Part shown: piece after piece, positions 1 to 64,000 of the stretch
How positions within the stretch are numbered: position 1 is the stretch's first letter
Layout of the letters: every line of letters begins with the position of its first letter
Source: Closterium sp. NIES-65
Lineage: Eukaryota > Streptophyta > Zygnematophyceae > Desmidiales > Closteriaceae
Direction of reading: 5' to 3'
DNA length: 64,000 nt
Assembly (NCBI GenBank): GCA_948144175.1
Contig: CANXME010002332.1
Span: forward strand, 216,287-280,286
The notes under the pieces: generated by a model
Told to the model about the DNA's origin: nothing
Seen by the model: only the letters and a program-made list of their open reading frames with translations
Database searches by the model: none
Program-made: the position numbers and the translations under genes

Positions 1-433
1 CGTGAGCACGTGGGCGCAGATTGTGTCATCCTCTTCCCCGCGCCCATCCCCCCGCACCCCATGCCCCCACGCCCCTCCCGCCCACCGCCTTCCCCAGGTG
101 CCAGGAGAGGCCCCTTCCATGGAAACATCCGCCCTCGAAGGCAACCGCCTGTGCGCGTGGGCGCAGTACGCACAGAGCCCAATCTTTAGTGGGTGGGCGT
201 CACACACTGCTTCTTGCTCCCCACTCCCATCTTTTCCCCTCCCTTTTTCCCTCCCCCAGGTCCCTGGAGAGGCCCCTTCTATGGCAACATCCGCCCTCGA
301 GACAACTGCCTCCCTCCTCAAGTCGTTCTGCCAGCACGTGAGCACGTGAGACAACCCCTTCCTCAGCACGTGAGCACGTGAGAGTCAGTGTTACCCTCCC
401 TGCCCGTCCCCTCCCTTGTACTGTTCCCATCAG
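1..433 (+). repeat. Partial copies of OBAP exon 1
   Basis: Two upstream copies of the exon head start after cag at about 96 and 258 and repeat the GAGGCCCCTTC and CAACATCCGCCCTCGA stretches. They stop within or just after the CACGTGAGCACGTG segment, which itself recurs at 1-15, 334-347, 367-380 and 526-539. They carry an acceptor but no usable donor. The first 15 bases of the window are already part of a copy, so the array extends left. Confidence 0.8.
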
Positions 434-2262
434 GTGCCGGGAGAGGCCCCTTCCATGGCAACATCCGCCCTCGAGACGACTGCCTCTCTCCTGCAGTCCT
501 TCCGCCCACTAAAGTCCTTCTGCCAGCACGTGAGCACGTGGGCGCACTACGCGCAGAGCCCTGGGCGCATGATCGAGACGCACCACCTCGTGGTGCGACT
601 CACAGAGGACGTTCTTCAGTGCATCGTGTTTGACTCTGACCAGCCCAACGCTCGCATCGTTGGTAAGTTCAGTTATTTGAAAGTTTCCCTTTTTCCTCGC
701 GTAGTCTCTCCTCTCCTCTCCTCTCCTCTCCTCTCCTCTCTCCTCTCCTCTCCTCTCCTCACCTCTCTGCTCTCCCCTCCCCTCCCCTCCCCTTCCCTCC
801 CCTCCCCTCCCCTCCCCTCCCCTCCCCTCCTGTCCTATCCCCTCTTTCCTCATGGAAAACTTGAATCCTCTGTTTGTGTCACGCCAACCCATCTATCACC
901 CATCACCCTCCAGGTGTGGAGTACATCGTAACCGAGGCGGTGTTCAAGAAGCTTCCGGAGGAGGAGAAGCACCTGTGGCACTCGCACTACTATGAGGTGA
1001 GCATGCATGTGGTGTGCATGCATGTTCGGAACATGCACTGGAGGAGGAGAAGCACCTGTGGCACTCGCACTACTATGAGGTGAGCATGCATGTGGTGTGC
1101 ATGTGGTGTGCATGCATGTGGTGTGCATGTGGTGTGCATGCATGTTCGGAACATGCACTGGAGGAGGAGGAGGAGAAGCACCTGTGGCACTCGCACTACT
1201 ATGAGGAAAGTACTTACGCATGCATGGCTGAAAATCATTGCTGATCGCTGATGCTTGTGATTTTTCTCAAAAGTTGGCTAATGCTTTAGCCATGGCTAAA
1301 TATGGCGTGTGATTCTTCTCTTGTGTTTGCATGCACCACCAACCTGGGTTGGTTCTGGTTTCACGCTGTTACAGAATTTCTTGCATATGTCATGCCATCC
1401 TCGCATGCCTCTTCCTCTCACTGGTCATGGATCCTCCATTGCATATCCCCTCACATGCCTGTTTCCATTCCCGCTGCCCTGCTCTTGCTTCTAACTCATG
1501 AACATACCTGTGACGGCCAGTGGATGAATCCCGGCCTCTTTCTTTTACTCTCCTTTGCCGCTCTTCCCTGTCTCTCCTGCAGATCTGTGACGGCCTGTGG
1601 GTGAACCCGGGGGTGCCAGAGACCATGCAACAGCAGGAGCTGAAGAAACTTGTCAAGACATCCCTTTGTTCACTCTCCTCCCACCCCTCTCCCCCTCTTC
1701 GTCTGCAAGGCAGATCTGTGACGGCCTGTGGGTGAACCCGGGGGTGCCAGAGACCATGCAGCAGCAGGAGCTGAAGAAACTCATAAAGACGTACGGCAAA
1801 TTCTGGAATACCTGGCAATTTGACAGGGGGGACCCTCTCCCCCTCGGCCCCCCTGCCCTCATGCTCTCCCCCCAAGATCACCCCTTGGGTCGTGTTTCTC
1901 GTGCTCTGGTGGAGCAGAGGGATGCGGCGTTGTGGATAGAGACGGGGGAGAAGCGGGAGCAGCGGGCGGCGCTAGTGGACAAAGAGTGGGCGGCGACGGG
2001 GAAGGACCGGGTGGCGGACTGGTGGATGGAGAGTGGCAAGGGGTGGGTGACTGAGATGAGGGCAGTTGAGCTGGAGAGCATGGGGATGGGGAAGGGGGGG
2101 CAGGAGACAGGGGGTGTGCCGTCTGTGGTTATGGGGGGAGGGGGAGGGGTGGAGGGGAAGAAGGAAGGGGAGAAAATGGGGAAGGAGCGTGGCATGGGGG
2201 TGGGGGAGGAGACGGGTTTGGCTGGGCGTCCGGCCCAGTCCTCTGTGATTACTCTTGAGTGA
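434..2262 (+). CDS. OBAP: Oil-body-associated protein (OBAP, DUF1264), 5' end incomplete
   Basis: Three exons fit the DUF1264 family: 434-662, 914-996 and 1714-2262, with GT-AG junctions and matching phases (1, then 0). Conserved stretches are LLQSFRPLKSFCQHVSTWAHY, IETHHL, CIVFDSDQPNARIVGVEYI, LPEEEKHLWHSHYYE, VPETM and KTYGKFWNTWQFDRGDPLPLG. In plants these proteins associate with seed oil bodies; a role in lipid droplets here is inferred from the family. The first exon begins directly after an acceptor (cag at 431-433), so an upstream exon outside the window is likely. ATG455 is the first in-frame Met inside it. The family's usual short C-terminus is replaced by a longer Gly/Lys/Glu-rich tail ending at 2262. 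Copies of all three exons surround the chosen ones. Confidence 0.85.
712..833 (+). repeat. CTCCT/CCCCT pyrimidine microsatellite in OBAP intron 1
   Basis: An uninterrupted pyrimidine tract of 5-bp units (ctcct, then cccct), located between the exon 1 donor at 663 and the exon 2 acceptor at 913. Confidence 0.9.
1030..1206 (+). repeat. Two downstream copies of OBAP exon 2 tail
   Basis: GAGGAGAAGCACCTGTGG recurs at about 1046 and 1171, each followed by the CACTCGCACTACTATGAG exon end. The first copy keeps the gtgagc donor and the second has gaaagt. They are separated by a TGCATGTGGTG-rich spacer. These are donor-side decoy copies of the exon at 914-996. Confidence 0.85.
1583..1657 (+). repeat. 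Upstream copy of OBAP exon 3 head
   Basis: Starts after an acceptor (cag 1580-1582) and encodes the same ICDGLWVNPGVPETMQQQELKKL as the intact exon at 1714. It then diverges without a donor, so it is an acceptor-side decoy. Confidence 0.85.
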
Positions 2263-2741
2263 CCATTCCGAGATGACTGTTAGTGACCATGGCAGGTGGT
2301 TTAGTGCTGAATGATAGCTTCATGTGATGTGCCACACCACTCAGGGTGGGGTGTGTGGTGGTGGGGGAGGAGACGATGGGTTTGGCTGGTGGTCATCTGA
2401 CTTAGTCTTCTGAAATGAGTGTGGTGTACATACAAAACTTGTTGATAGATACTTACCGTTATACCCAGGTGAAGCTGTAATTGTGGTGTGGAGGAAGTAA
2501 ATCCATGTGTACCATTCCAAAAAACTAGTAGATTGGTCAGCTACCTACGGTACTAGCTACATTGAACATTCCTTATACAATATGTCAGAATATTCAATTA
2601 CTCTCTGCGTACACTTCAATGGCCCCCTTACATTGCACTGAAGTTTCTCTGTTCGGCAGTATCAACCCTCTGCCCCGAACTGATACCCTTGTCGTCGATC
2701 AACAGCTGTCTCATGGACTTTTAATCGATTAAAGAATCAGC
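2263..2741. other. Intergenic, OBAP / DUF2039 convergent ends
   Basis: Separates two genes transcribed towards each other. It is more AT-rich than its flanks. I see no coding segment or clear repeat. Confidence 0.5.
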
Positions 2742-5700
2742 TCATGTGTTGTCGTCTTTCTTAGTCTCAGCACCGTCCGCTGTTCCAACACCTTTGCTTG
2801 CATCCTTGCAATCATCATCCTCATCCTCATCCTCCTGCCCCGCCTCTCCCCCATCCCCATCCCCATCCTCCCCATCCTCCTCTCCCTCCTCATCCTTCTC
2901 CCCCTCGTTCTCATCCTTCTCTCCTTCATCCTCCCCCTCATCTTCCTCCCACTCATCTTCCTCATCATCATCCTCATCCTCCTCACTATTGTCTCCCTCT
3001 GCTGCTTTCTTCGCTGCTTTCTTTGCCACGCTGTTTGCCGCCCCTGCATTGCCCTTCTCCATCTGCCACACATAAAATCCAACGGCACCAGGATGGCAGG
3101 CAGTTTTGAGACTTTCCAAACCTTTGCCACGCTGTTTGCTGCTCCTGCATTGCCCTTCTCTATCTGCCACCACAACAGAACCGGAGGCAGCACAAACACA
3201 ACCAGCAGTCATGTGTTGCGCGTCCATTTCTCTGAGCACCAGCATTGAAGGACAACAGAAACGATGCTCACAAAGCTTGAGCCTTTTGATGCTCTAGACC
3301 ATGGACTAGGGGGAAGGCTCTTAGACACCTCAGGAATTGAGCACACCTGAGCACCTGAGCACCTGGAGACACCTGGACACTTGGGTAGCTTGGCACCTGG
3401 ACACTTGGCCACCTTGACACCTGGACACCCGAGCACATACCACACGCAGCAAGCTTCGCCTCTCCCTCTCCCTCAGCCTCCCGAGGGCGTGCAGCACGCA
3501 AAGCAGAGTGGCACATCTGGGCATACCTGGGCACACCCAATCACCTGGGCAGGGGGGAAAGACAAGCACGTACCGCACGCAGCAAGGGGGAAAGACAAGC
3601 ACGTACCGCACGCAGCAAGGGGGAAAGACAAGCACGTACCGCACGCAGCAAGGGGGAAAGACAAGCACGTACCGCACGCAGCAAGCTTCGCCTCTCCCTC
3701 TCCCTCAGCCTCCCGAGGGCCTGCACAGAGAGAGAGCACAGTGGCAGAGAGTGGAGAGCAGACAAGGGATGGGGCTTTAAGTCCACTCGAAAGTTCCCTC
3801 AACCTTCAAAGAGCTGCACACAGAGGCAGTGGCGGAAGCAGAGAGCCAAGAGGGGGGAGGGGAGAAGGGTTGCAAACAAAAACAGAGCACATTGTACCCA
3901 GGTATGCTCTGTATATCGCCCCCTCACCTCCTCGAGTTGCTTCATCTCATTCTCCCGCACTGCTGCTCCACTGATGCATGGGTGGGTGGGTGGGTGGGTG
4001 TGCAGAGCGGTGCAGGCATGGACAGCAGAGTAGACACAACGAGAAAAACATTATGGGAGGGAATGGGAGTGGAAACGAGAAAAGGAAGCGAGTCGAGGGA
4101 GGAAGAGGAGGGGGGTTAGAAGGGTAAGCGTCTTATGCTTGCACAATCTGTTTGGCAAAAGGCACGAAGGCAAACAGTGCGAGGGCAGAGCAGATGGGGT
4201 TGGGGGTGCAAGGATTGTGCGTCTCGAATGGTCTCACTCTTGCACGATCTCTTTGGTGGGCTGCCGGCACTTGGCACACAACCCTTTCTCCTGCGCACAT
4301 GCTGTGTGCCATGCATGGATGGATGGGGCAATGGAATGGATACATGCAGGGAAGACAGAAGAAAGGCATGAAGAGGGACTCTTCCACGATCTCTTTGGTG
4401 GGCTGCCGGCACTTGGGGCACAACCCTTTCTCCTGCGCACATGCTGTGTGCCATGCATGCGTGGACATGCGTGGAGCAACGCATACATACATACACACGC
4501 AATGCATGCATGCATGGATGGATGGATGGATGGATGGATGGATGGGGGGAAATGATGGGGGAAGACATACGTAAGCTCAGGCAAAAGTTTCTGACTCTTG
4601 GATCTTTTTTATAGCTGAGATGAGGTGAGGAAGGAAGGAATATATGGATGAAAATCCTATCATGCAATGGCATGATGGATAGTGCAAGTGAATGGCATGG
4701 CGCACACCTTGAAAGTATCAGATAGTTGGTAAGATGAAGCACCTTGGCACCTTGGCAACGTGACATGCACTTTTGCAGATGGCATGGTATGGCATGAATG
4801 GCATGCCTCACCTCTGCAGATGGTATGGTATGCCATGAGTGGCATGCTCCATCTTGAAACTATCAAATGGTTGGTAACTTGGCATGCCTTTCACGCGCAC
4901 CTCTGCAGATGGCATGACAGTGCAGGGATGGAATGCGCACCTCTGCAGATGGCGTGGTATGCGTCTTTCACATTCCTCTTGCCACATGCTTGGCTGTGAT
5001 TGGTGGACCCAGGATTGGATGAGGGAGAGAAGGGCAAGGGAGAGAACGGGAAGAAGGGTGAATGAGTGGTGGGAGGGAGATACAGGCACCTCAGGGATAG
5101 GGCAAGTGGAAAGGAAGGGGAGTGGAGGGATGACGAAGGGAAACCAGACTTAATGGATGAGCGAGAAAAAAAACAATCAAGAGAGCGCACGTCAATTTCC
5201 CAGAAGAAAACCCAGCAACCATATAGCATGTGTAGCCTGTTTGAATCGACTTAACCCAGCAACCATATAGCATGTGTAGCCTGTTTGAATCGACTTAACC
5301 CAGCAACCATATAGCATGTGTAGCCTGTTTGAATCGACTTAACCCAGCAACCATATAGCATGTGTAGCCTGTTTGAATCGACTTAACCCAGCAACCATAT
5401 AGCATGTGTAGCCTGTTTGAATCGACTTAACCCAACAACCACATCGCTGTGTTGGCCTCACAGCTCTATCAGCCGGCAGGCGTCACAACTGTAACGACTC
5501 AAGCACCATTTTCTGGTGTTGCTTCCGCGTCTCACCACTTGGCAGGCTCGGTGAGAGGCTTGTACTTGCCGTACCTGCGCCCAGGGGCGGAGAGGGGGGA
5601 CAAGGGCGATGAGAATGGGGTGTGGGTGAGGGGAGGTGTGGGAGGAAGAAAGAGAGGACTGGGGTGAGTGGTGTGTGTGGGGCGTGGAGGTGACGTTTGA

Positions 5701-7504
5701 GTCGACTCAAAAGTCACCTCTCTGTATGTGGAGCGTGGAGGGTGTAACAGAAAGCTGAGAGCTGTGGCGACAGAAAGGAGGGGCAGGGAAGAGGGGAGTT
5801 GGGGAATAGGGGGAGGGAGACGTAGGAGGAATGTGCAGGGGAAATGCTGGGGTCGGTCAGCAGGGAATGCAGCAGACGGAGACATTCATGTGCAGAGTGT
5901 GTAGCACCCGTTTCCGCTACTAAAGATTCTCCCCCCTTTCTCGTCTCTCCTCTTTCCTCTCTCCCCTCGCCCATTCAATTCCCCAGCACTCCTCATCCCC
6001 CGCCACTCCCACTCCAGCATCCCTCAAGTCAGCCCGACCAGCCCACAACTAGCCCTCCTGTTGTGGCCCCACTCAGCCCCTCACAGCACACACCACTGAC
6101 ATGAGAGGCTTCATGCGATCTGGTCGCAGCAGCGCCGCCACACGAGAAGCCCTCTCGCGCCCGGCCCATTCAACCCCACTCCCAGCCCTGCTCAGCCGCT
6201 TTCAACCACTCACTTGCGGCGCCATGCGATCTGCTCGCTGCAGCGCCGGCACACTCCTGAGATGTTGGCAAACGGCCTCGACTTGGTGCCCAGCTCCTGG
6301 TGGGAAGTTGGGATGGGAGGGGAAGGGGGGAGAAACCAAAGGGGTAGAAGGGTGTTAGGAGGGGGGAGTCAGGAAAGCGAAAGGAGGTGTTGGCGAATGG
6401 CCTCTCGACTTGGTGCCCAGCTCCCTTGTTCTTCGCTTTCCTCCTCCCCACATCCCACTGCCTCCTTGTGCCCCGTGCCCCGTGCCCCATGACCCATGAC
6501 CCATGACCCATGACCCATGACCCATGACCCATGACCCATGAACCATGACCCGTGCCCTGTGCCCTGTGCCCTGTGCCCCATGACCCATGAACCATGACCC
6601 ATGACCCATGACCCATGACCCATGACCCATGCGCCGTGCCCCGTGCCCCATGAACATATAGCTCCGAAACCCACACTGCCCCTCTCCCTCTCGTCCTCAC
6701 ACTGCTCCCTCCCTACTACCCGCTCTCTCTATCCTTCTTTCTTTCCTTCTTGAGAACTCTCCAAAGTTTTCCCCTCGTCTCCTCCCTTTCTCCCCCTGTC
6801 TCCCACCCCTTCGCCTCACTGTCTCCCACCCCTTCGCCTCACCGTCTCCCACCCCTTCGCCTCACTGTCTCCCACCCCTTCGCCTCACTGTCTCCCACCC
6901 CTTCGCCTCACTGTCTCCCACCCCTTCGCCTCACTGTCTCCCACCCCTTCGCCTCACTGTCTCCTTCTTCTACACGTTGCTCTCTGAAACCCATGCTGCC
7001 CTGCCATGCCATACAACCCAAACGCGAGGAAGGGCGCGCACTCACACCTTTCTCCCCCTCACTCCCCGCGCTTCCCTCCTTCCCCCCCCCCCCTCTCTGG
7101 GCTCACCGTTTCTTTCTTCTGCACGTTGCGTTCCGGAACCCATGCTACCCTGCCATGCCGTTGGGAGGGAGGGACGTGCACACAGCCAGAACACACACAC
7201 ACACACTCCAGGGTTTAACCGGGGTTCTGGGTTCAGCAATCCATGCTACCCTGGCACGCCACGGGAATGGCACAGGACGGGGACAGTAATCCATCAAGGG
7301 TTCAACTTGAGTTGTGGATTTGGCAGACCCACGCTGCCCTGGCAGGAACAGCATCTTGCAAAAACCACTGCCTTGGAGTGCGTAGGCGGGTTCTGCAAGG
7401 CACACGGGACGGTCGGGCAGAGGGTTTCGCACGTTTCGCAGAGGGGCTCACTTGTTCTGGTGCTTGGGCGCGCCTCTCGATGGCGCTCCCCTTCTCGTCG
7501 ACAT
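2742..7504 (-). CDS. DUF2039 / C9orf85-like small zinc-binding protein
   Basis: Exons on the minus strand: 7504-7452, 7149-7107, 6296-6214, 5574-5536, 4993-4941, 4301-4238, 3720-3673 and 3062-2742. The start (MSTRRGAPSRGAPKHQNK) matches the PKHQN N-terminus of the family. Then come VAWVPERN, GVCRRCSEQIAWRRK, YGKYKPLTEP, CQACGKRNVKDAYHAIC and ACAQEKGLCAKC: several CxxC pairs that probably bind zinc. RERERRSLLRA is followed by an acidic Glu/Asp tail. Phases agree throughout except between 4238 and 3720, where one base (mod 3) is missing. A 10-nt micro-exon at 3813-3804 (CTCTTTGAAG between gtgtgcag and gttgag) would fix it but is unproven. Function is unknown in the family. Partial exon copies fill most introns. 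Confidence 0.85.
3553..3685. repeat. 33-bp tandem repeat, 4 copies
   Basis: The unit GGGGGAAAGACAAGCACGTA plus 13 bases is repeated four times. It includes the gtacgt donor of the DUF2039 RERERR exon, so the donor has been amplified with the flanking intron. Confidence 0.9.
3775..3793. repeat. Degenerate CTTTTGAG...CTCAAAAG palindrome
   Basis: CTTTAAGTCCACTCGAAAG, a decayed match to the palindrome family, immediately downstream on the minus strand of the possible DUF2039 micro-exon. Confidence 0.5.
4511..4545. repeat. ATGG microsatellite
   Basis: Perfect ggat/atgg 4-bp repeats within a DUF2039 intron. Confidence 0.9.
5210..5429. repeat. 44-bp tandem repeat, 5 copies
   Basis: Five almost identical head-to-tail 44-bp units (start CCCAGCAACCATATAGCATG) with no spacers. 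Each unit contains GTTTGAATCGACTTAAC, which looks like a transition-decayed form of the CTTTTGAGNCGNCTCAAAAG palindrome found elsewhere in the window. Confidence 0.9.
5696..5711. repeat. Palindrome, TCGA centre
   Basis: TTTGAGTCGACTCAAA, a perfect 16-bp palindrome between two partial copies of a GTGGAGCGTGGAGG-like intron segment of the DUF2039 gene. Confidence 0.85.
6476..6652. repeat. ATGACCC 7-bp minisatellite
   Basis: Long run of atgaccc and variants (gtgcccc, gtgccct) in a DUF2039 intron. It is open in several frames, so translated frames across it are repetitive and not genes. Confidence 0.9.
6788..6966. repeat. 23-bp tandem repeat, about 8 copies
   Basis: Unit CTGTCTCCCACCCCTTCGCC plus TCA, repeated head-to-tail in the first part of DUF2039 intron 2. 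Confidence 0.9.
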
Positions 7505-8264
7505 CTCCGCCCTCCCTCCCCCGCTTATCGATCACCACTCCTCCTCACTCCTTTTCACTCGTTTGTATTCCTCTACAACCCTCCGCTCCCCTCTGGTCCC
7601 TTCCCTCACAGCCTGTTTCCGCGCGAAGTCCTTTACGACTCGCACCTTGCAACGGCTAACCTTCCTAACCCGTTGCAGTGGTCTCAGTGAGAGGACAAAT
7701 CAGGCGCCTCAAAACCCGCAGGGTTCCACGTGAGAGATTTCAAGTTTAGCCGTGGAATGCGGGCGGCTAGACGGCTGAAGTCTACAAGTCCCGGGTCTTT
7801 CTGGTAAGCGCCGAAAGAACCAGGTAGACAGAGTGGGGGCAACGGCGCGCGCGTTACCTACGACTTCGCGCAAGAACTAAGCAAAACGAGTAGGAGGTTC
7901 TCCACTAAAAGTGGAAGAAAAATTGGTTATGTCCGCTCGCGCGGGATGCCTTAACCGTTGTGTGTTGAGAGCCCGAAGGCTAATCTCGTCCTTGTCGAGG
8001 GAGATGCTAACCTTCTCTCGGCTCAACGAACACACAGATAGTGAGTAAACCAAAATCCTAGAACTATCGTGTTTTGAAATGAAGTGTTTCATGGGCTCGT
8101 TTACATTAGTGCTTTATTGTGCTATCAACTGCTCCATAGCACGTGGCATGCTCAACACGGCGAATGGCTTGTACAGCTGGTAACAGCCACCTCGCTATAA
8201 TCTCTCAGTTTGACACCCTTGAAATTGCCATGCTGGTGAACAGCACATCCTGGTGGATGTGGTA
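7505..8264. other. Spacer between DUF2039 start and retrotransposon
   Basis: Would hold the DUF2039 promoter (minus strand). No gene is recognised. An imperfect inverted repeat lies near 7958-8037 (TGTTGAGAGCCCGAAGGCTA against a TCTCGGCTCAACGA arm); its nature is unknown. Confidence 0.4.
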
Positions 8265-8280
8265 ACACGAGTGTAACCAC
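8265..8280. repeat. Target-site duplication, right copy in element orientation
   Basis: ACACGAGTGTAACCAC, identical to 11929-11944, abutting the AATAAA-type 3' end of the non-LTR element. Confidence 0.85.
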
Positions 8281-11200
8281 TTTATTGACAATATAAAGGG
8301 TACAAAAGTACACGAGTCAGGAGGTTAGACTGGTAGCTACGGTAGCTAAAAGAGCCTGTGCAAAGGAAGCAGCAGGAGTAGTCCCTCTATCACTTTCAGT
8401 AATCATTCCCCAAGTACGCAAAGTCCGCTGCCGACGGTGGAATAACTTCCGAAGGGATAGTGCTGGACGCTACTGTGAATCGAACCTGTGCCCGCCTGCA
8501 GATTGTGCGGGCCTGCTCACGCTGGTGGACGAGGGAAATGCGTTTGTAAAAACTGGTCTCGAAGAGTTGTGGAATGAGGTCAGATGAACCGCTCAAATCG
8601 CGAAGACGCGAAGCACCACGACGACTGCAGTGTCGGAGGAAATCCTGGAATGACTTCCCAAAACACCCGAAAGTCTCAAGCGCCAGTGGAAGTAACTTGA
8701 CGTCGGGACGGGCGTGCAGGGATGGTGCGTACAGAGTTGCCTTCTCAGTCTCGCGTGTAGCTGCGGCTGACCCAATGACGGTGGCAGCATTGGAGTGGGG
8801 GAAGCCGTGCTGCGAGTCGGCTACCGAAACGTCCAAAGCCAAGGTGGTGCCGGATTGGAGGTCCCTGCAGGTGATGTCAGGTCGGCGGCCTGGAAGGAGG
8901 TGGTGGTCTTCCAACTGCGACACGAGACCAAGCTCCAAGATAATGCGGTGCAGTTCGTGTTTGATGGCGTCATGCACTCTGGTAGGCTCGTTGTTCTTGG
9001 GGCAGCGTAGGGCATGGGATGGGAGGGAGGAGTCAGAGAAAGGATGTCCACAGGCGCAAGTTTCAGCGGAGCTAAGGTGAGGAATGGGGAGGCCAAGGCG
9101 GATAGCAGCAGCGATGCGCCATTCGGATTCAGTGAGCTGCAACTGAGGCGAAGAAGGAGCCGCAGTAAGCCAATCCCCCGCATGCGGGCCCTGCAGGGAG
9201 GTTAAACGGGCCAGGCGAAGTGGGGAAGTGACAGACGAGCGGACTTTTTCGAGCAAAGAAGCCTCAAGCTGCTGTGAGAGATGAGTGAAGAGTTTGGGGG
9301 GATAGCCGGGTAGGAGGTGGGACCAGGAAGGGAAACGGTCACGAACTTCTTTTGGGAGCATGGCAGTAGCAGCTGGAATGAACTCGTCGAGGCGATGAAT
9401 GGTGTCAGATGAGAGAAAGGGGCGGAAAAGTGGTGAGCCGTCAGTGATGAAGTGAGTGGACAGTAGTGGAAGCGACTGGGCCCAACTGCAGAGGTAACTA
9501 AGAGGTGCTGTAGAGGCGGAGGAACGAAGGCCAAAGCCCCCAAGGCGAATTGGAAGAAAGACTTGCTGCTGCGCTGTTTTTGTCTGTTCCGTGTCTAGGA
9601 TCCAATAACCGGGGCCAAAAAGCTGGGTGAAATGGTCCAAGAGGGTAGAATCCCAAGAGCTGAAGAGGTCATGAATCTCTGGGAATGGCGATACAGTCCG
9701 GAGGAGGAAGGAAGGACGGGCTGAGACGCACTGGGAGAGGATGCGGGAGGCAGTCTGAGGGTCATGAAGCTGGTGAAGAAGAGGAAGAGAGGTAGTAAAT
9801 GAGGCGAGCTTCTCCTGTACTGTGGAGATGATGTAGCCGTCCGAGCCAATCGGGACCCCCGCAACGTTGAGGCCGTTGGGAGCGATAGGTACACCCGAAG
9901 GAGTTGCGCAGCCCTGAGGCCAGTCAAGAGGGCACCAGATGGAACACTTCGAGGGTTGGACTGTAAGGCCCAAGGAATGAAGGCGGTCGGTCAGGGCTGT
10001 GAAGGCAGTGGTGATGATTGAAGGAGGGCCAACGAGGAAGGTGTCGTCAGCATAAGAGGAGATGAAGATGGATGGGAACTGGTTTTGTGTGGGAAGAATG
10101 GCAAGCTGCTGGGTGAGGGCGTAGAGAAAGGGACCGCAGGGGTCCCCCTGGCGCACACCCGAGGCGGACTCGAATGTATGGAGGGTGGGGCCGTTGCGGT
10201 AGTGAAGGGGAGACGGGGAGGAGTAGAAGAGGCTGAAGTAGGGAATGAGAGGAGAGAAGGGTGAGGAGCGGAGAGCCTCGAACATGGCAATCCTGTTGAA
10301 AGAGTTGAAGGCGTTAGCGACGTCAAGCTGAAGCACCGCCCAATCAGGATGGAGGGAAAGGGCCGATTGTACGGCATGCGCCATCACCTCTATGCCTGCA
10401 GGAACCGCGACCCCGAACTGCAGGCATGGAAGGAAGGTGTCACGCATTTGCTGCTTGAACATGAGGGTGATGCAGCGGGAAAGAAGGCGCGGGAGAACTT
10501 CACCAATAGCAATCGGCCGGACCCCACCCTGCGGCTTCTTAAGGGCGACGAGAGTAGACGCAGTGTAATAGGAGCGGACAGAGAGTGGGAGCTCGGCCTG
10601 CAGCCAATTCTGGAAGAGGCGGAGGAGGGAGGGAAGGTGCTGCTGGGAGGTAAGGAAGGTGTCTCTGAGGTGCTCAATCAACCAACCCGAAGGGCCAGCC
10701 GCGGTACCCCGTGGGGCTGATCGAAGAGCCAGGTGGAGGAGCGGGGCTGAAAGCTGTGGGTAAGAGTCTGGGGTGAAGGTGGATATCCAATGAGGAAGAG
10801 GCTGCGGAGCTGGTGGATGCTTGGAAGAGAGAGAGGAGATGGTTTCCGAGGAGGGGGGTGCGAACTCGCCGGCTTCCAATGCTGCCAGGGAGCGAGACCA
10901 GTCGCCGCACTTAGCAAATCGCGCGGCACGATGGAGGCGAGCCTGCGTGGCTGTGGAGCGTGCTGAAGCAAGGTTGAGAGGGCGAGCAGCAGGGGTGGCA
11001 GCGGCAGAGGCTTCAAGGAAAAGCGCATGCCAGTCCCCACTGATGAAGCGCTGAGCAAGAAGGGCACATGCTGCGGTAAGCGATTGCGAAGGGGTAGCTG
11101 CAGTTAGGCGGAGGACGAGGCGCGGAAACGCAAGCAGGATAAGATGCGCAGCAGTGTCAGAGGGATGCTGTGCAAGCCGACGAAGGGGGATAAGCATGGC

Positions 11201-11928
11201 GTCAAGCACAAGAAGGCGAATGCGAGGAGGGATGCGGCGGATGATGGGACCGGGAGAAACCACCGGGCTGAAGAAAGCGGGCCAATCCCACTCAAGGACA
11301 GCATCCCAGGTGGCAGAAGGGATTGCTGGCGGAGTGGAGGCCTGCGCAGATGCAGGCTGAGCGCGAGGAGGGGCGGAGCGAGGAGGAGGACATGCAGCTT
11401 GCTGACGTGCGGTAGAGTTTTGCTGGCAAGAAGTGGTATGACGAGTCAAGGCACCGGCATTAGCGCAAGGTCGGTGGCATATAGGGCAGGAAAAAGAACG
11501 GGCAGCAGGAGGAGGAGGATTGGTGGGAGGAGCTGCTGCGGTGGAAGTAGAAGGGGGCGGGGGAGAGGTAGGGAAAGGAGGAGGATCATCAGTGTAATGC
11601 GAGAGGGGGTGTTGATCGTTGGCAGTGGCAGGTGGGGTGGCATGGTCCGTTGATTGAGCGTCTCGAGCAGGGGCAGAGGTGGAGCGAGACATCGAAGGAT
11701 GGGATGGCCGCGCCGAAGTCATGGCGTCTGCAATGACTTGGTGAAGGGCGTCCTTCTGTTGCTGGGAGATAAGAGGAGGCTTATCGTGAGGACGAGAGGC
11801 GTGTGTAGGAGAAGGAGGCGGGGGCTGAAGTGAGGTTTGCTGATGGTTGGAAGAAGAGGGTGGCGGTAAGATTGGCGGAAGAGGAACATGGACAGTAGCG
11901 AAAGAAGGGGAAGGGCGGGCGCGCCCTG
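8281..11928 (-). mobile_element. RLE-type non-LTR retrotransposon, apparently full length
   Basis: A 3648-bp element between perfect 16-bp direct repeats. On the minus strand it begins CAGGGCGCGCCCGCCC, encodes one long ORF, has a UTR of about 115 bp and ends TTGTCAATAAA with no poly(A) tail. The ORF has an N-terminal C2H2 finger, a reverse transcriptase and a C-terminal CCHC + PD-(D/E)XK-like region. That is the plan of R2-type elements, which use a restriction-like endonuclease instead of an APE nuclease. The clade is not resolved. An open frame runs on to 12277 past the element boundary, which is chance read-through into host DNA. Confidence 0.85.
8396..11722 (-). CDS. Non-LTR retrotransposon polyprotein (C2H2, RT, RLE)
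   Basis: About 1108 codons if translation starts at the first Met inside the element (ATG at 11722-11720). Elements of this type may start elsewhere or without AUG. Visible motifs in order: Pro/Ser-rich N-terminus; C2H2 finger CPICHRPCANAGALTRHTTSC; RT blocks KKPQGGVRPIAIGEVLPRL, QLDVANAFNSFNR, SGVRQGDPCGPFLYAL and SYADDTFLVG (catalytic YADD); then CACGHPFSD...HALRC, a CCHC-like knuckle; RVHDAIKHEL; and RRPDI...LALDVSV, matching PD-(X)n-D of restriction-like nucleases. No stop or frameshift interrupts it, so it is potentially active. It copies its RNA into a nicked target site. Confidence 0.85.
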   Translation of the reverse strand: MTSARPSHPSMSRSTSAPARDAQSTDHATPPATANDQHPLSHYTDDPPPFPTSPPPPSTSTAAAPPTNPPPPAARSFSCPICHRPCANAGALTRHTTSCQQNSTARQQAACPPPRSAPPRAQPASAQASTPPAIPSATWDAVLEWDWPAFFSPVVSPGPIIRRIPPRIRLLVLDAMLIPLRRLAQHPSDTAAHLILLAFPRLVLRLTAATPSQSLTAACALLAQRFISGDWHALFLEASAAATPAARPLNLASARSTATQARLHRAARFAKCGDWSRSLAALEAGEFAPPSSETISSLSSKHPPAPQPLPHWISTFTPDSYPQLSAPLLHLALRSAPRGTAAGPSGWLIEHLRDTFLTSQQHLPSLLRLFQNWLQAELPLSVRSYYTASTLVALKKPQGGVRPIAIGEVLPRLLSRCITLMFKQQMRDTFLPCLQFGVAVPAGIEVMAHAVQSALSLHPDWAVLQLDVANAFNSFNRIAMFEALRSSPFSPLIPYFSLFYSSPSPLHYRNGPTLHTFESASGVRQGDPCGPFLYALTQQLAILPTQNQFPSIFISSYADDTFLVGPPSIITTAFTALTDRLHSLGLTVQPSKCSIWCPLDWPQGCATPSGVPIAPNGLNVAGVPIGSDGYIISTVQEKLASFTTSLPLLHQLHDPQTASRILSQCVSARPSFLLRTVSPFPEIHDLFSSWDSTLLDHFTQLFGPGYWILDTEQTKTAQQQVFLPIRLGGFGLRSSASTAPLSYLCSWAQSLPLLSTHFITDGSPLFRPFLSSDTIHRLDEFIPAATAMLPKEVRDRFPSWSHLLPGYPPKLFTHLSQQLEASLLEKVRSSVTSPLRLARLTSLQGPHAGDWLTAAPSSPQLQLTESEWRIAAAIRLGLPIPHLSSAETCACGHPFSDSSLPSHALRCPKNNEPTRVHDAIKHELHRIILELGLVSQLEDHHLLPGRRPDITCRDLQSGTTLALDVSVADSQHGFPHSNAATVIGSAAATRETEKATLYAPSLHARPDVKLLPLALETFGCFGKSFQDFLRHCSRRGASRLRDLSGSSDLIPQLFETSFYKRISLVHQREQARTICRRAQVRFTVASSTIPSEVIPPSAADFAYLGNDY

Positions 11929-11944
11929 ACACGAGTGTAACCAC
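11929..11944. repeat. Target-site duplication, left copy in element orientation
   Basis: ACACGAGTGTAACCAC, perfect match to 8265-8280; marks the 5' end of the minus-strand element. Confidence 0.85.
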
Positions 11945-12391
11945 CCTGACAACCTCCCTCCTCCCTGCGAAATGGCGCGCGCTACAAGCCGGCTGGTGCC
12001 GCTGACGACAGCATTTGATCGGGGTGAAACAAAAACGTTCCAGAGAGATATGCCGCGTTGGAGAGGTTTGTCTAGTTGCCGAGTAAACATGAACCATCTG
12101 GAAACGGGCAGCTGAGCCAAACCAAGTCAAGCGGCCCATTGATAATGGAGGTAGAAGAGTGAAAGGATGCGCATGGCTATGGTGCAGCGCAGAACAAGCT
12201 CTGAACGAAACCGAGCAGAGAGACCGAGAGATCACCATTATTATACCACATCGCGCACCGCGTGCGCCGTTTTGCACAAAAAAAACTCCCGGCGCTCTTC
12301 TTTTTGTGATCTAGAGTTTCTTATGACGACCGTGTGATGAGGATGTAATGGCGATGGATTTAATAACTGAGGACGTATTTCTCTGTGACTA
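11945..12391. promoter_or_regulatory. Upstream region of the pPLA-I gene
   Basis: Host sequence between the retrotransposon and ATG12392, so the element inserted about 450 bp upstream of the coding start. No clear TATA box or motif was identified. Confidence 0.35.
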
Positions 12392-15300
12392 ATGTCCGTT
12401 CGCTGTCCTAATAAGGTACATCTTTCTGACGAATCACGAGACTCCAAGCGTAGACGGATTAGTTCGTCGCGTATTCCCGATCCAGAGCCTGGGAGCGTCT
12501 CACTCGGCACGTCGCGACTGATCCAAGAGTCCGAATCGAGTCTGTTCAGATCCGGCTCCTCGATTCTCTCCCGCAAACTCGGAATCGCCTCCAAGGCGAA
12601 AGAGCAGCAGCAGTCAGATCAGCTTGGTCAGCCATCGTCTCTCCAGGGTCCGTCGGCATCGCTTCAATCGCCGTCTTTTCAGCTTCAAGCGCAGTCGCGT
12701 CCCGTTCCTGGTTCGACATCCTTCAAACGATCTTCGCGCGTCGCTGAATCTCCCAACTCAATCGCCACGCGTGCTTATCCGAACGTATCTCGTCCCGCGT
12801 CGCCTGGAATCGCTGCGGCTTCAGGAAAAAAAGAAGTCGACGAAGCTGGAAGATCACGAAAATCTCAACGATCTTGCAAATCTCGAGGACATCTAAGGAG
12901 TTCGCGGCAATCCCAAGGGATTTTACGAGGTAGAGACTTTGAAGGAGCGACAGGTGCTTACAAGCGGTTCAAGATGTCGTGGATGGGGGGATGGAAGCGG
13001 GAGACGGACAAATTCCAGCTCGAGTTAGGCTACGGGGAGAAGGAGAAGCAGAGAGAGAAAGATCTCCCCGTTGAAACCAACGGCTTAGATGGGACCACGT
13101 CGTCCGCCGCATCTGACGCTGGGGATGAATCGGACGGCGAGGGTGGGCCTGGCGCGGTGGCGAGAGCGTTACTGAGCAAGATTCGCGAGCCAATGGTGAG
13201 CGCGGAGCGACAGTGCAGGTTTCGCATTCAGGTCGATTGGTCTGCTGGCGACGACGAGGAGCAGGTGGCGTTACGGTTACAATCACTCGTGATGGTAACC
13301 CTACCTCCGCCCCATGACCACGTGGTGGTAGGCATGCACGTGGAGCCACGTGGCGAAGAGAATCAGGACAGCAAGGCAGCATCACCCGAAGCAGCACCAG
13401 ACGAAGCATCAAAAGACTCAGGAGATGAACGGCTGAGATTGCAGGATTCTGGGAAGTGGACGGTCCGGATGAACATGAGAGTGCACAAGCAGAGGGAACC
13501 GCTGCACGTGCTGCGACTGACGCGAATAGCCGCCAGCAGCAGCTCGTCCTATTCAGGCAGCGATGGGCTGTCCATGCTGGCTAAGCTGCTAGACGCCAAG
13601 GGTGTCGCCCTCCACCGGGCTGACGTCGCTGCTGCTGCTGCCAGCGCGATTCCCACAGGGACCTCAGGTGGAATTTCAGGTGCAGGAGGGGGTTCTGTTG
13701 GTTCAGGTGGCGGTTCAGGGTCGGGCGGGAGTGCAGGGAGTGGTGGGGCTCTGGTAAGGTCAGGATCGGGAGATGGAAGCGAGAAAGGAAGAATGTCAGC
13801 AGGGGGACGACAGCAGCAGCAACAGCAGTTTCAGTCAGTATCCGCTTCCCCAGAGCAGCAGCAGAAGCAGCAGCAGCAGCAGGTGCTGTCAACAGCAGAA
13901 GCGGAGAGCATGTTGGGTTACTCCGACCACTGGCGCTCGTTGAAGGCCCTCTCCCTCTCCTCCTGCTCCCTCTCTGTAAGCACATCAACCTTTCTCAGAC
14001 CTCCTGTGCCCCGTTTATAAGCATATCAATCCCTCCCTAACCTTTTGCCTTCTCTGTAAGTGCGTGTTGCCTTTTTTAGGCCCATGCTGAGGTACTGGAT
14101 GCGGAAAGCAACCTTCTTAGTGCTCGTCTTTGTCCCCTCTCTCTTCTTCTTTCTTCCTGACCCAATGTCCTTCCCATGAATCTGCCCCTGCTGGAGGTAC
14201 CGGAGGTGGAGAGCAAGTCCCTAGCGCCACTGTTTTTTCCTCAGTAGCCCTTCTTCTTCCTACCCCCACCCCAGGTCTTGCCCAATTTCACCATGAACCT
14301 GCCCCTGCTGGAGGTACTGGAGGTGGAAAACAACCTTCTGAGTGCTCCTCTTTGTCCCACCCTCTCTACTTCTTTCTCCTGAACCAACCCCACTCCAGGT
14401 CCTCCCCAACTTCACCATGAACCTGCCCCTACTGGAGGTACTGGAGGTGGAGAACAACCGCCTGAGCGCGCTGCCGGGGGAGATCGGGCAGCTGCAGCAG
14501 CTGAGGGTGCTGCGCGCTGATAACAACCAGCTCACCACCGTGCCCAGTGAGTCACGCACACTTGGCAGCTTCTGTGTGCCCAGTGCGTATCTCGTAATGC
14601 ACCATAAAGAGGGGTTAGCTGCAGCAGCTGAGGGTGCTGCGCGCTGACAACAACCAGCTCACCACCGTGCCCAGTGAGTCACGCGCAGCAGAATCTTTAG
14701 GGCTTGTAAGGCATTTCAGAATCAATTTTCTAGGCCCGTGTGTTTAGTGAGTGATTCTTAGTGTTACTAAAAGAGGGGATTAGCTGGTGCTGCGCGGATG
14801 CGCTGATAACAACCTGCTCACCTGCCCAGTGAGTCACGCCCACAGTATAGTTTTGATTGAGGTCTGTGCTGTGTGTCTAGTGAGTCTCTCTTCCCATGGC
14901 ACACAGCACAGACCACCTTAAAGAGAAGGCAGCTGCAGCAGTTGAGGGTGCTGGATGTCATCTCTTCCATATAGCAAGTTCAGTTTGAGACGGCCAAGGA
15001 GGCTACGAAGAAGAGAATTTCCGACGTGCAAACTCAGCTGAGGGAAAAGGAGATAGAGCTGATGCGGGAGAAGGAGATTTTTGTGTCAAATGAGAATGAA
15101 TCTGGCCAAGCTGAGAGGCATGGTCAATGAATTCTCCTTTGACATGAAAATGCTATTTCTCCCGCATGAGCTCCATCTCTCTTTTCTCTCAACTGAGTCA
15201 CACACAACAGAGTTGAGGTGTCTCAGGAATTGAGTATTGAGCCCTCTGTGCAGAGGAAGTTGTCTAATAAAAGTGTGCACCATCCCTCCCTTGCCATGCC

Positions 15301-18300
15301 AAGTGCGCGTGTGGACTTATCTGGACCGTGCTCCTCGGTGCCTAGTCCTGGGCCCTGTGCCTGGTCCTGGAGACCTTGCATGCATTGACTAAAGCATGTT
15401 ACGTGCTCCAATCGTTAATTTCACACACACCCTCTTGTTCCTCTCCCCTGCCCTCTTTCTCCTGTCCTAAACCATCCCTCCCCGTGGCAGTCACACTGCG
15501 GGAGTGCACCAACCTGAGGGAGCTGTCCCTCGAGAACAACCGCCTTGTGCGTCCCCTCCTCGACTTCAGGTGCGTCTGCTACGTGCCTTTCACTCCACTT
15601 CTTCCCGCCTTCCACTCTTCCGCTACCCCTTTGCCACTCTTCTGCCACTCGCCTTCTGTCGCCACTGCTCCTTGCGCTGTTGTTCCATCCCCTAATCAAC
15701 ACAACCCCTTCCACTTGGCAACTCAATCCACCCCCTTGCAGGTGCCTGGCGGACCTGAGGGTGCTGCGGCTGTTCAACAACCTGCTCGAGTTCATCCCGG
15801 AGATCCTGCCTGGCTCGTGGAGCGATCCCTACACCATCCCCAATCCACAAGTCCCAACCATTTCCTTCCCCACCGCCTACCCCTCGCCTGCCCCCCTGTG
15901 CGCTGCAGGTGTTTGGCGGACCTGAAGGTGCTGAGGCTGTTCAACAACCCGCTCGAGTTCTTCCCAGAGATCCTTTCTTGCTTGCGCCACCATCCCTACA
16001 TCAACCACATTTCACAACACCGCCCTCCAAGTTCCAATCACACTCCCCCCCCCCCTTCTACCCTCCATCTACCCCCTGTCCAGGTGCCTGGCAGACCTGA
16101 GGGTGCTGCGGCTGTTCAACAACCCGCTCGAGTTCTTCCCAGAGATCCTGCCCTGCCGCCACCTGCGCATGTTATCCCTTGCCAACGTGCGCATTGTCAG
16201 CGACCCAGACCTCAAGATCGTTGACGTTAGCATCGTGGTGAGTCCATCATTGCACAGACTGTCGCGTTTAACAGCGTTTGAGGAACACGTTTGCCCTCAT
16301 ACTCGGCCACTCGCCCATTCCTCGTTCTCTTCTCTCCCGCCCGTCCCGCCCCCCTCCCCTCTCATGCATCTTCAGCAACTGGAGGCGCAGCAAGGCTCCT
16401 ACTTCTCTGCGTCCAAGCACTGCCTGAGCGACTTCTTCGCCCTCATCTTCCGCTACTCGTCCGTGCACCACCCGCTGCTGGCGTCCGCCCTGGCACGCAT
16501 CTGTGAGGACCGCGAGAACCGCGCGGCCATTGGCAAGGATGAGAGCGCGATCAGGCAGATCGTGAGCATGCTGCTTGCTGACTCCAAGCACGTGGTGAGT
16601 TAGAAGGGGCCGCATGGGAGGAGGGCATGGGCTGTGGCGTGTGGAGTTGGGTGGGGCTGGAGAGCAGATCAGCAAGGATGCGAGCGCTATCCGGCAGTTC
16701 GTGGGCATGGTGCTGGCAGACTCCAAGAATGTGGTGAGTGGGTGGGTTTGCTTGCGTGGGGCATGGGCTATGGGGCGTGAGTTGTGGTGCATGGTTGATG
16801 CGTGGGTGGTGGTGCATGATCATGCCACATGCCCTGGCGTCACATAGTAGTGGTGTCATCTGCTCATTGCTGTGTCTTGAGGCGGCTCAAATCCTCTCCA
16901 AACACCCCTTCTCCACCCACACCAGGTGGAGCAGGCGTGCCATGCCCTCTCCTCCCTGGCAATGGACGATGCACTGGTGACCCATCTGGTGAAATCGGAC
17001 GTGCTGGCGGCCATCTGCTCACTGCTGCTCTCCCAGCACTCCCGTCAATCCCCCAACCCCCCATTCCCTCTTCCCCTTCCCCCACCCTCATCAGGTGGAG
17101 CAGGCGTGCCATGCCCTCTCCTCCCTGGCAATGGACGACGCACTGGTCACCCACCTGGTGAAGTCAGACGTGCTGGCGGCCATCTGCTCGCTGCTGCTCT
17201 TTGAGACACCTCAAGGCAAACCCTAAACCCCCCGTCTTCCTCCGCCCCTTCGTCCACCCCCCTCCCCCCCGACACCAGGTGGAGCAGGCGTGCCATGCGC
17301 TCTCGTCCCTGGCAATGGACGATGCACTGGTGACCCATCTCGTGAAGTCGGACGTGCTAGCAGCCATCTGCTCGCTGCTGCTCTCCCAGCAGCCGGAGAT
17401 CCTCGTGTCAGTGCTGCGCGTCATTGCCAACCTCGCCCTCGCCTCCGACTCCGTCGCTGCACGCATTCTGAACGTCGATTCTGCGGCTATTCTCACCAGT
17501 CTGTGTCATCATACACACATGATGGTACGCGTCTGTGTCATCATACACACATGATGGTACGCGTCTGGGGGGTAGGGGGTGGTACTGGATGGGTGGTTCG
17601 GGTGGGGTATGCCATGTGGCGTGCAGGATGGTTGGTAGGGGTAGGGCATAGTGTGTGGTGGTGTACTCCCAGCAGCCGGAGATCCTCGTGTCCGTGCTGC
17701 GTGTCATTGCCAACCTCGCCCTCGCCTCTGACTCCGTTGCCGCGCGCATTTTGAACGTCGACTCGGCGGCCATTCTCACCAGTCTGTGACTCTGTGCCAC
17801 CACACGCACATGATGGTATGTGTGTGCGGGTGCGGAAGGGGGAGAGGGGGGGGGGGAGGGGTGCTATATGGCGTATGTGCAGCATGCAGGGTGGTATGTG
17901 GATGAGATGTATGGCTCGTAGCGTGCAGGATGGTATGGGTCGTGTGTGGGGTGTGGCATGCTTAGAGCCATCTGCTTGCTGCGGCTATGACTGTTGCATC
18001 TCTCCTTTCCCCCACTCAAAGTTCCACCTTGTGAAGCGCCCTGCTCTGCTGCTCTCTCCCCCTCTCTTCCTCCATCCATACCTCTCTCCTCGAAACCTTC
18101 TGCACCCTTCTCACCGCCACCCTACCTGCACCCTTTCCGTTCTAACCTCTTCCTTATTGGTCGTCCAACAACCCCACGTTTTTTTCCCTCTCTCACCCCC
18201 TTCCCTCCATCCTCCTCCTTCTCCTAGGTGCAAACTCAAGCCCTCATGGCCGTGGGTAACTTGTCATTCTGCCCGGACAACCGCCGCCTGCTGGTGGCCC

Positions 18301-21300
18301 AACCAGGCTTCCTAGACGGGCTCTATCACCTCGCCACAGGGGGCGCGGGGCTGGGCGGCGGGGGCTTCGGGGGCGGGGGAGGGGGAGAGGAAGCGGGAGA
18401 AGGGGGTTTGGGAGCGGAAGGGGAGGGGATGAGGGGGGGTGGAGGGGGTGTGGGCAGGTACCAGCACAGGGCGCTAGTGGTGGAGGTTCCAACTGTCTTC
18501 TCGTTTCGCAAGGCGGCAGCGCGGGTGCTTGCTATTCTGGGTAAGCTGGCTTGCTATATCGGGTAGCCTGACTTGCTATTTCTGGTAAGGTGCCTTGCCA
18601 TCTTGGTTTGCTAGCATATCTCCCTTCAATCTGTCCCGTTCGTGGGCATTGAAAGGGAGAACCGGCTGATGCAGGAGGCGCTATGCACTAGGCCAGTGGG
18701 GCAGAGGTGCATGCATGCGCGTGCTGGTGATGGAGGAAGGGGGCATGCGCGGCATGGCAATGGTGCGGATGCTGCGCAGCTAATCCCACTCCTCCTCCCT
18801 CTCATTTTATCCTGTCCCTGCTCGCTCTCCACTGTGCTATGATGTGCTGTGATGTGCTGTACTGTGTGGTGTGGTGTGGTGCGGTGCGGTGCACTGCAGG
18901 TGAAAATCGGCTGGTACAGGGAGCATTGTGCACGAGGGCAGTGGGGCAGAGGGGTGTGCGTATACTAGTGATGGATGGGGGCGGCATGCGGGGCATGGCC
19001 ATGGTGCAGATGCTGCGGCAGATCGAGGGGCGCACGGGCAGGCGCGTGCACGAGCTGTTTGACCTCGTGTGTGGCACGTCCACTGGTGGCATGCTGGCAG
19101 CTGAGTTGGGAATCAAGCGCCTCACTTTGGACCAGTGTGATGATGTCTACAGGCGACTGGGTGAGTGGGTTTTGGGGGGTTTGTGTGGCTGTAGGGTAAA
19201 GGGAACTGGGTTTGGGCAGGCGTGTGCACGAGCTGTTTGACCTCGTGTGTGGCACGTGCAGTGGCGGCATGCTGGCAGCTGAACTGGGGATCAAACAGTT
19301 GACTCTGGATCAGTGTGATGACGTCTACAGGCGCCTGGGTGAGTGGCTTTCAGAGGTTTTCAGGGGTTTCTGTGGCTCTAGGGTGAGGTGCGTTTGGGGC
19401 ACGAGCTGTTTGACCTCGTGTGTGGCACGTGCACTGGTGGCATGCTGGCGGCTGAGCTGGGGATCAAACGGTTGACTCTGGAACAGTGTGATGACGTCTA
19501 CAGGCGCCTGGGTGAGTGGGGCTTCAGGGGTTTCACATGTGCTGGTTTTCTATGGGTGTGGTTTCTGTAAGGTTTGTCGTGTGAAGTGGATTCTGGGCAC
19601 GAGTTGTTCGACCTGGCATGTGGCACGTGCACGGGCGGCATGCTGGCAGCAGAGCTGGGCATTAAGCGCCTCCCAACACCGTTCCAGGAGCTCTTTAAAG
19701 ATCAGTGCGATGATGTGCACAGCCGCCCCACAACACCACCACCCCGCCCCCTCCTTCCACCATGCCCCTTGCTTTCCCCCCTCCTCCCAGGCAGGCTGGT
19801 GTTTTCAAACATGGAGGCAATGGAGTCGGCATCATGGCGGAACAAGCCGACTGTAGATGTGCCTCTAAGTCAAGTTGCGACCAACCCCTGCTCTCTCCGT
19901 GTTCAACCCCCTCTCTCCCTTCCCACCAGGCAAGCTGGTGTTTTTGAACGTGGAGGCGATGGATTTGGCGTCGTCGCAGGACAAGCTGGACCAGCTGTAC
20001 AAGAGCTCCTCGCATAACCCCTTTTTGCACACCCCTTATTCTCTCCATGGTTCAACCCCCTTCCCCTCCCGCCAGGCAAGCTGGTGTTCTCAAACTCGGA
20101 GGCAATGGAGTCGGCATCGTGGCAGGACAAGCTGGACCAGCTATATTGTATCCGATACCAACCCTTCACCACGCCCCTTGCTATCCCCGTGTTCAACTCT
20201 TCCTTTGTTGAACCCTAATCAACCCCTCCCCTCTCACCAGGCAAGCTGGTATTCTCAAACGTGGAGGCGATGGAGTCGGCGTCGTGGCGGGACAAGCTGG
20301 ACCAGCTGTACAAGAGCTCGTCTCAGAACTACCGCGTGGTGGTGCACGGCAGCAAGGTGTGCAGAGGGGTGACGGGTGGGTGCATGTTAGGTGCTGCAAG
20401 GACCATGGGGGGCGGTTGTACACAAGCTTGACCAGCTGTACAAAAGCTCGTCTCAGAACTACCGTGTGGTGGTGCATGGCAGCAAGGTGAGCAGAGGGGT
20501 GCTTGCAAGGTAGCCGTATAGCTGAGCATGGTTTTCTCACTGGGGACAACACAGATGGCCGTGTTTCAAGAGCTTTCAGAGTTTGTTACTAGTGCACTTA
20601 ATGGGTATGAAGTAAGTGTGTGCACTTCATGCGCTGTCTGTTAGGCATTTATATTTAAATTGATATCCACTTTCATTCAGGTGTGCATTTCTGTCCACGG
20701 TCAATTTGGCTCTGGAAAAACTTATACAATGTTTGGAGATTCCGCTGAGGATGCCTTCCGTGGAGTTATTTCAAGATTAGTTGAGCAGATGCTCAGCTGA
20801 TTTTGAAATAACTCCACAAAGAGCATTCTTAGTGAAGTATCTGAACATAGCGTACGTCTTTTCGAATCCAGTTTGACCTTAGGCAAAAATGCACACTTAA
20901 ATGTAAATGGATGTCAATTTAGATGTAGTTGCCTAACAGCGCATCACGCCCTCTCTCCTCTCCCGCCACCTCATCTTTCCTCGAAGACGCAGCACAACGC
21001 GGAGCATTTTGAGCAGTTATTGCAGGGAGATGTGTTGTCCCTGATTCTGCCCCCCCCCCCTCCTCCTTTTCCCCTTCCCCTCCACTCTTCTCCTGTTCCT
21101 CCCACTCGCAGCACAACGCGGAGCAGTTTGAGCAGCTGTTACATGACATGTGCACGGACGACGATAGGGAACTGCTCTGGAATCCGCAGTCATATTCCCT
21201 TGCTTGCTCCTGCTTCTCCCCTTCCCTGCGCGCATTCCCTCTCATTCCTCCCACCCACTGGCAGCACAACGCGGAGCAGTTTGAGCAGCTGCTGCAGGAG

Positions 21301-24300
21301 ATGTGCACGGATGACGATGGGGACCTGCTCATCGACTCCGCAGTCAAGGGCGGGCCCAAGGTCTTCGTGGTGTCCACCCTCGTTAGTGTCACACCCGCCA
21401 CACCCTTCGTCTTCCGAAACTACCAGGTGAGGCTCTTACCAATTGCTAATTGCTGAGTGTGGGGTGCACTCTGCCAATAGCCTTCCTGCCCCCTAACCCT
21501 CCATCCAACGGTTTCCATGCCATCCACCCGGGGCTATCCGCGTGCAAGTTGCAGCCCTTTCTGGTCTGCGCCTTCTTTCCCCGGCATCACTCCCCTAACC
21601 GTTGCTGCTACTTCCTTCTTCCCTCATCCCTCATCCCTCTTCCCTCTTCCCCCATCCCCAACAGTACCCTCCTGGGACCAGGGAGACCCCCCACCCCCCA
21701 GCCGACGGGTCCCCCATGCCCATGCCGCCCCCCCGCATGCGCACATCGGGGCTATCCGCGCTGCTAGGCACGTGCAAGATGCAGCTCTGGCAGGCCATCC
21801 GAGCCTCCTCCGCAGCTCCGTACTACTTCGACGATTTCGCTGTTGGCCCCCACCGCTGGCAAGACGGGGCTATTTTCGCAAATAACCCTACAATTGTCGC
21901 GGTGAGAGAGGCCCGGCTGCTCTGGCCGGACCTGCCGCTGGACTGCGTGGTGAGCCTCGGGTGCGGCTCGGCGCCGCCGAAGCTGCGCGGGAGGCCCGGG
22001 TGGAGGGTGGCGGATACGGGGCAGGTGCTGGCCGAGGCTGCCACGTCGGTGGAGCAGGCGGATCTGGCGTTTGAGTCGGTGATTCCCATGCTGCCCGATG
22101 TGAAATACTACCGGTTCAACCCAGGTCAGTGGTGAAGCGAGAGGGAATGATTGCAGGTGAGAAATCTGAACGAGATCACCTGCAAGCTGGTATTTGAGAC
22201 GTCTCAAAACACGTTTTTTGAGAGTTATAACGAAGAGTTTCGAGATTTGTTAAGGGAGCAATACAAAGAATGGAGATAATATCCTTGACATCATCAAGGG
22301 ACATAGAATTTTCCACGGTAAGAACGGCAACACTACATTCACTGGCATGACATTAGTCACTTCGGCATCTATAGCGGATGCAGTCGATGTTCTTGCTTAT
22401 GCAGGAAAAAGAAGGTGAGGATAATCCATCTAACAAATCTCGAAATCGGATAATCCCTCACCTTCTTTTTCCTGCATAAGCAAGAACATTGACTGCATCC
22501 GCCATAGATGTCACAGTGACTAATGTCATGCCAGTGACTGTAGTGTTACCGCTCTTACCGTAGAATATTCTGTGTCCCTTGCTGCTGTCAAGAATATTCT
22601 CTCCATCCCTTGTGATTGCTGCCGTACTGCTAGAAAATCCGTTTAACAATTTTTAAACTCTTCCTTATAAATCCAAAGAAAAGTGATTTGAACTTTCTAC
22701 CTTCCTGAGAGTCACCCTTCCAAACCCTTCCTACCCCTTCTAAGTGCTCCCAAACCTCCCTTTTAGCCCTCTAGTACACTAGTGAACAATCGGTGCAGCA
22801 TGGACTTGACCTGGGCAAGACCGATCCAGCAGAGTGGGAGAAGCTGGAGCTGTTGCCCTTCAAACCTTTCAAACCCCTTTCAACCGCTCCCGAACCCCTC
22901 TTCTAACCGCTCCCAACCTTTTGATACACGCAGTGGACGAGCTGTGTGGCATGGACTTGGATGAAACGGACCCAGCGGAGTGGGGGAAACTGGAAACAGC
23001 CACGGATGAGTACCTCACAGCAGTCAACTGCGACATGGCAGAGCTCTGCAAGTACCTGCGCCTCTGCTCCCTCCACCTCCCCTTCCCGTTCCCCTTTCCC
23101 CCTTTCCCTTTCCTCCGTCCCCATTCCCCCTCCCCGCTTCCCGCTTCCCCTTTCCCCTTTCCCCCTCCTCCCCAAGCAGTGGACGAGCGGTGTGGCATGG
23201 ATCAGGATAAAACAGACCCAGCGGAGTGGGAAAAACTTGAAACCGCAACTGATGAGTATTTGACAGCAGTCAACCGCAACATGGCCGAGCTCTGCAAGTA
23301 CCTGCGCCTCTGCTCCCTCCACTTCCCCTCCACATTGAATACTTCCCACCACCCTTCCCTCCTCCGTCTTCCCCCTTCCCCTTTCCTGTTTCTCGCTATC
23401 CCTTTTTCCCTTGCCCTTTCCCCCTCCTCCCCAAGCAGTGGACGAGCGGTGTGGCATGGATCTGGACGAAACAGACCCAGCGGAGTGGGAAAAACTGGAG
23501 ACAGCCACTGACGAGTACCTCACAGCAGTCAACCGCGACATGGCAGAGCTCTGCAAGTACCTGCGCCTCTGCGTGGCTCAGGAGGAGGCAGACAAGGCCG
23601 CCGCCGCAGCACTGTTAGGCGGAGCAGCAGCAGCAGCAGCGGCAGCGGCAGGGGGGTATAGGAGTCGGCCGGGGAGTCGGCCGGGAAGCATGCCCGGCAC
23701 CCCGAGAGCCGCTGGCTACTCTAGCCCTGCAGCAGCACCTGTTTACCCTCCCATTGTGCTCCCAGCATCGCCTAGGTCGCCCAAGACGTCTGCCCCCGCG
23801 TCGCCCCTGGCCAAGGTGATTGGGCCGCAGGGGGATCAGAGGAGGGGAGCCAGTGGCAGCTCGCTGCACGCGATCAATCCATACCGTCGGCACGTGCTGC
23901 TCGTGGACTCCATCCGGCCGTCCGTTGCCCGCCGGCCCTGGCAGCACTCGGCTCGTCTCTGCTGCTCTGCCATCGGCGGCGGCGGTGGCTATATCAACAA
24001 CAGCAGCATGGTTTCTTCTCATGAAGCAGCAGCAGCGAGGCTCGCAGGGATCATCAGCAGTATCAGCACGGACGGTGGCAGCACTGGCAGTCTGCTGTCC
24101 CACCTGCGCCGCCCCCCTAAGGTAGACGAGCATATCTGTGAGCCCTGCGACCCTCCCTCTGGCAGCACTGCTGCTGCTGCTGCGTCCACTGGGCTGTATT
24201 TCTCCACCTCTCTCCAGTCCCCGTTCAGCTCCCGACCCTCCAGCGTGCCTGGGAGTCCCCGAATCACAGGGTCAGCTTCGGCCATGGCTGCTGCTGCAGC

Positions 24301-27300
24301 TGCGGCTGCTGGAGCATCTGCTAGTGGTGGCGCTAGTCCCCATTTTGGGTCTGCTGCAGGACTGGCAGCACCAGCAGCAGCAGGGATAGCTTCAGCCGGA
24401 GCTGCTGGGATGAGGAGGTCCGGTAGCAGCACGGCCATAGCAGCAGGTCTGGGAATAGGCTCGGGAGGCTCGGGTGGTGCGGGTGGAGGTTCGGGAGGGA
24501 CAGTGGGAAGGGCAGGTGTCCGAAGGGGAGTGGATGGAAGGGGAGGAGGGGGTGGTGGTTCCCCCGTGTTCCGAGTTCCCTCCAACCTCGATCTTAACAA
24601 GCCAACAGGGGAAACCTCACGTCCTGCTACTGCCAGCATCACTCCTGCTGCTGCTGCTACTCGTGCTGGGGCTGGGTCTAGTACCAGAGCAACTAGTACA
24701 GAGGACACACCTCTGGGAGTGGAAGCAAGTTTCCGGCCCTGGATGGCCGAAGGGGAGGACTCAGACGGGGAAGAGGAGGGGCAGGGAGGCAGGAGCACCA
24801 GGCAAGCAGGCACGGGAGCGGTCACACGGGGTTACACGCCAACATCAGCATCAGGCGCAGCAGGGGCAACGGTATCGGCAACAGCAGGGAGAGCAGCGGC
24901 GGCGGCGGCGGCGGCGGCAGCAACGCTGCCGAGTGTGGGGGCACGGCTGAAGCCAGTGTGGACGGAGGGCGGGTCGAGGAGGGCGGTGGCGCTGTCGCTG
25001 TCTCCCCCGGCAGCAGCACTCATGCAGCGCCTGCAGCAGGCTGCTGGCGTGGGCCTAGTGCACCTGGCGCTACCCTGCGACCAGTCAGGCTTCATCCTCA
25101 CGTGAGTGCCATTGCTCACTTGCTCTCCCTGGTCTGGCTCATGCGCAAGGGCCTTCCCTGGCTCCCGGTCTCAGCTGTTCTCTCGGCCCATCCGCCCTCT
25201 TGCCCTCACCCTATGTACTGCTCTGCCTGCCCATTGTCCTGTGTTGTTCTCCTCCTCAGCTGGACCACTGAGGCCCTGTCAGTTGCACAACTCAGTGATT
25301 CCACCTCCCACCTGCTCTCTCACACCGTCCCTCATCTTTCTGTTTTTCTCCTCTCCTCTCCTCCCTCCTCAGCTGGTCATCTGAGGTCATGTCAGTGGCA
25401 GAGCCTAGTGACTCCGCCACGCGCCTGCTTGCCCGTGCCATTGACAGCATCGGCTGGTGGAACCCCGCTCGCCGCCATGCTGCTGCCCTCGCCCACTCTC
25501 TTGCTGCTTCTGCTGATGCTGCTGGTGTTACCGCTGCTGCTGCTTCTGCTGCTGCCGGTGCTGCCAAAGCTCCAGTTTCTGGTTCAGGTGGTCTTGCTTC
25601 GGCGCCTGGTTCGGCCTCAGCTTCGGCGGCTGATCTGGTCGGGCTTGCTGCCACTCACCATGGAGCCAGCTCCCCCGGGCTTGGTCCAGTGAACGCAGCA
25701 GGTTCGGCAAGTGCAAGACTGGCAGCAGGTTCGGGATCAGCAGGCTTGGCAGGGGTGAGTGCTTCGGGTAGTGGCGGCGGCAGTGCGAGGGGCATCAGTG
25801 GAACTCCGAGTTCCTCTGGCGCACCTGTCACTGCTGCTGCCACGGCAGCTGTTGCTGCTAGCCCTGCTGGTGACTCCGCTGCTGCTGCTACTGGTGCAGC
25901 AGGTGGTGTGAGAGGTGCCGGGCCGCCTGGTGCTACTGGGGGAGCGGTTGGAGGAGCAGGAGGAGGGGGAGGGAGGGGGAGTAGGGGAGCGGGGGAGAAG
26001 GCACCGGCGAGTTTGTGGGAGTTGGTGCATGTGGCGAGCTGCTTTGTGGTGGATGGGGTGCTGCATCGCTTCATGGGCTGCCACACTCAGGTATGCCACG
26101 TGCTGCTCCTCTTTCAAGCCACCTCAAAAGCAGTCTGTGGGAGTTGGTGCATGTGGCGAGCTGTTTCGTGGTGGATGGGGTGCTGCATCGCTTCATGGGC
26201 TGCCACACTCAGGTGTGCCAAGTCTTGTCCTTTTCAATGTATGGGTTGTCACACGTGCTATGCCAAGTGGCTTGCCCTCACTGCTACTTCTCCAAACCCT
26301 GGGTTGTCACACGTGCTATGCCAAGTGGCTTGCCCTCACTGCTACTTCTCCAAACCCTGGGTTGTCACACGTGCTATGCCAAGTGGCTTGCCCTCACTGC
26401 TACTTCTCCAAACCCATCACTGAGTGTTTCCCCCGACATCCCTTTCTGGCTGCCACTGTTTCCCTGTTTGTCATTTTCCTGCGCAGATCCTGCCGGGCGG
26501 CATGGAGGTGAGCACGTATCTCTTCAGCTGCACGGCTCCCGCCGTCCACCTCACAGAAGCTGACATTCGCTGGATGGTGAGTTGGGATGGAGATGGGGTG
26601 ATTGTTAGAGGGATTGAAGGTTGGAGGGCTGGATTATGGATGGCGCCTGGTGGCCCCCGCCGTCCACCTCACAGAAGCTGACATTCGCTGGATGGTGAGT
26701 TGGGGTCGGGTGGTGGCATGCTGGGTGGCGGGTGGTGGGTGGTAGGTGGCGGACGGTGGATGGTGGATGGTTGGCTATGCATGGGTGTCGGATGGTGATT
26801 TGCATTTGAATGATGGCTGGATGGCTGCCTCGTGGCTCACTGGCGTGTGGCTTCATGCTGCATGCTGGTGGAATCTCTATGTGGGTCATGTTTGGGCACC
26901 AAACGGTTGTTGTTCTGTGTGTGCACATTCTGCCTTGCATGCTGGTGGAATCTCACTCTATTTTCTCTTCCATCGAATCTTCTCTTCCATCTTTCCTTGT
27001 CTTCCTGCTGCCGACCTGTTTCCTGCCTCTCCGTCGCCCTGCCTCTGCCCTGCAACCACCCACACAGGCATCTTCATGGAGGGATTGCATCATAGTGTGC
27101 ACGGGCCAACAGGGGGCTCCCACCGCCCTTATACACACCTTTCCTTACCTCTCTGCCTCCGTGCCCTTCCTATTCTGCCTCCCTGCCTGCCTGTAACCAC
27201 CCACACAGGCTTCTTCATGGAGGGATCGCATCATAGTGTGCACGGGCCAACAGGGGGCTCCCACCGCCCTTATACACACCTTTCCTTACCTCTCTGCCTT

Positions 27301-27859
27301 CGTGCCCTTCCCATTCTGCCTCCCTGCCTGCCTGTAACCACCCACACAGGCTTCTTCATGGAGGGATCGCATCATAGTGTGCACGGGCAAACAGGGGCCC
27401 CCCACCGCCCTCACAGAAGCTTTTCTGGACACCGGAGCCAAGGCTGTCATCGCTCCTCCTCCTGCCGGTTCCTCTTCATTCCCTGGTCACTTTGCATTAA
27501 ATGCTGCTGCTGCGGCAGGGGCAAGTGGCATGTCTCCTTGCGTCGACTCGGCCTATCAAGGAGTTGTGGGTTTGGATTTAGCGGCGGCAGCAGCTGGTGG
27601 GGATGTGGGTAGGTTGGGGAAGAGGGAGGCCTGGTTGGATGACGTGGAGGCTTGGATTGGCCGGGAGGATCGGGTGTTTGGTTTAGCGGTGGAGAAAGAG
27701 CAGGCAAGTGCTAAAGTGGAGGAAGAGAGGTTGGGGTTGTTTTTGAGGGATCTGTACAGTGGGTTGTTTGATGATGGATTCTCGGCTCCTGTAGCTTTGG
27801 AGGAGACCCTGAAGGCACATCCGGGGATGAAGTTCTCATGTCATGTCAAGAAAAGGTAA
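12392..27859 (+). CDS. pPLA-I: Patatin-type phospholipase A I (LRR-ARM-patatin)
   Basis: Fifteen exons with consistent phases: 12392-13975, 14399-14546, 15491-15569, 16084-16237, 16376-16594, 17279-17524, 18228-18540, 18900-19160, 20241-20356, 21265-21426, 21665-22124, 23439-25101, 25373-26090, 26487-26576, 27350-27859; sum 6723 nt, about 2240 aa. Exon 1 is a disordered N-terminus. LRRs (LEVENNRLSALP, LSLENNRLVRPLLDF, LRLFNNPLEFFPEIL) and armadillo-like helices (VEQACHALSSLA) follow. The patatin domain has DGGGMRG (oxyanion), GTSTG (nucleophile Ser) and DGA (Asp), forming the Ser-Asp dyad that hydrolyses phospho- and galactolipid acyl esters. VDERCGMDLDETDPAEW, LTEADIRWM and RDRIIVCTGKQG match the C-terminal part of plant pPLA-I. 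Long Ala/Gly/Ser linkers make it much longer than the roughly 1300-aa land-plant proteins. Introns are full of exon copies. Confidence 0.88.
14166..14341 (+). repeat. Two upstream copies of pPLA-I LRR exon 2
   Basis: ATGAATCTGCCCCTGCTGGA (about 14176) and the equivalent at about 14293 repeat the head of the exon at 14399, including GAGGTGGA(A/G)A. Both break off before a donor. Confidence 0.85.
14617..14955 (+). repeat. Downstream copies of pPLA-I LRR exon 2 tail
   Basis: The tail CAGCTGCAGCAGCTGAGGGT with the following GACAACAACCAGCTCACC and gtgagt donor recurs at 14617-14680. Shorter decayed copies lie near 14785-14838 and 14930-14955. Confidence 0.8.
14974..15205 (+). pseudogene. Kinesin-stalk-like coiled-coil fragment plus inverted copy
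   Basis: About 14980-15111 reads FETAKEATKKRISDVQ... and LREKEIELMREKE, a heptad-rich coiled coil. About 15115-15200 is an inverted copy of its second half (CATGAGCTCCATCTCTCTTT mirrors AGATAGAGCTGATGCGGGAG). The kinesin link rests mainly on the two other kinesin-like fragments downstream; by itself this is only a coiled coil. It is in sense orientation in pPLA-I intron 2. Confidence 0.5.
15213..15226. repeat. Palindrome, GTGT centre
   Basis: TTGAGGTGTCTCAG in the pPLA-I intron, directly after the inverted kinesin-stalk-like segment. Confidence 0.6.
15741..16020 (+). repeat. Two upstream copies of pPLA-I LRR exon 4
   Basis: Copies beginning after cag at 15741 and about 15909 encode CLADL(R/K)VLRLFNN, as does the intact exon at 16084. 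They have acceptors but lose homology after GAGATCCT, with no donor. Confidence 0.85.
16660..16735 (+). repeat. Downstream copy of pPLA-I exon 5 tail
   Basis: Encodes KDASAIRQFVGMVLADSKNV followed by gtgagt; copy of KDESAIRQIVSMLLADSKHV with the same donor. Confidence 0.85.
16877..16890. repeat. Palindrome, GCGG centre
   Basis: TTGAGGCGGCTCAA follows a decayed copy of the armadillo exon (CATCTGCTCATTGCTG) and precedes the intron tail of the next copy: a duplication junction. Confidence 0.75.
16926..17199 (+). repeat. Two upstream copies of the armadillo exon 6
   Basis: Copies starting after cag at 16926 and 17096 encode the same VEQACHALSSLAMDDALVTH as the intact exon at 17279 with almost no change, then end near LLLS. 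A more decayed earlier trace ends at about 16876. Confidence 0.9.
17200..17215. repeat. Palindrome, ACAC centre
   Basis: TTTGAGACACCTCAAG sits exactly where the second armadillo exon copy breaks off (after CTCGCTGCTGCTC). Confidence 0.8.
17673..17818 (+). repeat. Downstream copy of the armadillo exon 6 tail
   Basis: CAGCAGCCGGAGATCCTCGT through the SAAILTSL codons is repeated. An indel after LTSL brings in a stop, so it cannot replace the intact exon. Confidence 0.85.
18645..18780 (+). repeat. Decayed upstream copy of patatin exon 8
   Basis: GAGAACCGGCTGATGCAGGA... and GTGCTGGTGATGGAGGAAGG mirror the start of the exon at 18900 (ENRLVQGALCTRAVGQR), but frame and glycine motif are damaged. 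Confidence 0.7.
19217..19735 (+). repeat. Three downstream copies of the patatin nucleophile exon
   Basis: Copies at about 19222-19340, 19398-19511 and 19597-19720 repeat HELFDLVCGT..GGMLAAELGIK. In all three the nucleophile codon TCC of GTSTG is TGC (GTCSG, GTCTG, GTCTG). The first two keep a gtgagt donor. Splicing the first onto exon 8 would shift the frame. Confidence 0.85.
19792..20160 (+). repeat. Three upstream copies of pPLA-I exon 9
   Basis: Starts after cag at about 19792, 19929 and 20075 encode G(R/K)LVF(S/L)N.EAM..AS, as in the intact exon at 20241. Each ends before a donor. A tail copy with a gtgagc donor follows at about 20428-20487. Confidence 0.85.
20551..20816 (+). pseudogene. 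Kinesin motor P-loop fragment in pPLA-I intron 9
   Basis: Two exon-like pieces with an intact GT-AG intron (20612-20680). 20555-20611 encodes VFQELSEFVTSALNGYE; 20681-20800 encodes VCISVHGQFGSGKTYTMFG and ends in a stop. This is the kinesin Walker A region (canonical GQTGSGKT), so the source had introns. A 14-bp inverted repeat (TGGAGTTATTTCAA at 20761; mirror at 20803-20816) closes it. The sequence is AT-richer than its surroundings. Confidence 0.8.
20992..21180 (+). repeat. Two upstream copies of pPLA-I exon 10
   Basis: CACAACGCGGAGCA(T/G)TTTGA recurs at about 20992 and 21111, before the intact exon at 21265. The second copy extends through MCTDDD. Confidence 0.85.
22155..22650 (+). pseudogene. 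Second kinesin-like fragment with long inverted copy
   Basis: 22209-22275 reads NTFFESYNEEFRDLL, resembling the kinesin LELYNEEIRDLL motif. 22276-22420 reads ...KGHRIFHGKNGNT..TGMTLVTS.., resembling the next motor strand. 22460-22615 is the inverse complement of about 22276-22420, and reads a very similar protein on the minus strand with some differences. The foldback arms are about 150 bp with a spacer of about 40 bp. Assignment of the second half to kinesin is tentative. Confidence 0.55.
22193..22208. repeat. Palindrome, ACGT centre
   Basis: TTTGAGACGTCTCAAA, perfect 16-bp palindrome inside the second kinesin-like fragment in pPLA-I intron 11. Confidence 0.85.
22780..23320 (+). repeat. Upstream copies of pPLA-I exon 12 head
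   Basis: Copies at about 22934-23060 and 23181-23310 encode VDE(L/R)CGMD...TDPAEW.KLE and CKYLRLC before the intact exon at 23439. A more decayed one lies near 22782-22850. Each has an acceptor and no donor. Confidence 0.85.
25256..25312 (+). repeat. Upstream copy of pPLA-I exon 13 head
   Basis: CTGGACCACTGAGGCCCTGT after tcag copies CTGGTCATCTGAGGTCATGT of the intact exon at 25373. Confidence 0.8.
26111..26130. repeat. Palindrome, CCAC centre, left arm decayed
   Basis: CTTTCAAGCCACCTCAAAAG lies between the two copies of the WELVHVASCF exon segment of pPLA-I. Confidence 0.7.
26126..26212 (+). repeat. Second copy of WELVHVASCF exon tail
   Basis: Near-identical repeat of 26006-26090, with its own upstream cag and a gtgtgc donor. 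It could act as an alternative exon end. Confidence 0.85.
26243..26415. repeat. 58-bp tandem repeat, 3 copies
   Basis: GGGTTGTCACACGTGCTATG starts at 26243, 26301 and 26359 in a pPLA-I intron. Confidence 0.92.
26643..26697 (+). repeat. Downstream copy of pPLA-I exon 14 tail
   Basis: CCCGCCGTCCACCTCACAGA through TGGATG and the gtgagt donor repeats the end of 26487-26576. Confidence 0.85.
27065..27300 (+). repeat. Two upstream copies of pPLA-I last-exon head
   Basis: Copies after cag at about 27068 and 27210 encode WRD(C/R)IIVCTGQQGAPTALI, like the intact exon at 27350 (WRDRIIVCTGKQGPPTALT). They continue into pyrimidine-rich intron. Confidence 0.85.
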
Positions 27860-28509
27860 AGTTGTATCAAGAGTATATTCATACAAGATGCTAAACACAA
27901 GCCTACCGTGAGTGTTATGAGTATCTGACTATTTTAGCGTATGAACGAGCCGACCTGTACCGCGCAAATGGTTTGCGTTTCCGCGCCAATGCGTGCCAGC
28001 GGTGCTTGCTGCGCTGGCGCGCGGCGATGCTGGAATGTCAGGAAACTGCACCAGAAGCATCGCAGATTTTCCATCTCCACCCCACCGATCTCGTCTAAAA
28101 CGCACAAAACCGCATTCAAATCAGCCCGATTCACCAACAACCTCCATGAACTGCCTTTCTCCTCCTCCTCTGCCACACGCTTCTCCCAATTGGATCATCT
28201 CGAGGCAGCTCTGCACTCCCGAGATGGCTCGAGTTTTTCAACTCGTGACTTTCCTTCTGTCTTCAGTAAAACTCCGAGTTCACCATCAGCGTTCCTTTCA
28301 GGAACTCGGCTTCTTTATCAGACACGTTTCCGTATCGTGCCTCGCTGCTAATTGCTTAATCCGTCTCCGCTGTTTCGCAACGATCGTCGTCCACCGCGTC
28401 TAACTGTAGATCGCGTACCGAACGTCCGAAAAGCGTCATCGAGCGTCTTCGCCGATCGACAACAGATTCTTTCGTCAACAGCTAACGGACTGAACAAAAG
28501 AAAGACGCA
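27860..28509. other. Spacer between pPLA-I and HIG1 genes
   Basis: Probably holds the pPLA-I 3' end and the HIG1 promoter/5' UTR. An open frame at 27941-28403 has no recognisable family. Confidence 0.35.
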
Positions 28510-29359
28510 ATGGCCGACTCTGCGAGCGGATCTGCAAGCGCGCCGAGCTCAGATTTCTACACCGCTGCGGGATTCAGAAAGTGGGTCGTCGAGAACAAGA
28601 TCAAGGCTGTTGGTGAGCGCAACTAAAACCCGTTAGTATCACTATTGTCCCCACATTTCTGCTGCTCGGAAAAACGAGCAGCGACAAGTTACACCGAACG
28701 GATCTTGAAAACGAGTAAAGAAACACAACGATCACGCTTTGGTCTGTTTGCTGCGTCTGGTTGTGACATTAGAGTCTGGTTCTGCCAGTCCATCATGTGA
28801 TTTATAGACGTTGGCGGTATCATGAATGACTGCGTCAATCCCTATCGCTCGTGGGCTTGTTCCGAGGTTCTCTATGGCAGTGTTCGAATATCAGAAACAT
28901 TGCTAAAGTAATTTCCACCAAAACTCTCTCATTCACCTCGATTGTGTCCGGCCTCTCAGGTTCACTATGGGCGTCAGCGGTGGGAGGTTCCATTCTGTAT
29001 AACTTCAGGAAGCCTGGGGAGAAGATGAGCGTCAAGATCATCCATGCGCGGTAAGTTCTAGGAGTGCTGCTGTTCTAGTCTTTGGGTCCTCTCTTCGATA
29101 ATCATGTGCAGCACTGACATCTCACAGATGACATGTGCCTCAACGCTTCTGCTATTTGCAGCTCACAATTGGCCATGCTTTTGTGTGCTCTAGCGGCCTC
29201 CTCAGCTCATTTCTGATTCTTTCCTCATGTATTTCCCACAGGCTACACGCTCAGGCATTGACATTGGCGGCATTGCTGGCTGCTGGCGCTGTAGAATACT
29301 ACGAGCATGCCTCGGGAGCAAAAGTGGAGAAAGTTGCTGAACAAACGAAATTGCATTGA
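28510..29359 (+). CDS. HIG1-domain (hypoxia-induced) mitochondrial membrane protein
   Basis: Three exons, 28510-28612, 28960-29050 and 29242-29359, phases 1 and 2, 103 aa. FRKWVVENKIKAVGSLWASAVGGSILYNF, then MSVKIIHARLHAQALTLAAL, then VEYYEH match the HIG1/HIGD family as found in plants. Two hydrophobic segments (around SLWASAVGGSILYNF and LTLAALLAAGAVEYY) fit a hairpin in the inner mitochondrial membrane. Relatives assist assembly of respiratory complexes III/IV. It is complete, and unlike its neighbours it has no exon copies. Confidence 0.92.
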
Positions 29360-29719
29360 TGTCTCGACATTGAAACGTTATCAGTTCCATGAAGTGCATG
29401 CGCAATTCTTTGTACATTAACATTCCACAGTACTCTAGTGGTCAGCTCTCTCTCTACGTGACATTGTGAGGCACATTGGGATGGTAGATGGGAGGTCTGG
29501 TCTGACATTATGTTATTTACCGGAGTTCCCTAGTTTGGTGGCCTCATGCCCTGCTGTTAGTGGGTGGTTCCCTGCTAGCAGAGTTCCTCTGCCTTGCCAT
29601 GCACTCTCTTGCCATGGTAGTTTCTCTTCTGTTTAGAGTACCTTTCCGTCTTGCCATCATTCCCTGCTACCGTTTTGTTGTGCTAGCCTCATGCGCCGCT
29701 GTTGGTGCGTCACTTAGCA

Positions 29720-30350
29720 ACATCATTCCGTGCTGTTGAGTTCTCCTGTGGCATTCCCTGCTTTTAGTGCATTGTGTTCCTGCCCACATTCCCTGCTGCA
29801 AGTGTGTTACTGCCACTACCGTATTATTCCCTGCTGTGGTAATGTGTCCCTACCATCCCTGCTGTTAGTGTGTCCCTGTCATTTTCCCCTGCTGTTGGTG
29901 TGTCCCTGCCACTCTTCCCTGTTGTTAGTGTGTCCCTGCCATTCTTCCCTGCTGTTAGGACGCAGCACCTCTAGCACCATCCTGAGATCTACCCTGCGCA
30001 GGATCGAAAAGTGGAGGAATTTGAAATGGCGCTGAAAGCAGTACATGCTTTTGGCAGGTTTCCAGTCCGCTGGAATCAGCGATCCTGAGATCGATCGAGC
30101 AAAATTGCCAGAGGTGGCGTGTCCTTAGTGTGTCCCTTCCCTGCCATTCTTCCCTGTTGTGTGTTCCTGCCATTCTTCCCTGTTGTTAGTGTGTCCCTGC
30201 CATTCTTCCCTCTCGTTAGTGTGTCCCTGCCACTCTTCCCTGTTGTTAGTGTGTCCCTGCCATGCTCCCCTGTTGTTAGTGTGTCCATTCCCTGCCATTC
30301 TTCCCTGTCGTTAGTGTGTCCCTGCCATTCTTCCCTGCTGTTAGTGGATA
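29720..30350. repeat. GTTAGTGTGTCCCTGCCATT minisatellite
   Basis: About 31-bp units (CATTCTTCCCTGCTGTTAGT + GTGTCCCTGC) on both sides of an unrelated unique stretch at about 29962-30115. Looser, more degenerate units begin at about 29560. Confidence 0.8.
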
Positions 30351-30976
30351 CCTCCTGACCTGCCTGCCCAACCACTCTGTTGTTGTGCCTAGCAGACCCC
30401 CTCCAGACCATCCCCTATCGCTAAACCACTTTGCCCCATACCATACCTCCCACCTTACCCACTTCAGTATACCTCATACCATACCATAATGTTGCTCCTA
30501 CCCTACTAAAAATCCCAAGCATCATGGCCTGGTGTGGATTTTTGACAACACATACTACCGGTATTTAGCCTAATTTGGCAAGCCACGGACTACATCTGCT
30601 ACAAAGGTAGCACCCTTGGACACCATTCTTCTGTCTTCACTTCCCAACCTGTAGCTGCTTACATAAAGATAGCAGGGGGGCATGCAACAGAGTAAACGGA
30701 GTACAAATAACTGTTGCTTGAAAAAGGAATAGGTATGAAATATGTCTTGCATTGTGAAGGGCGTGATCGCATGAAGAATCAAGGGAGGAGTGACAACAGC
30801 AAGGAGAAGCAGGATGCGAATGCAAGATCTGATGAGTGCATGTGAGAAGGGGACGAGGAGAGCAGGGTAGTTACGAGCTTACCCAAAAAGCCCAGACCTC
30901 CACTTCCAGTGTCTGTGTATGTGCTGCTTCGCTACCCTCCCAAGGACCTGTACCGGCCTTTAATGCCTGGGAAATA
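30351..30976. other. Spacer, nothing recognised
   Basis: No family-like coding segment. ACCATACC-type short motifs recur near 30435-30490. Confidence 0.4.
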
Positions 30977-31127
30977 AGGGCGTATTCCTATCCTCCTATC
31001 AATCTGACCTCCTATCAAGCTCACACTGAAAAATCCCCTATACCCGAAACCTCTCGCTACTTTTCACAGGCAAAAGGTACAATCTTGATAGGAGGTGGCT
31101 TGATAGGAGGCCGTAGGAATACGCCCT
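30977..31127. mobile_element. MITE-like 151-bp inverted-repeat element
   Basis: Left end AGGGCGTATTCCTATCCTCC and right end, read inverted, AGGGCGTATTCCTACGGCCT pair over about 45 bp, including a second CCTCCTATCAAG block. The interior is non-coding. A target duplication is not clear. Confidence 0.65.
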
Positions 31128-31236
31128 AAAGTGGGAGAGAGAAGCACGTACGGGTGTAGCATGCAATGAGCGCGGGTAGAAATGTCGGTCCAACCTTCGT
31201 ACAGGTGGAGATGCACCAGCCCCGGGGATGGGGCCA

Positions 31237-31541
31237 TGCTCACCACTACACCAGGCCCACCACTACACCAGGCCCACCACTACACCAGGCCCACCACTAC
31301 ACCAGGCCCACCACTACACCAGGCCCACCACTACACCAGGCCCACCACTACACCAGGCCCACCACTACACCAGGCCCACCACTACACCAGGCCCACCACT
31401 ACACCAGGCCCACCACTACACCAGGCCCACCACTACACCAGGCCCACCACTACACCAGGCCCACCACTACACCAGGCCCACCACTACACCAGGCCCACCA
31501 CTACACCAGGCCCACCACTACACCAGGCCCACCACTACACC
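31237..31541. repeat. 17-bp tandem repeat, about 18 copies
   Basis: CACCACTACACCAGGCC repeated almost perfectly. 17 is not a multiple of 3, so it is open in all three frames; those translations are artefacts. Confidence 0.95.
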
Positions 31542-31796
31542 TCCTCACTGCACCACCGCTGCTTCACAACAAACAGTGAACCACATGCAATTGAAAGGCT
31601 CTTCGCAAGAGATTGGTGCAGAGCTTACAGAGTTGAGCATGAGATGGAGCGAAAGGAGAAGAGCAGCATGGAAGGAAAGATGGTGCCAACACGTTGCTAC
31701 CGTTCGGCCAAAGGATTGAAGGCTGGACCAGAGGGTTGGTGGTGGCCCGACCACAGGGTTTCCAAAGGGTTGGTCGATCAGCCGCAGGGAAAGGAT

Positions 31797-32066
31797 AAGC
31801 GTTGACTCACTGGAAGGAGAAGTGTTGATTCACTGGAAGGATAAGCGTTGATTCACTGGAAGGAGAAGCGTTGACTCACTGGAAGGAGAAGCGTTGACTC
31901 ACTGGAAGGATAAGCGTTGATTCACTGGAAGGAGAAGCGTTGACTCACTGGAAGGAGAAGTGTTGACTCACTGGAAGGAGAAGCGTTGACTCACTGGAAG
32001 GAGAAGCGTTGACTCACTGGAAGGAGAAGTGTTGACTCACTGGAAGGAGAAGTGTTGACTGAATGA
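31797..32066. repeat. 23-bp tandem repeat, about 11 copies
   Basis: Unit CGTTGACTCACTGGAAGGAG + AAG with C/T and A/G variants. Its last copies form the left edge of the 2.4-kb duplicated unit. Confidence 0.9.
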
Positions 32067-34312
32067 AAAGTCAAGAAGTTTACTCACAGGAGCCAATTGA
32101 AAAGGTGAGTCTACCAACAGCTGGCAGTTGAAGAGCCACCAACAGCTGCTGCCCCACATTCCCTCCCTCCCCTCCCGCACAAGCCCTCCACACTGGCGCT
32201 CCACAGTTGCAACTGGTGTTGCCAGTGTGCCACTCAGCTTCCTCTGCTCCATCACGAGTGGCCTAAAGGGAATAGGGCAGGGCGGAGAACATGGGGCATA
32301 GTGGAGGGGAACGGAGGCAGGGCGGAGGGAATGAGGCATAGTAGAGGGGAACGCGGGCAGGGCGGAGGGAATGGGTGCAGGGTGGAGGGAATGGGGGCAG
32401 GGCGGAGGGAATGGGGGCAGGGCGGAGGGAATGGGGGCAGGGCGGAGGGAATCGGGGCAAGGCGGAGGGAATGGGGGCAGGACGGAGGGAATGAGGGCAG
32501 GGCGGAGGGAATAGGGGCAGGGCGGAGGGAATGGGGGCAGGGCGGAGGGAATGGGGGCAGGGCGGAGGGAATGGGGGCAGGGCGGAGGGAATGGGGGCAG
32601 GGCGGAGGGAATGGGGGCAGGGCGGAGGGAATGGGGGCAGGGCGGAGGGAATGGGGGCAGGGCGGAGGGAATGGGGGCAGGGGGGAGGGAATGGGGGCAG
32701 GGCGGAGGGAATGGGGGCAGGACGGAGGGAATGGGGGCAGGGTGGAGGGAATGGGGGCAGGGTGGAGGGAATGGGGGCAGGGCGGAGGGAATGGGGGCAG
32801 GGTGGAGGGAATGGGGGCAGGGTGGAGGGAATGGGGGGCGGAGGGAAGGGCAGCAGGCGAGCCAAGAAACAGGCATGAGATATACACAAAATACTTAACA
32901 CAGAATGGAGGAAACCCGGGGGTGGGGGGGGGGGGGGTGGTGGGACGGGGGTGAAGGAGGCATACAACAAAAACTAAAAAGAAGGACGGGAAGTAGGAGT
33001 GTTGAGCAGAATTCGCATGGGAGGGGTGGAGAGCGGTGTTTGCGACCTACTCAGGGGTGTAGAACTGGAAAAAGTGGCATACCTCGATAGGTCACGGCCA
33101 GCCCCATACTCTCCCTGGTAAAACGCGCTGCCTCCCTTCAGTAGAAGGCCCCTCTGCAGTGGAAGGTCCCTCTGCTGTGGAAGGTCCCTCTGCTGTGGAA
33201 GGTCCCTCTGCTGTGTCACAAGCTCTCTGGAAGGCGGGCAAAGCGAGCTCCCTACTGCCCACTGCGTTTGGCTCCCAGTTGCTGCTGCTGCTGCCTCTGC
33301 TGCCACAGGGAGGGGAGGTTGGAGGAACGGGGGGAAACGGAGGCATGCAACAAGAACTGGAGCACGCAAGCAGCATGGGAAGGTGCAGGAGAGCATGGAA
33401 GCAAACGAGCCAAAAGCAGAACGGCATGGCGGGGTTGGGAGGAGCGTGGGAGGCGAAGGGAGTGTGGCGATGGCAGCCCAAGGCAGTTTGGCGGCGAGCG
33501 AGCTTGCAGGGGGGGACTGAGGAGGAGGAGGACGCGGGCATGAGGATGAATGCATTCTATTCTAACCCCCTACAACTCTAATCTACATGCGCTCAGCTGC
33601 CTTGTGCCACGGCCCACCATCGCCACACGCCCTCACACTCCCACACACAATCGTATTCCGCTTTGAGAAAAATTGGAAATGTATTGCGCGTCAACAGAAG
33701 CGAGCCAGGAGAAGCAAACGGAAGTGGATTTTAGAGCACTGAACCAAAGAAGTGAGCCGAGAGAAGCAAACGGTTGAGAATTTCAGACCACTTCACCGGA
33801 GTGGCTGTGGCTGAACGGTGTAAATTCTCCTCCAACCCGACTCTCTCGTCCGTCCACAATTCGCCACCCGCTGATCGGGTGCTCCGTTGCTCACAGGTCG
33901 CTCGTTCGCAATGGGCGAGGCCTATCCCTCGCCATCGCTCCCTCGTTGTTCACTGCTCGGACGGGGAAACGAGGAGGCATGCGAGAAAAACTGGACCAAG
34001 AAAGAAACTCGCAAAGGAAGAAGAAGTGAGAGGAATCGAGAGAAAACAAGTACATGGCAGCACAACGTGGGAGGGGTTGGGAGGAGAGTCGGAAGCGAAG
34101 GGAGTGTGGCGAATGGCAGCCCGTGGCAGTTTGGCAGCGAGCGAGCTAGCAGGGGGGGACTGAGGAGGAGGAGGACGCGGGCATGAGGATGAATGCATTC
34201 TATTCTAACCCCCTACAACTCTAATCTACATGGGCTCAGCCGCCTTGTGCCACGGCCCACCATCGCCACACGCCCTCACACTCCCACCCGCACTCGCACA
34301 ATTTTCGAAAAG
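31983..34312. repeat. Large tandem duplication, unit 1
   Basis: From the end of the 23-bp array through the 20-bp array to ...CAATTTTCGAAAAG. Nearly identical to 34333-36724. Contains two internal related blocks ending GAGGACGCGGGCATGAGGAT (about 33528 and 34170). No recognisable gene. Confidence 0.9.
32320..32845. repeat. 20-bp tandem repeat, about 26 copies (first array)
   Basis: ATGGGGGCAGGGCGGAGGGA with point variants shared, in order, with the array at 34691-35257. The apparent 200-300 residue proteins on either strand are only this repeat. Confidence 0.95.
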
Positions 34313-34332
34313 GTGGATACCTCCTGACCTGC
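34313..34332. other. 20-bp junction filler between duplicated units
   Basis: GTGGATACCTCCTGACCTGC lies exactly between unit 1 (ends CGAAAAG) and unit 2 (starts GTTGACTCACTGG). The same 20 bases occur at 30344-30363. Confidence 0.85.
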
Positions 34333-36724
34333 GTTGACTCACTGGAAGGAGAAGCGTTGACTCACTGGAAGGAGAAGCGTTGACTCACTGGAAGGAGAAG
34401 TGTTGACTCACTGGAAGGAGAAGTGTTGACTGAATGAAAAGTCAAGAAGTTTACTCACAGGAGCCAATTGAAAAGGTGAGTCTACCAACAGCTGGCAGTT
34501 GAAGAGCCACCAACAGCTGCTGCCCCACATTCCCTCCCTCCCCTCCCGCACAAGCCCTCCACACTGGCGCTCCACAGTTGCAACTGGTGTTGCCAGTGTG
34601 CCACTCAGCTTCCTCTGCTCCATCACGAGTGGCCTAAAGGGAATAGGGCAGGGCGGAGAACATGGGGCATAGTGGAGGGGAACGGAGGCAGGGCGGAGGG
34701 AATGAGGCATAGTAGAGGGGAACGCGGGCAGGGCGGAGGGAATGGGTGCAGGGTGGAGGGAATGGGGGCAGGGCGGAGGGAATGGGGGCAGGGCGGAGGG
34801 AATGGGGGCAGGGCGGAGGGAATCGGGGCAAGGCGGAGGGAATGGGGGCAGGACGGAGGGAATGAGGGCAGGGCGGAGGGAATAGGGGCAGGGCGGAGGG
34901 AATGGGGGCAGGGCGGAGGGAATGGGGGCAGGGCGGAGGGAATGGGGGCAGGGCGGAGGGAATGGGGGCAGGGCGGAGGGAATGGGGGCAGGGCGGAGGG
35001 AATGGGGGCGGGGCGGAGGGAATGGGGGCAGGGCGGAGGGAATGGGGGCAGGGCGGAGGGAATGGGGGCAGGGCGGAGGGAATGGGGGCAGGGGGGAGGG
35101 AATGGGGGCAGGGCGGAGGGAATGGGGGCAGGGCGGAGGGAATGGGGGCAGGGTGGAGGGAATGGGGGCAGGGTGGAGGGAATGGGGGCAGGGCGGAGGG
35201 AATGGGGGCAGGGTGGAGGGAATGGGGGCAGGGTGGAGGGAATGGGGGGCGGAGGGAAGGGCAGCAGGCGAGCCAAGAAACAGGCATGAGATATACACAA
35301 AAGACTTAACACAGAATGGAGGAAACCCGGGGGTGGGGGGGGGGGGGGGGTGGTGGGACGGGGGTGAAGGAGGCATACAACAAGAACTAAAAAGAAGGAC
35401 GGGAAGTAGGAGTGTTGAGCAGAATTCGCATGGGAGGGGTGGAGAGCGGTGTTTGCGACCTACTCAGGGGTGTAGAACTGGAAAAAGTGGCATACCTCGA
35501 TAGGTCACGGCCAGCCCCATACTCTCCCTGGTAAACGCGCTGCCTCCCTTCAGTAGAAGACCCCTCTGCAGTGGAAGGTCCCTCTGCTGTGGAAGGTCCC
35601 TCTGCTGTGGAAGGTCCCTCTGCTGTGTCACAAGCTCTCTGGAAGGCGGGCAAAGCGAGCTCCCTACTGCCCACTGCGTTTGGCTCCCAGTTGCTGCTGC
35701 TGCTGCCTCTGCTGCCACAGGGAGGGGAGGTTGGAGGAACGGGGGGAAACGGAGGCATGCAACAAGAACTGGAGCACGCAAGCAGCATGGGAAGGTGCAG
35801 GAGAGCATGGAAGCAAACGAGCCAAAAGCAGAACGGCATGGCGGGGTTGGGAGGAGCGTGGGAGGCGAAGGGAGTGTGGCGATGGCAGCCCAAGGCAGTT
35901 TGGCGGCGAGCGAGCTTGCAGGGGGGGACTGAGGAGGAGGAGGACGCGGGCATGAGGATGAATGCATTCTATTCTAACCCCCTACAACTCTAATCTACAT
36001 GCGCTCAGCTGCCTTGTGCCACGGCCCACCATCGCCACACGCCCTCACACTCCCACACACAATCGTATTCCGCTTTGAGAAAAATTGGAAATGTATTGCG
36101 CGTCAACAGAAGCGAGCCAGGAGAAGCAAACGGAAGTGGATTTTAGAGCACTGAACCAAAGAAGTGAGCCGAGAGAAGCAAACGGTTGAGAATTTCAGAC
36201 CACTTCACCGGAGTGGCTGTGGCTGAACGGTGTAAATTCTCCTCCAACCCGACTCTCTCGTCCGTCCACAATTCGCCACCCGCTGATCGGGTGCTCCGTT
36301 GCTCACAGGTCGCTCGTTCGCAATGGGCGAGGCCTATCCCTCGCCATCGCTCCCTCGTTGTTCACTGCTCGGACGGGGAAACGAGGAGGCATGCGAGAAA
36401 AACTGGACCAAGAAAGAAACTCGCAAAGGAAGAAGAAGTGAGAGGAATCGAGAGAAAACAAGTACATGGCAGCACAACGTGGGAGGGGTTGGGAGGAGAG
36501 TCGGAAGCGAAGGGAGTGTGGCGAATGGCAGCCCGTGGCAGTTTGGCAGCGAGCGAGCTAGCAGGGGGGGACTGAGGAGGAGGAGGACGCGGGCATGAGG
36601 ATGAATGCATTCTATTCTAACCCCCTACAACTCTAATCTACATGGGCTCAGCCGCCTTGTGCCACGGCCCACCATCGCCACACGCCCTCACACTCCCACC
36701 CGCACTCGCACAATTTTCGAAAAG
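34333..36724. repeat. Large tandem duplication, unit 2
   Basis: Offset from unit 1 is 2371 bp at its left part and 2412 bp after the 20-bp array. The difference comes from two extra 20-bp repeats and a longer G-run. Non-repetitive parts look identical or nearly so. Confidence 0.9.
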
Positions 36725-38110
36725 GTTTGGAATTGTATTGTGCGCGAACAAAAGCGAGACAAGAGAAGCGGGAGTGGAGTCGGGAGCACTTCACCGGGAG
36801 TGGCAGTGGCTGAACGCTCTGGCTGAACGGCATTGCCTCTCCTCCGACTCTCTCGTCCGTCGCCCGTCACTGAGGCGCGTCGCTCGCAATTGGGCGTGGT
36901 TGTTGAGGACTGGTGTTGACTGGCGTTGACTGGTGTTGACTGGTGTTGACTGCTGTTAACTGGTGTTGACTGACGCTTACTGCAGCCACCGCTCTGCGGC
37001 TCTGCTACCTGCAATCCATTCGCCTTGAGGCCAGAAGGGGGACAAAGGCACAGGGAGAAGGAGATGCAAAGGAAAGGGATCGGCCTAGGAACTTGAAATG
37101 AGTGGGAGCAGCAAGAACGTCAAGGTGGCAATAGAGCAGAAGCTGTGGACCATGGCGAGGTGGGAGGAGGGAGGAGGGGGGAGGGGGAAGGCGCATGGCT
37201 ACAGTGGCCCATGGAACTACAGCAGCGAACTGAGCCAGCGAGGGGGGACTGGGGTAGAGAGGGACGCGTGCATGGCATGAATGCACTCCCTCTCCCTCTA
37301 ATCTCTCCCACCACTCCCACTGCACTGCACTCTACATGAGCTCTGCTGCCATAGCACCATGAACCACCACCACCATGCGCCAAGAAACAAATGTGCTTTG
37401 AGAATTGCAAAGAGTGAAAGAGACGGATGGGGAGCGATGGGGGACGAGGGGGGGAAGAGGAAACTTAGCTAGGGAGAAGCGTAGGGGTTGAAAGTGACTC
37501 GTCCGAGGGAGGAGCAGCAAGCAGCAGCATCACCATTCCGCACACCGTCGCACGCAGCAACTAGCCATTCCGCACGTCACCGACGCCGCCCAGCAACTCG
37601 CCATTCCGCGCAATGTCGCACACAACTCATATCGTCGCCGTTTCGCACACCGTCGCGTCACCATTCTGCACATCGTCGCGTCGCACCCAGCTCGCTGCAA
37701 TTCCGCCTGCACTCCATTCGACCTGAGGCCAGAAGATGGATGGGGAACAAGGCACGGCGAGAAGGAAATGCAAAGAGATTGGCGTAGCGCAGGAAATTAA
37801 GCTAGAATGATGAAGCGGCAAGCATGACGTGGAAATTTATGAGCATTGGGAAACTTGAAGCAGATGGCAGCACGGCACAGGAGAGGTTGGGAGGAGCGTG
37901 GGAGGCGAAGGGAGTGTGGCGATGGCAGCCCGTGGCAGTTTGGCAGCGAGCGAGCTTGCAAGGGGGGACTGAGGAGGAGGAGGACGCGGGCATGAGGATG
38001 AATGCATTCTATTCTAATCCCCTACAGCTCTTTCTACATGCGCTCAGCTGCCTTGTGCCACGGCCCACCATTGCCACAAGCCCTCACACTCCCACAGAAA
38101 GACAACACAA
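36725..38110. repeat. Diverged copies of the duplicated block
   Basis: About 37860-38075 repeats the GGGAGGCGAAGGGAGTGTGG to CCACGGCCCACCAT block of the units at 33430-33640 and 34060-34270. About 37160-37370 is a more distant copy. A GACTGGTGTTGACTGG tract lies at 36905-36970. No gene recognised. Confidence 0.7.
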
Positions 38111-38374
38111 TTTAGAATGAATCTGAAACGGGAGTGAAGTTCGGAGCACTTAACGAGAAGTAGCTGTGGCCGAACGGCAAAGCTTTTTCATCAACGCTCT
38201 CGTCCGTCGCTGGTCATGGAGGCGTGTCGCTCGGCACTCGTTGCGCGCCGTTTGCCGTGCGTCGTTGCTCGCTGGTCGCCGGTTTCGGTCGGACGTCTCA
38301 CTCGCGACGCCTTCCGTCTCCCGTCGTTCGCTGCTAGTCGTCCATCTCTCGTCTTCCGTCGCTTGCCATCCGTT

Positions 38375-38500
38375 CGCTGCTCGTCGTACGTCTGTCGTCG
38401 TTCACTTTTCGTCGTACATCTGTCGTCGTTCGCTGCTCGTCGTACGTCTGTCGTCGTTCGCTGCTCGTCGTACGTCTGTCGTCGTTCGCTGCTCGCCGTC
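38375..38500. repeat. 28-bp tandem repeat, about 4 copies
   Basis: CTGCTCGTCGTACGTCTGTC + GTCGTTCG repeated with small variations. Confidence 0.8.
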
Positions 38501-40576
38501 GGTCACTCGTCGACCGTCTCGCGTCAAGGCTCATCTTCCGTTTTGCTGTCCGATTGAACGACGCTGACACTTGATAGCTGAAAGCTCGATCTCGCGTCGA
38601 CCAGACGAGATTCAGCAAGATGCGGCGCTGCGATTCAGCAAGATGCGACGTTGCGATTCACCAAGATGCGACAACTCTAGTCATTCGGCGATGCTAGGAA
38701 ATTAATCACCACCACACTCCTTTGATGCTCCGTCCGTTCCGCACTCCCAGCCAGGGCGCGACGTCTCCCGTAAGCAGGACGCGATTCAATAAAATGCGGA
38801 ATTTCTCGGCTTGAGCAGACGTGATTGATATCGTGAAGGCGAGCATTACCAGACCAAGCATCCTGGAAAAACTGCTACAACAGCTCTGGCATACATTTGA
38901 AAGGAGGGGTTCAAAATCCTTGGGAACTTGAAAAGTTGCCCCAAAACTGTGAGTCACACTGTAAAACCCTCAACCTTACTGACAAATGTACACTGGAGCT
39001 TTAACAAAGGTTCGACTTCCTCCTTTTTCCAATATAACCAGTAGAGCCAATCGCTACCACGCTCCTACTGCTCCAGTCCGTTTTCACTCCAAGTTGCTAA
39101 GGCTAGATCGTTGAGACAGGTGGAAACTACTAGCGTCGCTTTTTCGAGGTAACAGCTGTCGCGGACGTCTAACTGCTTTCGTCAACGCAGTCGCCTCACC
39201 TCAGAGTACGAAACGAGAGAATCTACTTCCGAGCGATCAAGGAGATATGCACCGATTGATAAGTCCGAAGGTTCTTCCGACTCGGAATAAAGATCTATAA
39301 TGAAGAATGATACGATTGAGGTCGGTGCTTCCCGTCGAACGACCCGCTGTTCAAGCCCTAGACGGCGATATTAAGAATTTAACAAGGTGATAAGGCTAAT
39401 AGGATGTCACCCGCCCAAAAACTCAAAGAATGCGACGACGCCATGGAAACGAGTGTGAGATGAATTTTCGAGGTTCAGGGAAAGAACTGGAATGGGCTGG
39501 TGGCGATAGTGGCAATTCCTAGGGACGGAGCAAGAAGGGAGCAATTGCTGGCTGGTGGGTGAATGTGCGAATCTCAGCGGGGTGGTGGCTGGTGGGTGAT
39601 TGTGTGAATCTCAGCGGGGTGGAGCAATTGCTTTCTGCTGCTTAGCCAAACACGGCGGACCTTATGGTTGTCAGTTCGCATGGCTGGAAGTTGGCGAGAG
39701 GATTCTGCTTCGCCAGGGGAAGATCAGGTCCTGCCGAGCACGACACTTGTTTCGTGAGCAGAGTTACCGAAAATCGCCGAGTTTGAGCAAAGCAGGTTTT
39801 GGCGTCTTTGCGCGGGAGCCGCCTCATTGATTGGTGGCACCTGACAGCCGTGCCAGTGATGGCGGGAAATTTGTTCAGGTATTGTACACCTCACGATCAA
39901 CTCAAATCGAACGGTTCTAAGGTGTTTTCCGAGTTCTCAATTTCCATTGAGCTTTTTAGTCGAGTGCATAATTTTTTGCACTCTTGCTTCTGTAGAGGTT
40001 CCACGTTTATGGAATCGTGATTCTGGACGAATGCCTTTTTATCGAATGCAGCCCGTGTTGCACGCTTGGGGTTTGGTGCCTCTGTACTGTATTGATGGAT
40101 TCTCCTCCACAAGTTGGTGCCAATGGGTTGGATGGAAGCATCCTAAAAAAGTTCAGCCCATCGGGCAGACCGTTGTTGACTTTACTGGGAGCGAGCGATC
40201 GGTAATGCCGCCAGTCTGGGCTGTCAGCTCCGTTGGGAAGCATGTTGGAAAAGTTCACAAGCTGACCTGATCCAAGATACAGCGCTTGCCGCCGCCGTCC
40301 AAGCCCAACCCGTGTGAGAGATTTCCCCCAACCCAACAACCCATACGTGAGGAAGAGAAGCCAACACAGCCCAGCACCGATCAAACAAGACTGGCAATCA
40401 CAATGTCTAAACAAGACACTTCGACCCGAGTAATCTTGGTTGAAGGAGCTGGAACTCGTTGGTAATGGAGTGGGATCATTTCGTTCTCTTGACACCTCTT
40501 CAAACACACGACTACTTAGCTGCCGTGCGGCCTGTTCATAGTCGTAGGTAAAGCTCTCGAATTCGCTTTGAGTTGC
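38501..40576. other. Gene-poor spacer before histidine kinases
   Basis: Less repetitive than the preceding 9 kb. No conserved coding segment seen; presumably includes the promoter and 5' UTR of the first kinase. TCTCAGCGGGGTGG is duplicated at about 39574 and 39610. Confidence 0.4.
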
Positions 40577-43500
40577 ATGAAGCGGACGAAGATGCTTGTG
40601 AGGGCAATCCAAGATTCTCCGTTGCTGCTTGGGATGGAACGCCTCGTTCCAGCATTAGTTCTGTCATCAGACGGCAAAATTCTAGGTTGCACTCCTGCTT
40701 TTTGCAAGATAGTAGGCTTGGCGGAGGAGGAAACTGTAGGCAACAATTTCTTGAACTTCGTACATGGAGATGAGAGGGATTGCGTCCAGGTAAAGCATCC
40801 TTAGCGATATCAGTTTCGTTCGCTGAAATAGCTTTTCTAATTAGGTTGTTTAATGACGCAGAGTGCACTTGGGGTGGGGCAAGAGAGAACATGTATTGAC
40901 CTGCGAATTTCTCGCCACTTGGCCGACTTCGCATGGTTCGAAGCGAAGCTGACAAGATGCGGACGTAACGGCGAGCCGTCACAGTTCGTTTGTGTATTTC
41001 ACGACATATCGCGATGGAGAAGAGTCGAGGTCAGGAAATCGTTTTGTACGAGCCTGTTATGACTCTTCTCTGCGCACTTACCATAGCCCTGTTTCTACGC
41101 AGGATATTGCTCAGAATGCTCTCAAAGAGTGTTTCGCTCTTGCTAGTTCACGGTCGAATGCATATCAGGAAAAAGCGTCTGCAGCAAGTGACAAGGGTCT
41201 TCGGGAGCCAGTGTCCCAACTGAAACTAGCCCTTGAGGCTGGGTTGGAAAGCGAGAAATTTAGACGGATATTTGAGATGTCCATGGTGAGTTCTTGCTTA
41301 ATTGGTCATGGGTTCACTTTTCTGGACGTCAGAGCATAAGCGTAGCGTGGCCGTCACTTGCCTGAGCAGGACCCGATATTCTTGATAGGAGAAGACACAA
41401 CGGTACATCAGTGTAACGAGGCTGCTCTTCGCATTTTGAAGCTCAACGACATGTCCGAGATTGTACAGAAGCTCACGGTGCCGATGGTGTCTCCAGAATT
41501 TCAGCCAGATGGCTCGAGGACACTAGAAAAGCTCCAGGAGTTTTGCCAGCCTTTGTTCGCTGGAGAAACGGTCACGGGAGAATGGTGGCACTACAATGCA
41601 GAGGGGACGCTCTTTCCAGTTCTTGTGAAAGTTCAGGTACATGCTTGTTTGTGCATCATGGTCGCTTGGCTTGGTCTATTTTCTCCAGGCCTAACCAAAT
41701 GTGTTCGTTTTATTGCTACAGAATGTCGTTTCTAATGGGAAAAACTATATGGTCTGCGTATGGCATGACCTGACTGAAATCAAGAGACGTGAGGCTGAGT
41801 TAGAGAAAGCGAAGGAGGCTGCAGAGGCTGCTAGCCAAGCCAAGAGCCAGTTTCTGGCTAACATTAGCCACGAAATCAGGACACCCATGAATGGTTGGTG
41901 ATTGTTTCTTGAATCCGCCTGGAATGCCTTCTTTTTAGGAATTCAACATTCTTACATCATTTATAATGCTTCATGTTGAGTATGCTGCCAGGCGTGATTG
42001 GCGTTACTGAACTGCTCCTAAGGACCGAATTGACAGAGGAGCAACGATCATACCTGGAGGTGGTTCGCTCATCAGGAGAGACTCTTCTAAATATCATCTC
42101 TGATGTGCTTGATATCAGCAAGATCGAGGCTCGTTCCATAGCGTTGGAATCCATACCCTGCAGCCTCAGAGAAGCCATTGATGAATCACTGTCCTCAGTT
42201 CGGGTGTTAGCACTGCAGAAGGACCTAGAGGTATGCCACACTTCCGCACTCCTTGTTGTCCAGTATATTTTTTCTCAACCACGATTATTCCTCCAACTGT
42301 TTCTTTCTTCTGCAATGTCAACAGCTCAACGCTTTTGTCGAGGATGCCCTTCCTTCGGAGGTCATTGGAGACCCTACCAGGATTCGCCAAATTTTGCTCA
42401 ACCTGCTTTCCAATGCAATCAAATTCACCGAGAGGTATTAAGATTGGGAGACGTTGCTTCAGTGTGTGTGTGTGTGTGTGTGTGTGTTTTTGTTTTCTTT
42501 TGTTTTGTTTTTCTTTCTTTGTGGCAATATTGACTTCCATTTGTCAACAGTGGCAGAATCGAACTACGAGCCTTTATCAAGGACCCCAAGGATTCGCTGA
42601 CAGTCCATCCCCGTCTGTCACCATGCACTTCATCCTGTCAGTAAGGAACTTTGAATCTACAAGGAAGGATTTAGTGGTGAATTTGTCCTAATTGTTTCTT
42701 CTTGTGACAATGACAGGGGCGGAGGGTAAGGAGCCTGGAAAGCGGATCAGGTTACTGGGTGATGCTAAGGATTCTACGCAGAGAAGTGACCCCACGATCT
42801 CTCTCATTCAATTTGAGGTGTCTGACACTGGAATTGGAATATCTGAGGACATGATTCCGACGCTTTTTCAACCGTTCACACAGGTATGTGCACAATAATG
42901 TGGCTGGATTTTGGCAGTTTGAAGTGTTCTATTAAAACAATTGTTGTTAATACATATCGAATTGTTTTTACAGGCAGATGAGTCAACCTCAAGGAAGTAC
43001 GGAGGCACAGGGCTGGGCCTAGCTATCTGCCAGTCCCTTGTGACCCTCATGGGCGGTAAAATATCAATCTCGTCCACACTTGGTCAAGGCTCAACGTTCT
43101 CCTTCACACTGCCATTTCGAGTACCAGAGACAGCTTCAGGCCCACCACCAGAGATTTCTCCTCGGATGCTCACCTCAGGAAGGAACAATTTTGTTCCTGG
43201 ACTTGCAGAAGCATCAGTGCACCTTCCTCCCCTGCATGTCTCAATACCCCATTCAACCTCCCTGGAGTCCCCGTCTCCTTTGGTAGAGCTGCGCTCGTTT
43301 GCAGGGCTGAGGTGTCTGGTGGTGGAGGACAATCCGGTGAACCGAATGGTGGTGGTGAGGCTGCTGGGCAGCCTGCAGGTCACCTGTGACGTGGCAGAGG
43401 ATGGGGTCAAGGCGGTGGAAGCATGCCAAGCCAAGGAGTATGACGTCATCTTCATGGTGAGTCTGTCAGCTGGTCTAAATCTGGAGAGCTGGAGGTTAAA

Positions 43501-43985
43501 GAGGTGGGGGAGATGGGGGCGAGGGGAAGGGGAAGGGGGGGAATGGGGGCAATGATGGCTTGATTTGTCATGGATTAGTCATGCAAAGAGGCTGGCGTAT
43601 TTGCTTTCATTGTTCTCTTGTTACCTATGTTTGAAATATTTTGCAGGATGTTCACATGCCAAAGATGGATGGGTTTGAGGCTACGCAACAAATCCGCCAG
43701 CTTAAGCATGATCCAGTGAACAGAATTTGCCCAGAGTGCTGGAAGGGAAGTGATTTTCAAATGACCTGTTTTTTCAAGCCTTACCATTCCCTGAGCCGGC
43801 CCGTGATCGTAGCATTGACAGCAAGTGCCCTCCAGCATGATCGTGACCAATGTGGCCAGGCTGGAATGGATGCCTTCTTGACCAAGCCAGTGAGGTTACA
43901 GCATCTTTTGAGTGTGCTTGAACCTTGTAGTTTGTTGCAAGGTGGTTGTGAGGATCATGCTGCTGAGCAGGATGACTTGGAGTGA
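40577..43985 (+). CDS. PAS-domain hybrid histidine kinase 1
   Basis: Exons: 40577-40789, 40862-41029, 41103-41285, 41370-41636, 41722-41893, 41992-42230, 42325-42434, about 42551-42646, about 42716-42893, 42974-43456, 43647-43985. Two N-terminal PAS-like units ([35 protein letters not shown]) and a third ([20 protein letters not shown]) precede the dimerisation helix with H-box [10 protein letters not shown] (phospho-His). N-box [12 protein letters not shown]1 SDTGIGI and G2 GGTGLGLAI bind ATP. The receiver has VVEDNPVN, phospho-acceptor Asp in [14 protein letters not shown] and FLTKPV. There is no transmembrane segment, so it is probably a soluble sensor passing phosphate His to Asp. The junction between 42434 and 42716 was not resolved in frame. 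Confidence 0.85.
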
Positions 43986-44735
43986 GTTTTTTTATACCAG
44001 TACTTGCAATGTGTATATTCTAGTTTTATAGACCTCAGAACTTCATTTCGCTGTTCGGAGCGCGAACTCTATGGCATGTACTCTCGCGAACCAACAAACC
44101 TCAACTAACTCGGGGCCAGTTTGGATTGCCCATCGGAACGAGGGGAGGGGAAGCATCAGAGAAATCTAGGGTTCACAACAAAGACGTGCACCACCTGAAG
44201 TTGGCCTGATTGGCACAACTTGGCCTGGTTGGCATAACCACCGCAGAATGCCGCACTGAGCCACGTGTGCAGCGATCAGCGGCGCAGATTTATCTGCTCC
44301 AACCTCCCTTACCTCCATTGTCAACCTCGAGCTCCTCTCCACAGTAATTGATGGCTGGTGCTTGTCGTTCTTGAGCAGAGCGTCGCTGTATCAGATTCAG
44401 CAGTGATAAGGCAGAGAAGAGCAACCCCTTACAGCATGGAATCCCCAGGCAGCATCAAATCAAGAGGAAGTCGTATCTCCCTCCATGAATGACCTTCGAG
44501 CAAGGATCGAGCAATTCCCAGGCAACAGAACAAGCCTCCTCTGGAGGAAAGTATTCCACATTGTTTATGACCCGAAGTGCGAATCGTACACCAAGGTTTG
44601 GGAGGCAGGTTGACCCCTTTTCTGTGATTTGATGCTGGACACTTCTCAACCGGCGGGCCATCCTTGACTGCTTGGCGAATTAACAGTTCCTTTGCTCGTT
44701 TCTTGACTGGTTCCTCCATAACCAGGAAGGATAAA
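43986..44735. other. Spacer between tandem histidine kinases
   Basis: TGGCACAACTTGGCCTGGTTGGC-type short repeats near 44205-44235; otherwise nothing recognised. Confidence 0.4.
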
Positions 44736-47700
44736 ATGGCATTGCGTGACTCACAACAGCCGGCGCTTTCAGATGTAGCTTGCGTCGCCCTTATATCTAC
44801 GCACGGGGATATAACAGATTGCAGGTGTGCTGCTGCACGTGCTCCAGTATTTCGCAACGATGCATCAACATTACTCTTCACGGTTTTACCGTTGAGAGAT
44901 TCTTGACTGTTTTTTTTCCTGCAGTTCGGCGTTTTGTAAAGTGCTTGGTTATGACCAGTGCGATATCATCCATCGTCCGTTCGAAGAGATCATAGATTGC
45001 AACCACAGGAGCCGTTTTCAGGCACGTACATCCATCTCCGAGTGTCTGTGCACTGTGTCCCCTAGAGAGTACCATATAGGCGCCGTCCCTTGGATTGTAT
45101 CAGTAAAATCTCAAATCATGATCTCTTGATCCAAGCTTGTGTTGCCGTTTCATTTCCCACAGAGTGCACTGAAGAAGGCTCTCCAAAAAGCAGCGTTCGA
45201 GCTTCGCCTGAGATGTCACAATGGCGGCACTGCATGGTTCGATGTCTCCATGAAACCGGTCCTAGCAAATTCCGCGGATGGGCCAGTCTCGTCATATTGT
45301 TGCGTGTTCCATGACATCTCCACGCGGAAAACTGCTGAAGTACGTAGCGACGAAACCACTGCCTGCACATTGTGTGTACTCTGTATTTTTTTTCACTGTA
45401 CCTCTCTCTCGGTTCTTCTTTTTTCCTGTTTCCTTTTTGCCTTTTATGAAGCATAAGGAATACCTCGTGAGGCAAGCTGCTCTGATCTGTTTCCTTTCTG
45501 ACCTTACCACTTCTAGTAGTCTGTCCAACTTAACTGTAACTGTTACAGGAGCAACTATTGGGAGGGCTCAGAAGGTGCTTCAAGCTCTGCGGAGCATCAT
45601 TTGGAGAGTTTGATCCTCCGTCATTGTTTGAAAATCCAGATACCTTTCTGCACCGGCTGAAACTGGTTGAAGAGACTCTTAAGACAGGGCAGGAGAATGA
45701 GAAGTTCAGAAGAATATTTGAAATGTCCATGGTAAGGCTCACGTTAATGTGTGCAATGGAATAGATATCAAGCCTGTGAGAATTGGGGTTACACTGCATG
45801 TTGGATCCTAGAACTGGCACTTTCCACCACATTTGTGATGCTTTTTATCTACTTTAATCCGTTGCATGGAGCGTCCTCCGTGCCTCAATCCCTCAACCTG
45901 CTTGCCTCAGGACCCGGTTTTCATCGTTTCTGACGACATGGTAATTCAGGAATGCAACGAAGCAGCCGTCAAGATCCTGAAATTCAAGGATAAATCCGAG
46001 ATTGCAGGCAAGGTAGACGTTGCCAGCCTGACGCCCGAGTTCCAGCCAGACGGGACAAGATCTGCCGACAAGTTGGCTCAGTTCAGCCGCCCGGTGCTCT
46101 CAGGAGGAGGCTCTGCCATTGGCGAGTGGTGGCACTATGCGTCGGATAAAACCCTCATTCCGGTCCTAGTAAAAGTTCAGGTGCGCTAGGTTCGTGAGTT
46201 CAGGGTGTGGCATGTGTGATGTGGTCTGGGGCATGGTCCCTGAAGTGTGCTTGTTGCGCGGGATCATGGGCACTGGATTACGTGGGTCTCTGTCTTCTCA
46301 TTTCAATCACCTACACTACACTACACCCCTCCCAACCCCTCTCTCCCTGCACGCACACCTCTCCCACCCCACCCTGCCCCTCCCTTCTCACCCCCCATCC
46401 CTCCCTCCCCCACACGCTTCCCCCCTCCCCCACACGCTAACCTGGCAGTGCGTGCAAGCCAACGGGCGCAGCCACTTTGTGACCGTGTGGCACGACCTCA
46501 CAGACATAAAGCAGCACGAGCAGGCGCTGCTCAAGGCGCGGGAGAACGCGGAGCGCGCCAACGCGTCCAAGAGCGAGTTCCTCGCCAAAATCAGCCACGA
46601 GATCCGCACCCCCATGAATGGCGTCATCGGTGTAGCAGACCTGCTGTTGCAAACCCCGCTGAGCAACGAGCAACGGTCGCTCCTCGAGGTGATTCACTGG
46701 GGGCTTGCTGTCAGGGAACTCACTGTCTGGGGATTATATCCGGTGTGCTGGATATTGGCAAGATGCTTTTGTGTCGACTCAAAAGTGTATGAGGCGTGCT
46801 GGATAGAAGCAAGATGGAGGCTCAGTCGGTGCTTGTTTGTTGTCGTCAATGCAGGTAATCCGCACGTCGGGGGACTCGCTGCTGAGGATCATATCGGACG
46901 TGCTGGATATAAGCAAGATGGAGGCGCACTCGCTGCAGCTGGAGGCCGTTCCGTTCAACCTGCGGGCTGTGGTGGCTGAAGCGGAATCGACCGTGCATGT
47001 GCTCGTGCTGCAAAAGGGCATCCAGGTGTCTGCTCTGCTCTCTGTCTCGCTCGCAGCCCTGGATCTCCCTCCCCCCTTTCTGTGCTTCCTGTTTCTTGAA
47101 GGATTCTCCCCATCCCCTGCTGCATCTCATTCCTCTGCTGCCACAATTGCTTCTCCTGTTCCGCCCTCACATGATTCTCACACTTGTGCCAGTCTGTCTC
47201 CTCCTTTTTTTTGACATGCACAGGTCTCTTCCCTTCTCCCTTTCTTACCCTTCACACGTCTCCGCCCACCCCTCCCTCTTACTACGTACATGTCTCCTCC
47301 TATCTTTTCCTCATGCACGGACATGCCATGCTGCCCGCCCTGCATTCAGCTCCTCGTTGACGTGGATCCAGCCGTGCCCTCGCTTGTGGTTGGGGACCCC
47401 AGCAGGCTGCGCCAGGTGCTGCTGAATCTCCTCTCCAACGCCATCAAGTTCACTTCCAGGTAAGTGCTTGACCTGTCGAGTCGAGGCATGCGTTTCCTCT
47501 CGGGCACGTCAGGCTGGGCAGTCAGAGTGCAGGACAGAAGAGATGTGCATGTCGTGAATGGAAACATAAGGATTCTTCATTCTCAGGTGTTTTTTGTTGA
47601 ATTCAACTCCACGTGCTTGCTGATACATATTAACAACCCGTGTTCCCTTTTCCTTGCAACAGGGGCCATGTGAAAGTGCGTGTGAGCCTGTCAATAGCAG

Positions 47701-50625
47701 CTGAAATTCTACCAGCGTCAGCACAGCCAGATGCAGTGAAAGCTGACCCACAAGCCTTGTCAGCAGAACAAGGAGCAGCCTCAGCAGAGCCCGAAACTGC
47801 GTCAGCGAATCCTCGTGCATCGTCACTAGAACCCAAAGCATCTCCGACAAAACCCAGCCGAAAGAGAGTGTTATGGGGAACGGGTGAAGGGATGGCAGGA
47901 TTAGAGGATGATGCGAAGAAGAGGGCGAGATCTGAGGAGGGGGGGAAGGGGGGCGACAGGGCAGGATACGAATTTGGAAAGAAGAGTGATTCCTTGCAGA
48001 AGCAGGCGTTGGAAAGACTAGGTGCTGCAAAGATGGCAGGAATGGGGACTTCTAGAGCTGGAAACGGGTTCCAAGAACATGGCAGTGTGCCAGAGGAGAG
48101 AGAGAGAAACGGCGAGGCACGAGTACCAAGTGAAGGAGGTTGCTGCGAGCATGTGTCTGCTGGGCCGTCAGCTGATGCAGATGTTCCACAGGAGGAGCAA
48201 TCAGGCCCGTCAGCAGCAACAGATGTTTCACAGGAGCAGCGAGGTCGGCCAACAGCAGCAGAGGTTTCACGGGAGGAGCAATCAAGTCCCTCTATGGCAG
48301 CAGCAGGCATGGCTTTTGAGGCGTCTCAAGAGTTGAGTGCGCTGAGTGCTGGCCTGGCACCCGCCGCGGGTGTGCCACGGGAGCAATCAGATCCATCAGA
48401 TCCATCACCAGCAGCGGCAGTTGCTGTTTCACCGCAAGAGCAATCACACCCACCTGTATTAGCAGATGCTAACCTTGCAGCTGAAGGCTCTGCAGGGAAG
48501 TCACAACATGAAGACATAGCCAGAGCAACCAGCTCGGAGAAGCAAGCTGCATCTGCATGCCTTCCTGAGAATGGCAATTTGATGATCAGGTCCCTTTCCC
48601 TGGAGAAGGCGCGGGCAATTACAGTGTGCTTTGAAGTGACAGACACTGGGATCGGCATTCCACAGCAGATGCTGCCAAAGTTGTTCCAGCCTTTCACACA
48701 GGTGCGGCCACGCAGCTGATGGCCCTCACTTCGATCACCCCCTAATCTTATTCCTTGTTTTCCCTGCCTGTATATCTCCTCCCGCGCTTTCTTCACTCGT
48801 GTAAGCACACCGAACGAGTTCCGTCCTTGTTTTCTCTTTTGCCAGTGACCCTTTCATCTCGCTGAGGTTGTCTGGTTGGCCCCATTCCTCTTCCGTTTTC
48901 TGTTCCTCCCTGCTCCTCTCCTCTCCCTCCATCCCTTTCCTCTTCCCCTGCAGGCGGACAAGTCCACCGCGAGGAGGGACGGAGGCACGGGGCTGGGTAT
49001 CGCCATCTGCAGGTCTCTTGTGTGGCGCTCATGGGAGGCACCATTTCCGCTTCCTTGCACTCTCTCCCGCTGCCTCACCCCCTAAACCTCAAACCCTGCA
49101 GGCGGACAAGTCCACCTCAAGGAGGTACGGGGGCACGGGGCTGGGCTTGGCCATCTGCAGGTCGCTAGTGACGCTCATGGGGGGCACCATCTCCGCCTCC
49201 TCCCGCCCAGGCCATGGCTCCTGCTTCTCCTTCGCCCTGCCCTTCACTCTCCCCACTGGGAGCTGCTTCGATTCCCCTGAGGTCACGGATACTTGTGCTG
49301 TTGCTAAGTGTGGTGGAGTCACAGGGAGTGTCGCAGCTGCAGGTGGGACAGGTGGGGCAGTTAGGGCAGTTGGGGCCGGTGGGGCAGGTGGGGCAGGTGG
49401 GACTGCAGGAGCGACTGTGGGAGAAGGCCAAGTACAGATGCCTGTTCCATGTGACTCCCCTGTACCTGACAACCATCTGTCAAGCCGGCTACATCCAGCC
49501 ACTTCCGTACCATTCCTCTCTCCGTGCACTCAGCTCCCAGCTGCCACTGCCAGTAGCGGCAGCGGTGCATACACACTTTCACCTGCCAATTCACCTGAGC
49601 TCTCCGCTCTGCCCTCATCCACAGCTCCACCTGCCATTCCACCTACTATGGCGGCATTGGTTCCTCACGGTCTTGCACCCAGAATCTCTAATCCCCCATC
49701 ACCATTGACAGCACCATTGGCAGCACTGTTGGCACGATCAGCAGCACTGTTGGCAGCGCCAATGGCAGCACCATCAGCAGCACCATCAGCAGCATCATTG
49801 GCAGCATTGCCTCATTCGGCCTCTTGGGAGTCCTTTTCTCTAGTGGCAGCGGCGGCAGCGGTGCGCTCCTCTTCTCCATCGGTAGAGCTGCAATCGTTTG
49901 CCGGGCTGAGGTGTCTGGTGGTGGAGGACAATCCGGTGAACCAAATGGTGGTCGTGAGGCTGCTGGGCAGCCTGCAGGTCACCTGTGACGTGGCAGAGGA
50001 TGGGGTCAAGGCCGTGGCAGCATGCCAAGCCAAGGAGTATGACGTCATCTTCATGGTGAGATGCGGTGGGCAATTATGGTAACTACGATATAGAGTTTCA
50101 GCTACATGCAACTGTTGCCTTTTTGTGGTTGTTACGATACAAACTGCGGTGGTCCCTCGTCTGCGGTGGTCCCTTTTCTGTGGTTCAGGGTCTTCCGCCT
50201 TCGATGTCCTTTGGGATCATGCGGTTGGTTCAGTAACCAGTTGTTTCACTCCTCCCTCACTCGTCTCTTGCTCTTGCCTGGAATTTCTTTTGCAGGATGT
50301 GCACATGCCCGAAATGGATGGGTTTGAGGCGACTAGAAGGATTCGCGAGATTTCTGATACAAACAGCGGCGATTCTTCAGCTTCTGGAAGGCAGTCAGGG
50401 CATGGTGCAATTGTTAGCAGCAACGACATGTACTTCTTCAATCCTTCAAGGACGCTAAGCAGACCGTTAATCATTGCACTAACGGCAAGTGCGCTCAATC
50501 ATGAACGCGACAAGTGCGCACGTGTAGGAATGGACGCTTTTCTCACGAAGCCAGTCCGTCTTAAAGATTTAGAAGCTGTGCTTAGACCCTGCTTTTCCCA
50601 TGGTTTTAAAAGGACGTGTGCATGA
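44736..50625 (+). CDS. PAS-domain hybrid histidine kinase 2 (tandem paralogue)
   Basis: Exons: 44736-44824, 44925-45021, 45163-45339, 45549-45731, 45911-46180, 46449-46688, 46855-47025, 47350-47459, 47663-48701, 49102-50055, 50296-50625, all phases consistent. The start could be 44664 in the same frame. Motifs match kinase 1: PAS ([34 protein letters not shown]), H-box [12 protein letters not shown]-box [12 protein letters not shown]1 TDTGIGI, G2 [10 protein letters not shown], receiver [29 protein letters not shown]. Exons of 183 and 110 nt are the same size in both genes. It differs by about 270 low-complexity residues between N and G1 boxes and a long Gly/Ala/Ser linker before the receiver. 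The intron after 45021 uses a GC donor (CAG|gcacgt). Confidence 0.88.
46689..46830 (+). repeat. Two partial copies of kinase-2 exon 7
   Basis: 46689-46765 is a diverged copy of 46855-46921 (GTGCTGGATATTGGCAAGAT). 46786-46830 copies the GTGCTGGATATAAGCAAGAT part again. The palindrome at 46766 separates them. Confidence 0.8.
46766..46785. repeat. Palindrome, TCGA centre
   Basis: CTTTTGTGTCGACTCAAAAG, one mismatch from a perfect 20-bp palindrome, exactly between two partial copies of the kinase exon encoding [10 protein letters not shown]. Confidence 0.85.
48313..48332. repeat. Palindrome, GCGT centre, in coding sequence
   Basis: CTTTTGAGGCGTCTCAAGAG is translated in frame (AFEASQE) inside the low-complexity insertion of the second histidine kinase. 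Confidence 0.75.
48954..49040 (+). repeat. Upstream copy of kinase-2 exon 10 (G2 box)
   Basis: Encodes [23 protein letters not shown] after an acceptor, then loses frame. The intact exon starts at 49102. Confidence 0.85.
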
Positions 50626-50904
50626 GTGCCGAGAGCATGGGATGGAACACATTGAGATGGTGCACTAGGAAGCTTCCCTCGTGCACCAGGATTTGGCATG
50701 TGGGCAGGCATGTGGAAATGAAGTGAAAGTTGTAAGCTCTGGACCTCTGGCCTGGCCTGGTTTCACATCTTGGCCACCTGGGAGTAAAGGTCAGGATGAC
50801 TCAGCACTGACCAAGAACCCAAAAGTCCTCATAGGGTAACAAGAGATCAAGTTAGATAATAATGTAGAATTCACGTTACCTCCAGTAACAGCGCTACCAG
50901 GTCC
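50626..50904. other. Spacer, kinase 2 end to LTR element
   Basis: Presumptive 3' region of kinase 2. The LTR element inserted about 280 bp after its stop codon. Confidence 0.4.
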
Positions 50905-50909
50905 AATAA

Positions 50910-51188
50910 TGTAAGGAATTTTCCTAATTCCTTACTGAGGCACCGCTTACGCGTACATTTCCAAATTTCGGAGTTCAGGCTCGGTCCGACGACCTCGCCT
51001 CCCGAACGTCCTCCGCGTCGCCTTCGGGTTTCCCAAACCCAAACCTACACCCAACCTCGCACGACTTCGCGACCTCAGGCTTAGCTAGCCTTGCTATATT
51101 ATGCCTAGGCCCCGATGTTTGCTCAGTAGTTGTAATCACTTCCGCGATATTGCATTCTGCGCACTCTTCTTTCATACAACTCATAACA
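50910..51188 (+). repeat. 5' LTR
   Basis: Begins TGTAAGGAATTTTCCTAATT and ends CATACAACTCATAACA. Contains TATATTATGCC near 51092 as a possible TATA/start region. Confidence 0.95.
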
Positions 51189-51190
51189 CC

Positions 51191-51202
51191 TGGTATCAGA
51201 GC
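51191..51202 (+). other. Primer-binding site (initiator Met tRNA)
   Basis: TGGTATCAGAGC two bases after the 5' LTR, complementary to the 3' end of plant initiator methionine tRNA. Confidence 0.93.
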
Positions 51203-51391
51203 TACTTTCCTAGGTTACCCTCCACTTTCCGGGGTAGTTTAGTACGGGGGTGCGATAGGTTTGGTGGGCTGCAAAGCGGTCGGCTGAGAGATAGATACGA
51301 TTATCTCGCTCCGACTAATAGCGTTTGCGCCTTCATCAAAACCAGAAAAATCGTTGTTAACCCCCTGCCCGTTAGACGAAGCCTGCGACAC

Positions 51392-52558
51392 ATGGACCAG
51401 GCGGAGTTAAACGAGCTCATGCAACAGTTTCGGGCGCTGCAGGCCAACATGCAGACTATGTCTGGCGAGTTGGAGCGCCTGAGGGAGGAAAACGCCGAGC
51501 TACGCCAGACGCGAGGTGAAGCGCGTCAGGAGTCGCCCGTCGTGGATGAAGCAGGGAGCAGTTTCGTGCCTAACGACGAGGTCCTCAGCGAGCTACAGAA
51601 CTCGCTGGACGCTGAAGACGAGCGGGCAGCACGAACGCGACGAGCACAAGGGACGCAGGAACAACAGTCACAACCGAGGCAACAGTCGCAGACGACGCCA
51701 CGACAGGCAACAGCGACAATCCCGGTGATGGCTTCAATGGCGCCCCCGATGCATGCAACAGCAACAGCCTCAACAACTGTTAAAATTAAACCGACGAACC
51801 CGCCCCCGTTCAATCCCAGCGACAAAACCGTCACTGTGTCAGCTTGGTTGTTCGGCGTAGAGGTGTTTTTTAATGCTGCGCAAATTGCTGACGATGCTAC
51901 CCGCATTAATTTTGCAGTGTCACTATTACGAGGACCGGCGTTGGAATGGTGGAAGCGAACTCTTCAGCCAGAGGGGGCTCCGGCAGGGATATCACGTGCG
52001 AACGACGGGACCTGGACAACTGTCACGCAACAGGCAACTGCAATCTTCGGAGTGGCCACGATACGCACATGGACGGAGTGGGGCGCCGCGCTGCGAAGAA
52101 GATTCGAGCATGTATCCGCCTCGGATTCTGCTCGCATGAAGCTGCGTACCTGGAAGCAGGTGGCGTCGGTCCAAGATTACACAGCGACGTTCTGCAATTT
52201 GGCTGACCAAGTGGACGACATGAGCGACGCGAAACGACTCGACCGATACGTCGCAGGCCTCAAGTACGAAGTACAGTACAAGGTGCGACGGGCGAGGCCA
52301 CGCGTATTTATCGAAGCCGTCCGGGTGGCCGAATCAACGGATGCGCTGATGCAATGGGCGAGAATGAGTTCCCGGGAGGGCACTCAATTCCGCGGACCGC
52401 CGCGCCAGCCCACAATCAACGGGGTGGATGCACCGAGGCGGGGAAACAACAACTGCTTCATCTGCAACCAACCGGGCCACTGGAAGAAGGACTGCCCGAA
52501 GCTGAAACAGGGAAACAGGAACGACGGAGAGGGGTCCGGAAAAGAGACGAGTCAGTAG
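51392..52558 (+). CDS. gag: Gag
   Basis: 388 codons from ATG51392 (MDQAELNELMQQF). An N-terminal Glu-rich coiled coil (residues about 1-40) and a Gln/Thr linker lead to a capsid-like region (KPTNPPPFNPSDKTVTVSAWLFGVEVFF; EWWKRTL; LRRRFE). The CCHC zinc knuckle CFICNQPGHWKKDC is near the end. An open frame reaches back to 51101, but that part overlaps the LTR and PBS and is not expected to be translated. It overlaps the pol frame, see the frameshift sites. Confidence 0.9.
   Translation: MDQAELNELMQQFRALQANMQTMSGELERLREENAELRQTRGEARQESPVVDEAGSSFVPNDEVLSELQNSLDAEDERAARTRRAQGTQEQQSQPRQQSQTTPRQATATIPVMASMAPPMHATATASTTVKIKPTNPPPFNPSDKTVTVSAWLFGVEVFFNAAQIADDATRINFAVSLLRGPALEWWKRTLQPEGAPAGISRANDGTWTTVTQQATAIFGVATIRTWTEWGAALRRRFEHVSASDSARMKLRTWKQVASVQDYTATFCNLADQVDDMSDAKRLDRYVAGLKYEVQYKVRRARPRVFIEAVRVAESTDALMQWARMSSREGTQFRGPPRQPTINGVDAPRRGNNNCFICNQPGHWKKDCPKLKQGNRNDGEGSGKETSQ
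52441..52516 (+). promoter_or_regulatory. Two G GGA AAC slippery heptamers, probable -1 frameshift
   Basis: GGGAAAC occurs at 52441-52447 and 52510-52516, both in the gag frame as G GGA AAC, the X XXY YYZ pattern. A -1 slip at either enters the protease frame (QERRRGV...), which is open across the overlap. Confidence 0.6.
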
Positions 52559-55500
52559 CAGTCGGGCCACCTACTGACGAGACCCCGTCGCCCGGCAATC
52601 AACATCCACACCGAGTGGTGGTACCGATACGGGCTATCGGCCGCAACCGGACGAATAAAGTGGATGAACACGTGGATCACACTGTGCTGGTCGTGGGGAG
52701 GGTTAATGGGAAAAAAATGAAATTATTCGTCGACGGTGGGGCGAGCCACAGTCTCGTCAACCTAGCGACGGCCAAAAAAATCGGAGTCAAGCTGGACAGG
52801 TGTCTACTAGAGATTGATGCGCGATTGGTGGACGGAACACCGCTGGCGATCAAGGACGAGGTCCGACAAATTCGGATGAAGTGTGGCGACGATTTCGGGT
52901 TCTCCATGCGGATGTTGGCGACAACGCTGGACGGTTGCGATGTGCTGCTCGGAAGGGATTGGCTGCAGCGTTTCAATCCGACCATCGTCTGGACGACGGG
53001 AGCGATCACGGTGCTGTGCAACAAGGGGCGCGTGACACTTCCGAAATGGGCGGAGCCGGAGCCGACGACAACACGTGTCAACGCGATAACGATGAAGAGG
53101 GCGATTAAACGGGGAGCGCAGGGCTACGCCGTACAGCTGTACGAGGTGGTGGCTTCCGAAAAAAATCGCCGACATCGACACGCTCTGCGCTGCTGTACCC
53201 AACGACGTGGCGAGCATAATTCAGAGGTACCCCGAAATATTCGCGGATGACCTACCTGATGGGCTGCCACCTCAGCGTCCGGAAGACCACAGGATCGAGC
53301 TGGAGCCAGGCGCGAAACCAACCGTTCGGTCCCAATGGCGGCTCAGCCAACCGGAGCTCGACGAATTGCAGAAACAGCTGGATTATCTGCTTTCTAAGGG
53401 TTTTATCCGGCCGAGCACGTCGCCGTACGCCGCCCCGATACTATTCACACCGAAGAAGGACGGAGGCCTGCGCATGTGCATCGACTATCGAGCGTTGAAT
53501 CGGGTCACAATCAAGTCGCGTTACCCGATCCCACGAACAGACGACCTGCTGGATCAACTTCGCGGGGCTCGTTTCTTCTCGATAATCGATTTGCGAGGTG
53601 GATACCATCAAATTCGGGTGTTCGCCGACGACTGCCCGAAGACCGCATTCCGAACCCGCTACGGCAGTTATGAGTACACCGTGATGCCGTTCGGGCTGAC
53701 GAACGCACCCTCGACGTTCCAGCTCACTATGAATGGGGTGTTTCGCGACATGTTGGATAAAAAAGTTATCGTTTACCTGGACGACATCCTGGTGTACAGC
53801 AGGACACGGGAGCAGCATTTACAAGATTTGGACGAAGTGTTCCGGCGCTTGCAGCAGAACCGGCTGATTACGAAGGGCTCTAAGTGCGAGTTCTTACGGT
53901 CGGGGTTGGAGTTTCTAGGGCACGTCGTCTCTGGGGAAGGCATTAAAATCGACCCTCGTAAAATAAAAGCGATTTCGGAGTGGATGCCGCCCACGAACAT
54001 CACTGAGTTGCAGAGTTTCCTCGGCTTCGTTAACTACGTCCGCCGTTTTGTCCCCAATATGGCGGGGGTAACCAGGCCGTTAACCGATCTCCTGCATAAG
54101 GGCGTGCAGTTTCTTTGGGGGGAGAGAGAACAGCTGGCTTTCAACGAGCTGAAGAAAATTTTGAGTTCACCCCCGGTGCTTCGACTGGCAGATCCATCTC
54201 GACCGTTCGAAGTCGTGACGGACGCCAGCGATTTCGCTGTCGGCGCTGTGCTACTACAGGACTTCAGCAACGGACTGCAACCCATCGCGTACGAGTCAAG
54301 AAAAATGCAGCCGCCCGAGCGCAACTACCCGGTTCACGACAAGGAAATGCTCGCCATCGTGCATGCGTTTCGAACATGGCGATGCTACCTCACGGGAGCG
54401 GATGTCACAATCCGAACTGACCACAAATCACTACAGTACATGCGCAACCAACCACAGCTCAACCCACGACAAATCCGGTGGATCGACTACCTCGAATCGA
54501 ATTTTCGCTACACCATCACATATAAAAAGAGCGCCAACAACATCGCCGACGCCCTGACCCGCCCATCCATGCAGACCGCAGCAGTACTAATCGCCCATTC
54601 CAACCCTTTATTGACAGGATTGTTCAAGCACGGCTACAGGATCGACAGATTTTTCAGGACCAGTCAACACCGCGGGGTCACTACACCGCATGGAAGTTAC
54701 TACCTAAAAGTCGGTACTAACCGAGTTTGGGTACCTTCCTACCGACCCTTACGCGAATTGCTGACGCAAGAAGTACACGATTCCAACCTCTCCGGGCATT
54801 TCGGCGTCGACAAAACATTGAAGCTGCTGCAGCGGAACTACTACTGGCCCGACATGGCGTCGGACGTGCAGCGCTATGTGTCCGCCTGCCCGACCTGCCA
54901 GGCAATGAAGTCATCACGACAACGACCAGCTGGCTTACTGCAGCCCCTTGAGCCACCCGAACGACCGTGGCAACAGGTGACTATGGATTTCGTCACGGGC
55001 CTTCCAGCTGGCGCAAGTGGCAACGACTCCGTGCTCGTCGTCGTTGATCGCTTAACGAAAATGGCTCATTTCGCGCCCTGCCGTACAACGATCACAGCCG
55101 AAGAAACAGCGCGACTCTTCATCTCCACCGTCGTACGCCTCCACGGGTTACCTTCGGCGATCATCAGCGATCGAGATCCGAAATTCACGTCAAAATTTTG
55201 GCAGGAGACATGGGCACAGTACGGCACCCGCCTGCAATTTTCGTCGTCCTACCACCCGCAAACCGACGGACAGACAGAGAGGACAAATCAAACGATGGAG
55301 CAGCTGATTCGCACGAACTGCCCGGACATCACCAAGTGGGAAGATTCTCTTCCCATGCTCGAGTTTGCGTACAATAACGCCCCATCTGCAACGACCAAGC
55401 AATCACCATTCTACCTGAATCACGGGATAGACCCGGTGGTACCCTCATCGACAACTCCCAACAACCCGGTACCCAGGTCACAGCAGTTTATTTCGGAACT

Positions 55501-56047
55501 CCAGGACGCGCGTGCCAAGGCAGCTGACTTTATCCGAAAAGCGAATTCGACCGCCAGCCGCTACGCTGACCAACATCGACGGAATTTACCCTTCCGCGAG
55601 GGGCAGATGGTCCTCCTGGACACCAAAAACCTCAGACTGCCCCAGCCCGCGAAACTGCGTCCTCGATACGTGAGACCTTTCCGCATCGTTCGAATGCTGA
55701 CACCGGTCACTGCGAAGCTTCTCCTCCCGGACGACTGGCATATCTACGACGCTTTCCACGTCAGTTTGCTTCGCCACTACGTGGCACCCCAGTCCCCCGA
55801 CGTCGCTCGACCCCACCAGGCGCCCAGTGTCCGACCGGTAGCAGATCCCACGCTCCAGCCCTGGAAGATATTGAATCATCGCATTCGTGCGACCCCAGCC
55901 GGCCGCCACGTCGATTTTCTCTTACGTTGGGTAGATCGCACAAGTGAAGACGACACGTGGGTCCCAGCTGACTCACTACAAGGGCACTCGGTACTCCGGC
56001 AGTATCTTTCTCGCCGACACGTGCCTGATATTGACCAGCTTTCTTGA
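52517..56047 (+). CDS. pol: Pol: protease-RT-RNase H-integrase-chromodomain
   Basis: Protease (LFVDGGASHSLVN, with GG in place of the usual SG/TG after Asp; LLGRDWL) is in frame 1. From 53166 on the coding continues in frame 2. RT has FTPKKDGGLRMCIDYRALN and YLDDILVYS (catalytic DD). RNase H has VVTDASDFAVGAVL. Integrase has the HHCC region (SGHFGVDKTL...CPTCQAMK) and DDE residues around MDFVTGL, ISDRDPKFTSKFW and QTDGQTERTNQ. The C-terminus (FLLRWVDRTSEDDTWVPADSL) resembles a chromodomain that steers integration to marked chromatin. Ends at 56047. The frame change lies in the A7 run 53159-53165: a one-base insertion or a +1 programmed shift. Confidence 0.88.
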
Positions 56048-56058
56048 AGGGGGGGGTA
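56046..56058 (+). other. Polypurine tract
   Basis: GAAGGGGGGGGTA directly before the 3' LTR; primes plus-strand DNA synthesis in LTR elements. Confidence 0.85.
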
Positions 56059-56059
56059 G

Positions 56060-56338
56060 TGTAAGGAATTTTCCTAATTCCTTACTGAGGCACCGCTTAC
56101 GCGTACATTTCCAATTTTCGGAGTTCAGGCTCGGTCCGACGACCTCGCCTCCCGAACGTCCTCCGCGTCGCCTTCGGGTTTCCCAAACCCAAACCTACAC
56201 CCAACCTCGCACGACTTCGCGACCTCAGGCTTAGCTAGCCTTGCTATATTATGCCTAGGCCCCGATGTTTGCTCAGTAGTTGTAATCACTTCCGCGATAT
56301 TGCATTCTGCACACTCTTCTTTCATACAACTCATAACA
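56060..56338 (+). repeat. 3' LTR
   Basis: 279 bp, two differences from the 5' LTR; followed by the AATAA target duplication. Confidence 0.95.
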
Positions 56339-56343
56339 AATAA

Positions 56344-57822
56344 CCTGTTTTCTGAAAATGAGCCGCACATTTGGCTTGGAAGTGGAGTCGCAGAGATTGT
56401 CTTAACAGTCCTTGCTATCCTGCATCGCACATCCTGCATCGCACATCCTGCATCGCACACATCCTGCATCGCACACCGTCCTTGCTATGGGCGGAATCGA
56501 TCTATGCGAACTGACTGGTCGCAGAGCGCGGTTCATAGTGCCTGGCGAACTCTGCGCAGCGTTGTTCGGAGTCGGTCGTCGTCGCTCAAGCGATTATGGA
56601 GGTGCCGACCTCTGACGAAGCTCTTTCCCGCCCATGGCCCCCGACTGCGTCGTAGCTGATCAGACCAGAGCGCTTCGGCTGGAAGCATTTATGAAAGTTT
56701 TCGTTTTGAAGCAATTTGTTTTTGTGCTGCCCACTTCAACCCGACTCTTGCGGGTCTGGTCCGCCGCTCCATTCCACTCCCTCGGAAATCGAACTTGGCA
56801 CCTATGTTTCGAACATGTGAGTGCATACCTGGGACATTTTTCTTTCCATTCTTTGTGCAACTGTCATTCGGTCAGGCGGTCCTCCCGACTGAGGTTCTGT
56901 CGCGCTTGCGCCGAGACCGACGCATTTCTGGGCATGAAATCGGGTTTCTCCTTTTCAATAGACAGTCTCCGCTGCCCCAAGGATTTTTGTAGGAAATTAC
57001 TGCATTGCCGGGGATGCTACCATCCCGCCAACCCATGTTTTACACCCATCACATGATCTCCCCCGGCATCCCATCCCATCCCATCCCATCCCATCCCATC
57101 CCATCCCATCCCATCCCATCCCATCCCATCCCATCTCATCCCTACTTTTTCGTGCCCTGTGTTCAGTGATAGTGCCATGCCACACCAGCTTCAATCTCCG
57201 TTACAAGTAGGGGGCGCGTCGCATCGCATCCCAGCATGGGGGGAATTGAAGAGATGAAGCGACGGAGCTGGCAACATTTCATGCCCGTTGGGAAGGCAAG
57301 CCTCAGCCCAGATGCTCGCGTCGGCTTGGCTCAGATGTTGATGAGCTCAATTTCAGCATTCTGTACTGTATCTTTGGGAGTGCCATCATACCTCTTAGCC
57401 TTCTCAATCGCCTCATTGAAACTGGCACACTTCGTAGCAGTTGATACTTCCTTACAAGTGGCGCATCTCGCACTGTGCACTCGGCATGTCTCGATAGTTC
57501 ATTCTTGAGTTCCTTTTATCGACCTCCTTTTTTCATGTCTCTCATCGTGTGAAAGAGAGCCATTCGTCCAGGCCTCTCCCTTGGAACAATAATGTAGATT
57601 AAACGGCTCTCATCGAGTAGCCTACAAAGTTTCTTAGTGTTAGAGAGCCTTGAAGAGGGCACTGGAGTTCTTTTAGTGCTGAAAGGCGGGCTGGCCTTTA
57701 GCAGTATGATATATATACTTCGAGAAGCTTTTTCTCAAGTCGTTTGTTGAGAGGAAAGAATCAAGTAGAGTCAAACTGACATAGGAAGTAAACAACGGAA
57801 AGCCATTATTAATCTGATCGCG
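56344..57822. other. Spacer before CIP7-like gene
   Basis: Contains CATCCTGCATCGCA repeats at 56420-56472 and a (CATCC)n tract at 57064-57136. A 42-residue open frame from ATG56487 (MGGIDLCELTGRRARF) has no recognised family. Otherwise nothing seen. Confidence 0.45.
57064..57136. repeat. CATCC pentanucleotide microsatellite
   Basis: About 15 perfect copies of catcc. Confidence 0.95.
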
Positions 57823-60800
57823 ATGGAAGACTCGATCATCTTGGACCACGTCCTTTTGCAACTCAACACGACCAAGAGCAGGTCAGTCAATTCCGATCCT
57901 TAATCCTGCTTTCAGTAGCATGAGCCAAAGAATGGCTCGTCATGCAATAGGATCATCCTGCTACTAGAACACATATGCGTCGGTTTTCCTCTTCTCGATT
58001 ATAATAATTGTCCCTGTCATTCATCCTGCTGTCTCCGCATGCAATCCTGTCCCGATGCAGATGCGACGTGGTCGTATCTTGCAACGGAGAAGCCACTATC
58101 GTGTCCACTGGACTAATCCGTCCCTTCGCGTCGCACATCAAGGCCGTGGACGACCAATTCAAGAGCGGCGCGCACCTGATTAAGCTCGACCCGCGCGAAT
58201 GCCGCGAGTTTCTAGATCGGCAGCGGCTAAAACATCCGCTAGCAGCAGCAGCAGCGGAGGAGGACCAAGCAGAGGAGGACACGCTTCTCGGCTGGTTCAA
58301 CCTGAAAACCGTTGAGAGGTCAGCTTCTCTTCCCCGCTGCCTCTCCTCCTCCCCCACCCTTCCCCCCTGTTCCCCTCTTTCCCTCCCACCCTTGGCATGC
58401 TTACATTCTCGAGACTAAGATACCCTTTGGTTGCATTGGAGGTTTTAGATGAGAAGGATACTTTCTTGCGTTGCTACGACCGTAACGTTTGTGAAGTCAC
58501 CCGGGCTGCCCCGGAACAGCTAGCTATACTCATCTGTCACCGTGTCTGTGTCTGCACCTTCCACAGGATAATAACATTCGTGAAGTCACCCGGGCTGCTG
58601 GAGCACGCGGTGACGATCGAGGCGGAGTTGCAGAGCCTAGACGACACCATCCATACCCCCGCCGCTGCCTCTGAGCCGTTTCAGGTACGCGGGGAACAAG
58701 TCAAACTCCAACTCGTGAGCCTCTCCCGTTCTTCCGCCCAGAACCGCGTCCTTGCCACTTGGAAACTGTTCGACACGTCGCGTGTTTGCTCGTGACGACA
58801 CGTCGCGTGTTTGCTCGTGACGACACGTCGCGTGTTTACTCGTGACGACACGTCGCGTGTTTGCTCATGAGGACACGTCGCGCGTGACTTATTTATCGCT
58901 TGCCCTGTCGCACGTGACTGACTGATTGCTTGCCCCGTGGCGCGCGGTTGCCTGACTACCCTCCGTGCCACGGCAGGCGGAGCAGCATCTGGACGACAGC
59001 ATCGGCAGAATGGAGGAGGGCCCGAGTTTTTGAGACGTCTCAAAACCCAACTTTTATCACCCTCTGTGCCACGGCAGGCGGAGCCGCTACTGGACGGCAG
59101 CGACGGCAGAGTGGAGGAGGCCCTGAGAGGGGCGACGCCGCTGAGAGACCGCCTCTCTGGCCGACGAGCGTCGTCTCGCTCGCCGTCTCCCGCCCGAAGC
59201 CTTGTCAGTGCTCACATCCCCGCTCGTGCTCACGTCCCCCTTGTGCTCAAATCCGCTCGTGCTCAAATCCGCTCGTGCTCACATCCGCTCGTGCTCACAT
59301 CCGCTCGTGCTCACATCCGTTCGTGCTCACATCCGCTCGTCCTCACATCCGCTCGTGCTCACATCCGCTCGTCCTCACATCCGCTCGTGCTCACATCCCG
59401 CTCGTGCTCACATCCCGCTCGTGCTCACATCCCGCTCGTGCTCACGTCCCCGCTCGTGTTGACGGTCGTTCCCGTCCTCTGTTCCCATTCTATGTGTGCG
59501 TGATCCCGTGTGTGCGTGATCCCGTGTGTGCGTGATCCCGTGTGTGCGTGATCCCGTGTGTGCGTGATCCCGTGTGTGCGTGATCCCGTGTGTGCGTGAT
59601 CCCGTGTGTGCGTGATCCCGTGTGTGCGTGATCCCGTGTGTGCGTGATCCCGTGTGTGCGTGATCCGTGTGTGCGTGATCCCGTGTGTGCGTGATCCCGT
59701 GTGTGCGTGACTTCGTGTGTGCGTGATCCCGTGTGTGCGTGATCCCGTGTGTGCGTGATCCCGTGTGTGCGTGATCCCGTGTGTGCGTGATCCCGTGTGT
59801 GCGTGACTTCGTGTGTGCGTGATCCCGTGTGTGCGTGATCCCGTGCATGCGTGACTTCGTGTGTGCGTGAGTACTGCAGAGCGGATTCAAGACGGATGCG
59901 TCCAGCGATAGCGGCGAGCGCGAGAGGTGAGATTGGGGTTGACACGGCGTGATGCGTGGCCCTCAGGCTTTAGAGCCGTCACGTGACGCTACGCTTCCCT
60001 GGTTCCTTCTTCTAAAGACCAAGTGTTGAAACTACTCATGGGTGTCCCTCGTAATACTTTTCGAGACGTCTCAAGAAGCGGCCCTTCTTGTGTGTTCCCC
60101 CACCTACCTCTGTTTCCGCGCAGTCACCTGCGCCGCGCCAAGGACGTGCGCACGGCCATGCTCAAGCGCGAGCAAGGAGTGGCAATCGCGCGCGCAGCGG
60201 CGGCGGGATTCTCCCCCGACGTGGTGCCGCTGCTGCTCTGTTTCGCGGATTGCTTCGGAGCCGTCCGATTGAAGCACGCGTGCGTGAAGTTCTCCTCCCT
60301 CGTCCGCCGCCAAGACTCTGCCTACGCGGAAAGCCTCACGCGCGCGCAACTCGCGCAGGCCGCCGCGCAGCCCGGCGGCGGCGCAAGCGCAGGCGCGGGC
60401 AGGGGCGCGGGCGCTGCACCGCCGGTGCAGCCACTGCCGCCGCAGCAGCAGGCGTTTGGACTGGCGGGGGGACGGGGCGGCGGAATCTGGTTACCCGACG
60501 GCCACGTCACCGGTAACACGGTTACAGGGACTCCCGGGGGCTATTACCCCTTAGTTCCGCTGTTTAACGGGGCTATGCCCAGCGGTATCCCCGGCGCTAT
60601 GGGCCCAGGGATATCTCCCTCTACCGGGACCCCTGTAACTTACGGCCTCGTCGGTCCCAATGGGGAGATTTACGCTGTTGCCGGGGGCAGCGGCGGCATG
60701 GCCGGAATGGGTGGCGGTATAGGCGGCACAATGGGTGGCGCAACTCTCGGCGGGACGGGGGCGGGTGGTTGGGGAAGTGCCCCTGGTTTTGCAGGGTATA

Positions 60801-63800
60801 ATAGCCCGTTTTCCACGCCCGGGGGTTGGTCTGGGGAGGACCAATCAGAATGGAGCACGGACGATACTAACGGAAGGGGCGGGTACGGAACTGGGCCGGC
60901 CGCGTATCGCGGCGACTCGCCCGCGGCCGCTAGACGGCGCCGGCCGTTCAAGTCCAAGTCGGCTAGCCGGTTAATGCCGTGGCAGCAGCGGCCGTGGAGC
61001 GCGGCGGGGTTCGCGGCGAGTAATGCGGGGGCGTGGACAGATTTGTCGGATACGAGCAGTGCGGTGTTTGGTAGGGACGATGTGACTGAACCGAGTGTGC
61101 TTTTTCCGGGGAGGAATTTGGTAGAGGACAGCAGCGTCGCGAGCTCTGTCGCAGAGAACCAGCTCAGCTGCTCGGCGAGCCCGCTGCGACCAGCGAACAG
61201 CCGCGCGACGTCGCCCAGGTCGCGCGCGTCGTCGCCTATGTCGCGCGCAACGTCGCAGGATCTGAGGGATTTTGTCCAAGGGCTGCAGAGGAGAGGCGCG
61301 AAGGGGGAACCGGGGGTCGGCGGAACCGGCGCGGGGAGGGAGGCGGCAAGCGGGTTGGACTTAGCCGCCGCTGCGATGGGGATGAAATCGGACGGCGGAG
61401 CGTTGATCAGGAGCGGGAGTGGCCACGGGAGGGCGTCGCATATCTCGCCTATCATCCGCTCTCAGTCCGCGTATCATGTGAGGGCGGGGAGCGGGGGAAG
61501 GGGCGCGGCGGCAGGCGGAGGCACAGGGGGAGAAGCAGGGGGATTTCCGGTGGGAGGGGCGGAGGGAGGAGCATGCGGAGCAGGCGGAGCAGGCGGAGCA
61601 GGCGGAGCAGGGGAAGCAGGAGGGGCAGTGGGGGCAGGCTGCACAGGCAGCATAGGGGGACCAGTTGATATCTTGATGGTAACCTCCTCAACTCCCAAAA
61701 AGGGCTCCTCGTGGGCGAATGCGGATGAGGGGAGGGATTATCTGGGGAGGTGGAGCTCAGGGGAGGTACGACCGCCCTGAACGACCGTTAGACTGGTGCC
61801 TGGGGAGCTCGAAATGGAGATTATGGCCGGGTGGGGAGAGGCGGAAGACGAGGGGGAGGAAGACGTCATGAAGGGGGAGGCGCTCCGCAACTCCCTGGAG
61901 GCTGGCGCGGGGACGGGCGGAAGGGGAGGTGGGGGGGCAGCTGCGGGGAGAGGTGCGGGGAGAGGAGGTGGGGGAGTGACGGAAGCGAGGAGGGCAGTGG
62001 GGGGGAGAGGTAACGGGGGTGTGGCGCCTGGGAACCGTGCTGAGGGGATGGGGTTTGGCGGAATGGGCGCTTTGGCGCGGAGCAGGAGCATTGGGAGCGC
62101 GGGGAGAGGGGGAGGAGCCGGCAGGGGGCGTGGCGGTGGGGGAGTGGGAGGCGGAGGGGGAACGGGGGCGATGAGTGTGCAGGAGAGGGCGATGATGGTG
62201 ATGGAGAGGAAGCAACAGGAGGCTGCCAAACGCAGGGTGCGTGACCTTTGTTTCTATGTGCCTTATTCCTGATTTCATTGTTTGATTCTGTGTAGAAGCG
62301 CTCTTGCTCTCTTTGCATCAGTAGGCTTATGAGCACCTGATTTAATGTGCCTTTGCCCCTTCGCTTCCTCCCCCTTCCCCCACCTTCCCCTTCCCCCAAC
62401 CCTCTCTTTCATTTCCCTGCACGCGCTCTGTGTGTGGTTCCAGGAGGAGGAGAAGCGTCGGCAGGAGGAAGCAAGGCAGCAGCGGCTCCACCGCAGCTCC
62501 TCCCTCGTGCGCTCCTCCTCCTCCTCTGCCTCGCTCTCCGAGCGTCGCCGGTCCCTCTCCTCCGCCTCCCACCCAGCCAGTGCTTCCGCTTCTGGTGCTG
62601 AGGTTGCAACTTCAGCCAGGGCTGCACGTGCGGCTGCTGCTCCAACCAGCACTTTCGCCACCCAAAAGAAGCAGCAGCTACCCTCCCCACGCTCCACTGC
62701 CTATCGTCGCCCCCTCTCTGCTCCTCGCACCTCCAGGCCTAGTTCTGCTGGTGGTGGTGCTGCTTCTCGCACGCTCTCCTCTTCCTCCTCTCTCACGGCT
62801 CCTACTGCTGCTTCTGCAGCCAAAGCAGCAGCTGCGAGTGCAGGTTCCCCTGCTACCACCTCTGCTGCAGCCGCCTCTGCTGCAATTGTGTCTCGTGCCC
62901 GTGCCCGCGCTCCGAGCCCCGATCTCTACCGCACAGGCAAGCTCGGGCAGCAAAACGGGCAGCAGCGAATCTCTCAGAACGTCCCAGGAAGCCGCTTGCA
63001 AGGCGCAGCTGCTGCGGGCATAAGGGGCGGGGTTGGCTATGAGGAGGACAGGCAGCGGGGGGAGGTGGTTCTGTGGGAGGTGGATTTGGGGAAGGTGGAA
63101 GTGGGGGGGGGACGTTGAAGGGCTGGTGAGAGGAGGGCGGGTGGTTCGGTCCCAGAGCGCCCATGTTGTTGTGAGGGAGGGTGCAGAGGAGAAGGAGAAG
63201 GAGAAGGAGAAGGAGCAAGGGCAGCTGTTCAACAATGGGCGAGGAGTGTCTGCTGCTCGGGGTCGCATTGCTGCTGAGTGTGGAGGAGGAAAGGAACCAA
63301 CAGGAGCAGCAGCAGGGAAAGCAGCAGGGAAAGCAGCCGGAGCAGCAGGGGCAGCAGGAGGAGCAATGGAGGAAAACAGCAGGAGCATCAAGGGAAAGGG
63401 CAGGGAAGATTGTGGAGAATGACTATCCGGTTCTGATGAGGAACAAGTCTCCTGCTCGAGGTAGGGAAGCTAATGTAGGGAGTGCGAAGGGCGGGGATGG
63501 ACTGAGTCAGGAGTCCTTGCTCGTGACTTCCCTCGAGTGCTGGAATTTCAGTGACTATGGAAAGGCGGTGGCGGCGGCTGCGGTGGGGAAGGCGGAAAGA
63601 GGGGAGGCGCAAGGAGAAGTGAATTCAGATGCTGATTTCAGCTGGACGCAGGGTGGGGGAAGCAGAGACGAGGACTGGGTGTGCAGCAGCTGCAACAGCA
63701 ACAGCAGCAGCAGGAGCAGGAGCAAGCAGCAGCTGCAGCAGCAGGAGCAGCAACAGGAGCAGGAGCAGGAGAATAAACAGGTGGCTAGTGGAAAGAACGT

Positions 63801-64000
63801 GGTCCAGAGAAGGATGTGGATAAGGGATGTCATGTCTAACGAGCATGAGAATGTGGCTGTGATGAATGCAGCTAATGCCCCTAAACTGTCTATGAAGGCT
63901 GGAGCAGAGGAGCTTGTTCTTCTGCCTGCTGGGAACGCCCTTGGGCCTGTGGTGCAGTATGGAGGCAAGGGTGGGTGGGAAAGGAGCTGAGAAGGCAGGG
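57823..64000 (+). CDS. CIP7: COP1-interacting protein 7-like protein, 3' end beyond window
   Basis: Exons: 57823-57881, 58061-58318, 58567-58684, 59078-59203, 59880-59926, 60124-62236 (interrupted, see below), 62444 onward. MEDSIILDHVLLQLNTTKSRCDVVVSCNGE, IVSTGLIRPFASHI, IITFVKSPGLLEHAV and LRRAKDVRTAMLKREQGVAIARAAAAGF..CFADCFGA match the conserved N-terminus of plant CIP7, a nuclear protein that binds the light regulator COP1. The rest is Gly/Ala/Ser-rich, with Glu/Arg helices near ERAMMVMERKQQEAAKRR and EEEKRRQEEARQQR. Two oddities: an in-frame TGA at 61778-61780 with coding character resuming in the same frame, and loss of frame at a 9-G run (63103-63111). The coding path after 63118 is not resolved. 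Confidence 0.75.
58478..58512 (+). repeat. Partial copy of CIP7-like exon 3
   Basis: GTAACGTTTGTGAAGTCACCCGGGCTGC mirrors ATAACATTCGTGAAGTCACC of the exon at 58567. Confidence 0.85.
58775..58890. repeat. CGTGACGACACGTCGCGTGTTTG tandem repeat
   Basis: About 26-bp units ACACGTCGCGTGTTTGCTCG + TGACG, four copies with variants, in CIP7-like intron 3. Confidence 0.85.
58950..59027 (+). repeat. Upstream copy of CIP7-like exon 4 head
   Basis: Intron tail GTGCCACGGCAG followed by GCGGAGCAGCATCTGGACGA...GAGGAGGGCC copies 59063-59126; it ends at the palindrome at 59028. Confidence 0.85.
59028..59045. repeat. Palindrome, ACGT centre
   Basis: TTTTGAGACGTCTCAAAA, a perfect 18-bp palindrome between the two copies of CIP7-like exon 4. 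Confidence 0.9.
59213..59460. repeat. 16-bp tandem repeat GCTCGTGCTCACATCC
   Basis: About 15 units with small variants, starting directly after the probable exon 4 donor. Confidence 0.9.
59492..59872. repeat. 16-bp tandem repeat GTGTGTGCGTGATCCC
   Basis: About 24 units, some with GACTTC in place of GATCCC; ends seven bases before the exon at 59880. Confidence 0.95.
60057..60078. repeat. Palindrome, ACGT centre
   Basis: CTTTTCGAGACGTCTCAAGA followed by AG, in the CIP7-like intron shortly before the exon at 60124. Two arm positions are mismatched. Confidence 0.75.

Follow-up and report, generated by a model that had tools for sequence, protein, structure and literature searches.

A short palindrome recurs in a 64-kb stretch of the genome of Closterium sp. 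NIES-65 (the whole stretch is called the window hereafter), often beside partial exon duplications: is the recurrence real, is it tied to the duplications, and what process could have left it? Closterium belongs to a group close to land plants. The first-pass annotation had suggested the footprint of an unknown mobile element, a hairpin-capped repair product or a break site, and every site that it listed was recovered within 2 bp. In the list below, matches are given out of 16, and duplication was defined as a direct repeat whose two copies flank the palindrome, each within 30 bases of it, with a score of at least 12 (stricter threshold: at least 16); X denotes the host segment repeated in this way. 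The features, to which no strand is assigned, are:

3775..3792: strongly decayed candidate CTTTAAGTCCACTCGAAA; 12/16 matches; repeat score 12.5
5209..5452: 44-bp tandem array containing TTTGAATCGACTTAA five times (5240 to 5416), which can be read, we infer, as a decayed TCGA palindrome
5687..5720: 34-bp palindrome GAGGTGAC-GTTTGAGTCGACTCAAAA-GTCACCTC, TCGA family, one mismatched pair, the longest form in the window; site 5695, 15/16 matches; flanked by a weak direct repeat of about 19 bp (copies 5672-5690 and 5722-5740), score 14
15213..15226: decayed palindrome TTGAGGTGTCTCAG, one mismatch from TTGAGNNNNCTCAA; abutting repeat not found
16877..16890: palindrome TTGAGGCGGCTCAA, ending a partial exon copy and adjoining tandem exon copies (16905-17391); site 16875, 14/16 matches; abutting-repeat test failed, repeat partner 121 bases to the right
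17200..17214: palindrome TTTGAGACACCTCAA where exon copies 17074-17207 and 17258-17391 meet; site 17199, 12/16 matches; repeat score 90.5
22192..22209: palindrome ATTTGAGACGTCTCAAAA; 15/16 matches; abutting repeat not found
26112..26129: decayed palindrome TTTCAAGCCACCTCAAAA, flanked by copies 26010-26113 and 26132-26235 (score 80.5); 13/16 matches; 26000-26300 has a 100% identical copy on contig C2261
46766..46785: palindrome CTTTTGTGTCGACTCAAAAG within a 166-bp predicted intron (46689-46854) of a hybrid histidine kinase gene; site 46767, 15/16 matches; repeat score 14
48314..48331: palindrome TTTTGAGGCGTCTCAAGA, encoding an in-frame FEASQ in the histidine kinase model; 15/16 matches; abutting-repeat test failed
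58958..59127: X (58958-59026), perfect palindrome TTTTGAGACGTCTCAAAA (59028-59045), 13 bases of extra filler (59046-59058) and X (59059-59127); 16/16 matches; repeat score 44
60059..60076: palindrome TTTCGAGACGTCTCAAGA; 14/16 matches; abutting repeat not found

The recurrence is confirmed, and its extent is far larger than the 64-kb window. Among all 1,024 five-base arms with a four-base centre, TTGAG was the commonest (6 matches). Seventeen window sites reached at least 12/16 matches, whereas 104 permuted-arm controls averaged 2.0 and never exceeded 10, and TTTTGAGNNNNCTCAAAA with any centre occurred genome-wide in 30,327 exact copies (reversed-pattern control, 4; composition expectation, 1.4), in agreement with the first-pass annotation, which had held that the palindrome is not due to chance. 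The genome-wide count that it had proposed also came out in its favour: the NCGN-centred form had 24,964 exact copies, against 0 for the reversed-pattern control and 0.1 expected from composition. At the threshold of 12/16, 15 other stretches (138,420 bases) held 7 sites against a control mean of 4.8, no clear excess; exact TTTGAG-4-CTCAAA was absent from random stretches L016-L030 (138,420 bases) and near copies were present in L030 and L018, which indicates that the copies are unevenly spread. Eleven viral contigs contained the motif with unrelated flanks and no duplication (by eye), as by chance, and a virus origin was rejected.

Centres were TCGA in 13,080 copies genome-wide and ACGT in 5,047, GCGC was frequent among the matches listed, and TTGA, TCAA and ACAT were present, as CpG decay predicts; these counts support the earlier proposal of NCGN centres decaying in copies of differing age. 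AATT centres also occur, so NCGN is not the sole form of the centre.

The link between palindrome and partial duplication, and the junction-association test put forward with it, held both in the window and elsewhere. In the window, 6 of 11 sites passed at a score of at least 12, against 13.7% of 300 random window positions (p ~0.002): 17201, 26114 and 59029 strongly (scores 44 to 90.5), and 3776, 5696 and 46769 weakly (12.5 to 14). At a score of 16, 3/11 sites passed, against 10.7% of random positions. The abutting-duplication test failed for five of the 11 window copies (15213, 16877, 22193, 48316 and 60061). Six copies had been placed between copies of one exon or intron segment: those at 5696, 17200, 26111, 46766 and 59028 passed the repeat test and that at 16877 failed. 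Outside the window, 29 separate places were sampled from 27 fetched stretches on the first contigs listed (C6, C9, C10 and C13), a non-random draw from four contigs; X lay on both sides within 30 bp at 27 of the 29 (26 at a score of 16), against control rates of 29.9% (same loci) and 38.2% (random 10-kb), both inflated by satellites. At the other two places, abutting duplication was not found. X was mostly 16-100 bp long (16 to 92 bp where the repeat is ungapped, in 18 loci; up to 173 bp where inexact); L049, one of 19 loci, had no clean repeat and was left out of the junction analysis.

In an earlier test, based on the single best alignment, 58 instances had a median score of 40.5 and 389 control positions one of 9.0; just 1/58 instances exceeded the control 95th percentile, because controls fall in satellites. 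A second test, also replaced, was passed by 21/36 genome instances and 2/11 window sites, and by 33/326, 66/1,000 and 253/900 control positions. Among the best 40 of 541 repeat-gap-repeat cases (window and random loci), the sole perfect palindrome of at least 18 bp outside satellite-like repeats was that at 59028; an imperfect 22-bp palindrome was present in L019.

Paralogous copies indicate that palindrome and duplication arose together. At L015 (C6:109299), an X of 60 bp, 100% identical, flanks GACTTTTGAGTCGACTCAAAAGTC on both sides; three nearby units (73.7-81% identity) have a single X that continues into the downstream flank and lack the palindrome, with just 3 to 12 bases aligning on the upstream side. 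Likewise, two insert-free copies at the two ends of L061 have one X and no palindrome. These copies rule out a pre-existing fragile palindrome and contradict the suggested break site in that sense. Empty-site searches for L045 and L051 returned occupied copies in every case. A hairpin-capped repair product, understood as host-derived P-nucleotides, is excluded by the constancy of the arms over tens of thousands of copies. What survives of the mobile-element footprint, or of a repair process, is narrower: the insertion of an invariant tag, accompanied by a long duplication of the target.

The inserted palindrome measures about 18-36 bp and lies between the two copies of X, with the core TTTTGAG-(four self-complementary bases)-CTCAAAA and ends cut short independently. 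On the left, L051 retains TGAC and L044 retains AGGTGAC, each with one base on the right; the intact 30-mer GGTGAC..GTCACC occurs at 613 places, against 13,080 TCGA cores, and some fuller forms (L056, L064) have symmetric ends. Inserted units are GGTGACTTTTGAGTCGA or TTTTGAGGCGCA-like. Half units also form head-to-tail ladders with spacings of 17, 12 or 10 nt, which point to a non-palindromic tail: L063 comprises a partial unit, five 17-nt units and an inverted arm, further 17-nt spacings were seen, TTTTGAGGCGCA and TTTTGAGACGTG are spaced 12 nt, and TTTTGAGACG 10 nt. In the 17-nt ladder TCGA is followed by GGTGAC, whereas in the palindrome it is followed by the inverted arm, as though TCGA marked a boundary where copying begins anew or tails pair. 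The 12- and 10-nt ladders have no clean stop at the four-base centre. Few ladders were seen, L063 and L065 being duplicates of a single locus, and slippage could have amplified the ladders later. At three places (L064, L066, L067), half units with a following T or A proved on reading to be decayed or altered palindromes.

At 25 of 36 junctions, the filler was in-register unit sequence (one mismatch allowed) or there was none; at the other 11 it was not scored in register (in L057 it is in register but long, and in L058 and L060 it fits no unit). Microhomology between the host 3' end and the tail was present at 17/25 in-register junctions against 44% expected (p 0.013), a modest excess, and at 15/22 (p 0.018) after three junctions of two array loci were dropped. 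L047, L018, L062 and L052 have inverted arms beyond the core, the expected result of a tail snapping back; an inverted-arm score of at least 7 was reached by 7/47 copies (three being TCGA-family extensions) against 2.1% of 756 mixed pairs. Nested and repeated copies occur in L050 and L057.

The main reading, to which a probability of about 0.5 is given, is that every copy is a scar, left when a staggered break was repaired with an invariant tag. The break would leave staggered ends separated by X, and each 3' end would receive the same short sequence, copied from a template; in the main family the tag would be GGTGACTTTTGAGTCGA, with a start that varies along the template and an end at TCGA. 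The two tails would then anneal through their self-complementary last four bases, and gap filling would finish the palindrome and duplicate X. Repeated use of the template before annealing would give head-to-tail units. The likeliest agent would be a reverse transcriptase, telomerase-like or other, working from an RNA template, and this hypothetical RNA would contain UCGACUCAAAAGUCACC, ACGUCUCAAAA or GCGCCUCAAAA. In favour of such repair are the empty sites, the X-palindrome-X arrangement at 27/29 places, the independent truncation of the ends, the ladders, the microhomology and the inverted arms; against it are the filler outside register at 11/36 junctions, the 5/11 window and 2/29 other copies without abutting duplication, and the existence of at least four centres (TCGA, ACGT, GCGC, AATT), which would need several templates or a variable one.

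An unlikely though credible alternative is a mobile DNA element of minimal size, in which a free palindrome of about 30-36 bp (double-stranded or hairpin) is captured or integrated at staggered cuts with long, variable target duplications. This would account for the palindromic insert, the high copy number, the target duplications, the empty sites and the symmetric ends of some fuller forms, but fixed ends are lacking and the duplications in clean cases measure anywhere from 16 to 92 bp, a variability of ends and duplication length unlike known integrases; moreover, head-to-tail half units are unexpected from joining whole palindromes, and a non-systematic look for a coding element found none. 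Self-propagating templated insertion, in which a polymerase-theta-like polymerase would prime broken ends on genomic palindrome copies, copy the core and switch back with no dedicated enzyme or RNA, is distinctly unlikely. It fits the junction microhomology, the nested and repeated copies, the extra filler beside some copies and the inverted arms; donor flanks would be expected often, whereas 25/36 junctions hold in-register unit sequence or nothing, and the 17-nt ladders are left unexplained.

LINE- or SINE-like retroinsertions with extreme 5' truncation, in which a single RNA 3' end would serve for priming at both nicks (a form of twin priming), are highly improbable, although target duplications and independent truncation fit them, TTTT could have been copied from an A-rich RNA end, and LINE-like and Ty3-type reverse transcriptases are present in the window. 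No longer insert with the same end (predicted body end CTCAAAA or GACTCAAAAGTCACC) was noticed among 46 distinct copies compared, usual LINE target duplications are shorter than those found here, and tandem units are not typical of LINE/SINE retroinsertion. A sequencing, library or assembly artefact, suggested by the resemblance of the motif to a linker and by the artificial palindromes that whole-genome amplification yields according to the available text of PMC6218980, has a negligible probability and is largely refuted by decayed-centre copies between diverged duplicates, with one copy within an open reading frame, copies common to duplicated contigs and flanking repeats that are direct, not inverted, also against it.

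Repair with a templated tag was compared with known systems. MITEs are short, inverted-repeat elements with many copies and target duplication, all of which the palindrome shares; unlike a MITE or a cut-and-paste transposon, it had no interior that could be seen, no conserved, precise outer ends and no fixed-length duplication. Introner elements are likewise many short insertions with a possible role in intron birth, but the 18-36 bp palindrome carries no splice sites or intron structure, and one copy lies in an open reading frame. Fungal and algal mitochondrial palindromic and GC-cluster elements are short palindromes of high copy number; the Closterium palindrome differs in being nuclear, with long target duplications and head-to-tail half units.

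Mammalian telomerase inserts interstitial telomeric sequences at double-strand breaks, and these share with the Closterium scars, as far as the available text goes, templated units at break ends, perhaps host-3'-end microhomology, empty sites (here, L015 and L061) and some head-to-tail units (PMC2246262). In contrast, the Closterium unit is not an ordinary telomere repeat, since arrays of TTTAGGG, which we infer to be the telomere repeat of NIES-65, are present (21-mers at 2,459 forward and 964 reverse places, one array starting at base 9 of contig C17). The usual Closterium product is a head-to-head palindrome, and target duplication is the rule (27/29), compared with 6/130 rodent and 4/25 primate interstitial telomeric loci in a table of PMC2246262.

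In its fullest and somewhat doubtful form, the proposal is that Closterium nuclei possess an activity dedicated to tagging broken ends. A telomerase-like but non-telomeric reverse transcriptase, using short RNA templates (of TCGA, ACGT, GCGC and AATT types at the least), would add a self-annealing tag to each 3' end of a staggered break and so join the two ends, with duplication of 16 to more than 90 bp of host DNA. It would have acted tens of thousands of times as a main source of tandem exon duplication and new intron sequence in this genome. If true, this would be an undescribed way to repair or invade DNA breaks, with an unmistakable signature, and would join telomerase as a second way of tagging break ends; events in their tens of thousands could be counted, dated and mapped in one genome, and tandem exon duplications, perhaps introns, would have a concrete, testable source in this alga. 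The exact ACGT-centred 18-mer had no match in the literature searched (mostly without subscription papers and preprints), 'palindrom' was absent from the available text of the Closterium genome-size paper (PMC10407611), and a search of titles and the starts of abstracts returned related topics only, with no report of this palindrome system.

The palindrome in predicted intron 46689-46854 is flanked by about 56 bases on the left and 45 on the right that align to the following exon (about 100 of 166 bases), which suggests that the process may make or lengthen introns. The splicing is modelled, and NIES-65 proteins P0010 and P0011, the window's gene and its copy, differ there. Under such a model, an X with AGGT or with existing splice sites could allow its duplicate to be spliced out, so that the scar might give rise to an intron or extend one. 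Intron gain by tandem duplication of exon pieces next to splice sites has been described (PMC4974935) and would share this putative derivation from exon sequence; the constant palindrome at the duplication joint is particular to Closterium in this comparison, none being mentioned in the available text of that paper. The FEASQ segment at 48314 was not seen in relatives NIES-53 and NIES-68, compared by eye at one protein site. A motif search of 129 proteins returned only P0010, P0011 and a receiver-domain FEATQ in P0012, P0067 and P0068.

All palindrome sites listed by the first-pass annotation were found in the window. The motif is a genome-wide one and no local oddity of this DNA: the scan proposed there, run on the whole assembly (874 Mb, 2,400 contigs), returned 30,327 exact cores with any 4-base centre, against 4 for the reversed control, and decayed copies come on top of these exact matches. 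NCGN-centred cores numbered 24,964 (control, 0); the TCGA centre was found in 13,080 cores and ACGT in 5,047, and GCGC was frequent among the matches listed. The other centres had been attributed to CpG decay of NCGN, which fits TTGA, TCAA and ACAT and does not fit AATT; AATT is a further palindrome type. Copies are unevenly distributed in the genome. The 15 other stretches used as random comparison (138,420 bases) contained no exact TTTGAG-4-CTCAAA core and 7 decayed ones, not a clear excess over the control mean of 4.8.

The palindrome core is 18 bp long. In the TCGA family, it can reach out as far as (C)GAGGTGAC...GTCACCTC(G); its left and right ends are cut at different points, and the full 30-mer was present at 613 places genome-wide. 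A 17-nt unit, GGTGACTTTTGAGTCGA, accounts for the outer part of this insert. At locus L063, the unit is arranged head to tail (a partial unit, then five) and followed by an inverted arm, with TTGA replacing TCGA in 2 of the 6 units; L065 is a copy of this locus and no independent case. Further 17-nt ladders were found on contigs C1051, C1643 and C1616, the same spacing on C1798, and two units on one side of the palindrome at L057. Ladders with other centres were spaced by 12 (TTTTGAGGCGCA on C84 and C1617, TTTTGAGGCGTA on C105, TTTTGAGACGTG on C532) or by 10 (TTTTGAGACG on C244 and C626). Scanning the genome for head-to-tail ladders gave 77 + 59 places on the two strands; half units without the following C numbered 96 + 125, some of which are decayed palindromes.

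Flanking duplication was scored as a direct repeat with its left copy ending at most 30 bases before the palindrome and its right copy starting at most 30 bases after. Outside the window, 29 places on a few contigs only (C6, C9, C10, C13) were tested: 27 had such a repeat at score 12 and 26 at score 16, and the test failed at L042 and at the first, AATC-centred copy of L047. At score 12, controls gave 29.9% for 184 positions within these loci, 13.7% for 300 in the window and 38.2% for 225 in the other stretches; tandem repeats abound in this genome and keep these rates well above zero. The predicted enrichment at duplication junctions was thus borne out (p 8e-10 against the highest control). 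For the window itself the claim stood in part: 6 of 11 sites passed (p about 0.002), three of them weakly, and the other five failed.

At locus L015, two identical 60-bp copies enclose the insert GACTTTTGAGTCGACTCAAAAGTC; three nearby units (73.7-81% identity) have one copy continuing into the downstream flank and lack the insert, their upstream side aligning over 3 to 12 bases only. At L061, a unit beginning CGTTACAGG is present in five copies: two have no insert, and the other three flank two inserts. The insert-free copies therefore indicate that palindrome and duplication arrived together at these loci. Identical or near-identical copies of L015 and L045 were seen on C347 and C1658, of window 26000-26300 on C2261 and of L051 on C1759, a sign either of redundant contigs or of large duplications made recently.

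Features of the window
7915-8033, minus strand: U6atac minor-spliceosomal RNA gene (Rfam RF00619, 86.2 bits)
8396-12277, minus strand: long LINE-like reading frame encoding a reverse transcriptase domain
16905-17391: tandem partial exons and intron pieces
19036-19533: tandem partial exons and intron pieces, no palindrome found in the array
51101-56047, plus strand: gag and pol reading frames of a Ty3-type LTR retrotransposon; the end of pol weakly matches a chromodomain

Tandem exon duplication happens without the tag too: the exon copies at 19036-19533 lack a palindrome, which therefore marks only part of the duplications. The histidine kinase gene model has GT-AG exons, an open frame and a predicted 166-bp intron (46689-46854) that contains a palindrome; some 56 bases to the left of this palindrome and 45 to its right align to the following exon. 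The NIES-65 proteins P0010 and P0011, from this gene and its copy, differ at this intron. The palindrome at 48314 reads in frame as FEASQ, a segment absent, as compared by eye, from the NIES-53 and NIES-68 relatives. Two histidine kinase copies apparently lie in tandem (36000-50700); within the second (44300-50700), four stretches match the preceding region at 76-94% identity. The U6atac gene suggests that the minor spliceosome is present, and all 9 matches of the Ty3-type gag were Closterium proteins.

The observed insertion, target duplication, trimmed ends and ladders are most simply explained by templated tails added to the two 3' ends left by a staggered break and then annealed to each other, because the tail can occur in head-to-tail repeats, ends in a self-complementary tetranucleotide and is found head to head between target copies. 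We infer a staggered break, both 3' ends of which would receive a tail from a template by an enzyme; the tail may repeat head to tail and would stop at the tetranucleotide, and annealing of the two tails would yield the head-to-head palindrome joining two target copies. The nearest mechanism is that of the telomerase-made interstitial repeats of mammals (PMC2246262). These contain the telomere unit, whereas the unit inserted in this genome is not TTTAGGG, and target duplication, the rule at the places sampled here, is exceptional there. Membership of a MITE family fails on the variable insert ends and variable duplication length. We know of no nuclear element of X-palindrome-X form (X, the duplicated target), and none was found in the literature searched, which was judged mostly by titles and abstract starts.

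Templated tailing is supported, though not proved, by a modest excess of microhomology: at least one matching base was present at 17 of 25 in-register junctions (p 0.013; the count leaves out 11 of the 36 junctions, which were not classed as in-register), against 44% by chance, a level used rather than 25% because the junction boundary is ambiguous in both directions. Without three junctions of two array loci, the count was 15 of 22 (p 0.018). Inverted arms outside the core (L047, L018, L062, L052) agree with a tail that folded back. At L018 (1532-1569), the AATT-centred core TTTTGAGAATTCTCTAAA has 10-bp inverted outer arms, TTGGTGTTAC/GTAACACCAA. At window 20760-20817, in a stretch judged by eye to be kinesin exon-like, an imperfect inverted repeat of 58 bp carries TTGAG and CTCAG close to the centre and is possibly a related fold-back product.
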